The notes under the pieces: model-generated
Seen by the model: only the letters and a program-made list of their open reading frames with translations
Database searches by the model: none
Told to the model about the DNA's origin: nothing
Made by a program: the position numbers and the translations under genes
From: Pontiella desulfatans
GTDB taxonomy: Bacteria > Verrucomicrobiota > Kiritimatiellia > Kiritimatiellales > Pontiellaceae
Direction: 5' to 3'
DNA: 64,000 nt
Assembly (NCBI RefSeq): GCF_900890425.1
Contig: NZ_CAAHFG010000001.1
Coordinates: 1,364,001-1,428,000 of the forward strand
In this document: positions 1-64,000 of the stretch, piece after piece
Position numbering within the stretch: the stretch's first letter is position 1
Layout of the letters: every line of letters begins with the position of its first letter

Positions 1-3000
1 GGTATGGAGGGAACCGCCAGCGAAACGTATACCGACAATGATCCGCTCGATCGCGGGAAAATCCGTGCGGAAGAGGGCGGGGTGCGGGTCCCCTACATTG
101 TGGTCGGTCCCGATGTGCCGACCAATGTCGTCAGCGATGTGATGGTGAACGGGCTCGATTTTTATCCGACCATGTTGTCGCTCGCCGGCATACCGGTTCC
201 GGAGCGGCTCGAAGGGTGCAACCTGAGATCGCTGCTGCTGGACGATCCGCAGGACAGCGATCTGGTGAAGCATTTCGACGGCTCCGTGCGCGACACCATG
301 TATTGGCACTTTCCGCACGGCGGCGCATTGCACAGCACCATCCGCAAAAATGGATGGAAACTGTTCCGCAACTATGACTGGCTCGACAACTCCAGCCTCG
401 AACCGTACCGGCTCTACAAGTTGTACGACACGGATGGATCTGAAAATGATATTGGCGAGAACTCCGATCTGGTGGATGTGGAGACCGCCATGGCAACCCA
501 GCTCTCGGCCGAGCTGAATGCCTGGCTGTCCAACGTGAACGCGCGGTTGCCGCACTATAATCCGACCACAACCCAGACGCTGACGAACAAGGAGAACGTT
601 CCGGCGGTGCTGGACAGCGGTAGCAGCAACGGCACCGCATGGGTGGCGTTTCAGGAAAATGGCGCCGCGGTGGTGCACGCCGATCTGATCTATACCCTCA
701 ACGGCGACGGCAGTGTGGATGAAGAGTGGTTCCGCATGGATGCCCAGTTGGATGCGGTTAACGGCCGGGCGGAGGCCGTGATTCCCGATGGGACGACCCA
801 CTATGTGTTCAACCTGATCGACGAAAACAACTTCCTTGTCAGCTCCGTGGATGTCGGGATCCTTTCAAATTTCATCCCGGATTCGGAAGTGGTGCCTGAG
901 TATGAACCAACGCAGGAATTATTCGCCGAAGCCGGTTTTACGAATGTCGGAACAGCCTACCCGACCAATGAGGTGCTGCTGGGCAGTTCGATCAGTGACG
1001 TGAACGGGGTGCCGGTTCGGGATAATGATTCCTACACGACCGCCGTCGGCCAGACCTTTACGCTGACGAATTCTGCAACCTTGACTGCCCTTACCCTCAA
1101 AGGCGGGAACAACAAGAGCTTTGGGAGCGGGGATCATAAGGTGGCGTTGTGGATCGGCGGTTACAACAATGGAACGCCGGGGGAAACGCGGGTTTATGAA
1201 TACATTGATCTGGAGAATACCTCCGTCAGCAGTGGCCCATACTATACGATCGACTTTGCCGACAAGGTTTTCCCGGCCGGCCGCTATTCATTCCAGCTTG
1301 GCTGGACTACGAACCATACATCGCACGATATCCGGTTCTTCCGGGCAAGCGGTACGGGCACTCTCGACGGAGAGGGCCGGCTCTATGGCAACAATGTTAC
1401 TGCATTGCCGTTCAGTAATTCGAATGTGGAAGATAACAACGATGTGGTCTATGCGTTGCACGGCAGTGCGGGCGCGCCGGATCCAGATCCGAACCCGGGC
1501 ATTGCCGACAACAACCTGAACTATACCTATCTCTACTTTGAAAACGGATTGCCCACGCCCATGAAGCACCGCCGCTCCCAGAGCGAGGCCAATGCGGCGG
1601 CGAGAGCCAACCCCGACCTCGTCATTCAGACCGGTTACTACAGTCTGTTGCTGGACTGTGACGATATGGATTTCAAAGGCTACGATGCACTCGCCGGATC
1701 GGACTACCGCGGGGCGCTGACTAATGATGTTTCCGTTTTCACGTTGGCGGATCTGATCCTGTCGGTGGTGAAGGACGGCACCAACTTCACCTGCACCTCC
1801 GCATCCGTTCAGAATTCAACCAACCAGCTGGTGCGGCTGATCCAGAGCAACCGCTATGTGCAGCGCTTCGATCACCTCGGTCTGCTGTTCAAGGATAGTC
1901 TTGGAAACACACTGGCAGGCGTGCGTTTCGAGATGACGGCGTGGGCGGATCGCGTGGCGCTCAAGCTGGATGCTTCTGATGTGTCCGGGGTCACGGAAAC
2001 TTCGGTAAAGGTGGTTTCGCCATTTTCCGTGCTGCACGAATCCACCGTGGCGGGCGACGAAGCCGTGCTGGCCATCCAGCCCCACACGGACACCACCTTG
2101 TCCGCGTGGAATCCGGGCGATTACATCGTCGATGCCTACAACCGCGATACCCTGGCCGGATTGGCTGCTTCATTCGATGCGGATGAATTTGCCCTGCACA
2201 TCGATGTTCCGGCCACATCTATTTCCTATCCGGCCGACACCAACCGTGTGGATGAATATGTGATCGAAGTCACCAATCCTGAAATGACGACGCAGAACAT
2301 TCCGCTGATTTTTGAGCAACCGACGCCCCGGGCCATCACCGGGACGGTTATGCTGATGTGCGAAGAGGACGACGGACGACCAACCGGCATCCCGGTACAG
2401 ATTTCGAAAAACTGGCACAAAGATAATAATAATCCAACCGTGCATCAGGGTTCCTGGCTGCGCGGCTATACCATGCTGAATTTGGCGGCGGGCGAAACCA
2501 AACGCTTCCGGTTGCGGGTCGTTTACGGCTATTGGGGCGGAGCGGGCGCAATCTCGCATTCGCAGCTCAGTCTGATCGGCTGGGGCAAAAATTGGAAATG
2601 GGACGAAAGTGCGCTCGGTGCCTGGGGCGAGTCGTGCACCTACGACCCCTGCCTGCATGCCGGTGCGGCCTTCATGGATGACATCCGGCCGGCGTTTACC
2701 ACCCCGATGAACGGGGGAACGGATCATAACTGGACGGAAAATTCCGGCGGTGGCGACTTCCTCATTTATCGCGACAGTTCCAACACCTACCGCTGGATCA
2801 AACGGTTGAAAACCGCCTACCTGTGGACGGGGCCCAATATGACGGAAGTGCTCTACAGCGGTCTGACCGACGACGATAAAATTCGCGTGACCTATTCCAG
2901 TCGCGCGGTGCGGACAAGTGATTACCATCGCCGTTTCCACGGCTATACCTATGAGTTTCTTGACGATGTGACCTCGCCCGAACGGTTGGTGTTCCACCAG

Positions 3001-4233
3001 ATGGCGGCGGACTATTACACCGGGCCGACCTTTACCAACTATTACCGTGGCGACGAAAGCGGACTGCTTTCATCCTATGTAGCGAATCCCGGCGGAAACA
3101 CCTACAAGGAAACGCCGGTGCAGTTTAATAACCAGTGGCTGAGCATCGATGACGGAATGTCTTACGACAAGGTGTCGAGGAGCCGCCGCGGATTGTTGAA
3201 CCTTTCATCCACGCTGAACGGGAGCGCCTTCCCGCTCTACATGCACACGTACGGACGAAGCTGGGGCTCGGATCGTATGATGTTCGACTTCAGTGCAAAT
3301 TCCGTCGAGCGGTCCTACAGCGCCGGGGATGTGGTTGAGGGTGAGTTTGAATTCATTATGCCGCCGAATGAAGCAAGTGTGTATTGGGGTAATGATACCG
3401 AATTTGCGAGTCGTCTTGCGGGCTATGGTTCCAATGCCTGGAACGCGGTTCATGATGAGTTTCGATATAATGCGAAATTGGATCTTGCGGTACATGAAGG
3501 AACCCTGCTGCGCAACTATCCCATTGAAATCCAATCCTCGGAAAACACAGTCCTGGCCGACTTCACTATCTACAGCGGCGGCATCGGGCATGTTCCGGTG
3601 GTCGTGAAAGGGGTTGAATCCGGTCTGGCTCTGCAGGCGCAACGCTGGTCCGGCGGAAGCTGGGTTCCGCTCGAAACGGCGGACGTGACTGAAAACGACG
3701 ACTACCAGGGCGTGCAGAATGCTGACGGCACCATGGATGTGGTGTTCAACATGCCGCGCCCTTCCTCCGGCCTGAACGAAAGTTGGCGCATCCGGATTGT
3801 TTCCGGTTCGGCAACGGTTCCGCAGGGGAACTATGCCGACTGGATCCACGGCTTTGGGCTGAACGGAACCAACCTCGCCAACACCGCCAATCCGGATCTG
3901 GATTATGGCAACAATCTTTATGAATATGCCATGGGCGGCAATCCGACCAATCCGGCCGATATCGGTTATCTTCCAACCTCTGGAATTTATGCCGCCGGCG
4001 GCGTTACGAACTGGTTTGAATATATTCACGCCCGCCGCAAAAATTCGGAAGGCGAGCTGAGCTATGTTTTAGAAGCCAGCTCTAATCTGGTTTCCAATGA
4101 TTGGAACACCGTCTCGTATATCGAGCTTCCAATGACAGGAAACCTCGATGCCGATTATGAATCCGTCACCAACCGCATCGACACCACCGGAAAAACCAAC
4201 GAGTTCATCCGCCTGAAGGTCGAAGTGCTGTAG
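1..4233 (+). CDS. Sulfatase fused to a large unknown C-terminal region (5' end outside window)
   Basis: The reading frame is open from base 1, so the ATG at position 4 is internal and the N-terminal half of the sulfatase, with its formylglycine motif, lies upstream. Residues 1-185 are the C-terminal part of a type I sulfatase: the RAEEGGVRVPYIV segment, then DFYPTMLSLAGIP and WHFPHGGALHSTIRKNGWKL are typical. Residues about 200-290 form a short beta domain often seen after sulfatases, and 300-500 look like a beta-sandwich binding module. Residues 505-1270 are a long region I do not recognise. The last 80 residues resemble the VLEASSNL...W tail of Verrucomicrobia/Kiritimatiellota exoproteins. 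It is probably exported and desulfates a polysaccharide. Sulfatase identity is secure; the function of the last 900 residues is unknown. Confidence 0.85.
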   Translation, partial: GMEGTASETYTDNDPLDRGKIRAEEGGVRVPYIVVGPDVPTNVVSDVMVNGLDFYPTMLSLAGIPVPERLEGCNLRSLLLDDPQDSDLVKHFDGSVRDTMYWHFPHGGALHSTIRKNGWKLFRNYDWLDNSSLEPYRLYKLYDTDGSENDIGENSDLVDVETAMATQLSAELNAWLSNVNARLPHYNPTTTQTLTNKENVPAVLDSGSSNGTAWVAFQENGAAVVHADLIYTLNGDGSVDEEWFRMDAQLDAVNGRAEAVIPDGTTHYVFNLIDENNFLVSSVDVGILSNFIPDSEVVPEYEPTQELFAEAGFTNVGTAYPTNEVLLGSSISDVNGVPVRDNDSYTTAVGQTFTLTNSATLTALTLKGGNNKSFGSGDHKVALWIGGYNNGTPGETRVYEYIDLENTSVSSGPYYTIDFADKVFPAGRYSFQLGWTTNHTSHDIRFFRASGTGTLDGEGRLYGNNVTALPFSNSNVEDNNDVVYALHGSAGAPDPDPNPGIADNNLNYTYLYFENGLPTPMKHRRSQSEANAAARANPDLVIQTGYYSLLLDCDDMDFKGYDALAGSDYRGALTNDVSVFTLADLILSVVKDGTNFTCTSASVQNSTNQLVRLIQSNRYVQRFDHLGLLFKDSLGNTLAGVRFEMTAWADRVALKLDASDVSGVTETSVKVVSPFSVLHESTVAGDEAVLAIQPHTDTTLSAWNPGDYIVDAYNRDTLAGLAASFDADEFALHIDVPATSISYPADTNRVDEYVIEVTNPEMTTQNIPLIFEQPTPRAITGTVMLMCEEDDGRPTGIPVQISKNWHKDNNNPTVHQGSWLRGYTMLNLAAGETKRFRLRVVYGYWGGAGAISHSQLSLIGWGKNWKWDESALGAWGESCTYDPCLHAGAAFMDDIRPAFTTPMNGGTDHNWTENSGGGDFLIYRDSSNTYRWIKRLKTAYLWTGPNMTEVLYSGLTDDDKIRVTYSSRAVRTSDYHRRFHGYTYEFLDDVTSPERLVFHQMAADYYTGPTFTNYYRGDESGLLSSYVANPGGNTYKETPVQFNNQWLSIDDGMSYDKVSRSRRGLLNLSSTLNGSAFPLYMHTYGRSWGSDRMMFDFSANSVERSYSAGDVVEGEFEFIMPPNEASVYWGNDTEFASRLAGYGSNAWNAVHDEFRYNAKLDLAVHEGTLLRNYPIEIQSSENTVLADFTIYSGGIGHVPVVVKGVESGLALQAQRWSGGSWVPLETADVTENDDYQGVQNADGTMDVVFNMPRPSSGLNESWRIRIVSGSATVPQGNYADWIHGFGLNGTNLANTANPDLDYGNNLYEYAMGGNPTNPADIGYLPTSGIYAAGGVTNWFEYIHARRKNSEGELSYVLEASSNLVSNDWNTVSYIELPMTGNLDADYESVTNRIDTTGKTNEFIRLKVEVL

Positions 4234-4409
4234 CGCGGATATCCGATCCGCGTTCTCGGATGAAAAGTACATCCCCGACGGGAAAACCCGCATCAGATAT
4301 GCGAGCTACGTTTTCAGGCATCCCGTAAACACGGGATATGCAAATAATAGTGAAATAGTAACGTATTAAATGCCTTGAATGGCGATTAGATAGTTAAGAG
4401 GAGCAGGAA
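4234..4409. other. Intergenic region with two short hairpins
   Basis: A 7-bp perfect stem (CGCGGAT/ATCCGCG, 4234-4252) starts at the sulfatase stop codon, and a second one (ATCCCGT/ACGGGAT, 4320-4337) follows. Neither has a T-run, so they are not classic intrinsic terminators. An AAGAGGAG ribosome-binding site precedes the next gene. Confidence 0.4.
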
Positions 4410-5933
4410 ATGATGAAGAAAACCATGGCAGGCCTGTTGTGTTTGGTGTTCGCGAGTTCGGGCTATGCAACCAATTATACCCGCGATGCGGGGGATACGA
4501 GCTGGTCCAATCTGGGTCAGTGGAACGACAACAGCGGTGGATCCTATGCTAACTCCACCGTCATGCCGGGGGCGTCCGATACGGTGCTGCTGAACGGCGG
4601 CAAGGTGTTGACTGTGGACAGCAATGTGGTCATTGGCACCATTGTGCTGCCCAACGCGACATCGGATGCCACCCTGCAACTCACCAACAACTTTTCGTTG
4701 ACGGCATCGACCATCCTGGTCGGCCATGACACCCAGGCCGGCGGACACGGACTCCTTACCCATAGCGATGGCACCATTGATTCCGGATCGGTAACGGTGC
4801 GGGCAAAGGGCACTGGAACCGGAACCTACAACCTATCGGATACCGCTGTGCTGAATGCTACGACATTTACTATGGGATCTGTCAACGCAACTGCCGGTGC
4901 CGGAACCGGGGAATCCACGATGAACCAATCGGGTGGAACGGCGACCTTGACCACGGCCAACCTGGGCGGCATCGGGAATTCGTTCTACAACATGACGGGC
5001 GGAACACTCAGCGGAGCAACGCTCAATGTCGGCAACGCCCATGCGCTTGCCGCCGGAACCACAACGATGGAGCACTCAGCAGGTGTCGTCTCCTCGGCGA
5101 CCGTCAATGTGGGCGGAACGGGGACGTCAAGCTACAACCTGAGCGGTAGCGGAGCGCTGTCGCCGGCAACGGCCATTAACGTGGGCGCCACAGCGGGCAA
5201 GGCAGGTGCGCTCAACCAGTCCGGCGGGACGGCCTCGACTTCTGCGCTGAATGTCGGCACCGATGGTGCCTACAACCTGACCGGCGGAACTTTGACCACA
5301 ACCGGTACGGCCGTCACGGTTAATGGACAACTCGATATAAACGGCGGAACGTGGACCATTGAGCAGGATCTGGCCAATGTGACGATTGACGGAAACGGCC
5401 TCCTGACGCTGCAGAGCGGAACGCTGGAGACCACCGGAACGGATCCCACCGATCTGTTGCTGGTCAAAACGGATATTGAAGTAAGTGGTGGAACGATGAA
5501 CCTTATTGGACAGGCTCGTTTGAATGCCGAGTTAAAGATTTTGGGTGATGCCGCGACGATCAGTCTGGCCCGGCTGGGTTCTGCGGGCGGTGGCACTGCG
5601 AATTTCATTTTCGACGATACCGGCGTCAGTACGGTTAATGTTTCTGCCTGGATGACCCTGGACGATCTCGACCTCATAGTGGATGGATCAGCCTACACTG
5701 GAAGTGAAACCAGTTTTGTACTGCTGGATGCGGTGAATAATACCGCCAGCCTGAAAAGCTACACGGTTACCGGCTTCGGTACGGAAGGTGTGGACTGGGA
5801 ACTTGTCCAGACGCTCGGTTCCGGCAACAGCGCCGATGTGGTATTGAATATCATCCCGGAGCCGGCTACGCTCGGTTTAATTGCCGCGTTTGGCGGCGGG
5901 ATGCTGTTCATTCGACGCAGATTCATGATGTAA
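4410..5933 (+). CDS. PEP-CTERM beta-helix surface protein
   Basis: 507 residues. A signal peptide (MMKKTMAGLLCLVFASSGYA) is followed by repeats of the GGTL...LNVG type, spaced about 20-30 residues, that predict a beta-solenoid like autotransporter passengers. The C-terminus carries a PEP-CTERM sorting signal: PEPATLGLIAAFGG, a hydrophobic helix, then RRRF at the end. PEP-CTERM proteins are processed by exosortase and linked to exopolysaccharide or the cell surface; no exosortase gene is in this window. A strong ribosome-binding site (GAGGAG) sits 7 bases before the first ATG. A Rho-independent terminator follows directly, so this is probably a monocistronic unit. Function beyond surface exposure cannot be read from the sequence. 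Confidence 0.85.
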   Translation: MMKKTMAGLLCLVFASSGYATNYTRDAGDTSWSNLGQWNDNSGGSYANSTVMPGASDTVLLNGGKVLTVDSNVVIGTIVLPNATSDATLQLTNNFSLTASTILVGHDTQAGGHGLLTHSDGTIDSGSVTVRAKGTGTGTYNLSDTAVLNATTFTMGSVNATAGAGTGESTMNQSGGTATLTTANLGGIGNSFYNMTGGTLSGATLNVGNAHALAAGTTTMEHSAGVVSSATVNVGGTGTSSYNLSGSGALSPATAINVGATAGKAGALNQSGGTASTSALNVGTDGAYNLTGGTLTTTGTAVTVNGQLDINGGTWTIEQDLANVTIDGNGLLTLQSGTLETTGTDPTDLLLVKTDIEVSGGTMNLIGQARLNAELKILGDAATISLARLGSAGGGTANFIFDDTGVSTVNVSAWMTLDDLDLIVDGSAYTGSETSFVLLDAVNNTASLKSYTVTGFGTEGVDWELVQTLGSGNSADVVLNIIPEPATLGLIAAFGGGMLFIRRRFMM

Positions 5934-5954
5934 TCATCAATTTTCCGCATCAAA

Positions 5955-5984
5955 CCCCGGATTAACCGTCCGGGGCTTTTTTTT
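5955..5984 (+). terminator. Intrinsic terminator of the PEP-CTERM gene
   Basis: CCCCGG (5955-5960) pairs with CCGGGG (5970-5975) across a 9-base loop, followed by C and eight Ts (5977-5984). It lies 22 bases after the stop codon. Confidence 0.9.
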
Positions 5985-5985
5985 G

Positions 5986-6059
5986 GTGTGCCCGGCAGGG
6001 CGCATCCACTTGGGGGTGAAGGTCCCTTGCGCGCCCGACAGGGGGAAGCGCTAGCTTAA
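5986..6059 (+). mobile_element. 5' fragment of a group II (IIC-like) intron
   Basis: The sequence begins GTGTGCCCGGC, the usual 5' boundary of bacterial group II introns. It continues with the domain I hallmark GGGGGTGAAGGTCCC (6012-6026) inside a GGGCGC/GCGCCC stem (5998-6003 with about 6030-6035), then GGGGGAAGCGCTAGC. It starts one base after the T-run of the intrinsic terminator, which is the known target preference of class C group II introns. Only about 74 bases remain; the IS inverted repeat cuts it off, and no reverse transcriptase or 3' domains V/VI are seen to the right. The call is from recognition of the consensus and was not folded or searched. Confidence 0.7.
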
Positions 6060-7766
6060 CCCAACTTCCGCGGGCTAAAAAAAGTTTTCCAGGCATGGTT
6101 TTTCGCAACCCGTTTGTCTTATGCATGATGCGCCAATTTGCTTGAAATCGGAAGCCGAGACTCGGTTTTTGTAATGCCTTGATTATCAAGGTTCTGGTTT
6201 TTTTCAATGCCCGCTGTAGTGACTGCAATGCGGATTTGTCCTGTTTTTTCCTGCGAATGCCGAAGTAGTCTTTCTGCGTTGATCAACGGAGGACGGCCAT
6301 GTTTTTCAGGGAAAAGAAAACGCGCAAGACCCGAGTAGTGCAACTGGTGGAAAACCGCCGCGACTCCGAAGGGAAGGTCCGCCAGCGCGTGGTGGTTTCG
6401 CTGGGGGGATGCCTGGTTCCCGACGAGCACCGCAAGCGGGTGGCGGCGGAGCTTTCCCGGCGCATGGCCGGATATGAACAGCTGCTTTCGGAGGAGCCGA
6501 TCATTGAATACTGGGTGGGCCGGGTGATCGAACACATGGAGGAAGCCGGAAGCCTTCCGCCGGCAGCCCGGCGGGAGGTTCCGACGTGGCCCACCTGCGC
6601 CGCAAGGAGCGCGATCTGTTCAACCTCGACCAAACCATCCTGCTTTACGATCTGAACAACGGCTATTTCGAGGGCAGCGGCGCACTCAACTCCCTGGCCC
6701 GCCGGAGCGTCGCCTCCTAAGGAAAAGCGATCCGACTGCCCGCTCATCTCGGTCGGGATCGTGCTCGATGCGGAAGGGTTCATTATCCGGCACAAGGTCT
6801 TCGCCGGGAATATCAGCTACCGCAAAACCCTGCTTGACGACGTCGACGATCTCGAGCAAATCCCCGGCGGCGAAGCCAGGCCGGTGGTCATCGTCGATGG
6901 AGGCATGGCGAGCCTGGCCAACCTCGATGCACTGCGCGACCGCGGCTACGACTACATCGTCAACGGCAAGCGCCGCTCCCGCGCGGAGTTCGCCGACGGC
7001 TTCCTCGACATCGACCGCTTCCGGCTCGTCGAGGGCCGCGGCAAGTCCGGCGAAAAACAACCCGTATTCGTCCGCCGGATCACCTCCGGCGACGAAACCG
7101 TCGTGCTCTGCCGCAGCGCCGGACGAAAGCAGGAAGAAGATGCCATCCAGGACAACGCCGAACGCAAACTCATCGAAGGACTCGAAACCCTGCGCGCGCC
7201 GATCATGCGTAATGACAAACGGCTCAAGCTCGAAGAAGGCCCCGCGCTCGTCAACCGCATCATCGGGCGGCTGTCCGGCCGGACCACCCGCGCCTCACGG
7301 CTCAACGAAATCAACTACGAGCCCGAAACCCGACACCTCAACTGGTGCCGCAAAGAAACCCAATGGGACACCACGCGCGATCTGCACGGATGCTACCACC
7401 TGCGCAGCACCCTCGAACTCGAAGACCAGCAGCTATGGCGGCTCTACATCACCCTCGTCCCCGTCGAAGACGCCTTCCGCAGTATGAAAAAAGCGACCTC
7501 GGCCTCCACCCCTTCCACCACCAGCTCGCCGACCGCTGCCGCACCCTCATCATCCCTGAGGCCGACGGCCCCGAACACCACATCCGCAAACCCGGTCGCC
7601 CCAACCCCGTCCAGAAACTCATCCATACGATGCTCGGCATCGGCTGGACCTCGCTTCCGGTCCATCGGCATACCTACCCAAAAGAGGCCTGCGCGAAAAT
7701 GTAGTGCCTGCATCCGCGCAACCCCATGCGGCAGAGTCTTCTGTTTTTTATGCCGCGGAAGTTGGG
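6060..7766 (+). mobile_element. IS1634-like insertion sequence, degraded
   Basis: Perfect 14-bp terminal inverted repeats, CCCAACTTCCGCGG at 6060-6073 and its complement at 7753-7766, bracket a single transposase gene. The match continues loosely inward (A-rich CTAAAAAAAG against CATAAAAAACAG) and outward (TTAA against TTAG). No convincing target duplication is visible: flanks are CTTAA on the left and CTAAC on the right. The left flank is an intron fragment and the right flank is ydcF coding sequence, which suggests a deletion or recombination at the element after insertion. Total length is about 1.7 kb, normal for the family. Confidence 0.85.
6299..7704 (+). pseudogene. IS1634-family DDE transposase with three frameshifts
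   Basis: The protein starts MFFREKKTRKTRVVQLVENR with (R)QRVVVSLG, the standard N-terminus of IS1634 transposases. Coding then moves between frames: frame 2 to about 6582; frame 1 from 6583 (DVAHLRRKERDLFNLDQTILLYDLNN, the first catalytic Asp region) to a stop at 6718; frame 2 again from 6719 (DAEGFIIRHKVFAGN, then VVIVDGGMAS, the second Asp region); and frame 1 from about 7490 (SDLGLHPFHHQLADR) to the TAG at 7702. The last shift follows VEDAFRSM, the catalytic Glu region, at an A6G run that could be slippery. With two further shifts the gene is most simply dead. Homopolymer sequencing error is the alternative for the last one. Confidence 0.85.
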
Positions 7767-8494
7767 CTAACGCCCCGGATGCTGCGGGAGCACGGGGATT
7801 GGAATGCGTCGATTTGCTGGTATTGCTGGGAGGGATTACGGAACCCGGCATAGCGGAGCAGGCCGCAAAGGCGTTGCACGGTGGGCTGGCCAAAAAGCTG
7901 ATGCTGGTCGGTGGCCGGGGGCATTCGACGCATAACCTGCGCAACGGATTCCGCCAGCATCCAACCTATGGTTCGATCCCCGTTGAGGGACGCGCCGAGG
8001 CCGATATGCTGGCGGATGTCTTGGTGGACTTTCTAAATGTCCCGGTTGGGGATCTGCTGGTTGAAAACCGATCCACCAACTGCGGTAACAACGCAACCTA
8101 TGCCCTGGAGGTTGCAAGGCAGGCCGGTGATCTTCCCCGGTCGGTGTTGCTGGTGCAGGATCCAACCATGCAACGGCGATCCCATGAATGCTTCCTCCAT
8201 GAATGGGACGGGACAGGCACGGAATTCTACAGCTTTGCCCCCTGCATTCCCCGTTTGGAATCGGTTGACGGCCAGCTTGTGTTTGCCGATCCGGCGCATA
8301 GGTGGATGCATTCGGTTGAAAACCTCGTTCGTCTGGCGATGGGCGAGGTTCCGCGGTTGCGCGACGATGCAAACGGGTATGGCCCGCGTGGTGCTGGCTT
8401 TATCGGGCATGTCGAAATTCCTCCGCTAGTGGAGGAAGCGTTCGGCCGGTTGCTGGAGGCTTTTACCGAAATGGTTCGTGGGCGGCAGGATTGA
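7767..8494 (+). pseudogene. ydcF: YdcF-family (DUF218) protein lacking its N-terminus
   Basis: From LVLLGG onward the product matches E. coli YdcF through its whole remaining length: GGRGHSTHNLRNGF, GRAEADMLAD, ENRSTNCGNNA, VQDPTMQRR and VPRLRDDANGYGPRG. YdcF belongs to the DUF218/ElyC/SanA superfamily with a Rossmann-like nucleotide-binding fold; its exact role is unsettled. About 35-40 N-terminal residues are absent because the IS right end abuts codon sequence NAPDAAGARGLECVDLL. The frame is open back into the IS, so a chimeric product is conceivable, but no good start or ribosome-binding site is evident. It stops 30 bases before the next fragment. Treated as a truncated remnant. Confidence 0.8.
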
Positions 8495-8524
8495 TACGGT
8501 ATCGTCCAACGGATTAGGAGCAAT

Positions 8525-8618
8525 ATGATGGTGAATCGTTTCTCAAGGCAAAGATTGTCGGTCATGGTGCCGATGCGCGATGGAGTCCGGCTCTCCTGCG
8601 ACATCCGTTTTCCGAAAG
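8525..8618 (+). pseudogene. N-terminal fragment of a peptidase S15 / CocE-type hydrolase
   Basis: Behind a good ribosome-binding site (TTAGGAGCAATATG) the frame encodes SVMVPMRDGVRLSCDIRFP, the characteristic opening of X-Pro dipeptidyl-peptidase (S15) and cocaine-esterase-like alpha/beta hydrolases. After about 31 codons the similarity stops at a junction near 8611-8620, where the sequence becomes the antisense of an SGNH hydrolase. The catalytic residues of the family are missing. The fragment follows ydcF closely. Confidence 0.65.
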
Positions 8619-8916
8619 GGTTGAGTCCCTCCACTTCGCCGTTCTGCAAGCGCCAGAGCACCTGTTCGGTTCGGTCGCCGCCGAAACCGATGTTGAAGGC
8701 GTTGCGCGGGGCATAATATTCATCCCACAGTTCAGCGCCGACCGATTCCCAGTTGTGCGTGATGGAGTCGCCGATGAAAAGGAGATCGGCGGTGCGCTGG
8801 GCGGCTTCTTCCTTTTTTTCGAGGTGGCGCGGCATCCACCATTCCTGGGCAAAATCATCCTTTTGCATGCATGGAATGCAGGAGACCATTTCATGCTTTG
8901 ATTGTTTCGTTTCCAT
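8615..8916 (-). pseudogene. N-terminal fragment of an SGNH/GDSL (PAF-acetylhydrolase-like) hydrolase
   Basis: On the minus strand the ATG at 8914-8916, preceded by AAGGAT, opens a frame with DDFAQEWWMPRHLEKKEEA, then LLFIGDSITHNWESVG (block I with the GDS nucleophile) and NIGFGGDRTEQVLWRLQNG (block II). These match the GDSL-lipase/PAF-acetylhydrolase beta-gamma-like proteins common in Planctomycetes and Verrucomicrobia. Similarity ends at EGLNP, where the family would continue with the GTNN block; there it meets the oppositely oriented S15 fragment. The catalytic Asp/His block is gone. The frame remains open for about 390 more bases (to 8227) through unrelated antisense sequence. Confidence 0.75.
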
Positions 8917-9014
8917 TTGGATCCTTATTAGTATGCCCAGTAATCTAACGTTTAATATTGATATTTCAATCCGCGAGTTGTTTAGTTTTCCCCCACTAGG
9001 GCGAAGGGGCTTGC

Positions 9015-10364
9015 ATGAAGGATTATTGCCATCCGAAACGGATTACGGAAGATGGAATTGTTGAATCGCCACGTAGCCTGCCGATCCGGTGCGAATATGA
9101 TGTGGTGGTCTGCGGCGGCGGTGCTGCGGGGGTGGGGGCGGCGCTGGCCGCCGCCCGCGAAGGGGCAAAAACCCTGCTGATTGAAAAGCACGGCATTTTG
9201 GGTGGTGTCTGGACGGCCGGTCTGCTCAATCCGTTTTTCGAGTGTGTCGGGCGCGGGTGGCTGGTGGATGAACTGGTGCAGAACCTGACGGCCGCCGGCG
9301 CGTTTTCCGGCTGGAGGGAGCACGATTTCACTTTCGATGTGGAGGTGATGCGCCGGACGCTGGAACAGATGATGGCTGATGCGGGCGTTGAGCTGCTGTA
9401 CTACACGTTGGTGGCCGATGCCATTGTGGAGGACGACCGGCTACGGGGTGTAGTGATCGAAAGCAAGGCCGGGCGCGAGGCGGTGCTCGGCACGGTGCTG
9501 GTGGATGCGACCGGGGACGGGGATCTATTGGCGCGGGCGGGGTGCGAATATGACCTGGGGCGCGCCCGCGACGGCATGCTTCAGCCCATGACGCTGATGT
9601 TCGAGATCGATGGCCTTCCCGAGGGATGGGAGCAGGCGGGTTCGGAGGAATTGTTCGACCAAATGGTGGAGGTGATCCGGCAGAAGGAGCTGGGCATCAA
9701 ACTTCCGTACCCGCGTTGCGGCTATGCGCCGTGGGTGATCAATACACCGGTGCCCGGGGTGGCCGATGTGCAATGCACCCATGCGATCGGCATCGATCCG
9801 CTCGATCCCGCGTCGCTCACCCAGGGCACCATCGATTGCCGGCGGCAGGCGGCGGAGACGGTGGAGGTTTTCCGGCATATCCCGGAATTCAAGAACGTGC
9901 GGCTGACCCACTCCGCCGCGCAGATCGGCGTGCGGGAGGCGCGCAGGCTCAAGGGGCGCTATTCGATGACCATCGAGGATTTGATCGAAGGCCGGTGCTT
10001 TGACGATGCGGTGACCAGCTGCGCATTTGTGATCGATGTGCACGATCCGGAGAAGGGTGGCACCGATGAGGATTTGGGGCGGGTGCGGATCAAGCCCTAC
10101 GAAATTCCTTATCGTGCCATGCTGCCGGAATCCATGCGCGGATTGCTGGTGGCAGGACGTTGCATTTCGGGTAATCACGAGGCGCATGCCTCGTATCGGG
10201 TAACGGGTACGGCGATGGCGCTGGGACAGGCTGCGGGTTTGGCCGCAGCTTGGGCGGTACGCGATGGTCGGGAGCTGGACGAAGTGGATGGCGGGGCGCT
10301 ACATGGCACCTTGCAGGAGCGCGGGGCGAAGTTTGCGGTGGATGTGCGCGTTGTTCATCAGTAG
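9015..10364 (+). CDS. FAD-dependent oxidoreductase (FAD_oxidored family)
   Basis: 449 residues, the usual length. The dinucleotide-binding motif GGGAAGVGAALAAAREGA (residues about 34-51) follows the strand YDVVVCG, with IEKHGILGG after it. A second FAD contact ATGDGDLLARAGCEYD lies near residue 165, and the C-terminal LLVAGRCISGNHEAHASYR (about 377-395) is diagnostic for the PF12831 family. No signal peptide, so cytoplasmic. Members of this family are frequent in glycan-degrading Planctomycetes and Verrucomicrobia, but their substrates are mostly unassigned. A LacI-type regulator lies 105 bases downstream, consistent with sugar-linked control. Start chosen at ATG 9015; the spacing to GGCG upstream makes a weak ribosome-binding site. 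Confidence 0.85.
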   Translation: MKDYCHPKRITEDGIVESPRSLPIRCEYDVVVCGGGAAGVGAALAAAREGAKTLLIEKHGILGGVWTAGLLNPFFECVGRGWLVDELVQNLTAAGAFSGWREHDFTFDVEVMRRTLEQMMADAGVELLYYTLVADAIVEDDRLRGVVIESKAGREAVLGTVLVDATGDGDLLARAGCEYDLGRARDGMLQPMTLMFEIDGLPEGWEQAGSEELFDQMVEVIRQKELGIKLPYPRCGYAPWVINTPVPGVADVQCTHAIGIDPLDPASLTQGTIDCRRQAAETVEVFRHIPEFKNVRLTHSAAQIGVREARRLKGRYSMTIEDLIEGRCFDDAVTSCAFVIDVHDPEKGGTDEDLGRVRIKPYEIPYRAMLPESMRGLLVAGRCISGNHEAHASYRVTGTAMALGQAAGLAAAWAVRDGRELDEVDGGALHGTLQERGAKFAVDVRVVHQ

Positions 10365-10402
10365 ACCGAGGGAGATGATGGCGGTGTACATCAATTAAAC
10401 CT

Positions 10403-10452
10403 TTGACATGGCTATGATGGTGGGCTTCTATTCATTTCTTAACACATTTTAA
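10403..10452 (+). promoter_or_regulatory. Promoter of the LacI gene with possible autoregulatory palindrome
   Basis: TTGACA (10403-10408), a 17-bp spacer and TTCTAT (10426-10431) form a good sigma-70-type promoter. Just downstream, around the expected start site, TTAACACATTTTAA (10439-10452) is an imperfect inverted repeat resembling one strand of the operator at 63745, so autorepression is plausible. Confidence 0.55.
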
Positions 10453-10469
10453 TGAAGAAGGACTAATCG

Positions 10470-11471
10470 ATGGCATCGCTTAAGGATATTGCAAACGAAC
10501 TGAACCTCTCCATTCCGCTGGTCTCCAAGGTGCTTAGTGGGCGGATGGGGACGACGGGCTGCAGCGAGGAAAACCGGCTGGCTATTTTGGCTAAGGCGAA
10601 AGAGTTGGGCTATAAACCCAACATTCTTGCACGGGCGTTGCGCAACGGGAAAACGGGTTCCATCGGCGTCTTTGTCCATCCGCTGGGAGCGCCGGGCTCC
10701 GATCTGGTCGAGCGTTTGCTGATGGGGCTGAGCACGCAGGCGAACTTCCGGGAGCAACGGCTCTGCCTGAGTTTCTACGAGACCGACAACGAATTCCTCC
10801 AACGCTTCGGAAAGACTGCCCGCGCCGAGATTGACGGCCTGTTGATTACCGGCATCTACCACCCGGATCTGGCAGATCTCTATAAGGAGATTGAAGAGAG
10901 CGGAATTCCCATTGTGACCCTATACAAGAATGCCGAAAAGCAGCCGGGTAGCATCAATGTCTATTGCGACGACTTCCAGGTGGGGTATTTGCCGACCAAG
11001 CATCTGTTGGAAAACGGTTGCCGGAAAATTGCCCACATCCGTTCCATGGAGGCGCGCTACCAGGGTTATTTGAAGGCGCTGGATGAGCATGGTGTGCTAG
11101 AAGATTGTGCTCTGGTGTTTGATGCGATCGAACGCTACGACATGGATTCTGGGCGCGAAGCGGTTCTCCATTGGCTGGAAAACGGAATCGAATTCGATGG
11201 CCTCGTGGCCGAGTCCGACCACCAGGCGTATGGCGGCATTAACGAACTGCTCGCCCATGGCAAAAAGGTACCGGACGACGTCAAGGTATTCGGGGTCGAT
11301 GATTCTCCCGTTTGTAGTTTGTGCCCCATTCCAATCAGTTCGGTTTCCCAGCAGGTGCAGGAAATTGGCGCATTGGCCATTGATACGCTGATCAAGCGGA
11401 TTGCCGGCGACCCGACTGAGTCCATTGAGGTGGCTCCCGAGCTACGCTTGCGAAGCTCCACGGGCAACTAG
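10470..11471 (+). CDS. LacI/GalR-family transcriptional regulator
   Basis: 333 residues, full length for the family. The N-terminal helix-turn-helix is clear: LKDIANELNLSIPLVSKVLSG (residues 4-24), then the hinge region LGYKPNILARALRNGKTGSIGV. The periplasmic-binding-protein-like sensor domain follows, with FDGLVAESDHQAYGGINEL near 240 and VFGVDDSPV near 275. The recognition helix IPLVSKVLSG is typical of sugar-responsive repressors. The gene has its own promoter and stands alone between the FAD oxidoreductase and the frameshifted TonB-like gene. The effector is unknown. Confidence 0.9.
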   Translation: MASLKDIANELNLSIPLVSKVLSGRMGTTGCSEENRLAILAKAKELGYKPNILARALRNGKTGSIGVFVHPLGAPGSDLVERLLMGLSTQANFREQRLCLSFYETDNEFLQRFGKTARAEIDGLLITGIYHPDLADLYKEIEESGIPIVTLYKNAEKQPGSINVYCDDFQVGYLPTKHLLENGCRKIAHIRSMEARYQGYLKALDEHGVLEDCALVFDAIERYDMDSGREAVLHWLENGIEFDGLVAESDHQAYGGINELLAHGKKVPDDVKVFGVDDSPVCSLCPIPISSVSQQVQEIGALAIDTLIKRIAGDPTESIEVAPELRLRSSTGN

Positions 11472-11576
11472 CTTCGGCAAATAGGTCAGACGTATATTTG
11501 CTGTGTAATTCTTTGGTTGGGCGCGTCCTTTTGGGGTGCGGCCTTTCCTGTTTCGCGACCCGGCCCGTTTTGTTAC

Positions 11577-11604
11577 TTGACTATAATCAAAGGTTTGATA
11601 TCTT
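11577..11604 (+). promoter_or_regulatory. Promoter with internal palindrome before the frameshifted TonB-like gene
   Basis: TTGACT (11577-11582), a 16-bp spacer and TATCTT (11599-11604). Between them lies a palindrome, ATCAAAGGTTTGAT (11586-11599), with TCAA/TTGA half-sites and a 4-bp centre, the same half-sites and spacing as the regulon motif described at 18566. Its position inside the promoter would suit a repressor. Confidence 0.45.
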
Positions 11605-11656
11605 GATGCTATGGTTTGGTGCGGCAATAGTGGCTGCCATGGTCGGGAGGTTTTGA

Positions 11657-13515
11657 ATGGCTAGGAAAAAACAGTTTTTTGCGAATCACGCAAAGTCGAG
11701 CGCGGCATTGGTGAGTCTTGGCATCCATGCGGTTTTAATTGTGGTTGCGCTGTCCTTTGTGGCCGTGACCGTTATCACGAAGGACGAGCAAAATTTCAAG
11801 GCGGCGGAGGTGAAACGCCCGAAAATGCAACTCAAAAGGCTGCAGGTTCCAGTTAATGTTAAGAAAAAGAAGGTGCAGAAGCCCAAGCTTCGCAAAAGGA
11901 TTGTGGTTGCCCCTAAATTGAACAAGACCATGCCCGATATCAAGATGCCTGAGGTCACAGGTGTCAAGGGTGGCATTGGCGGTGCCGGTGGTGGGGGGCT
12001 CGGTGGGGCGGCCAGCCTCGGTTTTTCCATGCCGCAGTTTGAGATCTTCGGCATCAAGGGCAAGGGCGAGAAGGTGTTCCTCATGCTGGATTCGTCCTAT
12101 GAAATGATGTACGACGAAATGGGCTGAAAATAGCGCAGTACTACCGTTCGCCCCGCAAACTCTATGCCACCACCTTTGCGGTTCCTCCGGTACAATCCAC
12201 TCTGGCGCCGGAAGCCTACGGCGAACCGGACACCGAAGGATTGTGCTGGATGGCGCACTACAAGGGGCAGTTGGTGTATCCGGAAGATGTGACCATCCGG
12301 TTCTGGGGGATGGGGGACGACCTTCTCGCGGTTCGCGTGGATGGCGAGGTGGTCATGCTCTCTGCCTGGACAACAGGCACGACGGCCGATGGGCATGCCA
12401 GCAATTTTGTCCAGTTGTGGCAAACCTCGACATCGAAAAGCCTCAAGCATCCACTCGGTAACAACCTTTCGACCGTCGGGGACTGGATCGATTTGAAGGC
12501 CGGGGTTCCGCTGGATATGGAAGTGGTGACCTCCGAAATCACCGGCGGGGTGTATTGCTCCCTGCTCTGTGTCGAGGTTAAGGATGAGGAGTATCCCAAG
12601 AACCCGGTTCTGCTGGGGCCGACCTTGCCGATTTTCAAGACTGCGGAGGTTTCCCATAACCTAGCCGACCTGATTCATCGCGATCTGGTTCCCGGCGATG
12701 CCTGCGTGACCAACGGCCCGATTTTCCGTGACTATATGGCGAAGGAAACCACGGAGGAAATGAAAGCGATGGTGCGGATTGAGGATGAACCCAAGATTCC
12801 TCTTCTTGAAAAGGGACTGCGGGTTTGGTCGAGCACAATGGGCAAAGAGCTGGAGGCCGAGTTCATAACCTATATTGGCGACAAGGCCGTTTTTAAGACT
12901 GCGAAGGGCAAGCAGATTAAATATCCGATCGCGCAACTCTCCGCCGAATCCCTCAGGGTGATCGACCTGATGGATCCGCCGGAGTTCGATCTCGATTTCC
13001 ATAAAAGCAGCAGGCAAGTCCCGCCCCCGCCGTTGAGTCCGTTCAATGCAAATGCCATCCAGCGGCCATTGCGTATCTTCGATTACACGTTCGGGGCGAA
13101 AGTGCGCCAAAACACCGCACGGGAATACAGCCGCAAACTGGAGGTTGAATACTATGCTTTCGGCGAAGAGGTGGAGGGAGACCACTGGATTTATCTGGAT
13201 CGGCGGTCGGAAAGCTTTACACCCACCAGGGAAAACAGGCGCTCCTTCGAATTCAAGGGCGAAGCCGTACGGATCCAGAGTCAGGCAATACGCGATTCCG
13301 CACCCATGCGGGGGTCCAGATATGGCGGCTACGTGATTACCCTGAAGGATGAGCGGGGAGCAATCATCGCCCACGAAACCTCGCACGACTTCCTATATGA
13401 AAACCTAAGTAGGATCCGGAAGCTGCCTTTCAATGCCTACTTCAACAAACAGGGTGACCGCATGGTGCCATCGCGCCCCACCGAAGAAGAATATCCAACC
13501 TGGGTTTTCCGCTAA
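11657..13515 (+). pseudogene. TonB-like N-terminus joined by a frameshift to PA14-like and SHD1 domains
   Basis: The first 156 codons (11657-12127) encode one transmembrane helix (residues about 16-41), a Lys/Pro-rich stretch, a Gly-rich linker and then KGEKVFLMLDSSYEMMYDEMG before a TGA. The same residues occur in the intact VWA protein at 51320. The +1 frame is open across the stop and continues GLKIAQYYRSPRKLYATTF..., a PA14-like beta domain (HYKGQLVYPEDVTIRFWGMGDD, VRVDGEVV), then an SHD1-like segment (RVWSSTMGKELEAEFITYIG, about 12820-12975) and a C-terminal region to 13515. Losing one base near 12122 explains the break. The VWA metal site DxSxS is DSSYE here, so it is degenerate. Likely a pseudogene, unless the frameshift is a sequencing error. 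Confidence 0.75.
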
Positions 13516-13568
13516 AACGAACAATGTTCCACACCGGTTCCTTTAGGAACCTTCGGAGAAACTTTCCT

Positions 13569-14624
13569 ATGAATGCAAGAGAGCGAGTAAGAGCCGTATT
13601 GAACCGGGAGACCCCCGATAGGATCCCGGTGGACATCTGGATGGTGCCAGAGCTGGTTGACAAAATGAAAATGCGCCTTGGGGTGCAACACGAGTTGGAT
13701 GTCTACCGGAAATTGGGCGTGGACAAGATTGCCTGGTTGGGTGTGCCGTATAAGGGCGCTGAGATAATTGACCCGAACCGCCAGGGCATGGTCAACCACT
13801 GGGGGGTGGAATTCGAGAAGGTCGAGGCCAATGCCAACGCGGAATATGGGGAAGTTTCCTATAATCCTCTTCTGGAACTTGATTGTCCCAGTCAACTCGA
13901 ATCCTACTCGTGGCCAAGCCCGGACAGCTATGATTATGAGGTGGCGGTCAGGGAGGCGAAAGAGCTCTCCCGGGAGTTCGTCACACTGGGGCCGTGGATT
14001 TCCTTGTTCGAAATCTATTGTTCAATGCGGTCGCTCGAGGAAGCTCTGATGGACACCCTTGCCGAACCGGAATTCCTGCATGCGGCACTCGACCGTATTG
14101 CCTCGGTGCAGGGCGAAATGGTGAACCGTTTTTTGCAAGCCGCCGATGGGGCGGTCGATATGGTATTCATTAGCGATGACCTTGGTTCGCAGTCGAGTCT
14201 GCTGATGTCGCCGGATGCCTTCGAGGAGTTCCTGTTCCCCCGCCTGAAGGCATGGTGCTCCATGATTCATTCCCACGGGGCCAAGGTGTTCTTCCATACC
14301 GACGGTGCATCTGAGCCGCTGATCCCGCGGTTGATCGAGGCAGGCATCGATGTGCTCAATCCCATTCAGCATGTGTGCCCCGGCATGGATTGCAAGGAGC
14401 TGAAGCAAAAGTACGGCAACCTGGTCATCTTCCACGGAGGGGTAGAAAACCAGCAAATTCTTCCTTTTGGCAACGCGCGGCAGGTTGCGGATGAAACCCG
14501 CAAGTGCTTGGATGAGTTAGGTCCAGATGGGTTCATTCCCTGTTCCTGCCACTTCGCCCAAGCCGACACTCCGCTCTGTAATATTTTCGCCTTTATAGAA
14601 ACAGTACATCAGTATGAAATATGA
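13569..14624 (+). CDS. Uroporphyrinogen decarboxylase-family protein (methyltransferase-like)
   Basis: 351 residues from ATG 13569, which has a GGAG about 10 bases upstream; an earlier in-frame ATG (13524) lacks one. MNARERVRAVLNRETPDRIPVDIW is the typical opening of the URO-D superfamily branch that includes MtaA/CmuA-type corrinoid methyltransferases. VFFHTDGASEPLIPRLIEAG, DVLNPIQ and the C-terminal CSCHFAQADTPLCNIFAFIE fit the (beta/alpha)8 barrel; the His/Cys cluster could bind zinc. Many glycan-degrading PVC bacteria carry such copies outside haem operons, so haem synthesis is unlikely here. Substrate unknown. It follows the frameshifted gene by 53 bases and may share its transcript. Confidence 0.8.
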   Translation: MNARERVRAVLNRETPDRIPVDIWMVPELVDKMKMRLGVQHELDVYRKLGVDKIAWLGVPYKGAEIIDPNRQGMVNHWGVEFEKVEANANAEYGEVSYNPLLELDCPSQLESYSWPSPDSYDYEVAVREAKELSREFVTLGPWISLFEIYCSMRSLEEALMDTLAEPEFLHAALDRIASVQGEMVNRFLQAADGAVDMVFISDDLGSQSSLLMSPDAFEEFLFPRLKAWCSMIHSHGAKVFFHTDGASEPLIPRLIEAGIDVLNPIQHVCPGMDCKELKQKYGNLVIFHGGVENQQILPFGNARQVADETRKCLDELGPDGFIPCSCHFAQADTPLCNIFAFIETVHQYEI

Positions 14625-15244
14625 CATTGGTGCTGATGGGGTAAATCTAGAATATGCATTAAGGACGGTAGGTATGAACGTAGCCCGTCGCACTTTTCAA
14701 CCGACGTTTCCAATTGTCTTCATGCATGCCAATTGTTCCTTGCCTGGTAGGCGTGAAGGCTATCGTGGAAGGAGGATGCCGATTCTTTTGGCACCAGCAG
14801 GGACGCGCGGCGGCGCATACCAAGAGTGCCGACTTGTCGAACTCTTGTTTAAAATGGCGATAAAGACCTTGATTTAACGATATGAATCAGGGTGTGTTGG
14901 TGAAGTTTCCTCTCCAGATGATAAATTACATCCGTGAATAATCCGAGGAAACCGTAATGGAAGCGGATGCTGGTGCGATGACCGCATGAATGAATTATTG
15001 AGAGGGCCGATGAAGCGAAACGTTACCTTAGGGCGGTTATGGCGTTCTTGATGATTGAATTTGCCCGTCGTTTGCAAGGTCGTTGTTCGGGTTACAACGT
15101 GGCAGAGGATGGAATTCAGGCGCAGTATGAGGATCATCTGGAAAGTGTTCTTCCAGCTAATTGAACGATAAACCACCTGTTCCCGTCCAATTTTTAAAAT
15201 TACACTTCCAATGGCTAACCGGTCTAGAGGCTGATCGATCGAAT
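14625..15244 (+). other. Long leader region with a possible broken small gene
   Basis: This 620-base stretch has no convincing gene. An 87-codon frame at 14614-14877 overlaps the preceding stop and has no family resemblance. From 14994 to 15164 a frame without a start codon encodes ERADEAKRYLRAVMAFLMIE and FARRLQG, helix-like and better than random. It is preceded by a 10-codon frame (ATG 14957, with GAGGAA upstream) ending in TGA at 14987. This could be the wreck of a small gene or a structured leader of the transcript starting near 14932. Confidence 0.35.
14873..14925 (+). promoter_or_regulatory. Regulon site A and promoter for the first BNR_4 gene
   Basis: TTTAACGATATGAA (14873-14886) is a variant of the shared palindrome. 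TTGGTG (14897-14902) follows after 10 bp, and GATAAA (14920-14925) lies 17 bp further on as a -10 candidate. The next gene starts at 15245, leaving a leader of about 310 bases. Confidence 0.6.
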
Positions 15245-18200
15245 ATGAATAGGAACCCAATTAACAAATACGTACGTTTGGCAACCGGCGCAATGGTTTT
15301 GGGAGCATCCGTCTGCCAGGCCGCCGAGGTGGAGCTGTTGCAGTCCACGATCGTGGATGACAACGCGCTGAACTTCAGCAGTTCCGCAGCCACGTTCAAC
15401 CGGAACGTCAACGGACGCACCTACCAGCGGTTCCCCATGGCAACGTTCAAGGGCTATCAATATGCGACCTACTACAACGGGGATCGCCATGTCTGCCTGG
15501 CGCGGCGCAAGCTCCCGGATGGGGCGTGGGAGGTGATCCGTTTCACCGATTATACGATTTCGGTTAGTGATTCACATAATGTGGTTTCCGTGGGCATCTG
15601 CCAGAAGGATGGAACCATCCATCTCATGTTCGATCACCACAAGGACGACCTCAACTACCGCGTCTCCAATATCGGCGTGGCTTCCAATCCGGAATCAGTG
15701 ACCTGGAGTACGGCTTTGTTCAGCTCGATCACGGACAATCTGGGATCGGTTGGGTCAATCACGCAGCTGACCTATCCCACCTTCTTCAACGCGCCCAACG
15801 GAAACCTGATGCTCTACTATCGCTATGGGGGATCGGGCAGCGGCGACGGCATGATCCAGGAATACAACGGGACGACGCACGACTGGACGACCGGGCTAGG
15901 GAAGTTCATTTCCCGCAGTGGAAGCTACTCAGGGGCGTATTCCTCGACCTCCCGCAACCCCTACATCAACGGGATTTCATACGGCGGCAACCGGCTGCAT
16001 GTCTCGTGGGGCTGGCGCGAAACCAGTACCACTTCCGCCAGCAACCATGATTTGAACTATGCCTACAGCGACGATGACGGACGGACGTGGCGCAACAATG
16101 CGGGAACGCAAATAGGTACGACGGGTTCTTCTTTTATATCGATCAATTCGCCCGGACTGATCGTGGCCCCGATTCCGCAGAATATCGGCCTCTCCAACCA
16201 ATACACCCACTATGCCTTCCCGGATGGCAGCTGCCATGTGATGGTGGAGCATAACAATGTTTATCAGCACTATTGGCGCAACGCCGCCGGTACCTGGAGC
16301 CAGGGAACGCTCTCCTTCGACGGCAGCCGCCCGAAGCTGTGCGGCGATGACGACGGCAACCTGTTCCTGGCCTATGCGGATGGGGGAAATCCCCGCATCG
16401 CCAAGGGCGTGCCCAACGCCGGGCAAACCGCTTGGAGCTGGTCGCAGGTCTATACCGAAAGCGGCACCACCGAAGGCGGGGAAGGGCAGATCGACTATTC
16501 CCGGTGGGAGTCCGACCGCATCCTTTCCTTCTATGGGCAGGAAGAACCGCCCAACACCGGGGAAGCGCCATCGCCCCTGCATGTGTTCGATTACAAGGTC
16601 TCCGGCAAGGCGATCCTGCCGGTGCCGGAAAACGGTGCGGCGGTATTAGATGTGGGCCTGGCTTTGGAATGGACGGCCGGCATCGACGCGACAGCCCACC
16701 GGGTATATTTGGGAACCAGCGAATCGGCGGTTGCCTCGGCAACCACAGGCTCGCCGGAATACAAGGGGGAGCAACCGGGCACGGTGTTCTCGCCCTCGCC
16801 CTCGCTTTCAAGCCTGGGCACTTATTATTGGCGCATCGACGAGGTGCAGGCCGATTCAACCGTGATTCCGGGGATGGTCTGGGCATTCAGCCTGATCCCG
16901 GTGGGCGGAACGGTGACGCAGGTCGTGGATCAAGGCACCTGGAACGCGGCTTCAACCTGGGATCCGGCGATCGCCCCGATGGCTGGAATCGACTACGAGA
17001 CCTCCATGCAATTGCGCTCACCCTCCACATCCGCCACCTTCGCCGGCGACATGCTGACGGTCTTGCAAGGCGGCGAGCTTGCCCTGAGGAACATCGGCGC
17101 CCATGTCGTCGTGGTGCCCGATCTGGTGTTGGATGGCGGCAATATCCGGGCAAGCACCGGGCTCGATGTGACCTCGACCTTGGCCGGAAGCATCAATGTG
17201 CTCACCAATGCCGCACTGGTTGGGTACTGGAATACCACCGGGGTGCGAAACCTGCGGATACTTTCGAACATCGGCGGCAGCGCCGAGCTGCGCAGCACCT
17301 CCTCGAACATCGCCTCCACCCACACGCTCTTCATCGACAACCCGGGCAACAGTTTTTCCGGCGCCTGGATCAGCGAGAGAGGAACCATTGAATTTGCGAG
17401 CGCAGGTGCCGTGGGTTCGGCCGATATCGATGTGCGGGCCAACGGCAGCGTGGCGATTATGGGCAACTGGGACGGGTTGGCTGTTGGCGCCGCCTTGACG
17501 GTTGCCGACAGCGCCTCCGCCACGGTGGATTTTGGAAGCAATCGATGGACGGTTGCCAACCTGGCCATCGGCAGCACCAGTGTGGGCACCGGCTCCGTCT
17601 ACACGGCATCGGAGTTGAATGCGCTGGGAGCCGCCGTGTTCGCCGGTAGCGGCTCGATCCAGGTTGGTGTTCTTTCGCCGCCTCCACCCGGCGTGCTGAT
17701 TGCGGGATGGGATGGCTGGGACAGCGACACCGCGCCGGGTGCCTCCTACACCGCCTCGGACATAACCGCCACCGCAACCGCCTCCGCCGTGGGCGGGACG
17801 GAAAGCTGGAGCACGACCGACACCAGCACCGATCCCGGCCGCGGCTCCAGTGGGGACACGACGTGGGGCAACCATGCCGGGCCTCCCGCCGCGAGCGCAA
17901 CGACCGATGTCCACGGCGCAAACTTCACCTTGACCAATGGCAAGACCGACGGGGAGATTACGTTGACGATCAACAATACCGGTACGGAAGACTTCGAGTT
18001 GGGGGCGTTCCATTTCGACGCCGTTGCTTTCCGTCCCAACGCGGCGAGAACCTATGCGCTGAACGTATTGGCCGGCAGCGATATTTCGGTCGGCAATGTC
18101 TTCACTTCGCCCAATGATGCGATCACCTCTCTGAATGGAGGGTTGGAGGGGCACGACCAGCACGATGATATTGAAATCTACTTGAACGTTCTCGCCGATA

Positions 18201-18520
18201 ACGTCCTTGAAGCAGGCGGGACAGTGATCTTCCAGCTGGAGTTTTCGTCGGGAACCGGAGACGGGGGAGGCCACCACCTGTTTGTTGACAATGTCGGGAT
18301 TTCGCTCGTGGGCGGTTCGGAACCGGCCGATCCCCCGGTGCTTGAATACAATTTCAGCAACGGGAACATGGTGTTCACCTGGTCGGACAACCGCTTCAAG
18401 GTGCAATCCCGCACCAACCTGGTGAACGGAACCTGGCATGACATTCCGGGCGGCACGGTTCCACCGGTGAGCGTTGCCCCGACCAATGGCGCGGATTTCT
18501 TCCGGCTGATCGAGCAATAA
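15245..18520 (+). CDS. Secreted BNR_4 beta-propeller protein, PL24/PL25 ulvan lyase-like, with C-terminal modules
   Basis: 1091 residues from ATG 15245; an earlier ATG at 15161 would precede the signal peptide (NKYVRLATGAMVLGASVCQA) by 28 residues. Residues 30-455 are a BNR_4 propeller. SDSHN (His111), FDHH (His131/132), TYP (Tyr177) and YYRYG (Arg193) recall the His/His/Tyr/Arg active site of PL24/PL25 ulvan lyases; this is from memory of those structures. A fibronectin-like domain (about 460-550, ending YYWRIDEVQ) follows, then beta-strand repeats (555-810), an AGWD module (about 816-1020) and the FKVQSRTNL tail (1030-1091) shared with five neighbours. It probably acts outside the cell on a sulfated polysaccharide. 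The BNR_4 family is secure; lyase activity is inferred. Confidence 0.75.
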   Translation: MNRNPINKYVRLATGAMVLGASVCQAAEVELLQSTIVDDNALNFSSSAATFNRNVNGRTYQRFPMATFKGYQYATYYNGDRHVCLARRKLPDGAWEVIRFTDYTISVSDSHNVVSVGICQKDGTIHLMFDHHKDDLNYRVSNIGVASNPESVTWSTALFSSITDNLGSVGSITQLTYPTFFNAPNGNLMLYYRYGGSGSGDGMIQEYNGTTHDWTTGLGKFISRSGSYSGAYSSTSRNPYINGISYGGNRLHVSWGWRETSTTSASNHDLNYAYSDDDGRTWRNNAGTQIGTTGSSFISINSPGLIVAPIPQNIGLSNQYTHYAFPDGSCHVMVEHNNVYQHYWRNAAGTWSQGTLSFDGSRPKLCGDDDGNLFLAYADGGNPRIAKGVPNAGQTAWSWSQVYTESGTTEGGEGQIDYSRWESDRILSFYGQEEPPNTGEAPSPLHVFDYKVSGKAILPVPENGAAVLDVGLALEWTAGIDATAHRVYLGTSESAVASATTGSPEYKGEQPGTVFSPSPSLSSLGTYYWRIDEVQADSTVIPGMVWAFSLIPVGGTVTQVVDQGTWNAASTWDPAIAPMAGIDYETSMQLRSPSTSATFAGDMLTVLQGGELALRNIGAHVVVVPDLVLDGGNIRASTGLDVTSTLAGSINVLTNAALVGYWNTTGVRNLRILSNIGGSAELRSTSSNIASTHTLFIDNPGNSFSGAWISERGTIEFASAGAVGSADIDVRANGSVAIMGNWDGLAVGAALTVADSASATVDFGSNRWTVANLAIGSTSVGTGSVYTASELNALGAAVFAGSGSIQVGVLSPPPPGVLIAGWDGWDSDTAPGASYTASDITATATASAVGGTESWSTTDTSTDPGRGSSGDTTWGNHAGPPAASATTDVHGANFTLTNGKTDGEITLTINNTGTEDFELGAFHFDAVAFRPNAARTYALNVLAGSDISVGNVFTSPNDAITSLNGGLEGHDQHDDIEIYLNVLADNVLEAGGTVIFQLEFSSGTGDGGGHHLFVDNVGISLVGGSEPADPPVLEYNFSNGNMVFTWSDNRFKVQSRTNLVNGTWHDIPGGTVPPVSVAPTNGADFFRLIEQ

Positions 18521-18565
18521 GCCTTCGGTTGGGTAATCGGCCAAGGAGAGCTGGCGGGCATCCAT

Positions 18566-18618
18566 TTCAACGATTTGAAGTGCGACTGTGTTGCCGAATG
18601 TTTCTAGTCGTTTATACA
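18566..18618 (+). promoter_or_regulatory. Regulon site B with promoter
   Basis: TTCAACGATTTGAA (18566-18579), a perfect 5+4+5 palindrome, lies 11 bp before TTGCCG (18591-18596). A 16-bp spacer leads to TATACA (18613-18618). This is the clearest promoter of the set; transcription would start near 18625, with the palindrome centred at about -53. Confidence 0.75.
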
Positions 18619-18717
18619 ACACACCTACGATGAAAGAGGAATCCGCTGGCTTGCATTGCTTGGCCGGTGGATCCAAAGGATAACAACCAGGTCGAAGGCG
18701 ATATACAGGAAGATTTT

Positions 18718-21700
18718 ATGACTAGAACAACGATATTTGCATGGTTTGCGGTCTTTTGCTTATGGGCCTCGGAAGCCTCGGCCTATAAGGTGTGGCTGGG
18801 CACCCACAAGTGGGAGGGCGTGGCGGCCGACAACCTCGATCAATGGGACATGGCCATCGATAAGATCGACGGGATCAACTATGTGCTGCTGGATGCCCGA
18901 CCGGCCCGGCCAGCCGGTGACGGCGCCAATACCAGTGACTGGGACACGATGATCGGCCGGATTGACCAGTCGATTCCCGGTATGGCGGAGATCGCCCGAT
19001 CGCAATATGCGCCCGCACACAGCCGGACCTTGGCTGAGCGGATGGCGAACGAGTTTGCAACGGTTGAAAACCGGGGCGGCGAGATCGATATCATCATGCT
19101 TTATGATGAGGAGAAAGACGGGACTGTTTGGAAATTTTATCTTCAGGACGTCCAAGACGTTCGCGACTGGCTGGATAACAATGGACACGGGGATGTGACC
19201 CTTTGCTTCAACCTCCGCAACAATGACCAGGAGCGGTTGGCGCTGGCCCAGGAGGCTATCTTTGACGGGGTTATGATCGAGGCGAGCGCCACGCGATGGG
19301 TGGAGGATCGGTATAACGTCCATACCCTGTTGCAGGATTTGTGGACGGATCCGAGTACGAGCAACAAGAAGATCTATTTTCAGATTCCGCGGCATGAAAC
19401 GCCTGTCGCATCGGCAAGAAACGGCATTCCGACCTCGCCGATCAACCAGTATATCGAAACCCGCCGGGCGTTGTGGGTGATCAAGGATCTGATGGGCGAT
19501 GCCTTCATGCAAAGTGACCAGGTTATCTTCATTGTCTGCAACTATGGCGATACGTTCGATACCTTTCCGGAAACCGCCAGCAATGATACCCTCTATGTGA
19601 ATACCAAATCGGGAGTAGCCCTATCCTTGATTGAGCAACGCTCTGCTTTTGAGGGACGTACCGGTTTGGTGGACGAAACCCTTTGCGCAAGTTACGACCG
19701 GCTGCTCGCTCCGACCATCAGCTCCATTGCCGACCAAACCGTGCAGGCCAATACCTTGGCGGGGCCGTTGGCCTTCACGATCGATGACGACTTGACCGTC
19801 CCCTCCGCGCTCACGCTGACCGGAGCCTCCTCCGACACCAACCTGGTGCCGTTGGAAAATATATTCTTTGGTGGCAGCGGCTCGAACCGCACCGTCACGG
19901 TTGCTCCTGCATTCGGCCAAAGCGGCACGGCGGAGATCCGTGTTTTAGTAAGCGACGGCACGCTGGGCACCACCGAGACCTTCGAGGTTTCCGTACTGCC
20001 TCCGGGGATCGTGGTTGGCACGATCTACAGCTCCGGCACCGATTGTTCCATCAAGGAAGATTCCGTCATCGAAAAGCTGACGGATGCCACCGTGGACGTG
20101 GGCTGCCGGGGTGGGTCGCCGTATGTCGAGCGTTGCACGGTCTATGTGTTTGAACTGCCGGATTTCGGCGCCGTCGGCAATCCGTTTTCGGCAGCCGGTT
20201 TCGCCTTCAATTTCATAGGCAAGGACGGCACGTTGCGCGACTACGACCTCTACGGCCTGGGTCGGCGCAGCAGCTCCACGGTGTTGGCCAGCGATTACTA
20301 CGCGCTGAGTTCCACGCCGGACCCCACCGATGCAACGCGGCTGCAGCAGGACATTCTGACCGCCGCCACACCGCTCGGACTCGTCGGCACCTCGGCAACC
20401 GGAAGCTCCGGTCTGGTGGCATACCTCAACGCCCAGTTTGCAGCCGGCGCGGGTGCCGGGGAATATGTTTTTCTTCGGATCAACTCCACAGCTCCGAAAT
20501 CCGCCATCAGCTATGCGACGTTGACCCTGTCCGAAGGCGGCGTGGCCGTGCCAACCGATACGCGGCCACGGATCACCTACCAGGCGGTGGGCAACACGCC
20601 CCCCTACATGGGTTTTATTGCCGACCAGACGATTCCCGCCAACACCAGCACGGGGCCGCTGGCCTTCACGTTGGGCGACGATTCGACGCCGGTCGGCTCG
20701 ATCACGCTTGAAGCGGATTCCTCGAACACCAGTTTGGTTCCGGTGGCGAACATTGTGCTGGGCGGCAGCGGTTCCAACCGGACCGTGACCGTTACGCCCG
20801 TGGCCGAAGAAGTAGGCTCTGCACAGGTTTCCATCATCGCGAGCGATGGTACGTTGAGCGCCACCAACACGTTCACGCTGACGGTAACGCCTCCTCCGCT
20901 CGTCTATGAACTGATCGCCGGGTGGGATACCTGGGATAGCACCACGGCTCCCGGCGTTTCCTACACGGCGGCGAACATCACTGCATCCGCGACGGCATCC
21001 GCCGAAGATGGCTCTTCCGATTGGAGCCGGACGGACGATGGAAGCGATCCCGGCCGCGGCTCAAGTGGGGACGGTACTTGGGGAACCCATGCGGGACCGC
21101 CTGCGGCAAGCGCAACAACAGATGTCCACGGTTGCAATTTCGCGTTGACCAATGCCAAGACGAACGGGCAGATCACGGTCACCATCAATAATGCCGGTAC
21201 GGAAGACATCGCTTTGGGCGCCTTCCATTTCGACGCCGTTGCATTCCGTAGCAAGGCTGCCCGGACCTACGCATTGAACGTGTTGGACGGAAGCGATGTT
21301 ACCGCCGGAAATGTCTTCACATCGCCGACCGATGCGATCACCGACCTGGGTGGAGACCTCGTCGGCCACGACCAGCATGATGAGATCGACATCGACCTGA
21401 CCGGACTTGCCGATAACGTCCTCGAAGCAGGTGGAACGGCCATTCTCCAAATTATGTTTACGGGTGGCGCAGGTGACGGCTCCGGCGGACACCACCTGTT
21501 CGTGGACAACCTCGGCCTCTCAGGGGCATTCACGGAAACCGTAGCGCCTCCGGCGCTTGACCTGATCGCCGGTTGGGATGTCTGGAACAGCGGCGCAGTG
21601 CCGAGTGCCAATGTCGTCGCGACGTACATCACCGCATCGGCCGTGGCCATCTCGGAAGATCCTACCCGCCCTTGGCATGTGACCGACGAGCGGGGCGCCA

Positions 21701-22368
21701 GCGCGGACGGCACCTGGGGATCCTTTTCGGGAGCACCAACGGCAAGTGTGACAACGAATGCGGATTTTGAAAACCTGGAGCTTCCCAACGCGGTGACCGG
21801 CGGAACGCTCACGTTCTCCGTTACGAACAACGGTACGGCCGGCATCGAGCTCGACACCTTCCACTTCGACGCCTACGCCTTCCGTTCCAAGGCCGCCCGA
21901 ACCTACGAATTGAGTGTATTGCCCGGGGGCGGTATTTCAGCAGGCGTCATTTACACCTCTGGTGTCCAGGAGATCACCGAAGTGAATGGCGCATGGGACA
22001 ACTTCGCACACGACGATATCGACCATTCCCTGACCGGGCTGGCCGACAACACCCTTGGAGCGGGCGAGTCCGTCCAGTTCCGGCTCACCTTCTCCGGAGG
22101 GGCGGGCGACGCTTCCGGCGGCCATGATCTGTGGGTGGATAACGTGGCCATCTCAGGAACGATATTGCCCTCCACGGAACCCCCGATGCTCGAATACAAC
22201 ATGGGCGGCGGCGACATGGTCTTCAACTGGACCGGCGACGGCTTCAAGGTCCAGTCCCGCACCAACCTGACCATGGGTACCTGGCAGGATGTGCCCGGCG
22301 GCGATTTGCCGCCGGTAACAAATTCAACGACCGATCCAGCAGCGTTCTTCCGGTTGATCGGGCAATAG
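18718..22368 (+). CDS. Secreted modular protein with the unrecognised YxVWxG N-terminal domain (paralog 1)
   Basis: 1216 residues; ATG 18718 gives a signal peptide ending ASEASA and has AGGAA upstream. Residues 20-330 share a domain with the proteins at 23595 and 27075: YKVWLG, LDQWDMA, IIMLYDEE, RDWLDNNGHGDVTLC, GVMIEAS, IVCNYGD and ALSLIEQ. The alternating strands and helices, with a conserved Glu in MIEA, read like a (beta/alpha) barrel. No LamG domain here. Instead two Ig/cadherin-like repeats (IADQTVQANT at about 335 and IADQTIPANT at about 640) flank a beta domain, then two AGWD modules (about 730-900 and 945-1140) and the FKVQSRTNL tail. Function unknown; a glycoside hydrolase or binding protein acting on the locus substrate is a guess from context. 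Confidence 0.6.
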   Translation: MTRTTIFAWFAVFCLWASEASAYKVWLGTHKWEGVAADNLDQWDMAIDKIDGINYVLLDARPARPAGDGANTSDWDTMIGRIDQSIPGMAEIARSQYAPAHSRTLAERMANEFATVENRGGEIDIIMLYDEEKDGTVWKFYLQDVQDVRDWLDNNGHGDVTLCFNLRNNDQERLALAQEAIFDGVMIEASATRWVEDRYNVHTLLQDLWTDPSTSNKKIYFQIPRHETPVASARNGIPTSPINQYIETRRALWVIKDLMGDAFMQSDQVIFIVCNYGDTFDTFPETASNDTLYVNTKSGVALSLIEQRSAFEGRTGLVDETLCASYDRLLAPTISSIADQTVQANTLAGPLAFTIDDDLTVPSALTLTGASSDTNLVPLENIFFGGSGSNRTVTVAPAFGQSGTAEIRVLVSDGTLGTTETFEVSVLPPGIVVGTIYSSGTDCSIKEDSVIEKLTDATVDVGCRGGSPYVERCTVYVFELPDFGAVGNPFSAAGFAFNFIGKDGTLRDYDLYGLGRRSSSTVLASDYYALSSTPDPTDATRLQQDILTAATPLGLVGTSATGSSGLVAYLNAQFAAGAGAGEYVFLRINSTAPKSAISYATLTLSEGGVAVPTDTRPRITYQAVGNTPPYMGFIADQTIPANTSTGPLAFTLGDDSTPVGSITLEADSSNTSLVPVANIVLGGSGSNRTVTVTPVAEEVGSAQVSIIASDGTLSATNTFTLTVTPPPLVYELIAGWDTWDSTTAPGVSYTAANITASATASAEDGSSDWSRTDDGSDPGRGSSGDGTWGTHAGPPAASATTDVHGCNFALTNAKTNGQITVTINNAGTEDIALGAFHFDAVAFRSKAARTYALNVLDGSDVTAGNVFTSPTDAITDLGGDLVGHDQHDEIDIDLTGLADNVLEAGGTAILQIMFTGGAGDGSGGHHLFVDNLGLSGAFTETVAPPALDLIAGWDVWNSGAVPSANVVATYITASAVAISEDPTRPWHVTDERGASADGTWGSFSGAPTASVTTNADFENLELPNAVTGGTLTFSVTNNGTAGIELDTFHFDAYAFRSKAARTYELSVLPGGGISAGVIYTSGVQEITEVNGAWDNFAHDDIDHSLTGLADNTLGAGESVQFRLTFSGGAGDASGGHDLWVDNVAISGTILPSTEPPMLEYNMGGGDMVFNWTGDGFKVQSRTNLTMGTWQDVPGGDLPPVTNSTTDPAAFFRLIGQ

Positions 22369-22417
22369 GTCCGATGTTCGTTTTATCTGGCTCCCTGCGC
22401 CAAGCATGCGAGCCGAA

Positions 22418-22448
22418 TTTAACGATTTGAAACCTGATGGTGTTGAGG
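22418..22448 (+). promoter_or_regulatory. Regulon site C
   Basis: TTTAACGATTTGAA (22418-22431) sits 11 bp before TTGAGG (22443-22448). A GATAAA at 22463-22468 is near but closely spaced, so the -10 is uncertain. The site is 50 bases upstream of the next gene. Confidence 0.65.
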
Positions 22449-22481
22449 GGCGGGCGTATTCTGATAAATCCATGCATTGTA

Positions 22482-23573
22482 ATGAAAAATAGAATGCATA
22501 TTTCAGTAGTGGTTTCAGTGGCCGTTATCGCGGCGATACTCTTGGGCCTTTACGTTTTGAAGGAGTCGAACCAGCAGGAAACGGAAGGCCGAACATCCGG
22601 ACAACCGGTGCCCAGCGTGGCTGAGGAACCTGATGTTCAGCAGGGTGATTCCGTTACCGCCAAGGATGAGGTGCATGTGGGACAACGCCGCCCTCCGCTC
22701 AGCCAGAAGGTGGATGCCATTCAGCAGGAACCTGATTACAAGGAGCGTCCGGGTATGCTGTTTGATCTGATGCTTGAAGCGTCGCTTCAGGAGGTTCACG
22801 GGTTATTGGCATTAAGTGAGGACGTCACTTATTCTGTGGGGTTCAGGGATGACATGAAAGCGGCGGCCTTCGAACGGTGGTATCAGTTGGATCCGGTGGC
22901 GGCGATTCGGGCGATGGATGCCTCCACGCTGTCTGCCAGCCAAAAGAATTCAAGGATGGAAATCTTTCTTGAAGATTGGGCGGGCCGGTCGCCGCAGGAT
23001 GTTGCGGCTCTTCTTGGGCAGGGTCAACTTACCGGCGTCTCTTCGGACCTGACCTATGGCGCATTGGTTCGAGGCAGTGCGAAGAACGGCGACCTTGAAG
23101 TGGTCGATGCTGCGTTGGCCCTCATGGACGATCCAACGTTGAGGTTTTATGCGCTCAAGTCCGCCGCACGTGTTTTGCAACGGGATCATGCCGACCGGTT
23201 TGAGGGTTGGTTGGTCACCTTGCCTGGCTCCGACCAGAATACGGCCCTTGCCGAAAGTGCCTGGATGCTGGCGGATCAAGATATGGACCGCGCGCTTCTA
23301 GGATTAGATCAATTGGCGGCGCGCGGTGCCGATGAACTTCCGGTCACGCGACTGAGAGTCGCCGTGAAGTGGGCGGATAAGGATCCAGTCAAAGCGGCAA
23401 ATTGGGTGGCCGCCCAGGACGTGACGGGAGAAGACCGGGAAATTCTATTTGCGAACGTCATGCGCGTTTGGATTTCAAAAGATCAGTCGGCAGCGGTGGC
23501 CTGGGTGGAGTCCTTAATCGAAAAAGGGGAAATCGACGAGGCGTTCATGAATCGGGTTGGCGGGCGATTATAG
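22482..23573 (+). CDS. Membrane-anchored all-alpha protein of unknown function
   Basis: 363 residues from ATG 22482; an upstream start at 22437 would lie inside the promoter. MKNRMHISVVVSVAVIAAIL is an uncleaved signal anchor, followed by a low-complexity linker (residues 28-80) and then helices rich in Ala, Trp and Asp (AAAFERWYQLDPVAAIRAMD, WAGRSPQDVAALLG, WADKDPVKAANWVAAQD, SAAVAWVESL). Such WxxxDPxAAxxW repeats are a recurring theme in periplasmic proteins of Verrucomicrobia, with no assigned role known to me. It is probably anchored in the inner membrane with a helical-repeat domain in the periplasm. It sits 21 bases before paralog 2 and is likely co-transcribed from site C. Confidence 0.6.
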   Translation: MKNRMHISVVVSVAVIAAILLGLYVLKESNQQETEGRTSGQPVPSVAEEPDVQQGDSVTAKDEVHVGQRRPPLSQKVDAIQQEPDYKERPGMLFDLMLEASLQEVHGLLALSEDVTYSVGFRDDMKAAAFERWYQLDPVAAIRAMDASTLSASQKNSRMEIFLEDWAGRSPQDVAALLGQGQLTGVSSDLTYGALVRGSAKNGDLEVVDAALALMDDPTLRFYALKSAARVLQRDHADRFEGWLVTLPGSDQNTALAESAWMLADQDMDRALLGLDQLAARGADELPVTRLRVAVKWADKDPVKAANWVAAQDVTGEDREILFANVMRVWISKDQSAAVAWVESLIEKGEIDEAFMNRVGGRL

Positions 23574-23594
23574 GGATAAAAGTGAGGGTTGAAC

Positions 23595-26500
23595 ATGCGT
23601 GTTAAAATGAAGATGAGAGCCATTGTTTTAATCGTGTCCGTGGTTTTTTCCACGAGTGTGAGTTTGGGCTATGAGGTGTGGTATGGCATGCCCTATTTGC
23701 CGGCAAATGCAGGAACTACCGAAATTGATCAGTGGGATATTGTTGCTCCACAGTTACAGGGGATCAATGCGAATTTTCGGGATGCACAGCGCCCCGAAGA
23801 AGAAAGAAACACCCGCGATACGTGGAAGGCGTCCCTGGACCAGATGCCCAATGCAAGGAATAATGCGCTGGTGGCATTACCGAGACCCGAATTTCAATAT
23901 TCCCCCGGAGGGATGGGCCAGAAAACGTTAGAGGAGGCACTGCAGCTCCGCTGGAACCAGGAAAATCAATATGGAATCACGATCAACTATCTCATGCTTT
24001 ATAATGAACGGCCGCAGGAAAACCCGGACTTGCCCGTCATCGAATATACCGATGCAGAGGTTCAGCAAATTCGGGACTGGTTGGATAATAACGGGCATTC
24101 GCAGGTCATCCTCTGCTGGGATGTCCGCAGTTTCGCTCCGGACGAACAACTTTATTCCGAAAAACCGGCCTTTACCGGTATCATGATGGAAGGCAGCCCC
24201 TATTTATGGGAATCAAATTCCGGAAGACGTAAGGAATATATTCAATGGGCCTTAGCGAATCCCCTGGTGAAAGACAAAGAGTGGGTGATGCAAACCCCTG
24301 TACGAAATATCAGCGGAATGAATCTCTACGAATCGATGCGTTGGTTCATGCGCTATATTCCGCAGATTCTTGGAGGTTTCGATTTTTGGCGGCGCGATGA
24401 TGTTTCCATGCTGACCATCACCTACGGCCCTACAGATAAACACCTTCCGGAGCTAGAGTCGGGTGAAACGCAATATGGAAATTCGATCATGGGCTTTCAA
24501 CTCTCCATTATTGAACAAAAAGCTTTGTTTGAGGGATATCATGGTGCGATTACAGAAGCACAAGCCGAAAGCCGCGATAGAATCATTTATGACATGCCGC
24601 CGGAAGGGCCGGCTTCCGGCCTGCTCGCGCACTGGCCGTTGGATGAAGGTTCGGGAACGATCGCGGGCGATGCGTCGGGCTATGGATTCGACGGCGAGCT
24701 GCTCAACGGCGTGACCTGGGGCAGCGATGCGGAGCGCGGAACCTACGCGGTGTTTGACGGAGTGAATGACCGTATTACCACGCCGCTCAACAATGCGCTG
24801 GCCGACACGAACGACTTTACCTGGGCCTGGTGGGCGAAAAGCACACTTCCTGCGACGGATACCACACAGAAAGGGGCCATCATGGTGGGCAACCGCTACG
24901 GGAATACGGGCGACCAAAGTTTTGAATTTATCAAATTCACCCCGCAGGGCGCTCAACTCGCGAATACGGATAATGCCGGCACCATCGAAAAATATGAGTA
25001 TGCCGACATTCCGCAGAATGAATGGCACCATTACGCGATGGTGAAAACCGGCACGAGTTATCAGTGGTATGTCGATGGCGTCGCGCAGGGTGTGGCCTCC
25101 AATTTTGTCTACAGCGAATCCTCCACAATCCCATTCCTGATCGGCGGCGATGACGATGGTTCGGGCACCAAGGTGAACGAACATTTCCAGGGCTGCATCG
25201 ACGACGTGGTGCTGTATCGCCAGGCGCTGACGCCGACGGAAATCGATGATGTGATTAATGGTATCTATCTTCCGACGATCACCTTGGTTACCCTTGGAAC
25301 ACCCGTTGATTCGACGGAACCCACAGCTTGGTCTGATGGTCAGGCGCCTCATGGCGGTGCCGATTATGTGATTCCAGACACTGGAAATCTGCGTGGCGAA
25401 TCCGGAACCACCACGTTTCCAGGTGCCTCTTTGAAAGTGGAGGCGGGCGGCAAGTTCCAGGTTCGTTCGCTCGACAGTTCGAGCCAAATCACCACCGTGA
25501 ATAATCTGATTCTCGCAGGTGGCACAGGCGCAAATTATACCCAGCTGGCCGCCGGAACGGGTACCGGAGAGATCAATGTGCTCGACGGAAAAGTGACCAA
25601 CTCGGGCGCCAGCCGACTGGTGACATACGCTTCGGTAACCCGAAGCCTGAAGGTGCTTTCGCAAATCAGCGGCGATGGAACCCTGCAGGCCGGCGGCGGC
25701 GCCTCCGTCATTGTTGACAACGCCGCCAACACCTTCTACGGCACCTGGGAAGCGGATGCCGGCACGACACTGACCTTCACCAGCGGCGGCGCGGTCGGAA
25801 CGGCCGATGTCGACGTGCTGGACGGCGGAACGCTTCAGATCCTCGGAACCTGGGACTCGGGCGCCTCGCTGAGCGTCGCCGACACGGCAACGACACAGGT
25901 TGATCTTGGATCCTACAGCTGGTTTGTTTCTTCCCTCCTGTTTGGCGGATCATCGGTTGAGGGCGGAACCCGGACCGCATCGGAGCTGAATGCGCTCGGA
26001 GCAAACAGCGTCTTTACCGGAACCGGCACGCTTACGGTCGTGCCGGAAGGGTCTGTCTATGTTTCGGCCGTCTACAACACGCCGGGTACGGTGATGTGGA
26101 CCTGCCCTGAAGGCATCACCTACATTCAGGTGGAATGCTGGGGCGGCGGCGGCGCAGGAGGAGGCGCTAAGCTAACGGCGACAAGTGGCGGCGCGGGCGG
26201 CGGCGGTGCTGCTGCGGGTGCCTATGCCAGGGTGATGAATGTTCCGGTCACGCCCGGCAATACCTACAGCCTTACCATTCCGGCGGCGGCCACGTGTTCT
26301 TCCGGCTTTACCGACGGCCAGCGGTTCAATGGCTCGGCCGTGACCTTTACGGGCGATGGCGGGGAAACGGTCACCGCCGCGGGCGGACAAGGTGGCGCCT
26401 GCCATATCGGCAGTGCCAACGGACCGGCCGGCATCGGCAGCACGACCGGCTGCGTCGGAGACCAGTTTTACAAAGGCGGTAGCGGCGGAAACTACGGCAG

Positions 26501-26978
26501 CAACAACGGCGGCAGCGGCGGCGGCGGACCCAGCGACCTGGCGGACGGCGGTGACGGCTCTACAACGGAAACGGGCGGCGGAGGCCTCGGAGCGATTGGC
26601 AGCGACCCTGACCACAACGGCGGCAACGGCGCCAATGGCCGAGGTGCCGGGAATACCGGTTTACCCGGCAACACGCCAGGCGGCGGCGGTGGCGGTGCCA
26701 AGTCCCAGATGCAAGATGGAGAATATATCGGCGGCTCGGGCGGCCTGGGCCAGATCATCATTACCTATCTTCAGCTTCCTGCCGTAGAATCCCCGGTGCT
26801 TGAGCACAGCATGAGCGCGGGCGGCATGGTCTTCAGCTGGACGGGAAGCGGCTTCAAGGTTCAGTCCCGCACCAACCTCATGGACGGGGCTTGGTCCGAC
26901 GTGCCTGGCGGCGACGTCACACTCGTGAATGTGATCCCAACCAACGGTGCGGCTTTCTACCGGCTGATTGAACAGTAA
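23595..26978 (+). CDS. Secreted modular protein with the YxVWxG N-terminal domain, LamG and Gly-rich regions (paralog 2)
   Basis: 1127 residues from ATG 23595 (a TTG two codons earlier is possible). Signal peptide ends near SVSLG. Residues 20-335 are the unrecognised domain: YEVWYG, DQWDIV, NYLMLYNER, RDWLDNNGHSQVILCWDVR, GIMMEGSPYLWE, WVMQTPV, LTITYGPTDKHLPE. A LamG/ConA-like domain follows (about 338-550: LLAHWPLDEGSGT, WHHYAMVKTG, CIDDVVLYRQALT), then autotransporter-type beta strands (555-815), a Gly-rich stretch (about 850-1050) and the FKVQSRTNL tail. From LamG onward it is nearly a copy of the protein at 27075. Enzyme activity is unproven. Confidence 0.6.
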   Translation: MRVKMKMRAIVLIVSVVFSTSVSLGYEVWYGMPYLPANAGTTEIDQWDIVAPQLQGINANFRDAQRPEEERNTRDTWKASLDQMPNARNNALVALPRPEFQYSPGGMGQKTLEEALQLRWNQENQYGITINYLMLYNERPQENPDLPVIEYTDAEVQQIRDWLDNNGHSQVILCWDVRSFAPDEQLYSEKPAFTGIMMEGSPYLWESNSGRRKEYIQWALANPLVKDKEWVMQTPVRNISGMNLYESMRWFMRYIPQILGGFDFWRRDDVSMLTITYGPTDKHLPELESGETQYGNSIMGFQLSIIEQKALFEGYHGAITEAQAESRDRIIYDMPPEGPASGLLAHWPLDEGSGTIAGDASGYGFDGELLNGVTWGSDAERGTYAVFDGVNDRITTPLNNALADTNDFTWAWWAKSTLPATDTTQKGAIMVGNRYGNTGDQSFEFIKFTPQGAQLANTDNAGTIEKYEYADIPQNEWHHYAMVKTGTSYQWYVDGVAQGVASNFVYSESSTIPFLIGGDDDGSGTKVNEHFQGCIDDVVLYRQALTPTEIDDVINGIYLPTITLVTLGTPVDSTEPTAWSDGQAPHGGADYVIPDTGNLRGESGTTTFPGASLKVEAGGKFQVRSLDSSSQITTVNNLILAGGTGANYTQLAAGTGTGEINVLDGKVTNSGASRLVTYASVTRSLKVLSQISGDGTLQAGGGASVIVDNAANTFYGTWEADAGTTLTFTSGGAVGTADVDVLDGGTLQILGTWDSGASLSVADTATTQVDLGSYSWFVSSLLFGGSSVEGGTRTASELNALGANSVFTGTGTLTVVPEGSVYVSAVYNTPGTVMWTCPEGITYIQVECWGGGGAGGGAKLTATSGGAGGGGAAAGAYARVMNVPVTPGNTYSLTIPAAATCSSGFTDGQRFNGSAVTFTGDGGETVTAAGGQGGACHIGSANGPAGIGSTTGCVGDQFYKGGSGGNYGSNNGGSGGGGPSDLADGGDGSTTETGGGGLGAIGSDPDHNGGNGANGRGAGNTGLPGNTPGGGGGGAKSQMQDGEYIGGSGGLGQIIITYLQLPAVESPVLEHSMSAGGMVFSWTGSGFKVQSRTNLMDGAWSDVPGGDVTLVNVIPTNGAAFYRLIEQ
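25389..25465 (+). repeat. 77-bp perfect direct repeat within a larger tandem duplication (copy 1)
   Basis: Identical to 28854-28930, offset 3465 bases. It lies in a duplicated region running roughly from 24603 to 26978 (LamG to stop) against 28080 to 30443. The 5' thirds of the two genes have diverged much further. Confidence 0.9.
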
Positions 26979-27074
26979 GCTTTCCTGAGGCGGGTGGAAC
27001 GATGTTAACAAATACGGAGCTCAGTCGTTTCATACAAATGCGTGCTCCGAAAGGGGTAGAAGAAAAAGTAAAAA

Positions 27075-30000
27075 ATGAGTGCTAAAAATAAGATGAGAAT
27101 CTTTTATTTAATGGTGTCGGTGCTTTTTTCAGTGAGCATAAGTTTTGGCTATCAAGTTTGGTTTGGCCTGCCCTATATGCCGAAGGAATCCCAAAGCAAT
27201 CTTGATCAATGGGATTTCATGGCCACGCAAGTGAAAGGGCTCAACCTTAATCCAGTGGATACCCAGCGGCCGGATGAAGATCGAAACAGTACGGCTGACT
27301 GGAAAGCGATTGTTCAAGCCATGCCGACCGCCAAAAACAATTGCATGATCGGCGTCCCGAGAACGCACTTCTTTTACGATGGATATGGAGGCTCCTCAAA
27401 ACCCACATTAGCGGAAATGCTAAACACAAAATTTAAGCAGGAAGGAAAATATGCATGCCAAATCAAATGGGTCATGCCGTTTGATAACCAACCCGGAGAA
27501 GACCGAACGCTGCCAATCGAGCTATGGAGCGATGCCGAACTGCAGGAACTGCGGGATTGGCTGGATAATAATGGGCATGCCGATGTTAAGTTATTGACCA
27601 ATGTGCGAAACAACGGCACCCGGGCTCATGATTTTGCTGAGAAAGCCATTGTCGATGGTATGTCCATAGAAGCCAAAGCCTACCTTTGGTATGAGAATAA
27701 CGGCCGCAGGCAGGATTACCTTCAATGGGCCGTGGCAAACCCGTTGACCAAAGATAAAAATTTTAAGTTTCAGGTTCCTTTTGGAACATATGACGGAGAA
27801 AGCGGATATCAGGCGATGCGCGGTTTTATGCGTTGGTTGAGTAACACCGTGCTGAATAGTACGGAACTTGTCCGGCGTCCGGATACGGTATTTCTGATCA
27901 TCACCTACGGCCCTAGCGATCCGCATCTTCCGGAACTGTCGGCTGATGAAACGGAATATGTAAATACGATGTCATCGCTGTCGTTATCGCTTATCGAACA
28001 AAAGGCCATGTTTGAAGGAACTGCACCGGGAGGTTTGATCTCCAAAGCGCAGACCCTGAGCTATGACCGAGCAGTAGTTGATTCCGCCCCGACCTCCGGC
28101 TTGGTGGCGCATTGGCCGCTGGATGAAGGTTCCGGAACGGATGCATACGATGCGTCGGGCTATGGATTCGACGGCGAGCTGCTCAACGGCGCGACCTGGG
28201 GCAGCGACGCGGAGCGCGGAACCTATGCGGTCTTTGATGGAACGGACGACCGAATTGAAACATCCTTCACCTACGCACTGGCCGACACGAATGACTTTAC
28301 CTGGGCGTGGTGGGCAAAAAAGGAGCCCACATCGCATTCGGGTTCGATCATGCTCGGCAACCGCTACGGCAACACGGGGTCGGAAACGTATGAATTCATC
28401 AAAATGACGCCCTCCAAAGCATCGTTTGCGAACACGGACAGTACCGGTAGCATTGAAAACTATGACTATGCGGAGATTGCCGTGTCGAGCTGGCACCACT
28501 ATGCGATGGTGAAGGACGAAACGAGCTACCAGTGGTATGTCGACGGCGTGGCGCAAGGTGTGGCATCCAACTTGGTCTACAGCGAATCCTCTCCGCTTCC
28601 ATTCCTGATCGGCGGAGACGATAACGGGTCTGGCACGGTGAATGAACATTTTGAGGGCTGCATCGACGACGTGGTGCTCTACCGCAGCGCCCTGACGCCC
28701 GGGGAAATCATCAATGTCATCAACGGTATCTATCTGCCGACGGTTACGCTGACCACGCTGGCAACGCCGGTTGATTCGACCGATGGCAGTGTTTGGTCGG
28801 ACGGTCTGCCCGCCCACGGCGGAGCGGATTATGTGATTCCAAGCACTGGAAACCTGCGTGGCGAATCCGGAACCACCACGTTTCCAGGTGCCTCTTTGAA
28901 AGTGGAGGCGGGCGGCAAGTTCCAGGTTCGCTCGCTCGAAAGTTCCAGTGACGTGACGACGGTGAACCATCTGGTTCTCGCAGGCGGTGCGGGCGCAAAT
29001 TATGCCTTGCTCGCCGCCGGAACGGGGAACAATGCGATCAATGTACTCGATGGCACCATCACCCAATCGGGCGCATCGAAACTGCTTACCTATGGCGGCT
29101 CCATTGCCCGAAGCCTGAATGTGCTTTCACAGATTAACGGCGATGGAACGCTCCAGGTGGTCGGCGAGGGCGCAATGATCGATAACGCCGCCAACGCCTT
29201 TTCCGGAACATGGGAAGTCGCCGACGGCGCAACGTTGACCTTTAACAACGCCGGCGCGGTCGGTTCGGCCAATATCGACGTGCTGGATGGTGGAACGCTC
29301 CAAATTCTCGGAACCTGGAACTCGGGCGCCTCGCTGAGCGTCGTCGACACGCCAACGACACAGGTTGAGCTTGGATCTCAAAGCTGGTTTGTATCTTCCC
29401 TTCTCTTTGGCGGCTCGCCGGTTGAGGGCGGAACCCATACCGCATCGGAGCTCAATGCGCTCGGAGCAAACAGCGTCTTTAGCGGAACCGGCACGCTTAC
29501 GGTCGTGCCGGAAGGGTCGGTCTATGTTGCGGCAACCTACAATGCGCCGGGTACTCAGACTTGGACGTGCCCGCAAGGCATCAACTACATTCGGGTGGAG
29601 TGCTGGGGCGGCGGCGGCGCGGGGGGAGGTGCCGTGCGAACCACGCCGACAGGCGGCGCGGGCGGCGGCGGTGCTGCTGCGGGGGGCTATGCCAGGCTGA
29701 TGAATGTTCCGGTCACGCCCGGAATGAATTACACCATCACCATTCCGGCGGCGGCCACGTGTTCTTCCGGCTTTAGCGACGGCCAGCGCTTCAACGGCCC
29801 GGCCGTGACCTTTACGGGCGATGGCGGGGCAACGGTCACCGCAGCAGGCGGACAAGGCGGCGCCTGTCATATCGGCAGTGCCAACGGACCGGCCGGCATC
29901 GGCAGCACGACCGGCTGCGTCGGCGACCAGTTTTACAAAGGCGGCAGCGGCGGAAACTATGGCAGCAACAATGGCGGAAGCGGCGGCAGCGGTCCCAGCG

Positions 30001-30443
30001 ACCTGGCGAACGGGGTGGACGGCTTAACAACGGAAACGGGCGGCGGGGGCATTGGAGCGACGGGCAGCGATGCTGCGCACGACGGCGGTGACGGCGGCGA
30101 TGGCAGAGGCGCCGGAAATCATGGTTTCGCCGGTAGCACTCCGGGTGGCGGCGGCGGGGGTGCCAAGTCCCAGATGCAAGGTGGAGAATATCTCGGCGGC
30201 TCGGGCGGCCTGGGCCAGATCATCATTACCTACCTGCGGCTTCCCGCAGATGAAGCGCCAATGCTCGGGCACGGTATGAGCGGCGGCGGCATGGTCTTCA
30301 ACTGGACGGGCAACGGCTTCAAGGTGCAATCGTGCACCAACCTAACGGAAGGAACGTGGCAGGATGTGCCCGGTGGCAACATGCCGCCCGTGACGAACTC
30401 CACGGTAGAACCGGAAGCCTTCTTCCGGTTGATTGAGCTGTAG
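27075..30443 (+). CDS. Secreted modular protein with the YxVWxG N-terminal domain, LamG and Gly-rich regions (paralog 3)
   Basis: 1122 residues from ATG 27075. Signal peptide MSAKNKMRIFYLMVSVLFSV...SFG. The N-terminal domain keeps YQVWFG, LDQWDF, RDWLDNNGHADVKLLTNVR, GMSIEAKAYLWYEN, FQVPFG and IITYGPSDPHLPE. At the position of NER (paralog 2) and DEE (paralog 1) it has DNQ, so a second carboxylate there is not conserved, whereas the Glu of SIEA is. The LamG, passenger, Gly-rich and tail regions follow in the same order as in paralog 2. It begins 96 bases after paralog 2 without a clear copy of the regulon motif; TGGAACGATGTTAA at 26995-27008 is only a weak match. It may be read through from site C. 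Confidence 0.6.
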   Translation: MSAKNKMRIFYLMVSVLFSVSISFGYQVWFGLPYMPKESQSNLDQWDFMATQVKGLNLNPVDTQRPDEDRNSTADWKAIVQAMPTAKNNCMIGVPRTHFFYDGYGGSSKPTLAEMLNTKFKQEGKYACQIKWVMPFDNQPGEDRTLPIELWSDAELQELRDWLDNNGHADVKLLTNVRNNGTRAHDFAEKAIVDGMSIEAKAYLWYENNGRRQDYLQWAVANPLTKDKNFKFQVPFGTYDGESGYQAMRGFMRWLSNTVLNSTELVRRPDTVFLIITYGPSDPHLPELSADETEYVNTMSSLSLSLIEQKAMFEGTAPGGLISKAQTLSYDRAVVDSAPTSGLVAHWPLDEGSGTDAYDASGYGFDGELLNGATWGSDAERGTYAVFDGTDDRIETSFTYALADTNDFTWAWWAKKEPTSHSGSIMLGNRYGNTGSETYEFIKMTPSKASFANTDSTGSIENYDYAEIAVSSWHHYAMVKDETSYQWYVDGVAQGVASNLVYSESSPLPFLIGGDDNGSGTVNEHFEGCIDDVVLYRSALTPGEIINVINGIYLPTVTLTTLATPVDSTDGSVWSDGLPAHGGADYVIPSTGNLRGESGTTTFPGASLKVEAGGKFQVRSLESSSDVTTVNHLVLAGGAGANYALLAAGTGNNAINVLDGTITQSGASKLLTYGGSIARSLNVLSQINGDGTLQVVGEGAMIDNAANAFSGTWEVADGATLTFNNAGAVGSANIDVLDGGTLQILGTWNSGASLSVVDTPTTQVELGSQSWFVSSLLFGGSPVEGGTHTASELNALGANSVFSGTGTLTVVPEGSVYVAATYNAPGTQTWTCPQGINYIRVECWGGGGAGGGAVRTTPTGGAGGGGAAAGGYARLMNVPVTPGMNYTITIPAAATCSSGFSDGQRFNGPAVTFTGDGGATVTAAGGQGGACHIGSANGPAGIGSTTGCVGDQFYKGGSGGNYGSNNGGSGGSGPSDLANGVDGLTTETGGGGIGATGSDAAHDGGDGGDGRGAGNHGFAGSTPGGGGGGAKSQMQGGEYLGGSGGLGQIIITYLRLPADEAPMLGHGMSGGGMVFNWTGNGFKVQSCTNLTEGTWQDVPGGNMPPVTNSTVEPEAFFRLIEL
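28854..28930 (+). repeat. 77-bp perfect direct repeat (copy 2)
   Basis: Identical to 25389-25465; see that entry. Confidence 0.9.
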
Positions 30444-30483
30444 GGTTCCCGGGAGTGTTCGGCCCCGAAGAGCCAAGCGCGAT

Positions 30484-30497
30484 TTTAACGATTTGAA
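30484..30497 (+). promoter_or_regulatory. Regulon site D
   Basis: TTTAACGATTTGAA, identical to site C. The hexamer at the standard 11-bp distance is TTTTCG (30509-30514), a poor -35, with TAAAAC (30532-30537) 17 bp further. It precedes the gene at 30629. Confidence 0.6.
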
Positions 30498-30628
30498 TAT
30501 GCGCAAGGTTTTCGGGGTGCAGTTGTTGGAATAAAACCAAGTTCGATAAAAGAGGAATAAACCGCATCGCTGAACCAGCGCATATGCGCGTGTGGAATCC
30601 AGAGCGGGACGAGTGGCAAGGAGATACA

Positions 30629-33600
30629 ATGAGGAATCATGTTTTTAACGCCGTATTGTTGACGTGTTTGTTTTTAGGTGGCGCATCAAGACTCGATGCG
30701 GCGGTCTATTATGAATCCGGCGGCTTGGTCATTATGGAGATGGAGAACACGGATTCTCCGCTAGGGCTGTGGCAACAGCAATCCTCCCTGGGCGGGTATA
30801 CGGGAAGCGGCTATCTGCAGTTCCTGGGGAATACGTACGAAACGGGGCCGGCAACCTCTCCGCTTGAGTACACGTTTAAAGTGAACCAATCCGGGCTTTA
30901 CTATCTCCACCTCCACTGTGCGAAGGAGACGCATGATGGCCGAACAGATGTGGCCAACGACTGCTATGTGCGCGTGGAAGGGGATTACAGTGCCGGGCCG
31001 GCTCCATGGGACAGTCATGGCGACAATGCCCCCTTGGGCATGCTGCAAAGTGATACCAAATATTTCGGGGGAGCGGCTGATGCCTGGAAATGGGAAGATG
31101 GGGAGCTGTCTTCGGGGGGCAATGGAAACCTGGATGCCGGCGGAACGTCAAACAAGCGGGTGGCGGTCTACGATTTCAAGGCCGGGGAGACCTATACGCT
31201 GGTTGTTTCCGGGCGCTCCAAGTTTTTCAGGATCAACCGCATCATGTTCCGCCACACGTCGGTGGCGAAGACTACGGCGCAGAACCTCGGCAATCCGGAA
31301 TCGGGGATGGTGACGTCGGTTGCAGAATATGCCTATGAGGCAACCTCCGATTTTCCCGACTACCTGTCCGGCGATGTTCCGTACTATATCGACCCTGGCA
31401 ACGACGCGCTGGCCATCGCGGCGAACATCGAGGCGAACCGTAGTGGTTTTGCCCGGGCTTCGAGAACCTTTGATGGCGCGACGGGCCACTACGATGTGAC
31501 GATTACCACGCTGACGGAAGAGGATGGGGAATCCACCTACCGGCTGCTGGTGAACGGATCGGTTGTGGCCACCTTTGTGAATACCTACATCGGCCCCGGT
31601 TCGCCGCAGGACCTGCAACCGGAAACCCACCGATGGGTGGGCATCCCGATCAACAGCGAAGACACCCTGGCCATCGAGTCGAACGCCGACACCAATGGCG
31701 AAATTCCCGAAGGCACCAACGGCACCGCCTGGGCGCGCGGCCGCTGGCGCCAGATCGAGCTGACGTCTTCGCTGGTTAAGCCGCCGACCGGTCGGCTGGC
31801 CTATGTCGCCGACGGCAACTCGCCGGACCCGGACGATATCGGCGCCAATGCCGTGCTGTTGGGGCTGCTGAAAGGGGCTGAACAGCAGGATCGGCTGGTT
31901 CACTTCTCGCATTCGTGCGACCTGGTTAAAGCCAGCAACATTTCCGCTGCGGACGAACTTCGCCGCCAGGCGTATTTGCACCGGACAGCCGCTGAAGGGT
32001 TGTCCTACTTCGGGCCGTTCACCAATCTGGCCGACTACTACAACTGCCGCTCCAACCAGACGGCGGCGGTCGCGAACCTGACGGCGGCCATCGACGCTTC
32101 AACCGCCGCCGATCCGCTGTGGATCATCGAAGCCGGCGAACCCGACATCATCGGCTATGCCTTGCAGGCCGCCGACCCCGCAAAGATACCGTATGTTCAT
32201 GTGGTGTCGCACCATCCGGCCAATGATGATAGCGGCGACATCTTCACCTGGGCACAAATCTTGGCCTTTGGCGTAACCGAACATCAGATCGGCGACCAGA
32301 ATGTTGGATTGCAGGTGCTCATGAGTTCCGGATTGTGGGACTGGGCGGAAGGCCATGGCAATCCGGCCATGGTCTGGATTCTTGACCAGCTGAAATATGC
32401 GGAAGCCGATGGCGTCGTCGGTTTCCAGACCGGCAAGTACGACTGCTCCGATGCCGGGATGATCTACTGGTGGTTGACCGGTGCCGATAACGGTGGAAAC
32501 AAGCATTCCACCCCGGTCGAAATAAAAGACCTGCTGCTCTACGATGGCATCACCCTTGCCCCGACGGTCACCATGGTTGCACTGGGCTCCGCGGTGGATT
32601 CGACCGCAGGCAGCACATGGTCGGATGCGCAGCCCGCGCATTCGGGAGCCCATTACATGGTTCCCGCCACCGGAAACCTACGCAGTGAAAGCGGAACTTC
32701 AACCTTCCCCGGCGACTCGCTAACCGTTCTGGCCGGGGGTAAATTCCAGGTGCGGTCGCTGGATACACTCGGCGAAACCACGACGGTGAACCAGTTGGTT
32801 TTCAGAAACGGAACCAGTTTTGCGGCGGGAGAAGTTGCCCAACTCGCCGCGGGAACCGGTAATGATTTGACGAATGTGCTCGGCGGAAGCATCTCGAATT
32901 CGGGTTATACCAAGTTCCTTTCCTACCATGCCTACAGTGGCGGCGCCATTTCCCGGAGTTTGAGCATCCAGTCTGCGATTGACGGTGATGGGCATATCCA
33001 GGCCTGGGAAGGATCGACGGGCTATGGAGGGGAAACCGTGATTATCGCCAATGCGGCCAACACGTTTTCCGGAACATGGGAAGTTGGTACGGACACCACG
33101 CTGGTGTTCAACAACGCCGGTGCGGTTGGTTCGGCGGATGTTGTTGTTCTTGACTCGGGCAAGCTACGGATTTTGGGTGATTGGAACACCTATGCAAACC
33201 TGACGGTGGCCGACACTGCGACCACATCAGTCGATCTGGGTTCCCATGCCTGGAAGGTAACCCATCTGGACGTTGGAGGAACTGCCATTGCCGACGGCTC
33301 GTATACCGCGGCCCAGCTCAATGCATTGGGAACGAATCCGGTATTCAGCGGCAACGGAACCCTTGTTGTTGGCGCCGCCCCGCCTCCTCCCGTATCGGCA
33401 ATTGTTGCCGGTTGGGATACGTGGGATAGCGCGACCGCTCCCTCCGCATCCGTGCTTGCACCGAATGTCACCGCATCGGCTGAAACGACCACAGAACAGC
33501 AATCTTGGAATGTCGTCGACGAGCGCGGTGCCAGCAACGACGGTGATTGGGGAACCTTTGCAGGCCCCCCCTCGGCGAGTACCGTAACCAATGCGGATTT

Positions 33601-34204
33601 TGAAAACCTTGAGTTGCCGAATGCCACCACCGGCGGAACCATCACGTTCTCGATCACAAATAATGGTCTGGCCGATATCCAATTGAATGCCTTTCATTTT
33701 GACGCCTATGCGTTTCGTCCCAAGGCGGCCCGGGCATACTCGCTGAGCGTGTTGGCCGGCAGCGATATTACCGTCGGTACGATCTACACGTCAGCGGACG
33801 ATGAAATTTCTTCCGTAGGTGGGGCGTGGGACAACGGTGCGCATGACGATATCGATCTTTCCCTGGCCGGGCTTGCCGACCATACCCTTGCTGCCGGCGA
33901 GTCGGTCGACTTCCTGCTGGCCTTTTCAAGCGGAGAGGGGGATGCCGCCGGCGGCCATGATCTGTGGGTGGACAACGTTGCCGTTTCGCAGCTGGTCACC
34001 GTCCCCCCGGCCGCACCCCCGGTGCTCGGTTTCGACATGAACGAAGGCGATATGGTCATCTCCTGGAGTGGGAGCGGATTCAAGGTGCAGTCCTGCACCA
34101 ACCTGACGGTAGGCGCCTGGAACGATGTGCCCGGCGGCGATATGCCGCCGGTGACGAATTCCCTGACCCATCCGGAAGCCTTCTATCGTTTGATTGAGGA
34201 ATGA
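30629..34204 (+). CDS. Secreted protein with nucleoside-hydrolase-like domain, N-terminal binding domain and C-terminal modules
   Basis: 1191 residues from ATG 30629 (AAGGAG 8 bases upstream; the earlier ATG at 30584 lacks a signal peptide). Residues 20-205 resemble a CBM6-like beta-sandwich (VIMEMENTDSPLGLW, YTFKVNQSGLYYLHLHC). Residues 215-385 are a second beta domain. Residues 388-640 (AYVADGNSPDPDDIGANAVLL, VHFSHSCDLV, WIIEAGEPDIIGYAL, HVVSHHPAND) resemble the nucleoside-hydrolase-like (DUF1593-type) fold, whose first strand carries the Asp cluster that binds calcium. Then come passenger strands (645-925), one AGWD module and the FKVQSCTNL tail. It was probably recruited for glycan work rather than nucleosides, because it is secreted and controlled with the locus. 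Confidence 0.6.
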   Translation: MRNHVFNAVLLTCLFLGGASRLDAAVYYESGGLVIMEMENTDSPLGLWQQQSSLGGYTGSGYLQFLGNTYETGPATSPLEYTFKVNQSGLYYLHLHCAKETHDGRTDVANDCYVRVEGDYSAGPAPWDSHGDNAPLGMLQSDTKYFGGAADAWKWEDGELSSGGNGNLDAGGTSNKRVAVYDFKAGETYTLVVSGRSKFFRINRIMFRHTSVAKTTAQNLGNPESGMVTSVAEYAYEATSDFPDYLSGDVPYYIDPGNDALAIAANIEANRSGFARASRTFDGATGHYDVTITTLTEEDGESTYRLLVNGSVVATFVNTYIGPGSPQDLQPETHRWVGIPINSEDTLAIESNADTNGEIPEGTNGTAWARGRWRQIELTSSLVKPPTGRLAYVADGNSPDPDDIGANAVLLGLLKGAEQQDRLVHFSHSCDLVKASNISAADELRRQAYLHRTAAEGLSYFGPFTNLADYYNCRSNQTAAVANLTAAIDASTAADPLWIIEAGEPDIIGYALQAADPAKIPYVHVVSHHPANDDSGDIFTWAQILAFGVTEHQIGDQNVGLQVLMSSGLWDWAEGHGNPAMVWILDQLKYAEADGVVGFQTGKYDCSDAGMIYWWLTGADNGGNKHSTPVEIKDLLLYDGITLAPTVTMVALGSAVDSTAGSTWSDAQPAHSGAHYMVPATGNLRSESGTSTFPGDSLTVLAGGKFQVRSLDTLGETTTVNQLVFRNGTSFAAGEVAQLAAGTGNDLTNVLGGSISNSGYTKFLSYHAYSGGAISRSLSIQSAIDGDGHIQAWEGSTGYGGETVIIANAANTFSGTWEVGTDTTLVFNNAGAVGSADVVVLDSGKLRILGDWNTYANLTVADTATTSVDLGSHAWKVTHLDVGGTAIADGSYTAAQLNALGTNPVFSGNGTLVVGAAPPPPVSAIVAGWDTWDSATAPSASVLAPNVTASAETTTEQQSWNVVDERGASNDGDWGTFAGPPSASTVTNADFENLELPNATTGGTITFSITNNGLADIQLNAFHFDAYAFRPKAARAYSLSVLAGSDITVGTIYTSADDEISSVGGAWDNGAHDDIDLSLAGLADHTLAAGESVDFLLAFSSGEGDAAGGHDLWVDNVAVSQLVTVPPAAPPVLGFDMNEGDMVISWSGSGFKVQSCTNLTVGAWNDVPGGDMPPVTNSLTHPEAFYRLIEE

Positions 34205-34214
34205 ACACAGTTAT

Positions 34215-34267
34215 TTTAACGATCTTAATCATCTAAAGGTTGTCCATTTTCGCGGAGGTTGTTATGG
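34215..34267 (+). promoter_or_regulatory. Regulon site E with promoter
   Basis: TTTAACGATCTTAA (34215-34228), 11 bp, TTGTCC (34240-34245), 16 bp, TTATGG (34262-34267). It begins 10 bases after the stop of the preceding gene. Confidence 0.6.
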
Positions 34268-34325
34268 GTTGTTCCAAGTTAAAAAGGAACAGGTGTATTC
34301 ATACGAAAGCATAGGAGGTTAGGAG

Positions 34326-36638
34326 ATGAAGAGTAGGACAATGCAAGCGGTGGCCGTTGCTGTTATGGCGGCATGTGTCGTGGGGGCGAATGCCCAAACC
34401 ACAACGAACGCAACCCCAACGGATTCCCATGTGCTTCAAGGAAACTTCCAAGTCGGCGGTCTCCCCGTCTTTTTGGCGAACAATTCGAACGCGGACCGTT
34501 GCGGTACTGGTGGGGCCACTGGACAGCAGCGTGTCAACCAAGCCATTTTTAGCTTCGACCTGCCAAGTATTCCCGCCGGTGAGACGGTTAATGCGGCGAC
34601 CTTCTCGTTCAAGATGTTTTCCACCGCGGTCAATGGAGCACCACTGGAGTTTGATATGGTGCTCTGCCTGATGGACCATGACGATATCGGTGATTTTTCG
34701 GGAGCGGATTTTGTTGAGGCCACCGCGCCTATCAACTCGCCGTTGACCAACGGTGTTGTGATTGCCCAGCTTGCGGTGGCGGATGTCTCCAACAATGAAA
34801 CGATTGACGTATCGCTGACCGGCGCCGCATTGGCGCAGCTTGCAGGCCTCTATGATGGTACGGGTACACCCTCCCAATCCAAACTCTGGTTCCGCGCCAG
34901 CACCAGTACGAACATCGATACAAGTGTGGCGGATAACGCAAATGACCGATTCAACTTTGATGATGCGGGGCACACCGGACCGAACATCAGCGGCTTGGAG
35001 CTGGACTGGGGAATCCCTTCGCCGGATATCTATTACGTCGCAACCACGCCCACCAACTGGACGGTCGGTGCGGCCTGGAGCGATGGCAATCCTGCGGCGG
35101 CCGGCGACGATTACTACGTCACCAACGGCGTGGCCCTGCAAACACCGTCCGCCACCGCCACGTTCCCCGGAGACGCGCTGGTTCTGGAAGGTTCGCAGAC
35201 CGTGGAACTGATGGCTTCCGGAGCCGATGTGATTACTTTCCCGTCCCTGGACCTAAGCGGCGACACGCTGCGCGCCGGTGTGGTCGACAGCGGCGAAGCA
35301 AAGGTCGATGGAACGCTCAATGTTATTGGCAATTCCTCGTTTGGCGGCGCCACGGACAGTTCGCGAGATCTGCGCGTTCTTGCGCTGGTCACCGGGTCGT
35401 CGACCGTGACGCTGTCCGCGCCCGGCAAAACGATCTATATCGAACATGCCGGCAACACCTTCGATGGCACGTGGAACCTGACGGGCAACTATGCGGAGTT
35501 CGCCTCTCCGGCTGCGGTGGGTGCGGGCAGTATCCAGGTGGGCAACTTCGGCAAGCTGCGCATCCTCGGCGACTGGGACGGCCTTGCTACTGATGAAACC
35601 CTGACGGTGGCCGATAGCGCGAATGCTGTTGTGGAAGTGGGATCGTATGCCTGGAAGGTATCGGCCCTGACGTTTGGTGGCTCGAATGTCGTTGACGGTG
35701 CCGTTTATACGACGGCTGAGCTGAATGCGATGGGGACCAATGCGGTCTTCACCGGAGCAGGGACCATCCAGGTGGGCACGCCTCCGCCGCCACCTCCGGG
35801 CGAGCTGATTGCGGGTTGGGATTCCTGGAGCAGTGGTACTGCTCCCACCGTAACCGTAGTCAAGGCGGGCATCACCGCATCCGCTACGGCAACGGGTACC
35901 GGCGGCGATTGGACGATAGGGGACACCGAAACCGATCCCGGTCGCGGCTCCAGCGTGGACGGTACCTGGGGAACCTATGACGGCGGCGGGAATCCTCCGA
36001 ACACGGTGACCAATGAGCATGGTGCCAACATGACGTTGACCAATGGCAAGACGGACGGAGAGATCACATTCACGATTACAAATAGTACGGCATCAGCCAT
36101 AAACCTGGGCTCGGTACACTTTGACGCCCTTGCGTTCCGTCCCAACGCGGCGCGCACCTATGCGGTGAACGTGTTGGCCGGCAGCGACATCACCGTTGGC
36201 AATGTCTTCACTTCGCCCGATGATGCGATCACCGAGATTGCCGGAAGCGCCGTATTGCTGGCATCGCGCGACGCGCATGACGATATCGACGTTTCCCTGG
36301 CCGGTCTTGCCGACAGCACGCTCGAAGTCGGTGAAGTGGCCATTGTCCAACTGGCTTTCTCGTCGGGAACGGGCAGTGGCGGAGGCCATCATCTGTTTAT
36401 CGATAACGTAGGCTTTTCAGCCGCGGCGTCTACCGGTCCCGTTGAGCCTCCCGTCATGGAATCCGATGTTTCCGGAGGAAATGTCACCCTAAGCTGGGCA
36501 TCGGATGGGGCATTCAAACTGCAGACCCGGCCAAATCTTGTGGTTGGCGATTGGGCCGATGTGCCCGGAGCCACATCCAGTCCTGTGGTCGTTCCGGCCA
36601 CCAACGCTGTCGAGTTCCTCCGTTTGATTGAGCAATAG
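34326..36638 (+). CDS. Secreted DNRLRE-like protein with passenger, AGWD module and shared tail
   Basis: 770 residues. Signal peptide MKSRTMQAVAVAVMAACVVG ANA. Residues 25-235 look like a DNRLRE-type beta-sandwich often found in carbohydrate-binding exoproteins (QAIFSFDLPSIPAGETVNAA, DVSLTGAALAQLAG, KLWFRAST). Passenger-like strands occupy 240-490 (GNTFDGTWNLTGNYAEF, GKLRILGDWDGL), an AGWD module 495-685, and the tail 705-770 (FKLQTRPNLVVGDW, FLRLIEQ). No catalytic domain is recognised, so it may be a binding or scaffold protein. A very strong ribosome-binding site (TAGGAGGTTAGGAG) precedes the ATG. It is the last of the run of large secreted proteins and is followed by a hairpin-rich spacer. 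Confidence 0.6.
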   Translation: MKSRTMQAVAVAVMAACVVGANAQTTTNATPTDSHVLQGNFQVGGLPVFLANNSNADRCGTGGATGQQRVNQAIFSFDLPSIPAGETVNAATFSFKMFSTAVNGAPLEFDMVLCLMDHDDIGDFSGADFVEATAPINSPLTNGVVIAQLAVADVSNNETIDVSLTGAALAQLAGLYDGTGTPSQSKLWFRASTSTNIDTSVADNANDRFNFDDAGHTGPNISGLELDWGIPSPDIYYVATTPTNWTVGAAWSDGNPAAAGDDYYVTNGVALQTPSATATFPGDALVLEGSQTVELMASGADVITFPSLDLSGDTLRAGVVDSGEAKVDGTLNVIGNSSFGGATDSSRDLRVLALVTGSSTVTLSAPGKTIYIEHAGNTFDGTWNLTGNYAEFASPAAVGAGSIQVGNFGKLRILGDWDGLATDETLTVADSANAVVEVGSYAWKVSALTFGGSNVVDGAVYTTAELNAMGTNAVFTGAGTIQVGTPPPPPPGELIAGWDSWSSGTAPTVTVVKAGITASATATGTGGDWTIGDTETDPGRGSSVDGTWGTYDGGGNPPNTVTNEHGANMTLTNGKTDGEITFTITNSTASAINLGSVHFDALAFRPNAARTYAVNVLAGSDITVGNVFTSPDDAITEIAGSAVLLASRDAHDDIDVSLAGLADSTLEVGEVAIVQLAFSSGTGSGGGHHLFIDNVGFSAAASTGPVEPPVMESDVSGGNVTLSWASDGAFKLQTRPNLVVGDWADVPGATSSPVVVPATNAVEFLRLIEQ

Positions 36639-36751
36639 GAAGAGGAACTTGCAAAACCTCTGGTTTTGCCGTTCCAGTTATCAGGTACTGGTTATTGGTT
36701 ATGAGGACAAGTCATACGCAACAGGGGTTTAGCCCAATAACCAATAACTTT
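36639..36751. repeat. Hairpin-rich spacer, left part
   Basis: A compound hairpin, GGAAC (36644-36648) and GCAAAACC (36651-36658) pairing with GGTTTTGC (36662-36669) and GTTCC (36671-36675), lies just after the stop codon. A 12-bp perfect inverted repeat, GTTATTGGTTAT (36691-36702) against ATAACCAATAAC (36737-36748), follows. No coding potential seen. Confidence 0.7.
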
Positions 36752-36796
36752 TAACAAAAAACCGCCTCGCAAACTCGAAGGGTTTTGCAAGAGGCT
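36752..36796 (-). repeat. 45-bp terminator-like hairpin, inverted copy 1
   Basis: Exact reverse complement of 45052-45096. Read on the minus strand it is a GC-rich stem (GCCTC...GAGGC with GCAAA/TTTGC) followed by six Ts, so it would stop leftward transcription. Confidence 0.85.
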
Positions 36797-36851
36797 AGGA
36801 AGAAGAAACAAAGGATCGGCCGCTGAATGGCGACCGATCCCGAATCGAAGC

Positions 36852-36879
36852 CGCCCCGCGTTAAGTGGGGCGTTTTTTT
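36852..36879 (+). terminator. Intrinsic terminator
   Basis: CGCCCC (36852-36857) pairs with GGGGCG (36867-36872) and is followed by seven Ts. Another stem, GGATCGG/CCGATCC (36813-36840), precedes it. It closes the transcript of the gene ending at 36638. Confidence 0.85.
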
Positions 36880-36895
36880 ATTAACGATCCATGAT

Positions 36896-36938
36896 TGTAA
36901 TCAGAGGTGACAAACAATAGTTTCTGATACTGATTACA
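36896..36938. promoter_or_regulatory. Spaced inverted repeat upstream of the BNR_4 gene
   Basis: TGTAATCAG (36896-36904) and CTGATTACA (36930-36938) are perfect complements 25 bases apart, ending 32 bases before the start codon at 36971. Possible operator half-sites or paired sites of a regulator other than the one reading the AACGAT motif. Confidence 0.45.
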
Positions 36939-36970
36939 CTGGCTGGGTTTATTGCGGATGTTTAAATTCG

Positions 36971-38683
36971 ATGAATGATGTACTTACGAGGATTACGATC
37001 ACTCTTCTGGTGACCCTAGCGCTACTGCGGGCTGAGTCCGCCGACGTTGAGAAATTGCAGGTGTCGGTGGTCGATACCCATGCGCTCACGTTTGCAATAG
37101 GCCACAAAACCCGGTTCAGTACCCATGTGAATGGCAGGACGCACCAGCAGACCCCGATCGTTACGCACAAAGGCTATCAGTACACGACCTACTTTAATTC
37201 CAGGCGGCATCTATGCGTTGCCAGACGCCAGTTGCCGGCCGGTGGGTGGAGCGTCATTGAATTCGAAGATCATGTTTTTGAGTCCAGCGATTCGCACAAC
37301 ACGGCCGTGATCGGGATCTGCGAGGGGGATGGAACCATCCACCTGGCGTTCGACCATCATGCCAATCCCTTGAAATACCGCGTATCGGAATTGGGGGCTG
37401 CAAGCCATCCAACGGATGTTGAATGGAGTGCGGCACTCTTCGGTCCGGTTGCTGACCGGTTGGGTTCGTTGGGGCGGATCGATAAATTTACCTATCCGCG
37501 CTTCTTCAACGCGCCGAATGGAAACCTGATGCTCTCCTTCCGGTATTTCACGTCGGGCAATGGCGATTCGAGAATTCATGAATACAGCGCGGAAACACAC
37601 GATTGGACGCCTGGGATGGGCCGCTTTATCGCGCGGGATATGGGCACGTATGAGCGGGAGGGTGAAACCAGCGAATATCGCTGCGCCTACATGAATAACC
37701 TGACCTATGGAGGGGAACGACTGCACGCCTCATGGGTGTGGCGCGACCGCTTCAAGAAGACCGCCCACGAGAACCAACACGATGTTTGCTATGCGTACAG
37801 CGATGATGATGGGCGAACCTGGAAAAATTCAAAGGGATCAACGATCGGGGAAACGGGAACCGGCAAGGTCATTCATCTCGACTCTCCGGGGCTGGTTGTT
37901 GTTCCGGTGGAGATGGGGTACGGGTTAAGCAATCAGAACGGGCACTATGCCTATCCCGACGGAAGTCTTCACATGATGGTTCTGCACGCGGTGGAAAAAG
38001 GGGAACGACCCACCTACCAGCATCACTGGCGCGACCGGAAAGGGCGCTGGACCACGCAAGTGCTCCCGTTTTCGGGAGGCCGTGCCAAAATCCTGGGCGA
38101 TCGGGACGGAAGCCTGTTTCTCTTCTTCGAGCAAAGAAACGAGTTCCGAATCGCAAAAGGCACACCCAACGCAACGGCGACGAAATGGGATTGGAACGTC
38201 ATCCATGCCGAAAAGGGCATCGTTATGGGCAGCGAGGCCGTGGTTGATTTCACCCGATGGGAAAAGGAGCGCGTCATCTCCGCCTATATGCAGGAAAAAC
38301 CGGACGAGCTGTTGAGCTATGGGGATGGCCCGATGATTGATGGAAAGCCAACCCCCCTGTTGGTTGTCGATTATCAGGTCTCAGCCTATGCCGCGAATCC
38401 TCAACCGCCTGCCGATGCCGAACACATTGCCGTCGACACCTCTTTAAAGTGGGCTCCGGGAATGGGATCCAAGGCGCACCGGCTGTTCGTTGGAATTGAT
38501 GCCGACAGGGTGGGAAGGGCCAAAAAATCCTCTCCTGAATGTATCGGGGAGTTCACCGCTCCGGAGTTCACTTTTCCAAAAATCCTGAAACCGGCAACGA
38601 CCTTCTATTGGCGTGTTGATGCGGTGCAGGAAAACAACACCGTCAAACGCGGGCAGGTCTGGACGTTCACGACTGCGGAATAA
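36971..38683 (+). CDS. Secreted BNR_4 beta-propeller protein, PL24/PL25 ulvan lyase-like
   Basis: 570 residues with a signal peptide (ITITLLVTLALLRAESA). The propeller closely resembles that of the 15245 protein: HVNGRTHQQTPIVTHKGYQY, SDSHNTAVIGICEGDGTIHL, FDHHANPLKYRVS, TYPRFFNAPNGNLMLSFRY, WVWRDRF, YAYSDDDGRTWKNSKG. The His (DSH), His-His (FDHH), Tyr (TYP) and Arg 16 residues after that Tyr are all kept. A short fibronectin-like domain (about 480-570, FYWRVDAVQ) ends the protein. It lacks the passenger and tail, so it is likely periplasmic or freely secreted. It has its own promoter region with a spaced inverted repeat and precedes a GH105 gene. Lyase activity is inferred from family and residues. 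Confidence 0.75.
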   Translation: MNDVLTRITITLLVTLALLRAESADVEKLQVSVVDTHALTFAIGHKTRFSTHVNGRTHQQTPIVTHKGYQYTTYFNSRRHLCVARRQLPAGGWSVIEFEDHVFESSDSHNTAVIGICEGDGTIHLAFDHHANPLKYRVSELGAASHPTDVEWSAALFGPVADRLGSLGRIDKFTYPRFFNAPNGNLMLSFRYFTSGNGDSRIHEYSAETHDWTPGMGRFIARDMGTYEREGETSEYRCAYMNNLTYGGERLHASWVWRDRFKKTAHENQHDVCYAYSDDDGRTWKNSKGSTIGETGTGKVIHLDSPGLVVVPVEMGYGLSNQNGHYAYPDGSLHMMVLHAVEKGERPTYQHHWRDRKGRWTTQVLPFSGGRAKILGDRDGSLFLFFEQRNEFRIAKGTPNATATKWDWNVIHAEKGIVMGSEAVVDFTRWEKERVISAYMQEKPDELLSYGDGPMIDGKPTPLLVVDYQVSAYAANPQPPADAEHIAVDTSLKWAPGMGSKAHRLFVGIDADRVGRAKKSSPECIGEFTAPEFTFPKILKPATTFYWRVDAVQENNTVKRGQVWTFTTAE

Positions 38684-38747
38684 TCCGCATCTGGCACATT
38701 CCTTTTTCAGCATGGTGTCCAGTTGATGGCCAAGAGGCCACCGTGCA

Positions 38748-38780
38748 AATTCAACGATTTGAATTGCGTTCCGATTGAGT
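38748..38780 (+). promoter_or_regulatory. Regulon site F
   Basis: AATTCAACGATTTGAATT (38748-38765) is a perfect palindrome with 7-bp arms around CGAT, the best copy in the window. TTGAGT (38775-38780) follows the 14-bp core at exactly 11 bp. The -10 is not clear (TATGGG at 38793 is too close). The site decides the start of the next gene, which must lie downstream. Confidence 0.7.
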
Positions 38781-38851
38781 TGCCCCCTGGGCTATGGGAT
38801 TGTCCTTCCCAGACTATGCAACGTGCACATGAATGGAACGGGAAGGGTCTT

Positions 38852-39994
38852 GTGAGGACGCTGTTATTTTCGAAGCAACTAGGAATGCTAACGCTCGCCC
38901 TGTTTCCCGGGGTTGGACTGTTGGCGCAAGCCGTTCCTGCAAGGCCCACGGTAAAGCAGGTGAAGGCCGACATGAAGCGGGTCGCCGATTGGCAAATCGG
39001 GCACTTCGCCGATGAATTCAGAATCCGGCGCGGAAAAAAACCGCCGCGTGGACTGGGCGACTGGACGAACGGGGCGCTTTATGTGGGAATGGTTAAGTGG
39101 GCGGAGATCGCAGGCGATGACGCATACTATGGGTGGCTGAAGAAGTTGTCGGAGCGGCAGCAGTGGAAGCTGCCGCAGCGTGTCTACCACGCGGACGACC
39201 ATTGCGTGGGGCAGCTGTATCTCGAGCTTTACAGAAAATACGGGGAGGCGCATATGATTGCACCGACCCAGGCACAACTCGACCGAATCATGGCGGCAAC
39301 CCCGACGCGTGACCTCAAATGGAAGCATGTGGTTTCGCAGGATCGGTGGAGCTGGTGCGATGCGCTGTTCATGGCCCCGCCGCTCTGGGCAAAAATGTCC
39401 GCCGTCGCAGACGACCCGAAATATCGCGATTGGATGTTTCATGAGTTCCAGGCGACCACGGATTATCTTTTCGATAAGGAGGAGCAACTGTACTTCAGGG
39501 ACAGCCGCTTCTTCGATCAGCGACATGATGGAAATAAAGTTTTCTGGGCTCGCGGGAACGGCTGGGTTTTCGGGGGACTGGCTCTGATCCTTCCCGAGAT
39601 CCCCAAGCCTTCGGAGCAATACGACTACTTTGTGGGCATCTACAAACAGATGGCTGAAAAGCTGGTTTCCATCCAGACCCCGGAAGGGTACTGGCCGATG
39701 AGTCTGCTCGAAGCCGATGCCTATCCAACCCCCGAAACCAGTGGAACCGGCTTCAATTGTTTCGGTCTGGCCTGGGGTATCAACAACGGGGTGCTGGATC
39801 GGGCGACCTATGAGCCGGCGGTGCTGAAAGCCTGGTCCGCGCTCACGCGGTGCATCACCGAAGAGGGAATGCTGGGCTATGTCCAGCCCATCGGTGCCGC
39901 GCCTGGACAGGCCTGGCCGGATAAGACGGAAGTGTATGGAGCCGGCGCATTCCTCGCGGCCGGGGCCGAGCTGGTGCACCTGCTGGAAAAGTAA
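38852..39994 (+). CDS. GH105 unsaturated uronyl hydrolase
   Basis: 380 residues from GTG 38852, which has GGGAAGGG upstream and gives a signal peptide (LGMLTLALFPGVGLLAQA). ATG 38816 is an alternative; the ATG at 38723 would lie before the regulon site and is rejected. The (alpha/alpha)6 barrel of GH105 is clear: GALYVGMVKWAEIAGDD, VYHADDHCVGQLYLELY, WSWCDALFMAPPLWAKM with Asp170 as the likely general acid, VFWARGNGWVFGGLALI and ETSGTGFNCFGLAWGINNG. GH105 enzymes remove the 4,5-unsaturated uronic acid left by polysaccharide lyases, which fits the BNR_4 lyase candidates next door. First gene of an apparent operon GH105-GH3-sulfatase-BNR_4 with very short gaps. Confidence 0.9.
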   Translation: MRTLLFSKQLGMLTLALFPGVGLLAQAVPARPTVKQVKADMKRVADWQIGHFADEFRIRRGKKPPRGLGDWTNGALYVGMVKWAEIAGDDAYYGWLKKLSERQQWKLPQRVYHADDHCVGQLYLELYRKYGEAHMIAPTQAQLDRIMAATPTRDLKWKHVVSQDRWSWCDALFMAPPLWAKMSAVADDPKYRDWMFHEFQATTDYLFDKEEQLYFRDSRFFDQRHDGNKVFWARGNGWVFGGLALILPEIPKPSEQYDYFVGIYKQMAEKLVSIQTPEGYWPMSLLEADAYPTPETSGTGFNCFGLAWGINNGVLDRATYEPAVLKAWSALTRCITEEGMLGYVQPIGAAPGQAWPDKTEVYGAGAFLAAGAELVHLLEK

Positions 39995-40024
39995 CGTTTG
40001 GATGGAAATAGGACGGGATTGAAC

Positions 40025-42289
40025 ATGATGAAGAATAAATGGATGGGTATGGTGTTGGCGACCGCAGTGGTTGTGCCGTGTTTTGCCGAACCGGATGCGC
40101 CATACAAGGATGCCTCCTTGCCCGTTGAGCAACGGGTGGAGGATTTGCTGGGGCGCATGACGCTGGAGGAAAAGGTGGCGCAGATGCGCATCTTCCACGC
40201 GAACAAGGGCATCAAGTCCGGCAAGCAGGGCGAATTGGTGATGTCGAAAGACGTGGTCGCTCGTTTGGAATACGGTATTGCCGGAATCAAGAATCCGGGC
40301 GAGCCCGATTCCCCGGAGCAGGCCGCCAAGCTGACCAACGAGCTACAGGAATACATCATCGGAAAGAGTCGCCTGGATATTCCGGCCATGTTTGTTTGCG
40401 AAGCGTATAACGGCGTGGACGCGCACGGAAGCACCCGCTTCATGCGACCGATGAACATGGCGGCCACCTGGAATGTGGATCTGGTCAACCGCATCTGGAC
40501 GGTGACCGGCCGCGAGGCGCGCCTGCGCGGTTTCCACATGTGCCACTCGCCGGAATCGGACATCATGCGCGACCCGCGTTTCGGCCGCATGAGCGAAGCC
40601 TTCAGCGAAGATTCGTGGCTGACCACGGAAATGGTGGTGGCGGCCGTGAAAGGTGTGCAGGGCGGATATGATGGAACGGGCGTCAACAGCACGCACATCG
40701 GTGCTGTGGCCAAGCACTTTGCGGGTTATGGTCAGGTGCAGGGCGGCCGCAACTTCGCCTCCATCCAAATCTCTGAACGGGATCTGATTGATCAGGTTTT
40801 CCCGCCGTTCAAAGGCGCGGTGCAACGCGCACATGCGTTCGGCATCATGGCCTCGCACGGCGACCTGAATGGGGTTGCCAGCCACGCCAACCCGTGGTTG
40901 CTGACCGAGGTGCTGCGGAAGCAGTGGGGCTTCAAGGGATACGTGGTGTCGGACTCCAACGACATTGCCCGGCTGCATGATTTCATGAAGGTGGCGGAGT
41001 CGCACGAGGCCGCTGTTGAAATGGCGCTCAAGGCCGGCATGGATGTGGATTTGTACAGCGACCTAGCCTATGTGCATTTGACTAAAATGGCGAAGGCGGA
41101 TCCGAGTCTAATCCCATTCATCGACCGTTCCGTCAGCAATGTGCTGCGCACCAAGTTCAAGCTCGGACTCTTCGAAAACCCGTATACCAGTGTAGGGGAC
41201 ACGAAGATGGAGGTGCGCTCCGAAGCCTCGCTGGCCCTTGCCCGCGAAGCAGACCTTGAATCGGCGATCCTGCTGGAAAACAAGAAGAACACCCTGCCGT
41301 TGGATGCCGCCAAGATCAAAAAAGTGGCGCTGCTCGGCCCCTTGCTCTACACCGACACACAGGACATGTTTGAACAAGTGACCGGCGATGCCGTCGAATA
41401 TGTCAGTGCGAAAGGGTTTGCCCTTACCGACGGGAAACGCGGACGGCCGGCCCTGATGCCGCGCGATGAAAAGAAGATCGCCTCGCTGGTGGAAAAGGCC
41501 AAGGCCGCCGATGTTGCCGTCCTCTTTCTCGGCGGCGATGAATATACCTCGAAGGAAGCATTCTTCAGCGGCGCGTACGGTGACCGCGACCTGATCGATC
41601 CGGTCGGGCCGCAGGATGAGCTTGTTCAGCGGGTGAAGGCGCTTGGAAAGCCGGTGGTGGTGGTGCTGAAACACCGCCGTACCTTATCGATCAATGTGAT
41701 TTCCGACCAGGCCGATGCAATCCTGGATTGCTGGGATCTCAGCGAGCTGGGCGATCTGGCGGTTGCGGAAATCCTGTTCGGCAAGGTTTCGCCATCCGGA
41801 AAACTGCCGGTCACCGTCCCGCGTTCGATTGGTCAGTTTCCGTTCGAATACAGCCAAAAAGAGATCAACTATAAGAAAGGCTACCTCTTCCAAAAGGACG
41901 GACCGCTCTATCCGTTCGGCCATGGCCTGAGCTACGGAAGGTTCACCTATTCCAAGCCGAAACTCTCCGGCAAGGAAATGGCGAAGGATGGAACGCTGAC
42001 CGTTAGCGTGGATGTTTCCAATGCCGGTAAAATCGAGGCCAAGGAAGTGGTTCAGTTGTATGTGAAAGACCTGATCGGCTCCGTTACCCGTCCGGACAAG
42101 GAACTCAAGGGCTTTGAGAAAATCGAACTCAAGCCGGGCGAAACCAAAGCGGTTGCATTCACCATCACACCGGACATGCTGATGTTCACCGGCCTGGAAA
42201 TGAAGCCGGTGCTGGAAGCGGGCGACTATGAAGTGATGGTGGGCACCTCTTCCGCGGATGTTCAAAAGGCCGCGTTCCGCCTCAAGTAA
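40025..42289 (+). CDS. GH3 beta-glycosidase (beta-xylosidase/beta-glucosidase type)
   Basis: 754 residues from ATG 40025, 30 bases after the GH105 stop. Signal peptide ends PCFA. The N-terminal barrel starts LPVEQRVEDLLGRMTLEEKV, with KHFAGYG near 238 and GYVVSDSND around 305-313, whose Asp310 is the expected nucleophile. The alpha/beta sandwich domain (ALLGP, VAVLFLGGDEYTSKEAFFSG, GKPVVVVL) and a C-terminal fibronectin III-like domain (SVDVSNAGKIEAKEVVQLYV) complete the standard architecture. In a rhamnose/uronate/xylose polymer pathway it could release xylose; glucose specificity cannot be excluded from sequence. Exported, probably periplasmic. Confidence 0.92.
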   Translation: MMKNKWMGMVLATAVVVPCFAEPDAPYKDASLPVEQRVEDLLGRMTLEEKVAQMRIFHANKGIKSGKQGELVMSKDVVARLEYGIAGIKNPGEPDSPEQAAKLTNELQEYIIGKSRLDIPAMFVCEAYNGVDAHGSTRFMRPMNMAATWNVDLVNRIWTVTGREARLRGFHMCHSPESDIMRDPRFGRMSEAFSEDSWLTTEMVVAAVKGVQGGYDGTGVNSTHIGAVAKHFAGYGQVQGGRNFASIQISERDLIDQVFPPFKGAVQRAHAFGIMASHGDLNGVASHANPWLLTEVLRKQWGFKGYVVSDSNDIARLHDFMKVAESHEAAVEMALKAGMDVDLYSDLAYVHLTKMAKADPSLIPFIDRSVSNVLRTKFKLGLFENPYTSVGDTKMEVRSEASLALAREADLESAILLENKKNTLPLDAAKIKKVALLGPLLYTDTQDMFEQVTGDAVEYVSAKGFALTDGKRGRPALMPRDEKKIASLVEKAKAADVAVLFLGGDEYTSKEAFFSGAYGDRDLIDPVGPQDELVQRVKALGKPVVVVLKHRRTLSINVISDQADAILDCWDLSELGDLAVAEILFGKVSPSGKLPVTVPRSIGQFPFEYSQKEINYKKGYLFQKDGPLYPFGHGLSYGRFTYSKPKLSGKEMAKDGTLTVSVDVSNAGKIEAKEVVQLYVKDLIGSVTRPDKELKGFEKIELKPGETKAVAFTITPDMLMFTGLEMKPVLEAGDYEVMVGTSSADVQKAAFRLK

Positions 42290-42306
42290 GACATAGGGAG
42301 CATAGC

Positions 42307-43695
42307 ATGATAAAACGGACAGCATGGTTGTTGTTGCTGATGGCGGGAGCGGTTGTTGCGGAAAAACCGAATATACTCTTCATCCTGGCGGATGATCTCG
42401 GTTTTAACCAGGTCGGCGCCTATGGCGATACGCCGATCCAGACGCCGAACCTGGATCGGCTGGCCGCCAACGGCGTGCGGTTCACGCAGGCCTATGCCGG
42501 CAACACCGTTTGTTCTCCGTCGCGCGTTTCGCTCTTTACCGGGCGGGACGGGCGGTTGATGGGCAACAACTCGAACACCGTTCAGTTGGAGGCGTTCGAT
42601 CAGACCTTCGCCCATGTGCTCAAATATGCGGGCTACGATACGGCGCTGTTCGGCAAATATTCGATTGGCTCGCAAATGGGCGTAACCGATCCGCTGGCGA
42701 TGGGGTTCGATACCTGGTTCGGGATGTATTCCATTCTGGAAGGGCACCGCCAGTATCCGCACATCCTTTGGCGCGACGGCGTGAAGGAGCGGATCGAGGC
42801 CAACGAGGGCGGGCGCAAGGGCGCCTATGCGCAGGAGCTGTTTACCCAGGAGGCGATCCGCTACATCCGGCAGGATCATCAGAATCCATTCTTTGTGTTC
42901 CTGGCCTATTCGTCTCCGCATGCCGAGCTGGCCGCGCCGGAGCAGTACATGGAAATGTACGAAGGCAAGTTCGAGGAAAAACCCTACATCGGTATGTCGC
43001 AGGGCAAGGAAGTGGAGAAGTATGCGTCCTACTATCCCGAGCCGGTTGCAAATCCCAACGCCACATTGGCGGCGATGGTGACCGCGCTGGATGATTATAT
43101 CGGGCAGCTCCAGGCGGTGCTGGTGGAGAAAGGGATTGCCGACAACACGCTGATCATCTTTACATCCGACAACGGCCCGCACGATGAGGGGGGCGCAAGC
43201 CCTGTTTTCTTCAACGCATCCGAGCCGTACAAGGGCATGAAACGCGATGTGTATGACGGCGGCATCCATGTGCCGTTCATTGCGCACTGGCCCGCCGCGA
43301 TTAAGACCGCGCGCGTGGATGATACGCCATTGGCGTTCGCCGACATGTTCCCCACTTTCGGCGAGTTGGCCGGCGTTTCCATGAACGTGATTCCTCGCCT
43401 TAAAATAAACGGTGTTTCCGTTGCCGGACGTTTGCGCGACGAGCCGTTGCCGATGGAGGAGCGCACGCTCTACTGGGAATTCGGGAAGCAGGCCGGCGAT
43501 CCGAACTCGGGCATCGTGGGCGAAGTATTCCAGGCCGCGCGGCGCGGCCCGTGGAAGGCGGTGCGCTACGGACTGGAGGCGCCGGTGGAGCTGTATGATC
43601 TGGGGCAGGATCCAGGTGAATCCGTAGAACTGTCAACCAAGCAACCGGAAATCCACGCCGGGTTTGTTCGGCTGTTTGAAGAAAACAAAAACTAG
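42307..43695 (+). CDS. Type I (S1) sulfatase
   Basis: 462 residues. Signal peptide MIKRTAWLLLLMAGAVVA. NILFILADDLG gives the metal ligands Asp29/Asp30, and CSPSR (Cys69) is the formylglycine site, in a textbook VCSPSRVSLFTG context. FGKYSIG, AYSSPHAEL, FTSDNGPHDEGG and DVYDGGIHVPFIAHWP mark the remaining conserved blocks. It needs a formylglycine-generating enzyme, not present in this window. It sits 17 bases after GH3 in the site F operon, so it should remove sulfate from the oligosaccharides made by the neighbouring lyases. Subfamily not assigned. Confidence 0.95.
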   Translation: MIKRTAWLLLLMAGAVVAEKPNILFILADDLGFNQVGAYGDTPIQTPNLDRLAANGVRFTQAYAGNTVCSPSRVSLFTGRDGRLMGNNSNTVQLEAFDQTFAHVLKYAGYDTALFGKYSIGSQMGVTDPLAMGFDTWFGMYSILEGHRQYPHILWRDGVKERIEANEGGRKGAYAQELFTQEAIRYIRQDHQNPFFVFLAYSSPHAELAAPEQYMEMYEGKFEEKPYIGMSQGKEVEKYASYYPEPVANPNATLAAMVTALDDYIGQLQAVLVEKGIADNTLIIFTSDNGPHDEGGASPVFFNASEPYKGMKRDVYDGGIHVPFIAHWPAAIKTARVDDTPLAFADMFPTFGELAGVSMNVIPRLKINGVSVAGRLRDEPLPMEERTLYWEFGKQAGDPNSGIVGEVFQAARRGPWKAVRYGLEAPVELYDLGQDPGESVELSTKQPEIHAGFVRLFEENKN

Positions 43696-43741
43696 CCGGA
43701 ACGACCGTGCTTGTCTGAACGTCGAAGGATATGGATCCCAA

Positions 43742-45043
43742 GTGAAACACGTCTCTATCTTAATATGTGCGGGCCTTTTAACCGGATGCGTATCGGCCGG
43801 AAGCAAGGATGCGGTTCGCGTTTCAACGGTTTCCAATACGGGGATGCCGAAAAACATCGTTACGCCGGGAGCAGAGTGGAACTTTGGGCCGGGTTCGCTC
43901 TGGACGCATAAAGGATGGCAATATGCCGCCTATTGGGATGATGCCTGCCAGGTGACCGTGGCGCGACGGAAGCTTCCGCAGGGAAAGTGGGACGTGATGT
44001 CGTTGCCCGGCTATCGGCGCACGTCCACCGGCGACCGTGGAAAGGGCGGGATCAAGTCCAGAGGATTCGGCGACGGGCATGAAAAGGTGGCGCTGGGGAT
44101 TTCTCCGGACGGTATCATTCATCTTTCCTTTGACCACCATCTTTCGACTCTCCACTATCGTCATTCCTTGCAACCGGTCGCTGATAATCCTGCCAGGCAT
44201 AAATGGACACCCGAACTGTTCAGTCCGGTACTGGATCATCTGGGCGGGCCACAGATTGCCAACGTCACCTATCCCTCATTCAGCACCGACGGGAAGCATT
44301 TTGTTTTATATCTTCGACTCAACGGCGGCTCGGGCGCGGCGGATTCGAATTACTTCGAATACCAGGGTGGGAAATGGCTCATCAACGATGAGGCATCCGC
44401 CAAGCTCATCGATAAGAAATGGTCGGGCGGCGACAAGACCGTCAATGCCTATCTGCACGGGTTGGTGTTCCATAACGGACGGCGCTACCTGACCTGGTGC
44501 TGGCGGGATACGCCGGATGCCCGCACCTGCCACGACCTCTGTTTTGCCTATAGCGACGATCAGGGAACAACCTGGAAGAATAACGATGGAAAGGTTATCG
44601 GGGAACGTGGTGGAAAACCGATCACCGCTGATTCGCCCGGGGTGGCCGCCATTGAAATCCCGCCCGGATCAAGCTATCAGAACGGCGGTTCAATGGTGGT
44701 TGATGACGATGGGCGCGTCCATGTTCTGATGCAGGGGGAAAAGGGGAAACCCGTCCATTTCCAGCGCGACCCGAAGTCCAAGACGTGGAGTCGGCAAAAG
44801 GCGAGTACGTTGGGCAAGCAGGTGGCGGGGCCGGGTGATGCCTTGTACATCGTCAGTCCGGAAAAAGTGACGCTCACCTCCGCCGGCAGTTTCGGCCAGC
44901 GGGAATCCACGGCCAAGGTGAATGGCAAGTATTTCGAGGATTGCAAAATGGGTATCGACCGGACTCGGAACGATGGCTGGATTTCGGTTATCGGCCAGAA
45001 AGGCAAAACAGTTACGGTAGTCGATTACCGGATTGGGAAATAA
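43742..45043 (+). CDS. BNR_4 beta-propeller lipoprotein, divergent lyase-like
   Basis: 433 residues from GTG 43742 (GAAGGA upstream); the longer frame opens inside the sulfatase gene. VKHVSILICAGLLTGCVSAG is a lipoprotein signal with lipobox LTGC, so the protein is membrane-anchored. The propeller keeps GDGHEKVALGISPDGIIHL, FDHHLSTLHYRHS, TYPSFSTDG and VLYLRLNGG. The two His positions, Tyr and Arg are present, but the Tyr-Arg spacing is one residue shorter than in the other two copies. TWCWRDTPDARTCHD and FAYSDDQGTTWKN match the family. It may act on a different glycan or on shorter chains near the membrane. Last gene of the site F operon, followed by a terminator. Confidence 0.75.
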   Translation: MKHVSILICAGLLTGCVSAGSKDAVRVSTVSNTGMPKNIVTPGAEWNFGPGSLWTHKGWQYAAYWDDACQVTVARRKLPQGKWDVMSLPGYRRTSTGDRGKGGIKSRGFGDGHEKVALGISPDGIIHLSFDHHLSTLHYRHSLQPVADNPARHKWTPELFSPVLDHLGGPQIANVTYPSFSTDGKHFVLYLRLNGGSGAADSNYFEYQGGKWLINDEASAKLIDKKWSGGDKTVNAYLHGLVFHNGRRYLTWCWRDTPDARTCHDLCFAYSDDQGTTWKNNDGKVIGERGGKPITADSPGVAAIEIPPGSSYQNGGSMVVDDDGRVHVLMQGEKGKPVHFQRDPKSKTWSRQKASTLGKQVAGPGDALYIVSPEKVTLTSAGSFGQRESTAKVNGKYFEDCKMGIDRTRNDGWISVIGQKGKTVTVVDYRIGK

Positions 45044-45051
45044 CACGGTAG

Positions 45052-45096
45052 AGCCTCTTGCAAAACCCTTCGAGTTTGCGAGGCGGTTTTTTGTTA
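45052..45096 (+). terminator. Terminator hairpin, copy 2 of the 45-bp inverted repeat
   Basis: GCCTC TTGCAAA pairs with TTTGC GAGGC, followed by GGTTTTTTG, eight bases after the BNR_4 stop codon. Exact inverted copy of 36752-36796. It ends the GH105-GH3-sulfatase-BNR_4 operon. Confidence 0.85.
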
Positions 45097-45119
45097 TTTC
45101 GAACGGAAGGAGAGCGAAC

Positions 45120-45836
45120 ATGACGTACAAACGAATCATGCTGGTGGGTTCTGCATTGTTGGCAACGGGCGCATTGCCACTTACGATGGAAGCTGCTGAA
45201 ACGAAGGGAAAAGCTGACGTGCAGCTGATCAACACCGATCCTGAGCCCAGCTTAAAGGAGGCCGGGTTTATTTCTCTTTTTGATGGGAAAACATTGGCTG
45301 GCTGGACGCCCAGGCAGGGCACGATGGTTTTCGCGGTTAAAGAGGGGGAAATCGTTGGAACCTGCAGTTCGGGGCCAAGCACGTTTCTTTGCACCGACAA
45401 GGAATACACGGATTTTATTTTCACCTGCGAAACCAAGTGGGCTGTGGATGGGAATACGGGGGTTCAGGTTCGGTCGCGGATCCGGAAGGGCAAGGGGGGC
45501 GACATTGTTTTCGGCCCGCAGGTGGAAATGGAGGATCTGGCCAAAAACGGGCGCGGTTGGTCGGGGGGGATCTATGGCCAGCAGTGCGGCGGGTGGCTAT
45601 ATCCGCTTAAAGCCCCGGAACACCAACCGCTGAAGCAGGCCATTGATCGCGAAGGGTGGAACCGTATGACCGTGATGGTGAAGGGGAATGTCTTCAAAAC
45701 CTGGATCAACGGATGGCCGGCCGCAAACTGGGTGGATGGGGAGAATGAATATCCCAAAGGGTTTATCGGGTTGCAGGTCCACGGTGGGAAGCAGGGGGTC
45801 ATCCATTGGCGAAACCTTCGTGTTAAGGAGCTCTAG
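45120..45836 (+). CDS. DUF1080 (3-keto-disaccharide hydrolase / LamG-like) secreted protein
   Basis: 238 residues from ATG 45120 with GGAAGGAGAG upstream; a longer frame would start inside the terminator. Signal peptide-like MLVGSALLATGALPLTMEAA. GFISLFDGKTLAGWTPRQG, NTGVQVRSRI, GPQVEMEDLAKNGRGWSGGIYG and HWRNLRVKEL are the signatures of DUF1080 (PF06439), a beta-jelly roll. Some members hydrolyse 3-keto-glycosides and others are thought to bind sugars. It sits 7 bases before the XylR-like gene and is probably co-transcribed with it. Confidence 0.85.
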   Translation: MTYKRIMLVGSALLATGALPLTMEAAETKGKADVQLINTDPEPSLKEAGFISLFDGKTLAGWTPRQGTMVFAVKEGEIVGTCSSGPSTFLCTDKEYTDFIFTCETKWAVDGNTGVQVRSRIRKGKGGDIVFGPQVEMEDLAKNGRGWSGGIYGQQCGGWLYPLKAPEHQPLKQAIDREGWNRMTVMVKGNVFKTWINGWPAANWVDGENEYPKGFIGLQVHGGKQGVIHWRNLRVKEL

Positions 45837-45843
45837 CGTCGGG

Positions 45844-46989
45844 ATGGATTCGTTTCCCCATATTCTAATGATGATCGAGTCCTCCCGTGAATCCGGGCGG
45901 CGGTTGATTTCCGGCGTGGCGGATTATGCGAGGCACTTTGGGCCGTGGCAGTTCCATTGGAATCCGCAGGGCGAGGTGTATCGTGCGAAAGCGCTTGAGG
46001 CGGGGCGGTTTGATGGCGCGCTGATCCGGGACGATGTGGATGCCTCCGCGTTGGTTGATGCCGGCATTCCGGTGGTGGTTTTTTCGTATAGCAAGCATCG
46101 GCATTCCGGGATTGGTTGGGTGAACACGGATGACCATGGATTGAGCAAGGGGGTTGCCAACCATTTCCTTCAGCGGGGATTTCGCCATTTCGCTTTTTTT
46201 GGTTCTGCGGCGTGGCCCTGGGCGGTGCGCCGTTGCGAAGGGTTTTCGGAGGCATTGCGCAAGTCCGGTTTTGAGGCCGATGTCTACCCGGGGATTGAAC
46301 CTTCGCTGGAGCGGTTTGATGATGCCGATGTGGTTCGGTGGTTGCAGGGCCTGCCGCGCCCCGTGGCCTTGATGGCCGCCAACGACGATCTGGGGCTGAA
46401 GGTGGTTGAGCTATGCCGGGAGGCGGGCCTGCGAGTGCCCTACGATTGTGCCGTTGTCGGAGTGGATAATGATCCCTGCGTCTGTGGCTTGAGCAATCCT
46501 TCGTTAAGCAGCGTGGGGATCGACCAGTATCAGTCCGGCTATCTTGCCGCGGAAATGCTTGGGAACATGATGAAGGGCACCGCGCCCGAAAACCTGGTTA
46601 TCACCGCTAAAACCGGTGAGTTGGTGGTGCGGCAGTCATCGGATATCGTGGCGGTCGATAATGAAGCCGTGGTGAAGGCGCTACGGTTTATACAGAACAA
46701 TGCGCACCGGGCACTCACCTCGGATGAGGTGGCCCTGGCCAGTGGACTCTACCGGCGCGGGTTGGAACGGGGGTTCAGGACGCACCTTTCGTGTACCATC
46801 AAGGAATATTGCCGGGAAGCCCGTGCAACCCATCTGGAAAACATTCTCCGGGAATCCCGCGAGAGTCTTGAGAAAATCGCCGGGCAATGTGGTTTTGCCC
46901 AAGCCTCCCATCTAACCCGGTTCTTCACTTCGGTCCGCGGCGAAACGCCTTCGAACTATCGAAAGCGGATCGCACTGCGGCAAGGCTAG
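45844..46989 (+). CDS. XylR-type AraC-family transcriptional regulator
   Basis: 381 residues from ATG 45844; AAGGAG at 45822 overlaps the end of the upstream gene. Residues 1-265 form a periplasmic-binding-protein-like sensor (ILMMIESSRESGRRLISGVADYAR, VALMAANDDLGLKVVELCREAG, CAVVGVDNDPCVCGLSNPSLSSVGID). Residues 280-381 are an AraC DNA-binding domain with ALTSDEVALASGLYRRGLER and SLEKIAGQCGFAQASHLTRF. This is the layout of E. coli XylR, an activator responding to D-xylose. It supports a xylose-containing substrate such as ulvan, though the sugar bound here is not known. Such regulators bind direct repeats, so it is a weaker candidate for the palindromic regulon motif. Confidence 0.9.
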   Translation: MDSFPHILMMIESSRESGRRLISGVADYARHFGPWQFHWNPQGEVYRAKALEAGRFDGALIRDDVDASALVDAGIPVVVFSYSKHRHSGIGWVNTDDHGLSKGVANHFLQRGFRHFAFFGSAAWPWAVRRCEGFSEALRKSGFEADVYPGIEPSLERFDDADVVRWLQGLPRPVALMAANDDLGLKVVELCREAGLRVPYDCAVVGVDNDPCVCGLSNPSLSSVGIDQYQSGYLAAEMLGNMMKGTAPENLVITAKTGELVVRQSSDIVAVDNEAVVKALRFIQNNAHRALTSDEVALASGLYRRGLERGFRTHLSCTIKEYCREARATHLENILRESRESLEKIAGQCGFAQASHLTRFFTSVRGETPSNYRKRIALRQG

Positions 46990-47027
46990 CATGTGTTGTA
47001 AAAAAACGCGCTGCTTGGTGCCGGCGA

Positions 47028-49364
47028 TTACGGGGCGGGCTGCACCTTTACGAAGTTGGCCGGGGTGTCGGTCAGCGTCATCCTGACCCTGCCGTTGCCG
47101 GAAGCGTCGGTGGTGAGCACGCTGCCGCCGGTCACCGTGCCCGCGTCGCCGGATGGATCGGCCTGGCCCAGGGTGGTCACGAGCGTGCCGGGAGCGGTCA
47201 GCTCGAGGCTCGAGTAAAACGCGTAGCCGGTTCCGGCATTGCCAGTAATGGTTAGTTCCCAGGTTGCGCCGCCGACCCGCCTGAACGAGGTGATCAATGG
47301 GGCGATGGGGCGCTCGGGAGTGGCCCAGATTCCGAAGTTGTCGAAGCGGACGTGGTCGCCTGCGACCTCGTTGTCGGTTCCCGAAACGAGGTAGAGTCCG
47401 AAGCCGGTTACCTGGCCGGCGAGATCCGAAGCGGGCGCCGCACCTAATGAAAGCGAGCCGGGGGCTCCCAGGGTGGTGTTTCCGATCGTCAGCCAGTTCG
47501 ATGCCGTGGTGAACGAAGCCGGATGGTAGGTGAGGGGGAGGTCTGCGGGCGCAGCGCTATCCGGAATGCCATCGTTCAGCGCGGGATTGCTCGCATACCA
47601 CACGCCGCCGATTTCAATCGCAACGCGGTATTGATGGTCGATGTTGTCGGCGCTGGCGTCCCAGCTGATCGAAGCGAGCGACTCGATGTTGACCGCTTCC
47701 GGAGCATCTGTTCGAACAAGGGCCGGTTGATTGGGCACGGCATCGTTCCACGGAGCGCCGTCGTCCTGCTTGGGTGCGTAGAAACCGTAGGCGCCCGATG
47801 CAACACCCAGGGCCCGGGACTGGTTGGTGTAGCTGGAAATGATTCCGTTTTCGGTGAGGAGTGCCGTCCAGCCGGTATAGGTATCCAGCGGGGTGTCGCC
47901 GGTGGGGTTGTCGAAGCGCTCCATGTAGACCTGCTCCGGCACGGGTTCGGCAATGGTGATCCGCACCACGTCTTCCCAGGTGTTGGTTGCGTTGTCGGTG
48001 ATGCGCAGCGTTATATCGTGAACGCCCAGGGGTAGGGTGACCTGGGCGGTGATGCCGCTGGCGATTACAAGGGGGCCGGCGTCCAACCACTCGTAAACCT
48101 CGGCCGTGTTATCGGGATCGTGTGTCCACGAAGCGTCCAGGGTGACGCCCTCGAACCCATCCCGGTCGAAATCATATACCGTTTGGTCCGGCCCCGCGCT
48201 GACCACGAAAAGGGTCTCCGCCAAAATGCTCAGCTCCGATGCGGCGAGCAGGAATGCGCCGACGCCGTAGGCTTTGGTATCGTTGTAGTAGGATGCGCCC
48301 GGGGCCGCCGCGACGAGCTGGACATAGCCAAGGAACCCATCGGGGTGAACCGATTCGGCGACGAGCCCGTTCCATGCTTTCGCGACGATCGGTAGATAGG
48401 TGTCGCGGTCGAGATATCCATTGTTCATGCACCAGGCCATCGCGTAGGTATAAAAGGAGGTGCCGCTGGTTTCGGGCATGTCGAACTGCGTGGGTTCATA
48501 GAGGCTGGAGCGCCAGAACCCATCGGGCTGCTGCAATTGGGCCAGTTTGGCCGCCATGGTTTGCACCATGGCAATATAGTCGTTGCGGTGCGGCGCATCG
48601 GCGGGCAGGGCATCGATCACCCGGCACAGGCCTGCCATCATCCAGCCGTTGCCGCGTGCCCAGAACACCTTGTTGCCGCCCGAGGTGGTTTCCGCCGGAT
48701 AAATATATTTGCTGTCCCGATACCAAAGCCCTTCCGTCGCATCGAACAGGCTCTGGGTTGTTCGGGTGTCGTTGTACATCGCCCAAAGTTTATCCGAATA
48801 GGCCGGGTTGGTCGTTAACGTGGAAAGCTTCGCCAGCGTGGGCGCCTGCATATAAAACGCATCGATCCACGACCAATAATCCGTGTCGGGTTGGCTGACG
48901 ATATAGTTTTCAAGACGAACGATGTCGGCAATCCGAATGGATTGCGGATCGAGCCGGTACAAATCAATATAGGTCTGGCCGCAGCAGTGGTTGTCGGCGT
49001 CCTCGTCGTTCTTCACCACATCCCCGTTGTATCGGCTCTTTTCGCTACGAAGCCAACCGTTGGCCGTTGCCCAATCGACGGCGCGCACCAGATAGGCGGC
49101 ATTGGTGGTGATTTCGTGGAAACGCTGGTTCCCGGTGTAGTAGGTCGCGCTAGACCAGGCCGCGTCATCGAGCCCGTTGTTCGCAATCCAATAATCGTTG
49201 ACGAGCGTTGCCGTCGATAGGATGGCTGATCGAGGGGGGAGGTTGGAAGAGGGTGCCGCGCCTGTTCCGGGGAGCAAGGCAATGAATGAGACGATGGTCA
49301 ATGCGACGGTTTTGGAGGGGTGTCGCAAAATGGAAAGAATTTGTTCCTTAAGGGGTATGGACAT
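47028..49364 (-). CDS. Secreted GH105 hydrolase with PKD domain and a new-type C-terminal module
   Basis: 778 residues from ATG 49364 (AGGAGC upstream on the minus strand); upstream codons run through the divergent promoter and are rejected. Signal peptide SKTVALTIVSFIALLPGTGA. Residues 45-430 are a GH105 barrel: DNHCCGQTYIDLYRLDP, YWSWIDAFYMQAPTLAKL (Asp168 as the expected acid), VFWARGNGWMMAGLCRVID, PETSGTSFYTYAMAWCMNNG. A PKD domain follows (about 440-515). Residues 525-710 are a module shared with both halves of the divergently encoded 49471 protein (GFYAPKQDD, IEIGGVWYASN, GDHVRFDNFGIW). The last 65 residues are a tail like that of 49471. A GH105 this large and modular is unusual and suggests extracellular or surface work. 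Confidence 0.85.
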   Translation of the reverse strand: MSIPLKEQILSILRHPSKTVALTIVSFIALLPGTGAAPSSNLPPRSAILSTATLVNDYWIANNGLDDAAWSSATYYTGNQRFHEITTNAAYLVRAVDWATANGWLRSEKSRYNGDVVKNDEDADNHCCGQTYIDLYRLDPQSIRIADIVRLENYIVSQPDTDYWSWIDAFYMQAPTLAKLSTLTTNPAYSDKLWAMYNDTRTTQSLFDATEGLWYRDSKYIYPAETTSGGNKVFWARGNGWMMAGLCRVIDALPADAPHRNDYIAMVQTMAAKLAQLQQPDGFWRSSLYEPTQFDMPETSGTSFYTYAMAWCMNNGYLDRDTYLPIVAKAWNGLVAESVHPDGFLGYVQLVAAAPGASYYNDTKAYGVGAFLLAASELSILAETLFVVSAGPDQTVYDFDRDGFEGVTLDASWTHDPDNTAEVYEWLDAGPLVIASGITAQVTLPLGVHDITLRITDNATNTWEDVVRITIAEPVPEQVYMERFDNPTGDTPLDTYTGWTALLTENGIISSYTNQSRALGVASGAYGFYAPKQDDGAPWNDAVPNQPALVRTDAPEAVNIESLASISWDASADNIDHQYRVAIEIGGVWYASNPALNDGIPDSAAPADLPLTYHPASFTTASNWLTIGNTTLGAPGSLSLGAAPASDLAGQVTGFGLYLVSGTDNEVAGDHVRFDNFGIWATPERPIAPLITSFRRVGGATWELTITGNAGTGYAFYSSLELTAPGTLVTTLGQADPSGDAGTVTGGSVLTTDASGNGRVRMTLTDTPANFVKVQPAP

Positions 49365-49406
49365 GTTGTTGCTCCTGGATTTAACGTTTCTGAAACCTTG
49401 GTGATA

Positions 49407-49423
49407 GTGTTTACAGTAAACAC
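49407..49423. promoter_or_regulatory. 17-bp perfect palindrome in the divergent promoter region
   Basis: GTGTTTACAGTAAACAC: 8-bp arms around a central A, lying between the starts of the minus-strand GH105 gene (49364) and the plus-strand gene at 49471. It could be the operator for both. The sequence is unlike the AACGAT regulon motif, so a second regulator is implied. Confidence 0.6.
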
Positions 49424-49470
49424 GGTAGGTGTGAAAGAAAAAATCATAAATATTTAACAAGGAGGAAGTT

Positions 49471-51138
49471 ATGCGTAATATGTCAGGTATTGGTGTGGTC
49501 GCGGTTTCGATGCTCGTGGGCAGTTCGTTTGCGGAGGTCATCTACAGTCAGCCGTTTTATAATTCCGCGACGGATAAGCCCTTATCGGAGTTTGGCTGGT
49601 CGGCGCTGGTCCACGGGGTGGATGGCGTGGAAGAGAACCCCGCCTACACGAATAAAGTGATCGAGGGAGTCGGCCGGTCCGCCGGGGCCACCGATGAAGG
49701 TGCGGTGGATGCGACCACCCCGGTTGGCGCCACGGAGAATGGGTATACTTTCTTTGCCCCGAAGCAGGACTTCGCGGCATACACGAATGCCGTTGCCATT
49801 CTGTACACCACCATCTCCACGGAAATTACGGTGTCGGAATTGACGAAATTACGGGTGGATCAAAAAAACGACAACGCGGATTCGGTCATCCGCTTCGCCA
49901 TCCGGATCGGTTCCCAATGGTATGCTTCCGCGGAGGATTTCGGTGGGGAAAATGCCACGTCGTATGCCGTCAAGGAAATGGTGGAGGCCGATTTTTCGGA
50001 TGAAACCAAGTGGCTCGAACTTACGGTTGCTACGGGTGCGGCCGGGGAAATCACGGTCGGTTCGGCACCGGTTTCCGCCCTGTCCGGAACCATCAACGCA
50101 TATGGATTGTACGTGGATGCCGGGACGGCTCCCGGCGGGGCGGGCGACCACATGCGCCTGGATAACTTCCAGGTCCATGACGGTGCGGCACCCCCGACCT
50201 ACGACGTGCTCTATAGCCAGCCGTTCTACCTCGATGCCGGTTCTCCCCTTCCGCTGACGGAGTGGGGGTGGACGTCGCTCGTATTCTCGGCAAGCGGTGT
50301 CGTCGAAAACCCGATCTATGCCGGCAACGAGGTTGAAGCCATTTCAAGTGGCGTGGCCGCCGGCGACATGGGTGCGGTGAACGCGATCTTTCCCACCAAC
50401 GTTACCGCGGGTACCCGGGGGTATGGATTCTTTGCGCCGAAGCAGGATGCGGCCTATGCCGGCGCCACCGCCCTCATGTACACCACCCTGCCGACCAACA
50501 CCACGGTGTCGGGCTTGCAAAAGTTGAGTGTGGAGCAAAAGAACGATAACGCCGATTCAATCATCCGGTTCGCCATTCGGATTGGCTCGCAGTGGTATGC
50601 ATCGGCCGATGAGTTCGGTGGGCAAAATGCAGCGTATGCCCTGAAGGAAATGCTTGAGGCCGATTTCTCCCACCCCGCCAAGTGGGTTGAACTGACGGTT
50701 GTCCTGGGAGGCGCAGGGGAAATCAGCTTGGGCACCACGCCGGCTTCCGCCTTGTCGGGAATTATTGACGCGTATGGCATCTACGTGGACTCGGGGACGA
50801 CTCCCGGCGGGGAGGGCGACCATATCCGTTTCGATAACTTCCAGGTCTATGGCAGTGCCAACACCGTGCCTCCCGGAGGAACGGAACCGTTCATCGTGTC
50901 CTACGGCATGAGCGGTGGAATCTCCTCGCTCTCGTTCACGGGGGGCGTTTCGGAAGCCTACATCATCCTGTCTTCTTCGGCTTTGGGCAGCGGGTTTTCG
51001 AGTACCGTGACCCCGGTGTCGGTCTCCATCGGGGGACTGGCGGGCAATGTCGTCACAACAGACGGCGCGGGCGATGCCACCGCCGAGTTCAATAGCGCAG
51101 GCAATGTGGAATTCTACATGGTCGAATCCGCCCAGTAA
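49471..51138 (+). CDS. Secreted protein made of two tandem copies of an unrecognised ~220-residue module
   Basis: 555 residues, with AAGGAGG ideally placed before the ATG. Signal peptide MRNMSGIGVVAVSMLVGSSFA. Residues 22-240 and 245-470 are repeats of one module: VIYSQPFYN / VLYSQPFYL, FGWSALV / WGWTSLV, FFAPKQD in both, VDQKNDNADSVIRFAIRIGS / VEQKNDNADSIIRFAIRIGS, QWYAS in both, and GDHMRLDNFQV / GDHIRFDNFQV. One divergent copy is in the GH105 protein encoded on the other strand. The last 80 residues are a beta-rich tail. With no catalytic domain, a carbohydrate-binding or surface-display role is the likeliest. The ends resemble jelly-roll CBMs, but I cannot place the family. Confidence 0.65.
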   Translation: MRNMSGIGVVAVSMLVGSSFAEVIYSQPFYNSATDKPLSEFGWSALVHGVDGVEENPAYTNKVIEGVGRSAGATDEGAVDATTPVGATENGYTFFAPKQDFAAYTNAVAILYTTISTEITVSELTKLRVDQKNDNADSVIRFAIRIGSQWYASAEDFGGENATSYAVKEMVEADFSDETKWLELTVATGAAGEITVGSAPVSALSGTINAYGLYVDAGTAPGGAGDHMRLDNFQVHDGAAPPTYDVLYSQPFYLDAGSPLPLTEWGWTSLVFSASGVVENPIYAGNEVEAISSGVAAGDMGAVNAIFPTNVTAGTRGYGFFAPKQDAAYAGATALMYTTLPTNTTVSGLQKLSVEQKNDNADSIIRFAIRIGSQWYASADEFGGQNAAYALKEMLEADFSHPAKWVELTVVLGGAGEISLGTTPASALSGIIDAYGIYVDSGTTPGGEGDHIRFDNFQVYGSANTVPPGGTEPFIVSYGMSGGISSLSFTGGVSEAYIILSSSALGSGFSSTVTPVSVSIGGLAGNVVTTDGAGDATAEFNSAGNVEFYMVESAQ

Positions 51139-51150
51139 GGGGAGGGAAAA

Positions 51151-51176
51151 GACCCCGCCAATGCTTCGGCGGGGTC
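51151..51176. terminator. Strong hairpin between convergent context and site G
   Basis: GACCCCGCC (51151-51159) pairs perfectly with GGCGGGGTC (51168-51176). There is no T-run on the plus strand; on the minus strand it is followed by TTTTCCC. It lies 12 bases after the preceding stop codon and probably limits read-through into the next operon. Confidence 0.6.
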
Positions 51177-51212
51177 GGCATGGGGTGCGGCCGGGTGATT
51201 GCCGGGAAACGG

Positions 51213-51244
51213 ATTCAACGATTTGAATGCTGTGTCCGTTGAGC
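51213..51244 (+). promoter_or_regulatory. Regulon site G at the head of the rhamnosidase operon
   Basis: ATTCAACGATTTGAAT (51213-51228), a perfect palindrome with 6-bp arms, then TTGAGC (51239-51244) 11 bp after the 14-bp core. A clear -10 is not evident. Position places the six-gene block 51320-63669 under the same control as sites A-F. Confidence 0.7.
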
Positions 51245-51319
51245 TGCCGGTGGTATCCAGCCAAAGTCCGCGTGGAGGTTGGGCCGTGGAGGTGCATCGT
51301 CGTGGGAAAGGATCCAATA

Positions 51320-52633
51320 ATGTCCGGGAAGAAAAAAAACCGTTATTTCGCCAAGCATGCCAAATCCAGTGCCGCAGTGGTGAGTCTGGGGATCCATGCC
51401 ATACTCCTGGTTGTGGCGCTGTCGTTTGTGGCGGTGACGGTTATCCAAAAGGAGGAACAGAATTTTGAGGCAAAGGCGGTAACGCGACCGAAGATCAAGC
51501 TAAACAAACTCCAGGCTCCGATGAAGATGGAGAAAAAGCGGAAGCCCAAGCCGAAGTTGAGAAAACGGCTGGTGGTTAAACCGAAGCTGAACCAGAAGAT
51601 CCCCGACATCAAGATGCCGGAAATTACCGGCGTTAAAGGCGGGTTCGGCAGTGGTGCCGGTGACGGTCTTGGCGGAGGGGGCGGCGTTGGCTTCAGCATG
51701 CCGGAGATCAATATTTTCGGCGTGAAAGGCAAAGGGGAAAAGATCTTCATCATTCTGGATTCTTCCCCGTCGATGATGGTCGACCAGATGGGCGGTATTC
51801 CTTCCTACACGCTTATCAAGGAAGAGCTCGTCAAGATTCTCGGCAAGCTGAGCCCCACGGTGCTTTTCAATATTGCGGTCTATGAAATTGGATCTTCCAA
51901 GGTTCTGTTCCCGAAGATGGTTCCGGCCACGCAAGGCAATGTGGCCAAGGTGAAGGAGTGGCTCGATCCGCTTAACGCGGTCTCTACCGGCATGGGGGAC
52001 CGGGACTATGGCATACGCACGCTCGGAAGCGTGCAAGGCAGCCAAACGGTTCAGGGCGATTTCAAGGTGGGCAAAATCGAAGACCAGCGCGAATGGGTGA
52101 AGCCTGTGATGCACAGCATGGAGGAAAAGGCCGATGCGGTCTTCCTGCTTTCGCACGGATGGGGCACGCTCTGGGCCACGATCGGGGCGGCCGACGAGTG
52201 GTCCGAGTCGAAATGGGAGCGCTGGAACAAAGCCGTGGCCGACTCCAATCAGCGGCATAAGGAGGAAAACGAAAAACGGCGCAGCAATGGGGAGGCTCCG
52301 CGTGTGTTCAGGGACAAGCGGCACATGGTTAGAACCTATTACCCCAGCGTTGAGCAGCCGCCGGCAACCAAGAAATACCACTACACGCCCAAGGACATGG
52401 CCGACGCCATGGAGGTGGTGCGGAAAAAAGCGAAGAGCGGTGTTCCGGCATCCAGTGGCATCGGCAATAAGCGCAAAGGCGAGTTTTCCGTCAATGTCGT
52501 GCATTTCATCAAAAAGAGTGGAGCAACCGAACGCGATGAAGGGCAGTTCCGGCAGCTCACCCGGGAGTGCGATGGGGAATACCGTACGCTTTCTGGATTC
52601 GAAGCAATCAAAGGGGCTGCATCGGCGGAATAA
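51320..52633 (+). CDS. TonB-like anchored von Willebrand factor A (VWA) domain protein
   Basis: 437 residues from ATG 51320 (AAAGGA upstream; the longer frame starts in the promoter). One transmembrane helix at about residues 18-42, then a Lys/Pro-rich stretch (60-95: KPKPKLRKR, VVKPKLNQK) and a Gly-rich linker, as in TonB-type periplasm-spanning proteins. The VWA domain begins KGEKIFIILDSSPSMM; DSSPS (Asp147) is an intact DxSxS metal site, followed by SPTVLFNIAVYEIGSS. The C-terminal third is Lys/Glu-rich and helical. No ExbB/ExbD neighbours, so energy-coupled uptake is not implied. It heads the GH106-GH78-GH78-sulfatase-GH105 operon. Role unknown; perhaps envelope assembly or sensing linked to glycan use. 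Confidence 0.75.
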   Translation: MSGKKKNRYFAKHAKSSAAVVSLGIHAILLVVALSFVAVTVIQKEEQNFEAKAVTRPKIKLNKLQAPMKMEKKRKPKPKLRKRLVVKPKLNQKIPDIKMPEITGVKGGFGSGAGDGLGGGGGVGFSMPEINIFGVKGKGEKIFIILDSSPSMMVDQMGGIPSYTLIKEELVKILGKLSPTVLFNIAVYEIGSSKVLFPKMVPATQGNVAKVKEWLDPLNAVSTGMGDRDYGIRTLGSVQGSQTVQGDFKVGKIEDQREWVKPVMHSMEEKADAVFLLSHGWGTLWATIGAADEWSESKWERWNKAVADSNQRHKEENEKRRSNGEAPRVFRDKRHMVRTYYPSVEQPPATKKYHYTPKDMADAMEVVRKKAKSGVPASSGIGNKRKGEFSVNVVHFIKKSGATERDEGQFRQLTRECDGEYRTLSGFEAIKGAASAE

Positions 52634-52735
52634 GCTGCCCGCGCAAAAGCGATGGATTTTTCAATGGACGTTGGCCTGTACGTTTTGTACCGGTTCGGTG
52701 TTCACTCAGGATTCAATGTTTCAAAAAGGACTGTT

Positions 52736-55700
52736 ATGAATATGGCCAAACAACGTATTGCACTGGCGCTGATCACCACGGTTGGTTCCTGTTTGTGTGC
52801 CGCCGGTTCGTTGGAGAACAACTTCCTGGCGCCGCCGGATACCGCCAAGCCGCATACCTGGTGGCATTGGATGAACGGCTATGTTTCCGCCGAAGGGATT
52901 ACGAAGGATCTTGAAGCGATGAAGCGGGTTGGGATCGGCGGCTTCCAGGCGTTCCAGATCGAACGGGGAATGGATCAGGGGCCGATCAAATATCTAAGCA
53001 AGGAGTGGCGCGAGCTGATGACGCACACCCTCCAAGAGGCGGATCGTTTGGGATTGGAAATGTGTTATCATCAAACGGCGGGTTGGTCGAGCAGCGGCGG
53101 CCCATGGATCACACCGGAATATGCCATGCAGGATGTGGTCTGGACAGAGTTGCAGGTGGCGGGGCCGACGTCCGTAGAGATTAATTTGGAAACGCCAAAG
53201 AATCTGCGCGATAACTATTTCCAGGACATCGCCGTGCTGGCTTTCCCAACGCCGGACTCGGAGCGTAATGGAAAAGATGGATTCCGGGTGGATAACTGGA
53301 AGAGCAAGGCCGGGTATGAGCGCGATAATAAAATCACCCCGGATACCCGCAAAGTGGAATCCGGTGACCTCATCGATGCCGCATCCATCATTGACCTCTC
53401 GGATAAAATGAATGACGACGGTCGGTTGAAGTGGAAGGCACCGAATGGCGATTGGACGATTATCCGCTTCGGGCATGCGGTCTGCGGGCTCAGAAACCGT
53501 CCGGCGCCAAAGGAAGGCCGCGGGAACGAGTGCGATAAAATGAGCAAGGCCGCCGCCGCATGGCACTGGAAACATACCGTGCAGAAGGTGATTGATGATG
53601 CGGGGCCGCTGGTGGGTAAATCTTTTAACAATGTCCTGATCGATAGCTATGAAACGGGCCAGCAAAACTGGACGAAGGGCTTTGAAAACGATTTCCGGCG
53701 TCGCATGGGCTACGACATGATCAAACTTCTTCCTGCTGTTACCGGACGCGTAGTGAACGATCTTGATTTTACCGAACGGTTTCTCTGGGATTTTCGCCGC
53801 GTTATCGCGGACATGTGGACCGAGAACTATTTCGGGCACTTTGCCGAAATGTGCCATAAGAACGGGCTTGTGCTTTCGTGCGAACCCTATGGGAAACCGG
53901 GCAACATGGACGACTTTGCTGTGGCGGATGTCGTGGATATTCCCATGGGCGAATGGTGGGCCAGATCTGCTGGGGGGCCATTCATCAGTTCGTCCAAAAT
54001 GGCGGCATCGGCTGCCCATACCAACGGCCGCCGTTTTGTCGGAGCGGAAGCCTTCACCGCAGGCCGTATGGAGGCTGCCTTTGTCAACCACCCTTACGCA
54101 CTCAAAGCCCAGGGGGACTATTTTTTCTGTCAGGGCATCAATCGCTATATTTTCCACACCTTTGTTCATCAACCGTGGGGCGATGATGCCCTGCCCGGCA
54201 TGACGATGGCCGTATGGGGTTTCCAGAACAACCGCAACAACACGTGGTATGAGCAGGGCAGGGCGTGGAATGAATATCTGGCGCGCAGCCAATATTTGCT
54301 GCAGGAAGGAAAATTCCAGGCCGACCTCTGCTACTATCCCGGCGAAAGCGCGCCCCAGACCACGAGTGTTCGCGAAGAGATGAAGCCGCCTGCACCCGCC
54401 GGGTATGACTACGATACGATTTCCCGAAACAACCTAATGCAACTGACCGTGAAAGATGGGCGCCTGGTACTGCCGGGACGCATGGAATACCGCCTGTTGA
54501 TCATGCCGGACGGCCCCGTGCGCCCGGAGGTATTGAAAAAGGTTGAGCAGTTGCTGGGCGACGGAGCGCATGTTGTCTGGGAAAAACCGGAAGGGGCTCC
54601 GGGCTTGCAGGATTTTCCCAATGCAGATCGCTTCGTGAAGAAAGCCGCCGATCAACTGTGGCGCGACTGTGACGGTGCGAACCTAAAAGAAATCGCTTAT
54701 AAAAAAGGTAAAATCTACTGGCCCGGCCCATTGGACTTGATTCTCTCATCCATGGGCATCTTGCCGGATGTTGAATTCCGCTCCGTTCAGGCCATTGCCC
54801 CCACGCTCATCAAGAGCAGTGGATATGAGTGGTTTCATCGCAAGATCGGTGATGCCGATGTATATCTGGTTTCCAATCAGCAGGAAACGCCCCGCCAGGT
54901 GGAGGTTTTGTTGCGGGACAAGGGGCGCATCCCTCAGTTGTGGAATGCGCAGACCGGAAAAATCCGGCAGGCACCGGTTTACCAATCCACCGAAGATGGC
55001 CGCACGTTGGTGAAACTGTTCTTGGAGCCGGCCGGTGCCGTCTTTGTGGTGTTCAATGAAAAGGCTGAAGCGCCGAGTGTGGTCGATCTGCTGCATAACG
55101 GAAAAACACCGTTCCATGGCAAGGCATCCGAATCGGCCTCGTTGGTGATTCATAAGGCGACCTACGGAGCCATCAATGGCAATGCCGATGAGCAAAAGGA
55201 TGTAACAGAAAAAGTCCGGTCGCACATTGTGAATAATTCGGTGGAAGAAGAGGTGAAATGGAGTCTGGTCGGCGATGATCCGGCGAGGGGCAAGGTCAAG
55301 GAACTGCGAGTGGATTATTCCATTGGGAATGGGCGGTTCACCGCCATGGCAAAGGAAAAGGAAACCTTGAGAATCAACTGCGATGTCGAAGTGCTTCCGG
55401 CTCCGCCAGAGCCCGCAACCTTGACCATCTCAAAAGCCGAAACCGTTCTTTCCGCATGGGAAGCGGGGAGCTATGAACTGGTCTATTCCGATGGAAAACG
55501 AAAAACCGTGACGGTGAGCGCCGTGCCGGAACCCGTTGACCTTTCCAGCGATTGGAACCTGAACTGTCCAGAAGGCTGGGGGCCGGCCAAGGTGAAGCTC
55601 GATAAATTGATTTCATGGACGGAGCACAGCGACCCGGAGCTGAACTATTTTTCCGGCACGGGGGTTTATGGCAAGCGGTTCGATGTGCCGGGCGACCGAC

Positions 55701-56122
55701 TCGCCGAAGAGTATGCCGTCTGTCTTGATCTGGGCGATGTGCAGGTTTTTGCCGAAGTGATCCTGAATGGAAAAAATCTCGGAGTCCTGTGGAAGCCGCC
55801 CTACAAACTGGATGTTTCCGGATTGTTGAACGCCAAGGACAACCGACTTGAAGTGCGGGTGACGAATCTGTGGGTGAATCGCATGATCGGCGATGAGCAG
55901 CATCCGGCTTTGGAAAACTATCTACCGGGCAAGAAACCGGGCGAGGTTTTGGTGGAAGCCATTCCCGGCTGGTTGAAAAACGGAACGCCGCGCCCGTCGA
56001 CCGAACGGAAAACATTCACCACCTGCAGGTTTTACACGAAAGATTCACCGCTGATTGCTTCCGGCCTGATCGGTCCCGTACAGCTTCATTTCGGTGTTAG
56101 GAAGGTTGTGCCCTGGAAGTGA
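52736..56122 (+). CDS. GH106 alpha-L-rhamnosidase
   Basis: 1128 residues, normal for GH106. Start ATG 52736 with AAAAGGA upstream. Signal peptide ends LCAAG. The opening NNFLAPPDTAKPHTWWHWMN followed by GYVSAEGITKDLEAMKRVGIGG is the GH106 hallmark. LGLEMCYHQTAGWSSSGGPW, NVLIDSYETGQQNW, VLSCEPYGKPGN and HQPWGDDALPGM belong to the catalytic barrel. The C-terminal part includes a galactose-binding-like jelly roll (YGKRFDVPGDRLAEEYAVCL, AEVILNGKNLGVLWKPPY). GH106 enzymes remove alpha-L-rhamnose from pectin side chains and from ulvan-type oligosaccharides. Exported; second gene of the site G operon. Confidence 0.92.
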   Translation: MNMAKQRIALALITTVGSCLCAAGSLENNFLAPPDTAKPHTWWHWMNGYVSAEGITKDLEAMKRVGIGGFQAFQIERGMDQGPIKYLSKEWRELMTHTLQEADRLGLEMCYHQTAGWSSSGGPWITPEYAMQDVVWTELQVAGPTSVEINLETPKNLRDNYFQDIAVLAFPTPDSERNGKDGFRVDNWKSKAGYERDNKITPDTRKVESGDLIDAASIIDLSDKMNDDGRLKWKAPNGDWTIIRFGHAVCGLRNRPAPKEGRGNECDKMSKAAAAWHWKHTVQKVIDDAGPLVGKSFNNVLIDSYETGQQNWTKGFENDFRRRMGYDMIKLLPAVTGRVVNDLDFTERFLWDFRRVIADMWTENYFGHFAEMCHKNGLVLSCEPYGKPGNMDDFAVADVVDIPMGEWWARSAGGPFISSSKMAASAAHTNGRRFVGAEAFTAGRMEAAFVNHPYALKAQGDYFFCQGINRYIFHTFVHQPWGDDALPGMTMAVWGFQNNRNNTWYEQGRAWNEYLARSQYLLQEGKFQADLCYYPGESAPQTTSVREEMKPPAPAGYDYDTISRNNLMQLTVKDGRLVLPGRMEYRLLIMPDGPVRPEVLKKVEQLLGDGAHVVWEKPEGAPGLQDFPNADRFVKKAADQLWRDCDGANLKEIAYKKGKIYWPGPLDLILSSMGILPDVEFRSVQAIAPTLIKSSGYEWFHRKIGDADVYLVSNQQETPRQVEVLLRDKGRIPQLWNAQTGKIRQAPVYQSTEDGRTLVKLFLEPAGAVFVVFNEKAEAPSVVDLLHNGKTPFHGKASESASLVIHKATYGAINGNADEQKDVTEKVRSHIVNNSVEEEVKWSLVGDDPARGKVKELRVDYSIGNGRFTAMAKEKETLRINCDVEVLPAPPEPATLTISKAETVLSAWEAGSYELVYSDGKRKTVTVSAVPEPVDLSSDWNLNCPEGWGPAKVKLDKLISWTEHSDPELNYFSGTGVYGKRFDVPGDRLAEEYAVCLDLGDVQVFAEVILNGKNLGVLWKPPYKLDVSGLLNAKDNRLEVRVTNLWVNRMIGDEQHPALENYLPGKKPGEVLVEAIPGWLKNGTPRPSTERKTFTTCRFYTKDSPLIASGLIGPVQLHFGVRKVVPWK

Positions 56123-56180
56123 TGGACGCGTTGTCGGTATAGGAACTAGGTTACGGAAGAAAACTCAGCCAGGAGAAAAA

Positions 56181-58535
56181 GTGGTTAGGAAAATATTGTT
56201 TTTATGCGTATCGACTTTGCTGTGCGTCATGGGGGTATTGGCGGTCACGGCTACCTTTGACGACAAAACGCGATGGATCTGGCAAGCTGAGGATGGGCCG
56301 GCCAATACCTGGGTGGCCTTCCGTAAGGAGTTCGATCTGAAAAAGGTGCCGGAAACCGTGTTGGCGAATATCTCGACCGATACCAAATATTGGCTCTGGA
56401 TCAACGGCGAAATGGTGTTGTTCGAAGGCGGTCTGGCGCGCGGGCCGCATCGCGATGGTATCTATTATGACGAGGTTGATATCCAGCGTTTCCTGAAGCT
56501 GGGCAAAAACAGCGTGGCTATTCTGGTCTGGTATTGGGGCAAGACCGCAAAGACGCACGAGGACAGCGGAAAGGGCGGTTTGCTCTTTTCGGCCGATCTG
56601 GGCGAAACCGTTTTGACATCGGACTGCAGCTGGAAGCTGAAAGTCCATCCGGCGTACGATCCCAGAAGCAAAGGACTTGGTCGTTCCGCTAATCGCCCTA
56701 ACGCGATGGATGTAAAATATGATGCGCGCAAGGCCATGGGCGACTGGACTTCCACGGGGTGGAACGCTGTGGATTTTTCGATGGACGAAAGCTGGCAGAC
56801 CGCCACAGAAAAAGGAAGTGCTGACACGATGCCTTGGGGCAAACTGGTCAAACGGCCGATTCCGCAATGGAACGATCGAGGCCTGGCAGACTATGAATCG
56901 CTGCGGATCGGCAAAGAACAGATCACGCTGCCGTATAAAAACGGGGGGGAGACGCCGGTTCGAATTTTTGCAAAACTGCCCTTCAACAAGCAGATGACTC
57001 CGTATTTGAAAGTAAAGTGCGGCGGCGGAAAAACGATCAACATCGGAACGGATAATCCGTTCAACTTGATCAACGCGCAGTATACCACGAAGAACGGTGA
57101 GCAGACCTTTGAAACCTACTCCTGGATGAATGGGCATGAAGCCAAATATGAGGTTCCGCCGGGTGTGGAAGTGCTGGAGCTGAAGTATCGCTGGACCGGG
57201 CTTGGAGAGATTGCCGGCACCTTTGAATGCAGCGACCCGTTTTTTCAGCGCCTCTGGTGGATGGCCGCGAACACGCTCTATATCTGCACGCGCGACTGTT
57301 ATATGGACTGCCCGGACCGCGAACGCGGCCTATGGATCGGCGATGTGGCCGATCAGACCGGTGCCGTGTTTTACACACTGGATGAAGCCGGTCGTTTGTT
57401 GCTCAAAAAGGGCATCGACAACACCATTGCCTATCAGGATAGCGATGTTATCCAGGGACTTGCTCCGGGGTTTGGTGAATACCGCGGTAAGAGCAGCGAG
57501 CTGACCGTCCAGAGTAATCAGTACATTGCCCAAGGCATTTGGCGCTACTATTTCAACACCGGCGACAAAGCGACGCTGGCCAATGCCTATCCGTCTGTTT
57601 TGAAGTATCTGAAACTTTGGGAAATGGAACCCACCGGTCTTCCGCAGATTCGCAATGGATACGCCAGTTGGGTGGATTGGGGAACCAATCCGGATAAGCA
57701 ACCCGTTGAGATCTGCTGGTATTACATCGCTCTCGACGCTGCCAAAAAGATGGCGCTGGAGTTGGGCGAAACCAGCGATGTGGCATGGTACGACGCGCGC
57801 ATCAAAAGCATTGAAGACAACTTTGAGAGAACCTATTGGCGCGATGGATATTACGGCACTGCCGGGGCGGTCAAAGATGAACGGGTCAGTGCGCTGGCAG
57901 TTCTGAACGGACTGGCCGATGAAAGCAAATATCCAGCCCTGCTCAAAAACGTGCTGACCACCGAATACAATGCCAGTCCGCACATGGAGTGGATGATTGA
58001 AGAGGCGATTGTGCTGGCGGGCGATACACCGGCGGCATTGAACCGTATGAAGGAGCGCCATGCGTTTCAGGTGAATGATGTGGCGGTCACGACGCTGTGC
58101 GAAAAGTTTGGGGAACGTAAGGGAACCTACAACCATGCATGGAATGCGCCGAACTATGTGCTCTCGCGCTACATCGCCGGTATTTCAGCCACGGAGGTGG
58201 CGTGGAAGAAATATCAGGTCATGCCGAATCTGGCGCACATGACCGCCGTGAAGCAGGTGGTTCCAAGCGTTCAGGGCGAGATCGACGTCGACATTAAACG
58301 CACGGACAAACTTTACGGCATGAAGCTCAATTCCCCTGAAGGCACGACCGCGGTCGTCGGGATTCCGAAAGCCTCGATCCACCCGAAGGTCATTGAGGTG
58401 AACGGTTCCACGGTCTGGAAAAACGGCGCGATTGTCGGCAACATTCCAGGCATCACTTGGAACGGCGAGGACAAGAACTACCTCAAATTCAACGTCGCGC
58501 CCGGCAAGTGGACGTTTTCCGCGAAAACGAAATAA
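56181..58535 (+). CDS. GH78 alpha-L-rhamnosidase (copy 1)
   Basis: 784 residues from GTG 56181, with AGGAG five bases upstream; an ATG at 56094 lies inside the GH106 gene. Signal peptide KILFLCVSTLLCVMGVLA. An N-terminal jelly roll (WIWQAEDGPANTWVAFRKEF, WLWINGEMVLFEGGLARGP) precedes an (alpha/alpha)6 barrel with DCPDRERGLWIGD (about residues 376-388), which contains the acidic residues expected at the GH78 active site. A C-terminal beta domain follows (TAVVGIPKASIHPKVIEVNG). It removes terminal alpha-L-rhamnose. Paralog of the next gene; both are in the site G operon. Confidence 0.9.
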   Translation: MVRKILFLCVSTLLCVMGVLAVTATFDDKTRWIWQAEDGPANTWVAFRKEFDLKKVPETVLANISTDTKYWLWINGEMVLFEGGLARGPHRDGIYYDEVDIQRFLKLGKNSVAILVWYWGKTAKTHEDSGKGGLLFSADLGETVLTSDCSWKLKVHPAYDPRSKGLGRSANRPNAMDVKYDARKAMGDWTSTGWNAVDFSMDESWQTATEKGSADTMPWGKLVKRPIPQWNDRGLADYESLRIGKEQITLPYKNGGETPVRIFAKLPFNKQMTPYLKVKCGGGKTINIGTDNPFNLINAQYTTKNGEQTFETYSWMNGHEAKYEVPPGVEVLELKYRWTGLGEIAGTFECSDPFFQRLWWMAANTLYICTRDCYMDCPDRERGLWIGDVADQTGAVFYTLDEAGRLLLKKGIDNTIAYQDSDVIQGLAPGFGEYRGKSSELTVQSNQYIAQGIWRYYFNTGDKATLANAYPSVLKYLKLWEMEPTGLPQIRNGYASWVDWGTNPDKQPVEICWYYIALDAAKKMALELGETSDVAWYDARIKSIEDNFERTYWRDGYYGTAGAVKDERVSALAVLNGLADESKYPALLKNVLTTEYNASPHMEWMIEEAIVLAGDTPAALNRMKERHAFQVNDVAVTTLCEKFGERKGTYNHAWNAPNYVLSRYIAGISATEVAWKKYQVMPNLAHMTAVKQVVPSVQGEIDVDIKRTDKLYGMKLNSPEGTTAVVGIPKASIHPKVIEVNGSTVWKNGAIVGNIPGITWNGEDKNYLKFNVAPGKWTFSAKTK

Positions 58536-58562
58536 ACCGATCGGTTTTATGCAGGATCAAAG

Positions 58563-60929
58563 ATGAAGAAGCTGTTGATATTTTGCGTGGTGATGGTTTG
58601 TACGGTCATGGGCGTTTCGGCCAATGAAATGCCCGTCGACTGGAAAGCGCAGTGGATTTGGCAGGCGGATGATGGGCCGGCTAATTCGTGGGTGGCTTTT
58701 CGTAAAGACCTGAGAATCGTCAAGGTGCCGGAAAGGGTGATCGCGAATATTTCGGCGGACAGTAAATACTGGATGTGGATCAACGGCGAGCTGGCGGTTT
58801 TTGAAGGGAGCGTGGCGCGCGGTCCGCGTCCTGCCAAACCCTGGAAACGGAAAAAAGAGATGTGGCTGGATCCACCGGAAACCAAGCCTTCCAACTCTTG
58901 GTATGAAGAAGTGGATATCACCGCATACCTCAAGCCCGGCGAAAATACCATTGCGGTGTTGGTGTGGTATTGGGGTCGTGAAACGCACAAGGGCACGCAT
59001 GTCGACAGCGGCAAAGGCGGTTTTGTTTTTCAGGCTGATTTTAACGGAAAGAAACTGATTTCGGATAAAAGCTGGAAGGTCAAAGCGGATTCCGCCTATG
59101 CGCTGGACAGCGGCGAAACCGGGGAAGCTATTGTGCAGTACAACGTCAAATATGATGCGCGCAAGGAGATGGGCGACTGGACTGCGCCAAGCTTTCCGGA
59201 TGGTGATTGGAAGGCCGCAACGGAGAAAGGGATTCCGCCGGTGGCACCTTGGTATAATCTGGAAAAAAACTATGTTCCGGCGTTGGTGAACCATGGCCTT
59301 AAAGATTACGAAAACTATCCGGAGTCCAAATTCCCCTTTGTCAGCAAGGGGGAAACAATTACCTGTGAACTGCCGTTCAACAAACAGATTACCCCGTATT
59401 TGGAAGTGGAATGCGATGCGGGACTTGAAATTAAGATCACCACCGACAATCGGTTAAACAAGATTAGCGCATTCCATACCACGAAGAAAGGGAAGCAGTC
59501 CTTCGAGAGCTTCGCCTGGATGAACGGCCATAAAATTACCTATGAAATTCCGGCCGGTGTGAAGGTGCTCGGTCTGAAGTATCGCTGGATGAGTGTGGGT
59601 GATATTAATGCCGGTTCATTCACCTGCAGCGATCCGTTCTATGAACGCCTCTGGTGGATGGGACGCAATACCCTGTTTGTCTGCGCCCGCGATAATTTTA
59701 TGGATTGTCCCGACCGCGAGCGCGCCTGCTGGATCGGCGATGTGGCGGACCAGGCCAGCTATCTCTTTTACTGCATGGACGACGCCGGCCGGAAGCTGTT
59801 GAAAAAGGCGATTCGAATCACGATGGCCTACAGCGATGCCGGTGTTTATGGCGCGCTCGGTCCGCTGCGCCTGCGCGAACTGCCGACTCAAAGCCTGCAA
59901 TTTGTCGATCAGGGCGTTTGGCAATATTACCTGAACACGGGCGATGAAGAGACACTACGCTATGCGTATCCCTTTGTGCGCGATTACCTGAATCTCTGGA
60001 CCATGGGGGCCGATGGTTTGCCGAATCGGGATAAACGATCCATGGATTCGTGGAACTGGAGCGACTGGGGCGAAAAAGAAACCGTCGATGATAAGGTGAT
60101 TTTGGACGCGCTCTACTATTTTGCGCTCACCAGTGCGAAGAAGATTGCACTGGAGCTGGGCGAAAATCAGGATATCGCTTGGTTTGACGAGCGTATCCAG
60201 ACCTTGGGAATGGCCTTTGATGCAACATACTGGAAGGGGAAATATTACAGTAGCAATCCCAAGAAATTCCAGGACGACCGCGCCAATGCGCTGGCCATTC
60301 TTTCCGGGCTGGCCCGTCCGCATAAATATGCGGCCATCGTCGAAAACGTGCTGATTCCGAATCAGTTTTGCAGCCCGCATTTTGAATGGATGGTGGAAGA
60401 GGCCATGTGCTATGCCGGTTATTATGCCGATGCCCTCAAGCGCATGAAAGACCGGTATCAGCTACAGGTCGATCGCACATGGCTGAGTACGCTCTATGAA
60501 ATGTTTCCGCAGGGAGGATCCTATAACCATGCGTGGAATGCTCCGAATGCCATTTTGGCCAAGCATGTCGCTGGAATTTTACCAACCCAACCCGCTTGGA
60601 GTGAATATCAGATTATGCCGAACCTGGAGCATATCACTTCCGTTAAACAGGTGGTTCCAAGCGTGAAGGGCGATATTGTCGTCGAGATCAACGCTGCGGA
60701 CAAATGTTACGGCGTGAAACTGGTTTCTCCGAAAGGTGCCACCGCGATAGTCGGGATTCCGAAGGCATCGATTACCCCGACATTCATCGGGGTCAATGGT
60801 TCCATGGTTTGGAAAAACGGCACCTTTGTCGGCGGCGTTGAGGGCGTTGCGTGGAAGGGTGAAGACGAGAAATATCTAAAACTGGAAGTCGCTCCGGGCT
60901 TCTGGAAAATTTACGCGGAGGCGAAGTAA
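58563..60929 (+). CDS. GH78 alpha-L-rhamnosidase (copy 2)
   Basis: 788 residues, 27 bases after copy 1. Signal peptide MKKLLIFCVVMVCTVMGVSA. The same architecture in the same order: WIWQADDGPANSWVAFRKDL, WMWINGELAVFEGSVARGP, then the barrel with DCPDRERACWIGD at about 381-393, and the C-terminal TAIVGIPKASITPTFIGVNG. It has an insert around residues 90-110 (KPWKRKKEMWLDPPETKP) absent from copy 1 and differs around the barrel loops, so the two copies probably differ in substrate, for example plain against sulfated or branched rhamnose. Its stop codon overlaps the sulfatase start. Confidence 0.9.
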   Translation: MKKLLIFCVVMVCTVMGVSANEMPVDWKAQWIWQADDGPANSWVAFRKDLRIVKVPERVIANISADSKYWMWINGELAVFEGSVARGPRPAKPWKRKKEMWLDPPETKPSNSWYEEVDITAYLKPGENTIAVLVWYWGRETHKGTHVDSGKGGFVFQADFNGKKLISDKSWKVKADSAYALDSGETGEAIVQYNVKYDARKEMGDWTAPSFPDGDWKAATEKGIPPVAPWYNLEKNYVPALVNHGLKDYENYPESKFPFVSKGETITCELPFNKQITPYLEVECDAGLEIKITTDNRLNKISAFHTTKKGKQSFESFAWMNGHKITYEIPAGVKVLGLKYRWMSVGDINAGSFTCSDPFYERLWWMGRNTLFVCARDNFMDCPDRERACWIGDVADQASYLFYCMDDAGRKLLKKAIRITMAYSDAGVYGALGPLRLRELPTQSLQFVDQGVWQYYLNTGDEETLRYAYPFVRDYLNLWTMGADGLPNRDKRSMDSWNWSDWGEKETVDDKVILDALYYFALTSAKKIALELGENQDIAWFDERIQTLGMAFDATYWKGKYYSSNPKKFQDDRANALAILSGLARPHKYAAIVENVLIPNQFCSPHFEWMVEEAMCYAGYYADALKRMKDRYQLQVDRTWLSTLYEMFPQGGSYNHAWNAPNAILAKHVAGILPTQPAWSEYQIMPNLEHITSVKQVVPSVKGDIVVEINAADKCYGVKLVSPKGATAIVGIPKASITPTFIGVNGSMVWKNGTFVGGVEGVAWKGEDEKYLKLEVAPGFWKIYAEAK

Positions 60930-62548
60930 TGCGTATGATAACGAAACATTCCATCTTGCTTGGTTTATGGGTGTCGATTGCCGCAGTGCAGGGAAAAACG
61001 CCCAATGTGGTGTTTATTCTAGCGGATGATTTGGGCATTACGGACATCGCGGCCTATGCGAGCCATTTTACCGGCAAGCCGATTGACGAACTCTATTATG
61101 AAACGCCTCACATGGATCGGCTGGTGGGGAAGGGCGTTGCGTTTTCCCAGTTTTATGCCAACCAGCTTTGTGCGCCAACGCGTGCTGCATTGATGACGGG
61201 GCAGTATGCTGCGCGGCATGGATTCACAACGGCGACTCCGTTGCTTCCTACCTATTATAATCAGGGCATGCCGGCGCCGGAGGGCTTTAACCCCCACGAT
61301 GTTCTTGGACACAAGGATAACATCAACAAGCAGCAGGCCTGGACGAATGGGCGCACGAATACGGCGCTTGATCCTTCTCTTCAAACGTTGCCCAAGGTGC
61401 TTGGTGGCCATCGGTCGGCGTTCATCGGGAAGTGGCATTTGGGAGGCCACGGCGCAAAAGGTTTCCAACCTTTGGACCAGGGGTTCGATGAAGCGCCGGC
61501 CTGGTTCGATGCCGGAGGATCGGCCTATTTTAAATGGGCGAAGCATTGGGATAAAAAGCGATTGCCCTATCCCGAAATGCCGCAGAAGGAATCGCACATG
61601 GGGAGTGCTGGTTCTGCGCCTCATGCGGCTTATCTGACCGACGACCTGACCGACCGGGCGGTGCGCTATATCGAAAGCGCGGTGGCGGATCGGAAAGCGG
61701 GAAAAGACAAACGACCCTTCTTCCTCTATTTCAACCATTTTGCGGTACACACGCCATTGCAGGCGCCGGCGGAGACGGTCGCCTATTTCAAAAACAAACC
61801 GCAGAAGGGGACGCTTGGGCATAACAATGCCACCTATGCGGCCATGGTGAAACACCTCGATGATTCGGTCGGTCGTTTGATCCAGGCCCTGGAAGCGGGC
61901 GGGGTCATGGAGGATACCCTTCTCGTTCTAACCTCGGACAACGGGGGCGTGGAATACACGAATCCTGCGGCAACCGATAATTTTCCTTTCAAGGGCGGCA
62001 AGGCCTGCCTGCATGAGGGCGGGGTGCGGGTTCCGCTGGTCTGCTGGCAACCCGGCCGGTTTGGGGGTGGGGCCTGGTGCGACACCCCGGCCAACTGCAT
62101 TGATATGCTGCCGACACTCGCGGCATTGACGGGAAACAACATTCCGGGGAACGTCGATGGAATAAGCATTGTGCCGCTTTTGGAAAACCCTGCGGCGAAG
62201 ATGTCGCCGCGCACGTTTTACTGGCACTATCCTTTCAACGTGATCGTCAATCATCCGGACAACGGCTTGCCGCTCACGCCGCACTCCGCCATTCGCGTGG
62301 GCGACCATAAGCTGCTTTGGGATTGGCATGGAAAAATGGTGCTTTACGACATTCGGAACGATCCCTACGAAGAAACGGATTTGGCCGAAGGCATGCCGGA
62401 AAAACGGGATCAACTGATGAAACAATTGCAGGCGTGGCTCAAAGACCATGTGGCGCCGCGGTATCTGCCCGTCAGAAATCCGAATTACGATGCAGAAAAG
62501 GATGACCGGAAGTATCCGCTCGTGGATCTGACGGGCGCTCTCAAATGA
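60929..62548 (+). CDS. Type I (S1) sulfatase
   Basis: 539 residues; the ATG shares its A with the preceding TAA, showing translational coupling. Signal peptide MRMITKHSILLGLWVSIAAVQG. NVVFILADDLG carries metal ligands, CAPTR (Cys81) is the formylglycine motif (LCAPTRAALMTGQYAARHG), and IGKWHLGGHG, YFNHFAVHTPLQAPAE, LTSDNGGVEYTNPAATDNFP and GGKACLHEGGVRVPLVCWQPG fill the other conserved blocks. The C-terminus (WHGKMVLYDIRNDPYEETDL) is standard. Being coupled to GH78, it probably desulfates rhamnose-containing oligosaccharides, but positional specificity cannot be read off. Confidence 0.95.
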   Translation: MRMITKHSILLGLWVSIAAVQGKTPNVVFILADDLGITDIAAYASHFTGKPIDELYYETPHMDRLVGKGVAFSQFYANQLCAPTRAALMTGQYAARHGFTTATPLLPTYYNQGMPAPEGFNPHDVLGHKDNINKQQAWTNGRTNTALDPSLQTLPKVLGGHRSAFIGKWHLGGHGAKGFQPLDQGFDEAPAWFDAGGSAYFKWAKHWDKKRLPYPEMPQKESHMGSAGSAPHAAYLTDDLTDRAVRYIESAVADRKAGKDKRPFFLYFNHFAVHTPLQAPAETVAYFKNKPQKGTLGHNNATYAAMVKHLDDSVGRLIQALEAGGVMEDTLLVLTSDNGGVEYTNPAATDNFPFKGGKACLHEGGVRVPLVCWQPGRFGGGAWCDTPANCIDMLPTLAALTGNNIPGNVDGISIVPLLENPAAKMSPRTFYWHYPFNVIVNHPDNGLPLTPHSAIRVGDHKLLWDWHGKMVLYDIRNDPYEETDLAEGMPEKRDQLMKQLQAWLKDHVAPRYLPVRNPNYDAEKDDRKYPLVDLTGALK

Positions 62549-62562
62549 ATGGAGAATAAATA

Positions 62563-63669
62563 GTGAACCACCGAATAAAAGGAATCCTCTTTGCCGCGCT
62601 GTTGATCACAAGCTGTTCCGCCGTGTCCGATATTTTTGAACCCCGGGAGATCGTGCTCCGCATGGAAAAGGCGGCGCAGTGGCAGCTTGACCATCCGGCG
62701 AAATTCGATGTGTTGGAGTGGCATTGGGCGCCGTTTTACATGGGGCTGTCGGATTTGACGGAAACGACCGGCGACCGGAAGTGGATCGATGAAGTGAAGA
62801 AGATGGGCGAGACGCATGGCTGGAAGTTTGGCCGACGCCCGTACCACGCGGATGACCACGCCATTGGCCTGGCCTACATCAAGCTCTATCAGTTGGATAA
62901 GAAGCCCGAGGTCATCGCGGGGATCCAAAAGGAGTTCGACTGGATTCTGGCCAACCCGCCCAAGCAGATGATCAAGGGGGCAGATGGAAAGATGCGGGAA
63001 ACCTATAACCGCGAACGCTGGAACTGGTGCGATGCACTCTATATGGCTGCGCCGGTTTGGACTGGATTGGGGAAGGTGACCGGCGAGCCGAAGTACTACG
63101 ACTATATGGTGCAGGAGTGGAAGCAGGCGCATGCATGGTATTTCTGCGACGAGCACGACCTGTATTTTCACGACAAGCGCGACATCGTAAAGGTTTCCAA
63201 GGGTGGGGAACGGGTGTTCTGGGCTCGTGGCGATGGCTGGGTGTTCGGTGCCCTGGTTGAAATTCTCCAACTGCTTCCGGAGGACCATCCGGAGCGCGGT
63301 TACTTCCTCGATATCTACAACCGGATGGCGGTTAAGCTGCTTTCGATCCAGAAAGAGAATGGAACGTGGGCGCCAAACCTGTTGGATCCAACGGATCCGC
63401 CGCAGGATGACACGAGCGGTTCGGTGTTTTATGTCTATGGCTTTGCGTGGGGCATCAACCACGGAGTGCTGGATCGGGCAACCTACGAACCCGCAACTCG
63501 AAAAGGGTGGGCGGCCTTGTGCGAGCGGCAGAAAGAGGATGGTCGCCTCATCAATTCCCAGCCGGTTGGCGGTTACCCAAAACCGTTCGACCCCGGCACC
63601 ACCACGGTGTTCAGCATGGGCACCTTCATCAGCGCGGGGGCCGAAGTTTGGAGGATGGTCCGTCCGTAG
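62563..63669 (+). CDS. GH105 unsaturated uronyl hydrolase, lipoprotein
   Basis: 368 residues from GTG 62563 (GGAG upstream), 14 bases after the sulfatase. MNHRIKGILFAALLITSCSA is a lipoprotein signal (LITSC), so it is membrane-anchored. Barrel signatures: RRPYHADDHAIGLAYIKLYQ, RWNWCDALYMAAPVWTGLG (Asp157 as general acid), VFWARGDGWVFGALVEIL, SVFYVYGFAWGINHGVLDRA. It should remove the unsaturated uronic acid from lyase products at the membrane. Third GH105 in the window, each with a different predicted location. Last gene of the site G operon; no T-run terminator is seen after it. Confidence 0.92.
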   Translation: MNHRIKGILFAALLITSCSAVSDIFEPREIVLRMEKAAQWQLDHPAKFDVLEWHWAPFYMGLSDLTETTGDRKWIDEVKKMGETHGWKFGRRPYHADDHAIGLAYIKLYQLDKKPEVIAGIQKEFDWILANPPKQMIKGADGKMRETYNRERWNWCDALYMAAPVWTGLGKVTGEPKYYDYMVQEWKQAHAWYFCDEHDLYFHDKRDIVKVSKGGERVFWARGDGWVFGALVEILQLLPEDHPERGYFLDIYNRMAVKLLSIQKENGTWAPNLLDPTDPPQDDTSGSVFYVYGFAWGINHGVLDRATYEPATRKGWAALCERQKEDGRLINSQPVGGYPKPFDPGTTTVFSMGTFISAGAEVWRMVRP

Positions 63670-63729
63670 ACCTCCTTCGCCGGGTGCGACCCCGCCTGGT
63701 TTGGATGGCAGGCGTGAAATTGCATTTGT

Positions 63730-63762
63730 TTGATTTCGCATTGGAATTCAACGTGTTAAATT
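63730..63762 (+). promoter_or_regulatory. LacI-gene promoter with near-copy of the regulon operator
   Basis: AATTCAACGTGTTAAATT (63745-63762) matches the arms of site F with one mismatch and the same 4-bp spacer length starting CG. TTGATT (63730-63735) is a possible -35 and TTAAAT or GTTAAA inside the palindrome a possible -10. A protein bound here would block RNA polymerase, as in autorepression. Confidence 0.6.
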
Positions 63763-63790
63763 CTGCCGTTATCCTAAAGGAGCATGCTGC

Positions 63791-64000
63791 ATGAAAGTGA
63801 CGATGGACGATGTTGCCAAGAAGCTGGGGGTTAGCAATGCAACCGTATCGCTGGCGCTGAATAATTCCCCGAAAATAGCCAGGGCCACCCGCGAAAAAGT
63901 GTTGGCTGCGGCCAAGGAACTCGGCTATCAAACCAATCCGTATATCTCGGCCTTGATGGCCGCACGCCGCCAGGGCAGGAACCCGACGCAAACCCCGGTA
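63791..64000 (+). CDS. LacI-family regulator, N-terminal part (cut by window end)
   Basis: The first 70 codons are in the window, from ATG 63791 with AAGGAG eight bases upstream. MKVTMDDVAKKLGVSNATVS plus LALNNSPKIARATREKVLAA is a canonical LacI helix-turn-helix and hinge. NPYISALMAARRQ after the hinge is a variant common in Verrucomicrobia-type members. Its own promoter carries a near-copy of the operator found before seven transcription units in the window. It is therefore the best local candidate for the regulator of the whole locus. The sensor domain is outside the window. Confidence 0.85.
   Translation, partial: MKVTMDDVAKKLGVSNATVSLALNNSPKIARATREKVLAAAKELGYQTNPYISALMAARRQGRNPTQTPV

Follow-up and report, generated by a model that had tools for sequence, protein, structure and literature searches.

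A recurrent C-terminal tail domain of exported Pontiella proteins and its pairing with PEP-CTERM genes

Introduction

Among the described systems closest to the one reported here is PEP-CTERM/exosortase (EpsH; TIGR02595, PF09721), whose signal sits at the C-terminus of signal-peptide proteins with diverse bodies (PMC1569441). A regulatory motif of the system is reported for Proteobacteria only (PMC1569441). PEP-CTERM ends are present in dozens to hundreds of copies per genome. The T9SS C-terminal domain (Por_Secre_tail, PF18962) is a short, all-beta-type domain that is always the last domain of exported multidomain proteins, and many divergent copies of it occur. A further parallel is provided by the NCBI "choice-of-anchor" families, in which one module is found with alternative C-terminal ends.

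We analyzed a 64,000-nucleotide stretch (the window; contig NZ_CAAHFG010000001.1, positions 1,364,001 to 1,428,000) of the genome of Pontiella desulfatans, a marine bacterium that degrades polysaccharides. In this window, six exported proteins close with a common domain of ~64 residues. This tail resembles the PEP-CTERM signal in position, in the diversity of the proteins that carry it and in copy number, and the two occur in the same genome, often in adjoining genes with common modules. It differs in lacking the PEP motif, the membrane helix and the basic end. The six tails and their profile show FFRLIEQ-like ends with no helix and no basic cluster, and the hydrophobic and basic features of a sorting tag are missing. 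The tail is also a 64-residue, probably folded domain that is sometimes found mid-protein. With the T9SS domain it shares a short, terminal, predicted all-beta character on exported multidomain proteins and many divergent copies, but its motif is different and internal copies exist. The alternative ends seen with the tail recall the "choice-of-anchor" families, except that here the alternatives lie in paired neighboring genes; no "choice-of-anchor" model matched the tail in an NCBIfam scan.

Results

Six proteins of the window end in the same tail

The first-pass annotation had proposed that six secreted proteins of the window share a C-terminal tail, and this was confirmed. All six open reading frames stop where it had placed them, and 18 of the 65 columns in an alignment of their tails are invariant, with column identity averaging 70%. 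The six were recovered at E-values of 7e-32 to 1e-38, far beyond chance, in a whole-genome search whose profile was built from these same tails. All lie on the forward strand. The tail occupies 18326-18517 in protein 1 (15161/15245-18520), which has a BNR_4 head (E 2.7e-67), 22174-22365 in protein 2 (18667-22368) and 26784-26975 in protein 3 (23589-26978), where Pfam also finds Laminin_G_3 and Gly_rich_2. In protein 4 (27075-30443), a paralogue of protein 3 with 67% identity along its full length, the tail is at 30249-30440; in protein 5 (30584-34204) and protein 6 (34326-36638) it is at 34010-34201 and 36441-36635. The motifs originally given for the tail, among them FK(V/L)QSxTNL, GxWxDVPGG and a final F(F/Y)RLIE, need slight amendment. 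Protein 6, the most divergent, reads FKLQTRPNL, DVPGAT and FLRLIEQ, and the tail of protein 2 terminates in FFRLIGQ.

A related ending had also been noted in the first sulfatase of the window (4-4233, C-terminal SGSH_C). It is a distant member of the family (4027-4230, forward strand) that ends 2 residues before the stop and scores E 3.7e-10 against a profile in which it is itself one of 75 rows. A PEP-CTERM gene (4410-5933; TIGR02595, 19.8 bits against a cut-off of 16) lies 167 bp downstream on the same strand.

The sequences in front of the tail had been described as quite different modules. Instead, the six proteins are mosaics of common modules with differing heads. A module of ~250 residues, A, is found at 16940-17680 in protein 1, 25317-26039 in protein 3, 28779-29504 in protein 4, 32603-33385 in protein 5 and 35058-35789 in protein 6, all on the forward strand. 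A second module, B, immediately precedes the tail in proteins 1 (17696-18331), 5 (33401-34012) and 6 (35802-36443). Protein 2 has two copies of it (20908-21546 and 21559-22173), the second of which abuts the tail; all are again on the forward strand. In proteins 3 and 4, the Gly_rich_2 domain takes this place. The window also contains close homologues of the N-terminal enzyme without a tail, and the BNR_4-type homologue at 36971-38683 is tailless.

The tail is a large, mostly terminal family

The 8.66 Mb Pontiella genome contains at least 150 copies of the tail. The first-pass annotation had asked whether it is always C-terminal, and this holds for most copies: among the 150 listed, 142 end no more than 12 residues before the stop codon, none lies 13-228 residues away, and 8 are mid-protein, with 229-440 further residues after the tail. 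What follows these internal copies is, for example, a SASA esterase, a sulfatase or CBM96, and some of them sit between enzyme and carbohydrate-binding domains. One copy comes directly after the signal peptide. An evenly spaced sample of 800 kb (40 x 20 kb) gave a similar picture, with 13 of 14 copies terminal.

A second question was whether the tail always accompanies a signal peptide. By a crude rule, 137 of the 149 tail frames with a visible N-terminal end have one; the 12 exceptions are short fragments or, as visual inspection showed for several, frames with ordinary signal peptides. No cytoplasmic tail protein was evident among the 150 listed copies. The tail occurs once per protein, as none of 173 tail proteins had two.

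Of the 288 genomes sampled from the phylum, 109 contain members of the family. When single tails and sets of 75 and 39 members were compared with Pfam and NCBIfam models, only chance-level matches were returned, apart from one Ntox22 match (E 6.9e-6) in 1 of the 75 members. A domain this abundant within and across genomes is thus without a model in the database versions searched, and bacteria that degrade algal polysaccharides therefore have many large secreted proteins that close with an unnamed unit.

The fold is probably FnIII-like

The tail is probably a short FnIII-like beta-sandwich, on evidence that is moderate and partly conflicting. FnIII domains dominate the structural neighbors of the tail model (VIA; Z up to 6.2). 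One structure prediction of five was confident (83.2), while the other four scored 45-61. A prediction of module B together with the tail had a mean pLDDT of 58, with most of the tail below 50, and so lends no support to this fold. Foldseek with the tail model, viral models included, gave no match reaching E 0.001. Against PDB sequences, the genome-derived profile found nothing useful, and the best match of the phylum-wide profile was an Fn3-like protein (E 0.032). Glucanase/chitosanase chains, presumably of the F5/8-type C kind, were nearly as good (E 0.068). The F5/8-type C fold needs more than 64 residues and was ranked second because the tail is too short for it.

The tail resembles FnIII domains, such as the Fn3-like protein 3mpc and enzyme-linked FnIII, in its predicted strand order, in a Trp in the second strand and an aromatic-x-Arg in the last, and in its structural neighbors and weak sequence match. 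In contrast to them, it is ~64 rather than ~90 residues long, apparently lacks the last strand, is single and terminal, and has a conserved TNLxxGxW stretch. No FnIII Pfam match was listed for the 75 and 39 tail members, although distant FnIII members can escape Pfam.

Tail genes are paired with PEP-CTERM genes

A tail gene lies within 600 bp of 32 of 100 PEP-CTERM genes scored in the genome, always on the same strand; the tailed sulfatase and its downstream neighbor are one such pair. This is far above chance: rotation of the positions gave a mean of 4.8 (sd 2.4, maximum 16 in 1000). A local shift of 4-30 kb, which served as the null for same-strand pairing, gave 9.4 (maximum 18). All paired PEP-CTERM genes rank among the 81 best PEP-CTERM matches, and none of the 19 weak matches (ranks 82-100) is paired. 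For the other 68 PEP-CTERM genes, no tail gene was scored within 600 bp, and 113 of the 150 listed tail genes have no PEP gene within that distance. The genome has a single exosortase match (PF09721, E 2.1e-50).

Pairing was scored in two genomes of one genus, and in the second (G227) 21 of 61 PEP-CTERM genes were paired on the same strand, compared with a null of 4.4 (maximum 12). Across 30 loci of 14 more distant genomes, one real PEP-CTERM end was found within 1.5 kb, on the opposite strand; a regex for PEP ends raised 4 flags at these loci, 3 of them plainly false.

Paired genes also share sequence. A module common to both partners was found in 12 of 27 pairs compared with 17 of 837 off-pair combinations, a level that none of 10000 permutations reached, and 15 of the 27 pairs have no common module. 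Within the pairs, related modules thus close in either a PEP-CTERM or a tail domain, in neighboring genes. Upstream homologues among 40 PEP-like proteins were found for 53 of 160 tail proteins, although for 3 of the 53 the best match is not a real PEP-CTERM protein. Since this regex-based class of 40 includes false members (e.g. C1:302175), the genome-wide pairing test used a profile instead.

The pairing is a new finding of this analysis: neither it nor the tail was described in any title or abstract opening found in a literature search that covered a minority of subscription journals. The pairing is a hint that the cell surface may be assembled in two parts. It also provides a concrete starting point for testing how enzymes are kept at the surface of these bacteria or in their exopolymer, and it can guide the search for partners of exosortase substrates, few of which have a known function.

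Discussion

The tail had been proposed to be a sorting, anchoring or secretion signal. Its mostly terminal position on signal-peptide proteins and its alternation with PEP-CTERM in neighboring genes are consistent with this. The internal copies, an outcome that the first-pass annotation had itself named as refuting the idea, the lack of sorting-tag features, the tailless enzyme homologues and the folded, FnIII-like look argue against a sorting signal in the strict sense. We tentatively favor, with confidence just short of even, a folded domain, outside the cell and at the end of large exported proteins, that holds them together with PEP-CTERM partners in an assembly at the surface or in exopolymer. 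The N-terminal signal peptide would export the protein. The tail, probably a short FnIII-like sandwich closing large exported proteins of Pontiella-like bacteria, would then most likely keep it in the assembly. This route would be an alternative to the PEP-CTERM/exosortase route, which would serve the short partners, whose genes are adjacent and which are often made of the same module. A more specific version, which we consider unlikely, is that the exosortase-sorted short protein forms an anchored base. The large tailed neighbor would dock on this base through the common module, through strand completion of its single-copy terminal domain, which may lack one sandwich strand, or through both.

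It is also plausible, if somewhat doubtful, that the tail plays no part in localization and is an ordinary accessory domain of FnIII-like type, acting as a spacer, a stabilizing cap or a weak binder of glycans. It would be terminal because duplication and shuffling added new modules in front of it, and its proximity to PEP-CTERM genes would reflect a common extracellular repertoire. The FnIII-like neighbors, the copies between enzyme and carbohydrate-binding domains, the strong module shuffling with tandem paralogues in the cluster and the tailless BNR_4-type homologue all fit this explanation. However, typical spacer FnIII domains occur in more than one copy per protein, unlike the tail, and neither the terminal position of 142 of the 150 listed copies nor same-strand pairing above the local-shift null favors it.

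We think it improbable that the tail acts as a genuine C-terminal signal for secretion by an unrecognized outer-membrane export machine, comparable to the T9SS C-terminal domain. Size, terminal position, all-beta prediction and the presence of many divergent copies behind varied heads in proteins with signal peptides would suit such a signal, but 8 of the 150 listed copies are internal and homologous enzymes are exported without it. As the first-pass annotation had stated, no T9SS signature was found: Por_Secre_tail has no match in the genome (the control gave a below-cut-off match in 1 of 14). SprA_N has none either, in a search whose controls were equally empty and which is thus no evidence of absence. 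The Pfam scan of the six proteins also bore out the statement that they have no autotransporter C-terminal barrel. Lastly, the 67% identity of proteins 3 and 4 might suggest that the six tails are alike only through recent paralogy of one gene cluster, an explanation that is largely refuted and very improbable, as the tail follows four kinds of stretch among 14 close copies at several loci and the family is scattered across contigs C1 to C5 and through the phylum.

A conserved tail in exported proteins of Pontiella desulfatans

A sequence check of the window confirmed that the six exported proteins ending at 18520, 22368, 26978, 30443, 34204 and 36638 are real frames, all closing with the same 64-65 residues (the tail). 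A profile of these six tails matched 81 places in the source genome (8,658,305 bases, 6 contigs) at an E-value of 10 or better, and 14 of the 81 scored above 50 bits. In all 14, a stop codon lies 0-2 residues beyond the match. These close tails are found in the window, just beyond it (contig C1, 1.435 Mb), at C1:1.596-1.603 Mb and on contig C4 at 34-63 kb. Relatives at 70-76% identity are present in Pontiellaceae bacterium B12227.

A second profile of 75 rows comprised the six-row matches minus 7 of the 81 (four chance, three doubtful), plus the distant tail of the window sulfatase (4-4233). It gave at least 150 matches in the genome (150 of 407 candidates scored), the weakest at E 3e-6. An even sample of 40 spaced 20 kb stretches (800 kb) held 14 copies, so for this profile a genome-wide figure of about 150 tails is reasonable. 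Across the phylum, 109 of 288 sampled genomes had a match at E 1e-5 with up to 21 candidates scored in each, and 14 selected tail-positive genomes, with every candidate scored, carry 3 to 47 copies each.

Among the best 150 of 407 candidates, the second strand has Trp in 63%. The middle has Tyr/Phe (88%) followed by Val/Leu/Ile, a Thr-Asn-Leu with Leu in 96%, and Trp (91%); the end has Phe (93%), Tyr/Phe/Ile, Arg/Lys (92%) and Leu/Val/Ile. The extreme end is biased toward an acidic residue: among frames from 1.90 Mb of the genome, Glu comes last in 53 of the 160 that are tail-terminated, compared to 77 of 924 others. One tail of the 75-member alignment matched Pfam Ntox22 (E 6.9e-6).

Position of the tail and export

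The first-pass annotation held that the tail is always last. For the best 150 of 407 candidates this is largely true, with a stop within 12 residues in 142, but 8 tails are internal, followed by 229-440 residues; no copy falls at distances between these classes. Four of these internal tails precede a stretch that Pfam names, as SASA esterase in one, sulfatase in one and CBM96 in two. The even sample had 13 of 14 tails terminal, the other directly after a signal peptide. At 39 loci of top matches, from the phylum sample and selected positive genomes, 34 tails were terminal, 4 internal and 1 cut by the locus end. None of 173 tail proteins (160 classed terminal, 13 not) has two tails.

Most tail frames carry a putative signal peptide: 137 of 149 passed a home-made rule, a loose one, as the version applied to the even sample also passed 211 of 610 other frames. 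Of the 12 tail frames that did not pass, six are 92-417 aa long and resemble downstream fragments, and several others have a plain signal sequence by eye. Cytoplasmic location was established for none of the tail frames.

The 14 close tail proteins are mosaics of module A (about 250 residues), module B (about 210 residues), LamG, glycine-rich and other heads. The unit preceding the tail is module B in 8, module A in 3, Gly_rich_2 in 2 and another module in 1. The genome has 18 copies of module A and 31 of module B, the weaker B matches being distant. Window homologues of the BNR_4 head of the first tail protein (15161/15245-18520) have no tail (36971-38683 and, by eye, 43664-45043). In 75 of the 160 tail-terminated frames, a loose regular expression picks out a DxDGD or EYxxGxDP-like (TSP3-type) sequence in the 75 residues ahead of the tail.

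Tail genes pair with PEP-CTERM genes

Directly downstream of the tailed sulfatase, window 4410-5933 encodes a protein with a PEP-CTERM end, that of exosortase substrates (TIGR02595, above cut-off). In 1.90 Mb examined, 53 of 160 tail proteins contained, ahead of the tail, a segment with a homologue in a set of 40 short PEP-like proteins; for 3 of the 53 the best-matching member of the set was a false one. Because the DNA examined had been picked around tails, PEP-CTERM ends were searched over the whole genome, giving at least 100 places (150 of 204 candidates scored). A tail gene lies within 600 bp of 32 of 100 PEP-CTERM genes, on the same strand in all 32, compared to a mean of 4.8 (maximum 16) in 1000 rotations and 9.4 (maximum 18) in local shifts of 4-30 kb. 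All 32 fall within the 81 best matches; the PEP-CTERM gene is first in 19 pairs and the tail gene in 13. In a second genome of the genus, the counts were 23 of 61, 21 of them same-strand (null 4.4, maximum 12, built on observed contig extents; three of the pairs overlap, each by several hundred bases). In distant genomes, no pairing was seen in the short flanks of 30 loci, so it may be confined to Pontiella and its relatives. The P. desulfatans genome has one exosortase gene. At C1:1970403-1972883, four PEP-CTERM matches stand in tandem within 2.5 kb, with no scored tail gene adjoining.

Partners also share modules, in 12 of 27 pairs compared to 17 of 837 off-pair combinations; none of 10000 permutations reached 12. 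The 27 are the 32 minus five with no PEP sequence in that comparison, two of which shared a module in a separate one. At C1:1435283-1436045, a module-B relative is fused to PEP-CTERM and flanked by two tail genes also with module B, and at C4:41467-42412 a module-A relative fused to PEP-CTERM adjoins a tail gene.

Fold and possible role of the tail

The tail probably has an FnIII-like fold. The best AlphaFold2 model (12 sequences) is five-stranded, with a mean pLDDT of 83.2 and pTM of 0.66; the other four were at 45-61, and a second prediction, of tail plus module B, failed for the tail part. Structural neighbors are mainly FnIII domains (cytokine receptors, tencons, enzymes), with Z up to 6.2, below the tool's safe level. 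Alignment to the matched chains of about 90 residues ends near residue 75, so the tail would lack their last strand. Against the PDB, a phylum-wide profile matched an Fn3-like protein best (E 0.032), with glucanase/chitosanase chains close behind (E 0.068), which we take to be F5/8-type C domains.

We tentatively favor the reading that the tail, as a terminal domain, serves retention or docking in extracellular assemblies. An ordinary accessory domain is a somewhat less probable reading; a mere spacer is hard to reconcile with the single copy, the nearly fixed position at the C-terminus and the interchange with PEP-CTERM ends in related, neighboring genes. An export signal is improbable. The place after quite different modules had been read as that of a sorting, anchoring or secretion signal, but a strict sorting signal was not borne out, since an internal place is tolerated and the tail resembles a folded domain.

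Other observations in the window

The products of 47028-49541 (-) and 49471-51138 (+) both close with a different stretch, about 90 aa long and of TGYAFYSSL type in the first. These ends were not among the matches listed for the tail profile and may represent a second terminal-domain family. A protein with a TonB-like N-terminus is seemingly split by a frame break (11657-12127 and 12241-13515), and an intact relative lies at 51227-52633. The open frame at 6761-8494, whose start we take to resemble an IS transposase piece and whose end a YdcF-type protein, is perhaps an insertion remnant.

Follow-up and report, generated by a model that had tools for sequence, protein, structure and literature searches.

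A predicted barrel domain in a polysaccharide locus of Pontiella desulfatans as a candidate new family of secreted enzymes

Three large proteins encoded in the window, that is, the whole 64,000-nucleotide stretch of Pontiella desulfatans DNA analysed here, share an N-terminal domain predicted to form a (beta/alpha)8 barrel; it probably represents a new family of secreted enzymes, most likely glycoside hydrolases acting on a sulfated, ulvan-type polysaccharide of rhamnose and uronic acid. We give this reading a probability of roughly 0.6, catalysis being its conjectural part, while support is good for the barrel family itself and for its link to the locus. The absence of the family from Pfam, NCBIfam and PDB makes it a well-defined candidate for addition to CAZy as a new family, and since the enzymes of the locus already hint at the substrate, it is directly assayable. 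If the reading is true for ulvan-type polymers, it would partly explain the breakdown of green-algal sulfated polysaccharide by anaerobic marine Verrucomicrobiota and would provide a new tool for trimming such polymers. The three proteins and their domains are as follows.

18718..22368, + strand: protein 1, with signal-like N-terminus, barrel domain, cadherin/Ig-like and other C-terminal modules, without LamG
18775..19716, + strand: barrel domain of protein 1
23595..26978, + strand: protein 2, with barrel domain, LamG (24756-25244) and glycine-rich domain (26079-26768)
23667..24587, + strand: barrel domain of protein 2
27075..30443, + strand: protein 3, with barrel domain, LamG (28236-28709) and glycine-rich domain (29547-30233)
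27147..28073, + strand: barrel domain of protein 3, used for the AlphaFold2 model

The reading frames 18718-22368, 23595-26978 and 27075-30443 are present as the first-pass annotation had claimed, and the motifs by which it characterised the domain (YxVWxG, (L/I)DQWD, RDWLDNNGH, the (M/S)IEA or MMEG strand, ITYGP or VCNYGD, and LS(L/I)IEQ(K/R)) were located where it had placed them. The first ~345 residues of the three proteins align over their full length, with 46 invariant columns in the four-member set. The common N-terminal domain is thus shared as described, and its length is closer to 310 residues than to the ~330 given. Signal peptides had been assigned to all three, which is plausible by eye from the hydrophobic N-termini ahead of the YxVW start. 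The LamG domains ascribed to two of the three were recovered in the Pfam scan (Laminin_G_3, E 2.7e-19 and 7.8e-17); together with the glycine-rich domains of proteins 2 and 3, they are the modules confidently named by Pfam/NCBIfam. In the four-member alignment, domain identities to the 23595 copy are 45, 32 and 27%. When the 23595 domain was used as query against the whole 8.66 Mb genome, four copies and no fifth were found, with E-values of 9e-97 for the 27075 copy, 5e-40 for a copy at C1:1609462 and 2e-31 for the 18718 copy. Given these values and the lack of any other match in 8.66 Mb, the copies are not due to chance.

Relative to Pfam, NCBIfam and PDB the family is new, in agreement with the earlier statement that the domain could not be placed. 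Full-length Pfam and NCBIfam scans gave no convincing match to the barrel domain, nor did domain-only scans at E up to 10 with 10 members in Pfam and 14 in NCBIfam, and no family in either collection scored above its curated cut-off. Searching PDB sequences with the domain returned no match or small insignificant ones only, and a literature search found no paper describing it. A confident match to a known family, which had been named as a refutation of the novelty claim, did not appear in these collections; in PDB the fold search led no further than generic barrels. Kinship to the GH97 (SusB) alpha-glucosidase was considered on a profile match with the first alignment (E 0.24 over positions 178-233) and was dropped when the match was gone with the larger alignment. 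Profile matches to GH97 and unsaturated glucuronyl hydrolase (E 0.08-0.46) covered tiny stretches and were likewise rejected.

Structure prediction with a fold search had been proposed beforehand as a check. The AlphaFold2 model of the 27075 domain, derived from a 15-sequence alignment, has a mean pLDDT of 91.7 and a pTM of 0.90; an earlier model with four sequences (pLDDT 51.5) was unusable and was set aside before the fold search. Eight strands (residues 3-7, 31-33, 66-71, 106-112, 148-153, 171-175, 205-211 and 247-252) alternate with helices as eight beta-alpha units, which bears out the guess of a (beta/alpha) barrel. Foldseek matched generic TIM barrels only, with TM-score <=0.51. Against PDB these were pyruvate kinases, aldo-keto reductases, the GH101 core and GH191 (TM-score normalised to query length, TMq, 0.36-0.48), and against viral models (BFVD) the best TM-score was 0.51, with viral GH5 among the matches (TMq 0.46-0.49); aldolases and isomerases are also included among the generic matches. 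Among solved structures, the modelled barrel has no close relative.

Two glutamates stand out at one end of the predicted barrel, and their codons are listed below.

19279..19281, + strand: invariant Glu, end of strand 6 (MIEA), protein 1
24189..24191, + strand: invariant Glu, end of strand 6 (MMEG), protein 2
27669..27671, + strand: invariant Glu, end of strand 6 (SIEA), protein 3, model residue 175
19570..19572, + strand: second invariant Glu (FPE, loop after strand 8), protein 1
24450..24452, + strand: second invariant Glu (LPE), protein 2
27933..27935, + strand: second invariant Glu (LPE, loop after strand 8), protein 3, model residue 263

E175, E263, R154 and R225 are invariant in 15 of 15 complete copies, while N33, N35, R72, N152, Q209 and Y254 each vary in one or two of them. 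The Glu of the IEA/MEG strand, which had been said to be kept in all three window proteins, is therefore conserved in every complete copy. The second Glu (E263) is family-wide and had been overlooked: the Glu of HLPE had been presented as a feature of two copies, which is not correct, as the 18718 protein has FPE with an equally conserved Glu. It was right that the NER/DEE/DNQ position is not a conserved carboxylate, since strand 4 ends at position 113 in Asp (10/15), Asn (4/15) or Gly (1/15); position 209 of strand 7 is Gln or His across the 15 copies. In the model, both invariant Glu share their end of the barrel with the conserved Asn, Arg, Gln and Tyr; of 22 conserved polar residues, 7 are placed at the C-terminal end of a strand and 1 at an N-terminal end (permutation P 0.013). 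In the mechanism that we propose, Glu175 would be the general acid/base and the second catalytic carboxylate would be Glu263 or, in some members, Asp113. Arg72 and Arg154 may grip a sulfate or carboxylate of the substrate, and the LamG and repeat modules would tether the enzyme to the polymer or to the surface of the cell. Against a hydrolase speak the variation at the end of strand 4, where a nucleophile or acid is common, and the lack of a significant sequence or fold match to any known glycosidase family.

Membership of the domain proteins in a polysaccharide locus, as the first-pass annotation had it, is supported by an operator-like motif and by a conserved neighbourhood, of which the relevant features are as follows.

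22437..23573, + strand: conserved neighbour, single-TM protein with helical repeats (by eye), without Pfam match
30584..34204, + strand: conserved neighbour, secreted protein of 1206 aa
18566..18579, + strand: palindrome core, exact copy upstream of protein 1
22418..22431, + strand: palindrome core, exact copy upstream of 22437, 23595 and 27075
30484..30497, + strand: palindrome core, exact copy upstream of the 30584 gene

The window and the next 40 kb encode three BNR_4 proteins, GH88, GH3, GH78, GH106, GH39, GH2 and sulfatases. One BNR_4 protein matches solved L-Rha-alpha-1,4-D-GlcA lyases with E 7e-48, and ulvan lyases were matched weakly. With lyase-like, unsaturated-glucuronidase, rhamnosidase and sulfatase genes and a common control site, the region has the make-up of a rhamnose/uronate (ulvan-type) utilisation locus. 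Known ulvan loci of marine bacteria, such as PUL H of Formosa agariphila, similarly bring together GH78, GH39, GH3, unsaturated-glucuronyl hydrolase, sulfatases and lyase-like genes (PMC8511951), whereas the Pontiella locus adds several unrecognised secreted proteins, including the barrel family, and its substrate is only putative. The paper on Pontiella desulfatans F1 reports a genome of 8.6 Mbp with 56.0% G+C and 56 rhamnosidase genes, without mention of ulvan (PMC7356697); the window has 56.8% G+C. Beyond the window end, two large locus proteins (L083:4791-7241 and 8054-11788) are without an enzymatic Pfam match.

Homologues of the GH78 (70-76%), BNR_4, 30584, 22437, sulfatase and GH106 proteins recur beside the family in Haloferula rosea, an uncultured Opitutae MAG and several other genomes. 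The 22437 homologues adjoining the family reach 57% in H. rosea and 72% in the Opitutae MAG, and a protein resembling the 22437 product was also seen beside the barrel copy in L031. Next to family members, 30584 homologues (39-71%) were seen in L044, L045, L046 and L050, and in L047 with the N-terminal part only. The 30584 protein had no significant Pfam match, and its residues 273-672 had no PDB match; it is possibly a second new enzyme. Around the single-domain copies L048 and L049 no recognisable polysaccharide locus was found, so the locus link is not valid for the entire family. A stretch of the 30584 protein, VADGNSPDPDDIGANA, recalls nucleoside-hydrolase-like proteins by eye.

The operator-like motif is a 16-base palindrome, ATTYAA-CGAT-TTGAAT, that occurs before 18718, 22437 and 30584 and at two other sites. 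Recorded positions of the motif in the window are 14873, 18566, 22418, 30484, 38750 and 51214. The copy TTYAACGATTTGAA ends 139 bp upstream of 18718. Two of the proteins had been reported to be near regulon sites, and exact copies upstream of 18718 and just before 22437 confirm this; 23595 and 27075 follow 22437 closely, and the three genes form a probable operon. Five exact 10-base cores were found in the window versus 0.21 expected. Genome-wide, 7 of 8 exact 14-base matches fall inside C1:1382566-1465541 (83 kb), and the motif is almost confined to the locus (C1:1378873-1465541). This suggests that the sites constitute one regulon, for which the LacI-type 10470 and XylR/AraC-type 45688 proteins are candidate regulators. 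In G676, sigma-70-like and FecR-like genes (L034:2552-3145, L047:9808-11124; by reading) are found between two divergent family members, which suggests a different mode of control there.

An alternative in which the barrel lacks catalytic activity and serves carbohydrate binding or surface display, as an ancestral hydrolase fold that grips the polymer while LamG and repeats act as anchors, is unlikely. In its favour, strand 4 has Asn or Gly in five copies, the architecture of repeats, LamG and glycine-rich domain looks adhesive, and several neighbouring locus proteins carry the same C-terminal modules as the barrel proteins. However, the two invariant Glu and the Asn, Arg, Gln and Tyr around them are kept down to about 26% identity, as would be expected of a chemical site, and stand-alone domain proteins of 347-394 residues occur in other genomes without any display modules. 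Also improbable is a non-hydrolase enzyme acting on the locus sugars, such as an epimerase, lyase or dehydratase built on the barrel scaffold. The aldolases, aldo-keto reductases and isomerases among the generic fold matches are compatible with it, and there is precedent in a dehydratase that acts on ulvan oligosaccharides without a cofactor (PMC8511951), but the proteins are secreted, no cofactor- or metal-binding motif is recognisable by eye, and the layout of the two Glu fits hydrolysis.

Among glycosidases, clan GH-A (GH5, GH39 and others) resembles the family in its barrel fold, in the presence of a polysaccharide locus and through the viral GH5 fold matches. Enzymes of this clan have the acid/base Glu on strand 4 and the nucleophile Glu on strand 7, a pair that the barrel family lacks, having D/N/G and Q/H at these strands; with Asp, Asn or Gly closing strand 4, it is not a standard clan-A glycosidase. 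The endo-alpha-galactosaminidase group GH114/GH135/GH166/GH191 comes closer, with an eight-fold barrel, a polar residue at strand 4, Asn at strand 5 and Glu at the end of strand 6, positions taken here by D/N113, N152 and E175, at the ends of strands 4, 5 and 6. Five PF03537 sequences have Asp, Asn and Glu in the same order, GH191 chains are among the top PDB fold matches (TMq 0.39-0.41), and an unforced hhalign profile alignment pairs the Glu175 strand with the GH114 Glu strand. Still, we consider it improbable that the family is a divergent branch of this group. The profile match is insignificant (E 0.28, 11 columns, no better than controls), the TM-score of about 0.40 is low, and the locus indicates rhamnose and uronic acid rather than galactosamine. 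The group uses an Asp nucleophile and a Glu acid/base (PMC12054363), whereas in the barrel family the strand-4 Asp is not conserved and an extra invariant Glu follows strand 8. Membership in GH114 (PF03537) was rejected accordingly, also for want of a Pfam match, PF03537 having no match anywhere in the Pontiella genome. The family may act in a manner resembling that of GH114-type galactosaminidases, and we do not class it as a member.

The preferred reading, a new hydrolase family, concerns a domain of rare and patchy occurrence. In other Verrucomicrobiota, 11 complete and 2 broken copies were found, giving 15 complete aligned copies with the four of Pontiella. Seven of 244 sampled genomes carry it, all seven from one Verrucomicrobiota family and with Haloferula rosea among them, as does the Opitutae MAG, and it was not found in 145 relatives, at least 20 of them of the same genus. 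A scan of genome contigs with the narrow patterns WLDNN and SIIEQ returned at least four loci, the other copies coming from whole-genome searches. No relative was among the 68 pattern matches in viral contigs, and plasmids had no copies. Weak matches in L011 (a subtilase-like protein by reading) and L018-L021 (L019 being a DNA-ligase-like protein by reading) were dropped as chance. The broken copies, L009:5896-7785, frameshifted over several frames, and L032:1432-2043, cut short, are pseudogenes or assembly errors.

The protein 1 barrel domain is 80% identical to the Opitutae MAG copy at L008:2446-5943. In the tree some copies sort by type and not by host: 18718 joins the Opitutae copy, and 27075 falls with copies from H. 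rosea and Opitutae. Support is good for both placements, while the deeper order is unsure given the long branches. This grouping and the absence from close relatives point to lateral transfer of the locus. A more far-reaching version, possible although we would not favour it, is a new GH family with a clan of its own, with a strand-6 acid/base Glu and a post-strand-8 carboxylate, which would cut an ulvan-type linkage without a known enzyme and would belong to a mobile locus passed between Kiritimatiellae and other Verrucomicrobiota. Within the Pontiella genome, the fourth copy (L005:11360-14731; G000:C1, about 1609.4-1612.7 kb) lies outside the main regulon and adjoins sulfatases and a PEP-CTERM-like protein. 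Modules appear to have been exchanged between proteins of this genome. The protein at L005:2388-4859 begins differently and shares 77% identity, in its middle portion, with the LamG part of the 27075 protein.

Follow-up and report, generated by a model that had tools for sequence, protein, structure and literature searches.

Repression is the commonest mode of action of LacI-family proteins. In Bacillus subtilis, a single protein of this family, CcpA, serves as an activator when its site lies upstream of the -35 element (ackA, pta, and ilvB) and as a repressor when the site overlaps the promoter, the effect depending on helix face (PMC3463425). Cra/FruR of enterobacteria is likewise both a repressor and an activator of carbon genes (PMC4052901). 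The local LacI regulons of RegPrecise combine neighboring sugar-utilization genes with a palindromic operator and autoregulation, the last being found in 72% of the LacI factors studied, and 1173 of 1251 even palindromes among LacI-family operators have a central CG, which is typical but not obligatory (PMC4052901). A search of the text of that study found no mention of Verrucomicrobia.

Here, we analyzed LacI-A, a regulator of Pontiella desulfatans whose gene starts near the right edge of a 64,000-nucleotide stretch of genomic DNA (the window, to which coordinates without a prefix refer). The best explanation of the sequence data as a whole, which we put at roughly two chances in three, is that LacI-A activates a set of neighboring targets and restrains its own gene, while LacI-B is a duplicate with a co-diverged operator. 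The action that we infer for LacI-A resembles that of CcpA, in that one LacI-family protein would combine activating sites upstream of the -35 with repression elsewhere. However, CcpA is a global carbon regulator that mostly represses, whereas the predicted activator sites of LacI-A are the majority and share one distance, one orientation, and one local gene set; in sequence, the two proteins match weakly over residues 1-56. Cra/FruR is also global, acts on central metabolism, and lacks a fixed-distance local polysaccharide regulon. With the local RegPrecise regulons, LacI-A shares sugar-utilization neighbors, a palindromic operator, and a predicted autoregulation. The typical CG center, on the other hand, is absent, since the center is GT/AC in the self-site and GA or AA in the targets, and its absence from the target operator counts against our explanation.

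Since autoregulation is common in the LacI family, the finding in its original form is well supported but concerns a regulator of an ordinary kind. Less ordinary are the non-CG center, the oriented, asymmetric, and phase-locked target operator, its symmetric version upstream of the LacI-A gene, and a regulon duplication in which the operator has diverged along with the regulator. Our search of open-licence literature found no paper on such a regulon in Pontiella, a phrase search for a LacI-family activator found no paper either, and the text of two strain papers, searched for regulators, yielded none. Sulfatases and algal-glycan enzymes number in the hundreds in Kiritimatiellae, and for one such system LacI-A provides a testable regulator, an operator code, and a gene set.

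A symmetric palindrome upstream of LacI-A

LacI-A contains a LacI helix-turn-helix (PF00356, residues 4-49, E 1.4e-16, above the cut-off) and a C-terminal, periplasmic-binding-protein-like effector domain (PF13377, residues 185-316, E 5.5e-12). The features around its start are as follows.

62563 to 63669, + strand: GH88/105-type gene directly upstream of LacI-A, from which it is separated by a 121-bp gap
63747 to 63760, no strand: putative self-operator TTCAACGTGTTAAA, of the symmetric form TTYAAC-NN-GTTRAA, 14 bp (the earlier 18-bp version spans 63745 to 63762)
63791 to 64000, + strand: start of the LacI-A gene, which extends beyond the window and ends, stop codon included, at C1:1428816; 341 aa, HTH and Peripla_BP_3

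A previous sequence-only reading had noticed an 18-bp palindrome before this gene and likened its arms to those of an upstream site (site F). We found AATTCAACGTGTTAAATT at 63745-63762, with 28 bases between it and the LacI-A ATG at 63791, and it indeed corresponds to AATTCAA-N4-TTGAATT with one mismatch. That comparison was restricted to the arms, however, and once the whole of the target consensus is considered, in which the center is always CGAT, the self-site is a distinct, more symmetric form. As would be expected of a LacI/GalR operator, it reads as an inverted repeat, TTYAAC-NN-GTTRAA.

The palindrome is rare. There are nine matches to AATTCAA-N4-TTGAATT with up to three mismatches in the window versus 2.6 expected, and the chance of a match with at most one mismatch and any 4-bp center is, by a Markov estimate, 0.0095 per 64 kb and 1.8e-5 per 121-bp intergenic region. 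Pattern searches of the 8.66-Mb genome returned one exact copy of the RY-centered TTYAAC-NN-GTTRAA, which is the LacI-A self-site, and three exact copies with any center (the self-site, one at C1:1439958 that is also in the cluster described below, and one elsewhere), so uniqueness is limited to the RY-centered form. Among the 27 LacI-type genes of the genome, LacI-A is the only one with TTYAACNNGTTRAA at zero mismatches in the 150 bp upstream; no other gene of this type does better than two mismatches.

The nearest LacI-A ortholog (82%), from Pontiellaceae bacterium B12227, keeps both the palindrome and the surrounding target sites, which is the outcome that the sequence-only reading had proposed to look for. 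In B12227, the self-site reads TTCAACACGTTGAA, a perfect palindrome that lies 29 bp from the ATG and is the only exact RY-centered copy in that genome. When the two intergenic regions are aligned, the arms are conserved amid diverged DNA. The operator in the regulator's own promoter region is thus conserved in the one close ortholog; beyond it, self-site conservation extends to a looser site, 119 bp from the ATG, upstream of the LacI gene in an Opitutae MAG (60% LacI). This narrow conservation counts against our explanation. The RY-centered palindrome is absent from three other same-genus genomes, and a fourth has one, with the center GC. Those same-genus genomes that lack LacI-A also lack the cluster of target sites. 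The upstream regions of 28 distant LacI homologs (30-35%) contain no AACNNGTT or AACNNNGTT self-palindrome, so the operator looks specific to the subfamily of LacI-A. Weak resemblances, with two mismatches, occur upstream of three LacI-type cousins (L041, L045, and L049).

These data bear on whether the palindrome at 63745 could be a chance match. About 0.7 exact RY-centered matches are expected in 8.66 Mb under a Markov-3 model, and one of the three any-center matches lies far from the regulon. For the single intergenic region of LacI-A, however, the expectation is just 9e-6, and the ortholog holds a perfect copy at the same place, which makes coincidence extremely improbable.

Two other symmetric palindromes were observed. 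TTCAACTCGTTAAA, at C1:1439958-1439971, lies ~50 bp upstream of the target site at 1440008 before a GH39-like gene and is possibly a second operator. The third exact TTYAACNNGTTRAA palindrome of the genome, at C1:794181-794194, is outside the regulon and may be a chance match.

Sites of an asymmetric variant surround LacI-A

An asymmetric variant of the operator, with the consensus TTYAACGATNTGAA, is found upstream of neighboring sugar genes. Its sites extend over 87 kb, from window position 14873 to C1:1465541, and flank LacI-A on both sides. Nine of the 10 exact A-type sites that pattern searches returned from the genome are inside these 87 kb. Within the window, we list the following.

14873 to 14886, + strand: target site TTTAACGATATGAA, before ORF 15161-18520 (BNR_4)
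18566 to 18579, + strand: target site TTCAACGATTTGAA, before ORF 18667-22368
22418 to 22431, + strand: target site TTTAACGATTTGAA, before ORF 22437-23573, whose true start probably lies further downstream
30484 to 30497, + strand: target site TTTAACGATTTGAA, before ORF 30584-34204
34215 to 34228, + strand: target site TTTAACGATCTTAA, before ORF 34326-36638
38750 to 38763, + strand: target site TTCAACGATTTGAA (site F), before GH88-GH3-sulfatase-BNR_4 genes
38775 to 38780, + strand: TTGAGT, a -35-like hexamer starting 11 bp past the end of the site at 38750, as an example of the spacing
51214 to 51227, + strand: target site TTCAACGATTTGAA, before the operon GH106-GH78-GH78-sulfatase-GH88, which ends just upstream of LacI-A

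The cluster encodes GH78, GH106, GH88/105, GH3, GH2, GH39-like, BNR_4, and sulfatase proteins together with an MFS_2 transporter, and the closest PDB match of one BNR_4 protein is an L-rhamnose-alpha-1,4-D-glucuronate lyase. Rhamnose, uronate, xylose, and sulfate are named as components of ulvan in PMC11101340. Judging by this enzyme content, the substrate would be an ulvan-like glycan, sulfated and rich in rhamnose and uronate, and LacI-A would be the local regulator of the ~87-kb gene set that acts on it, with an oligosaccharide as its putative effector. The operator code could be used for predicting which enzymes have a glycan substrate in common.

Three large proteins encoded behind target sites have no Pfam match (18667-22365, 1233 aa; 30584-34201, 1206 aa; 34326-36635, 770 aa) and could be surface proteins or glycan-acting proteins of kinds not yet described. 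The tenth exact site, at C1:2301171-2301184 on the minus strand, precedes a sulfatase gene and has TTGCTG at offset 11, and is therefore probably a distant member of the regulon.

Promoter geometry at the target sites and at the self-site

We compared the DNA downstream of 33 target sites from three clusters in two genomes, a set whose members are not all independent, since the C4 cluster (see below) duplicates part of C1 and B12227 is a related genome. A T is found exactly 11 bp after the site in all 33 cases, and TT in 30 of them. Moreover, 24 bp after this first T, at the place expected for a -10 given a spacer of 17-18 bp, the base is A or T in 33/33. Across the set, information is strong in the site itself, in TT(G/T) from offset 11, and at the -10-like position. 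We had left out three matches, one on the minus strand with no gene there to drive (C1:1439958) and two inside ORFs (B12227 139674 and 205534); when they are added, T at offset 11 is found in 34/36 and TT in 30/36. None of 16 inexact motif look-alikes outside the clusters has TT at offset 11. Between orthologous promoters, identity is 89% in the site and 81% in the TTG, versus 24-28% in the flanks. In the Opitutae MAG, the site downstream of the LacI gene, before GH3, GH39, MFS_2, and sulfatase genes, is followed by TTGTCA at offset 11; a site directly 3' of the LacI gene and ahead of a target gene was found in all five cases examined.

With the start point taken seven bases past the -10, this spacing would place the center of the target site at about -53.5, an activator-like position. 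A LacI-A dimer would thus bind the oriented, asymmetric TTYAACGATNTGAA near -53.5 at about a dozen promoters, where, 11 bp above a degenerate -35 that keeps only TTG, it would help RNA polymerase to start. The target promoters form a set on which to test how a LacI-type protein activates transcription.

The same geometry speaks to the possibility that LacI-A binds all of the sites and represses everywhere, from -53.5 by blocking an upstream activator or by holding polymerase, and at its own gene as well, until a sugar releases it. LacI-family proteins do mostly repress. Furthermore, an upstream cre mediates repression at the lev operon (PMC3463425), which counts against our explanation. However, the target sites never overlap the -35 or the -10, and they stand at one exact distance from 33 weak--35 promoters, which is demanded by polymerase contact and not by simple repression. 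We therefore consider uniform repression quite unlikely and activation of the targets the better reading.

The self-site is different. It lies 30 bp from the ATG, and its center is 37 bp from the ATG, which leaves it unable to serve a start point 53 bp downstream. Having no target geometry, it fits either steric repression or a roadblock, both of which are negative feedback: LacI-A bound to the symmetric TTYAAC-NN-GTTRAA would hinder initiation or block read-through from the upstream operon. The sequence-only reading had suggested that one protein could act differently on its own gene and on its targets. The spacing agrees with this, inasmuch as the fixed, activator-like distance of the targets is impossible at the self-site, while binding and the sign of regulation are what we infer. 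Its further suggestion that the self-site overlaps the -10 found no support: no sigma70-like promoter scores there, and a possible -10, TTAAAT, is not kept in the ortholog. The LacI-A promoter is unrecognizable in a scan with the sigma70 consensus, which may not match the promoters of this phylum; this counts against our explanation.

How the self-site would restrain LacI-A depends on where the transcript comes from. If the GH106-to-GH88 operon, activated by LacI-A, reads through into the LacI-A gene, the bound palindrome would stop the transcript as a roadblock, which is a variant of our explanation. Consistent with this, LacI-A comes next after GH88 and reads the same way both in its own genome and in B12227 (gaps of 121 and 114 bp), and neither a + strand terminator nor a promoter was found by scanning the 121-bp gap. 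The gap nevertheless has room for a promoter, and promoters of this phylum may escape the scan, so we regard the roadblock as a minority possibility.

A paralogous regulator with its own operator variant

LacI-B is the single close paralog of LacI-A in the genome (55%, the next best being 30%). It adjoins a second cluster, C4:37294-66128, with six sites that read TTCAACAATGTGAA, one of them starting with GTC. All five exact B-type sites of the genome are inside this cluster, within 30 kb of LacI-B. Reciprocal best hits pair several C4 genes with C1 genes, and some of these pairs have a site in each cluster. C4 therefore resembles a copy of part of the regulon that has since diverged. The only regulator recognized among the genes common to the two clusters is the LacI pair, which was seen as antisense shadow ORFs in the reciprocal-best-hit comparison and directly in the paralog comparison. 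Site positions 7 and 10 differ between the A-type and B-type sets, and the recognition helices differ as well, reading VSNATVS in both A proteins and IHSSTVS or IHPSTVS in the B proteins. In B12227, both paralogs are on one contig, with A-type sites around both and a B-type site beside LacI-B.

That two paralogs, two operator variants, and two adjacent clusters go together supports the earlier proposal that LacI-A may run the regulon, as far as sequence can indicate. It also argues against another protein being bound at the target sites, with the LacI neighborhood and self-site as coincidental or secondary. Binding by LacI-A is a prediction from the DNA, and a second LacI-type gene exists at window position 10470, both of which leave some room for such a protein; yet no other regulator is recognized among the genes common to the clusters, and the same-genus genomes without LacI-A are also without the site cluster. 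We hold this alternative to be improbable. The gene at 10470-11471 itself, on the left side of the cluster, was rejected as the regulator: neither the B12227 clusters nor C4 contain a reciprocal best hit for it, and no site of the LacI-A type lies upstream.

LacI-B would thus be a second copy of the regulator in charge of a second copy of the regulon, with an operator, TTCAACAATGTGAA, that has diverged along with it, and the two proteins form a natural pair for studying how specificity splits after duplication. One point against our explanation is that the region upstream of LacI-B, which we checked, has no self-site, meaning that autoregulation is not shared by the whole subfamily. Whether the pattern is general is, in our judgment, an even question: a LacI subfamily of Kiritimatiellae and Opitutae may serve chiefly to activate a specific pathway from an oriented, asymmetric operator fixed 11 bp upstream of a degenerate -35, with a symmetric operator at its own gene, and duplication may have given rise to two regulator-operator pairs within it, each with its own copy of a polysaccharide regulon.

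Two further observations concern the LacI-B loci. C4:34523-67163 also carries two alginate-lyase-family genes and a Mu-type transposase gene. In B12227, a target-type site, TTCAATAATTTGAA, at C151:187266, lies ~235 bp upstream of the LacI-B ortholog and has TTGCTT at offset 11, a geometry that reads as if LacI-B were activated there.
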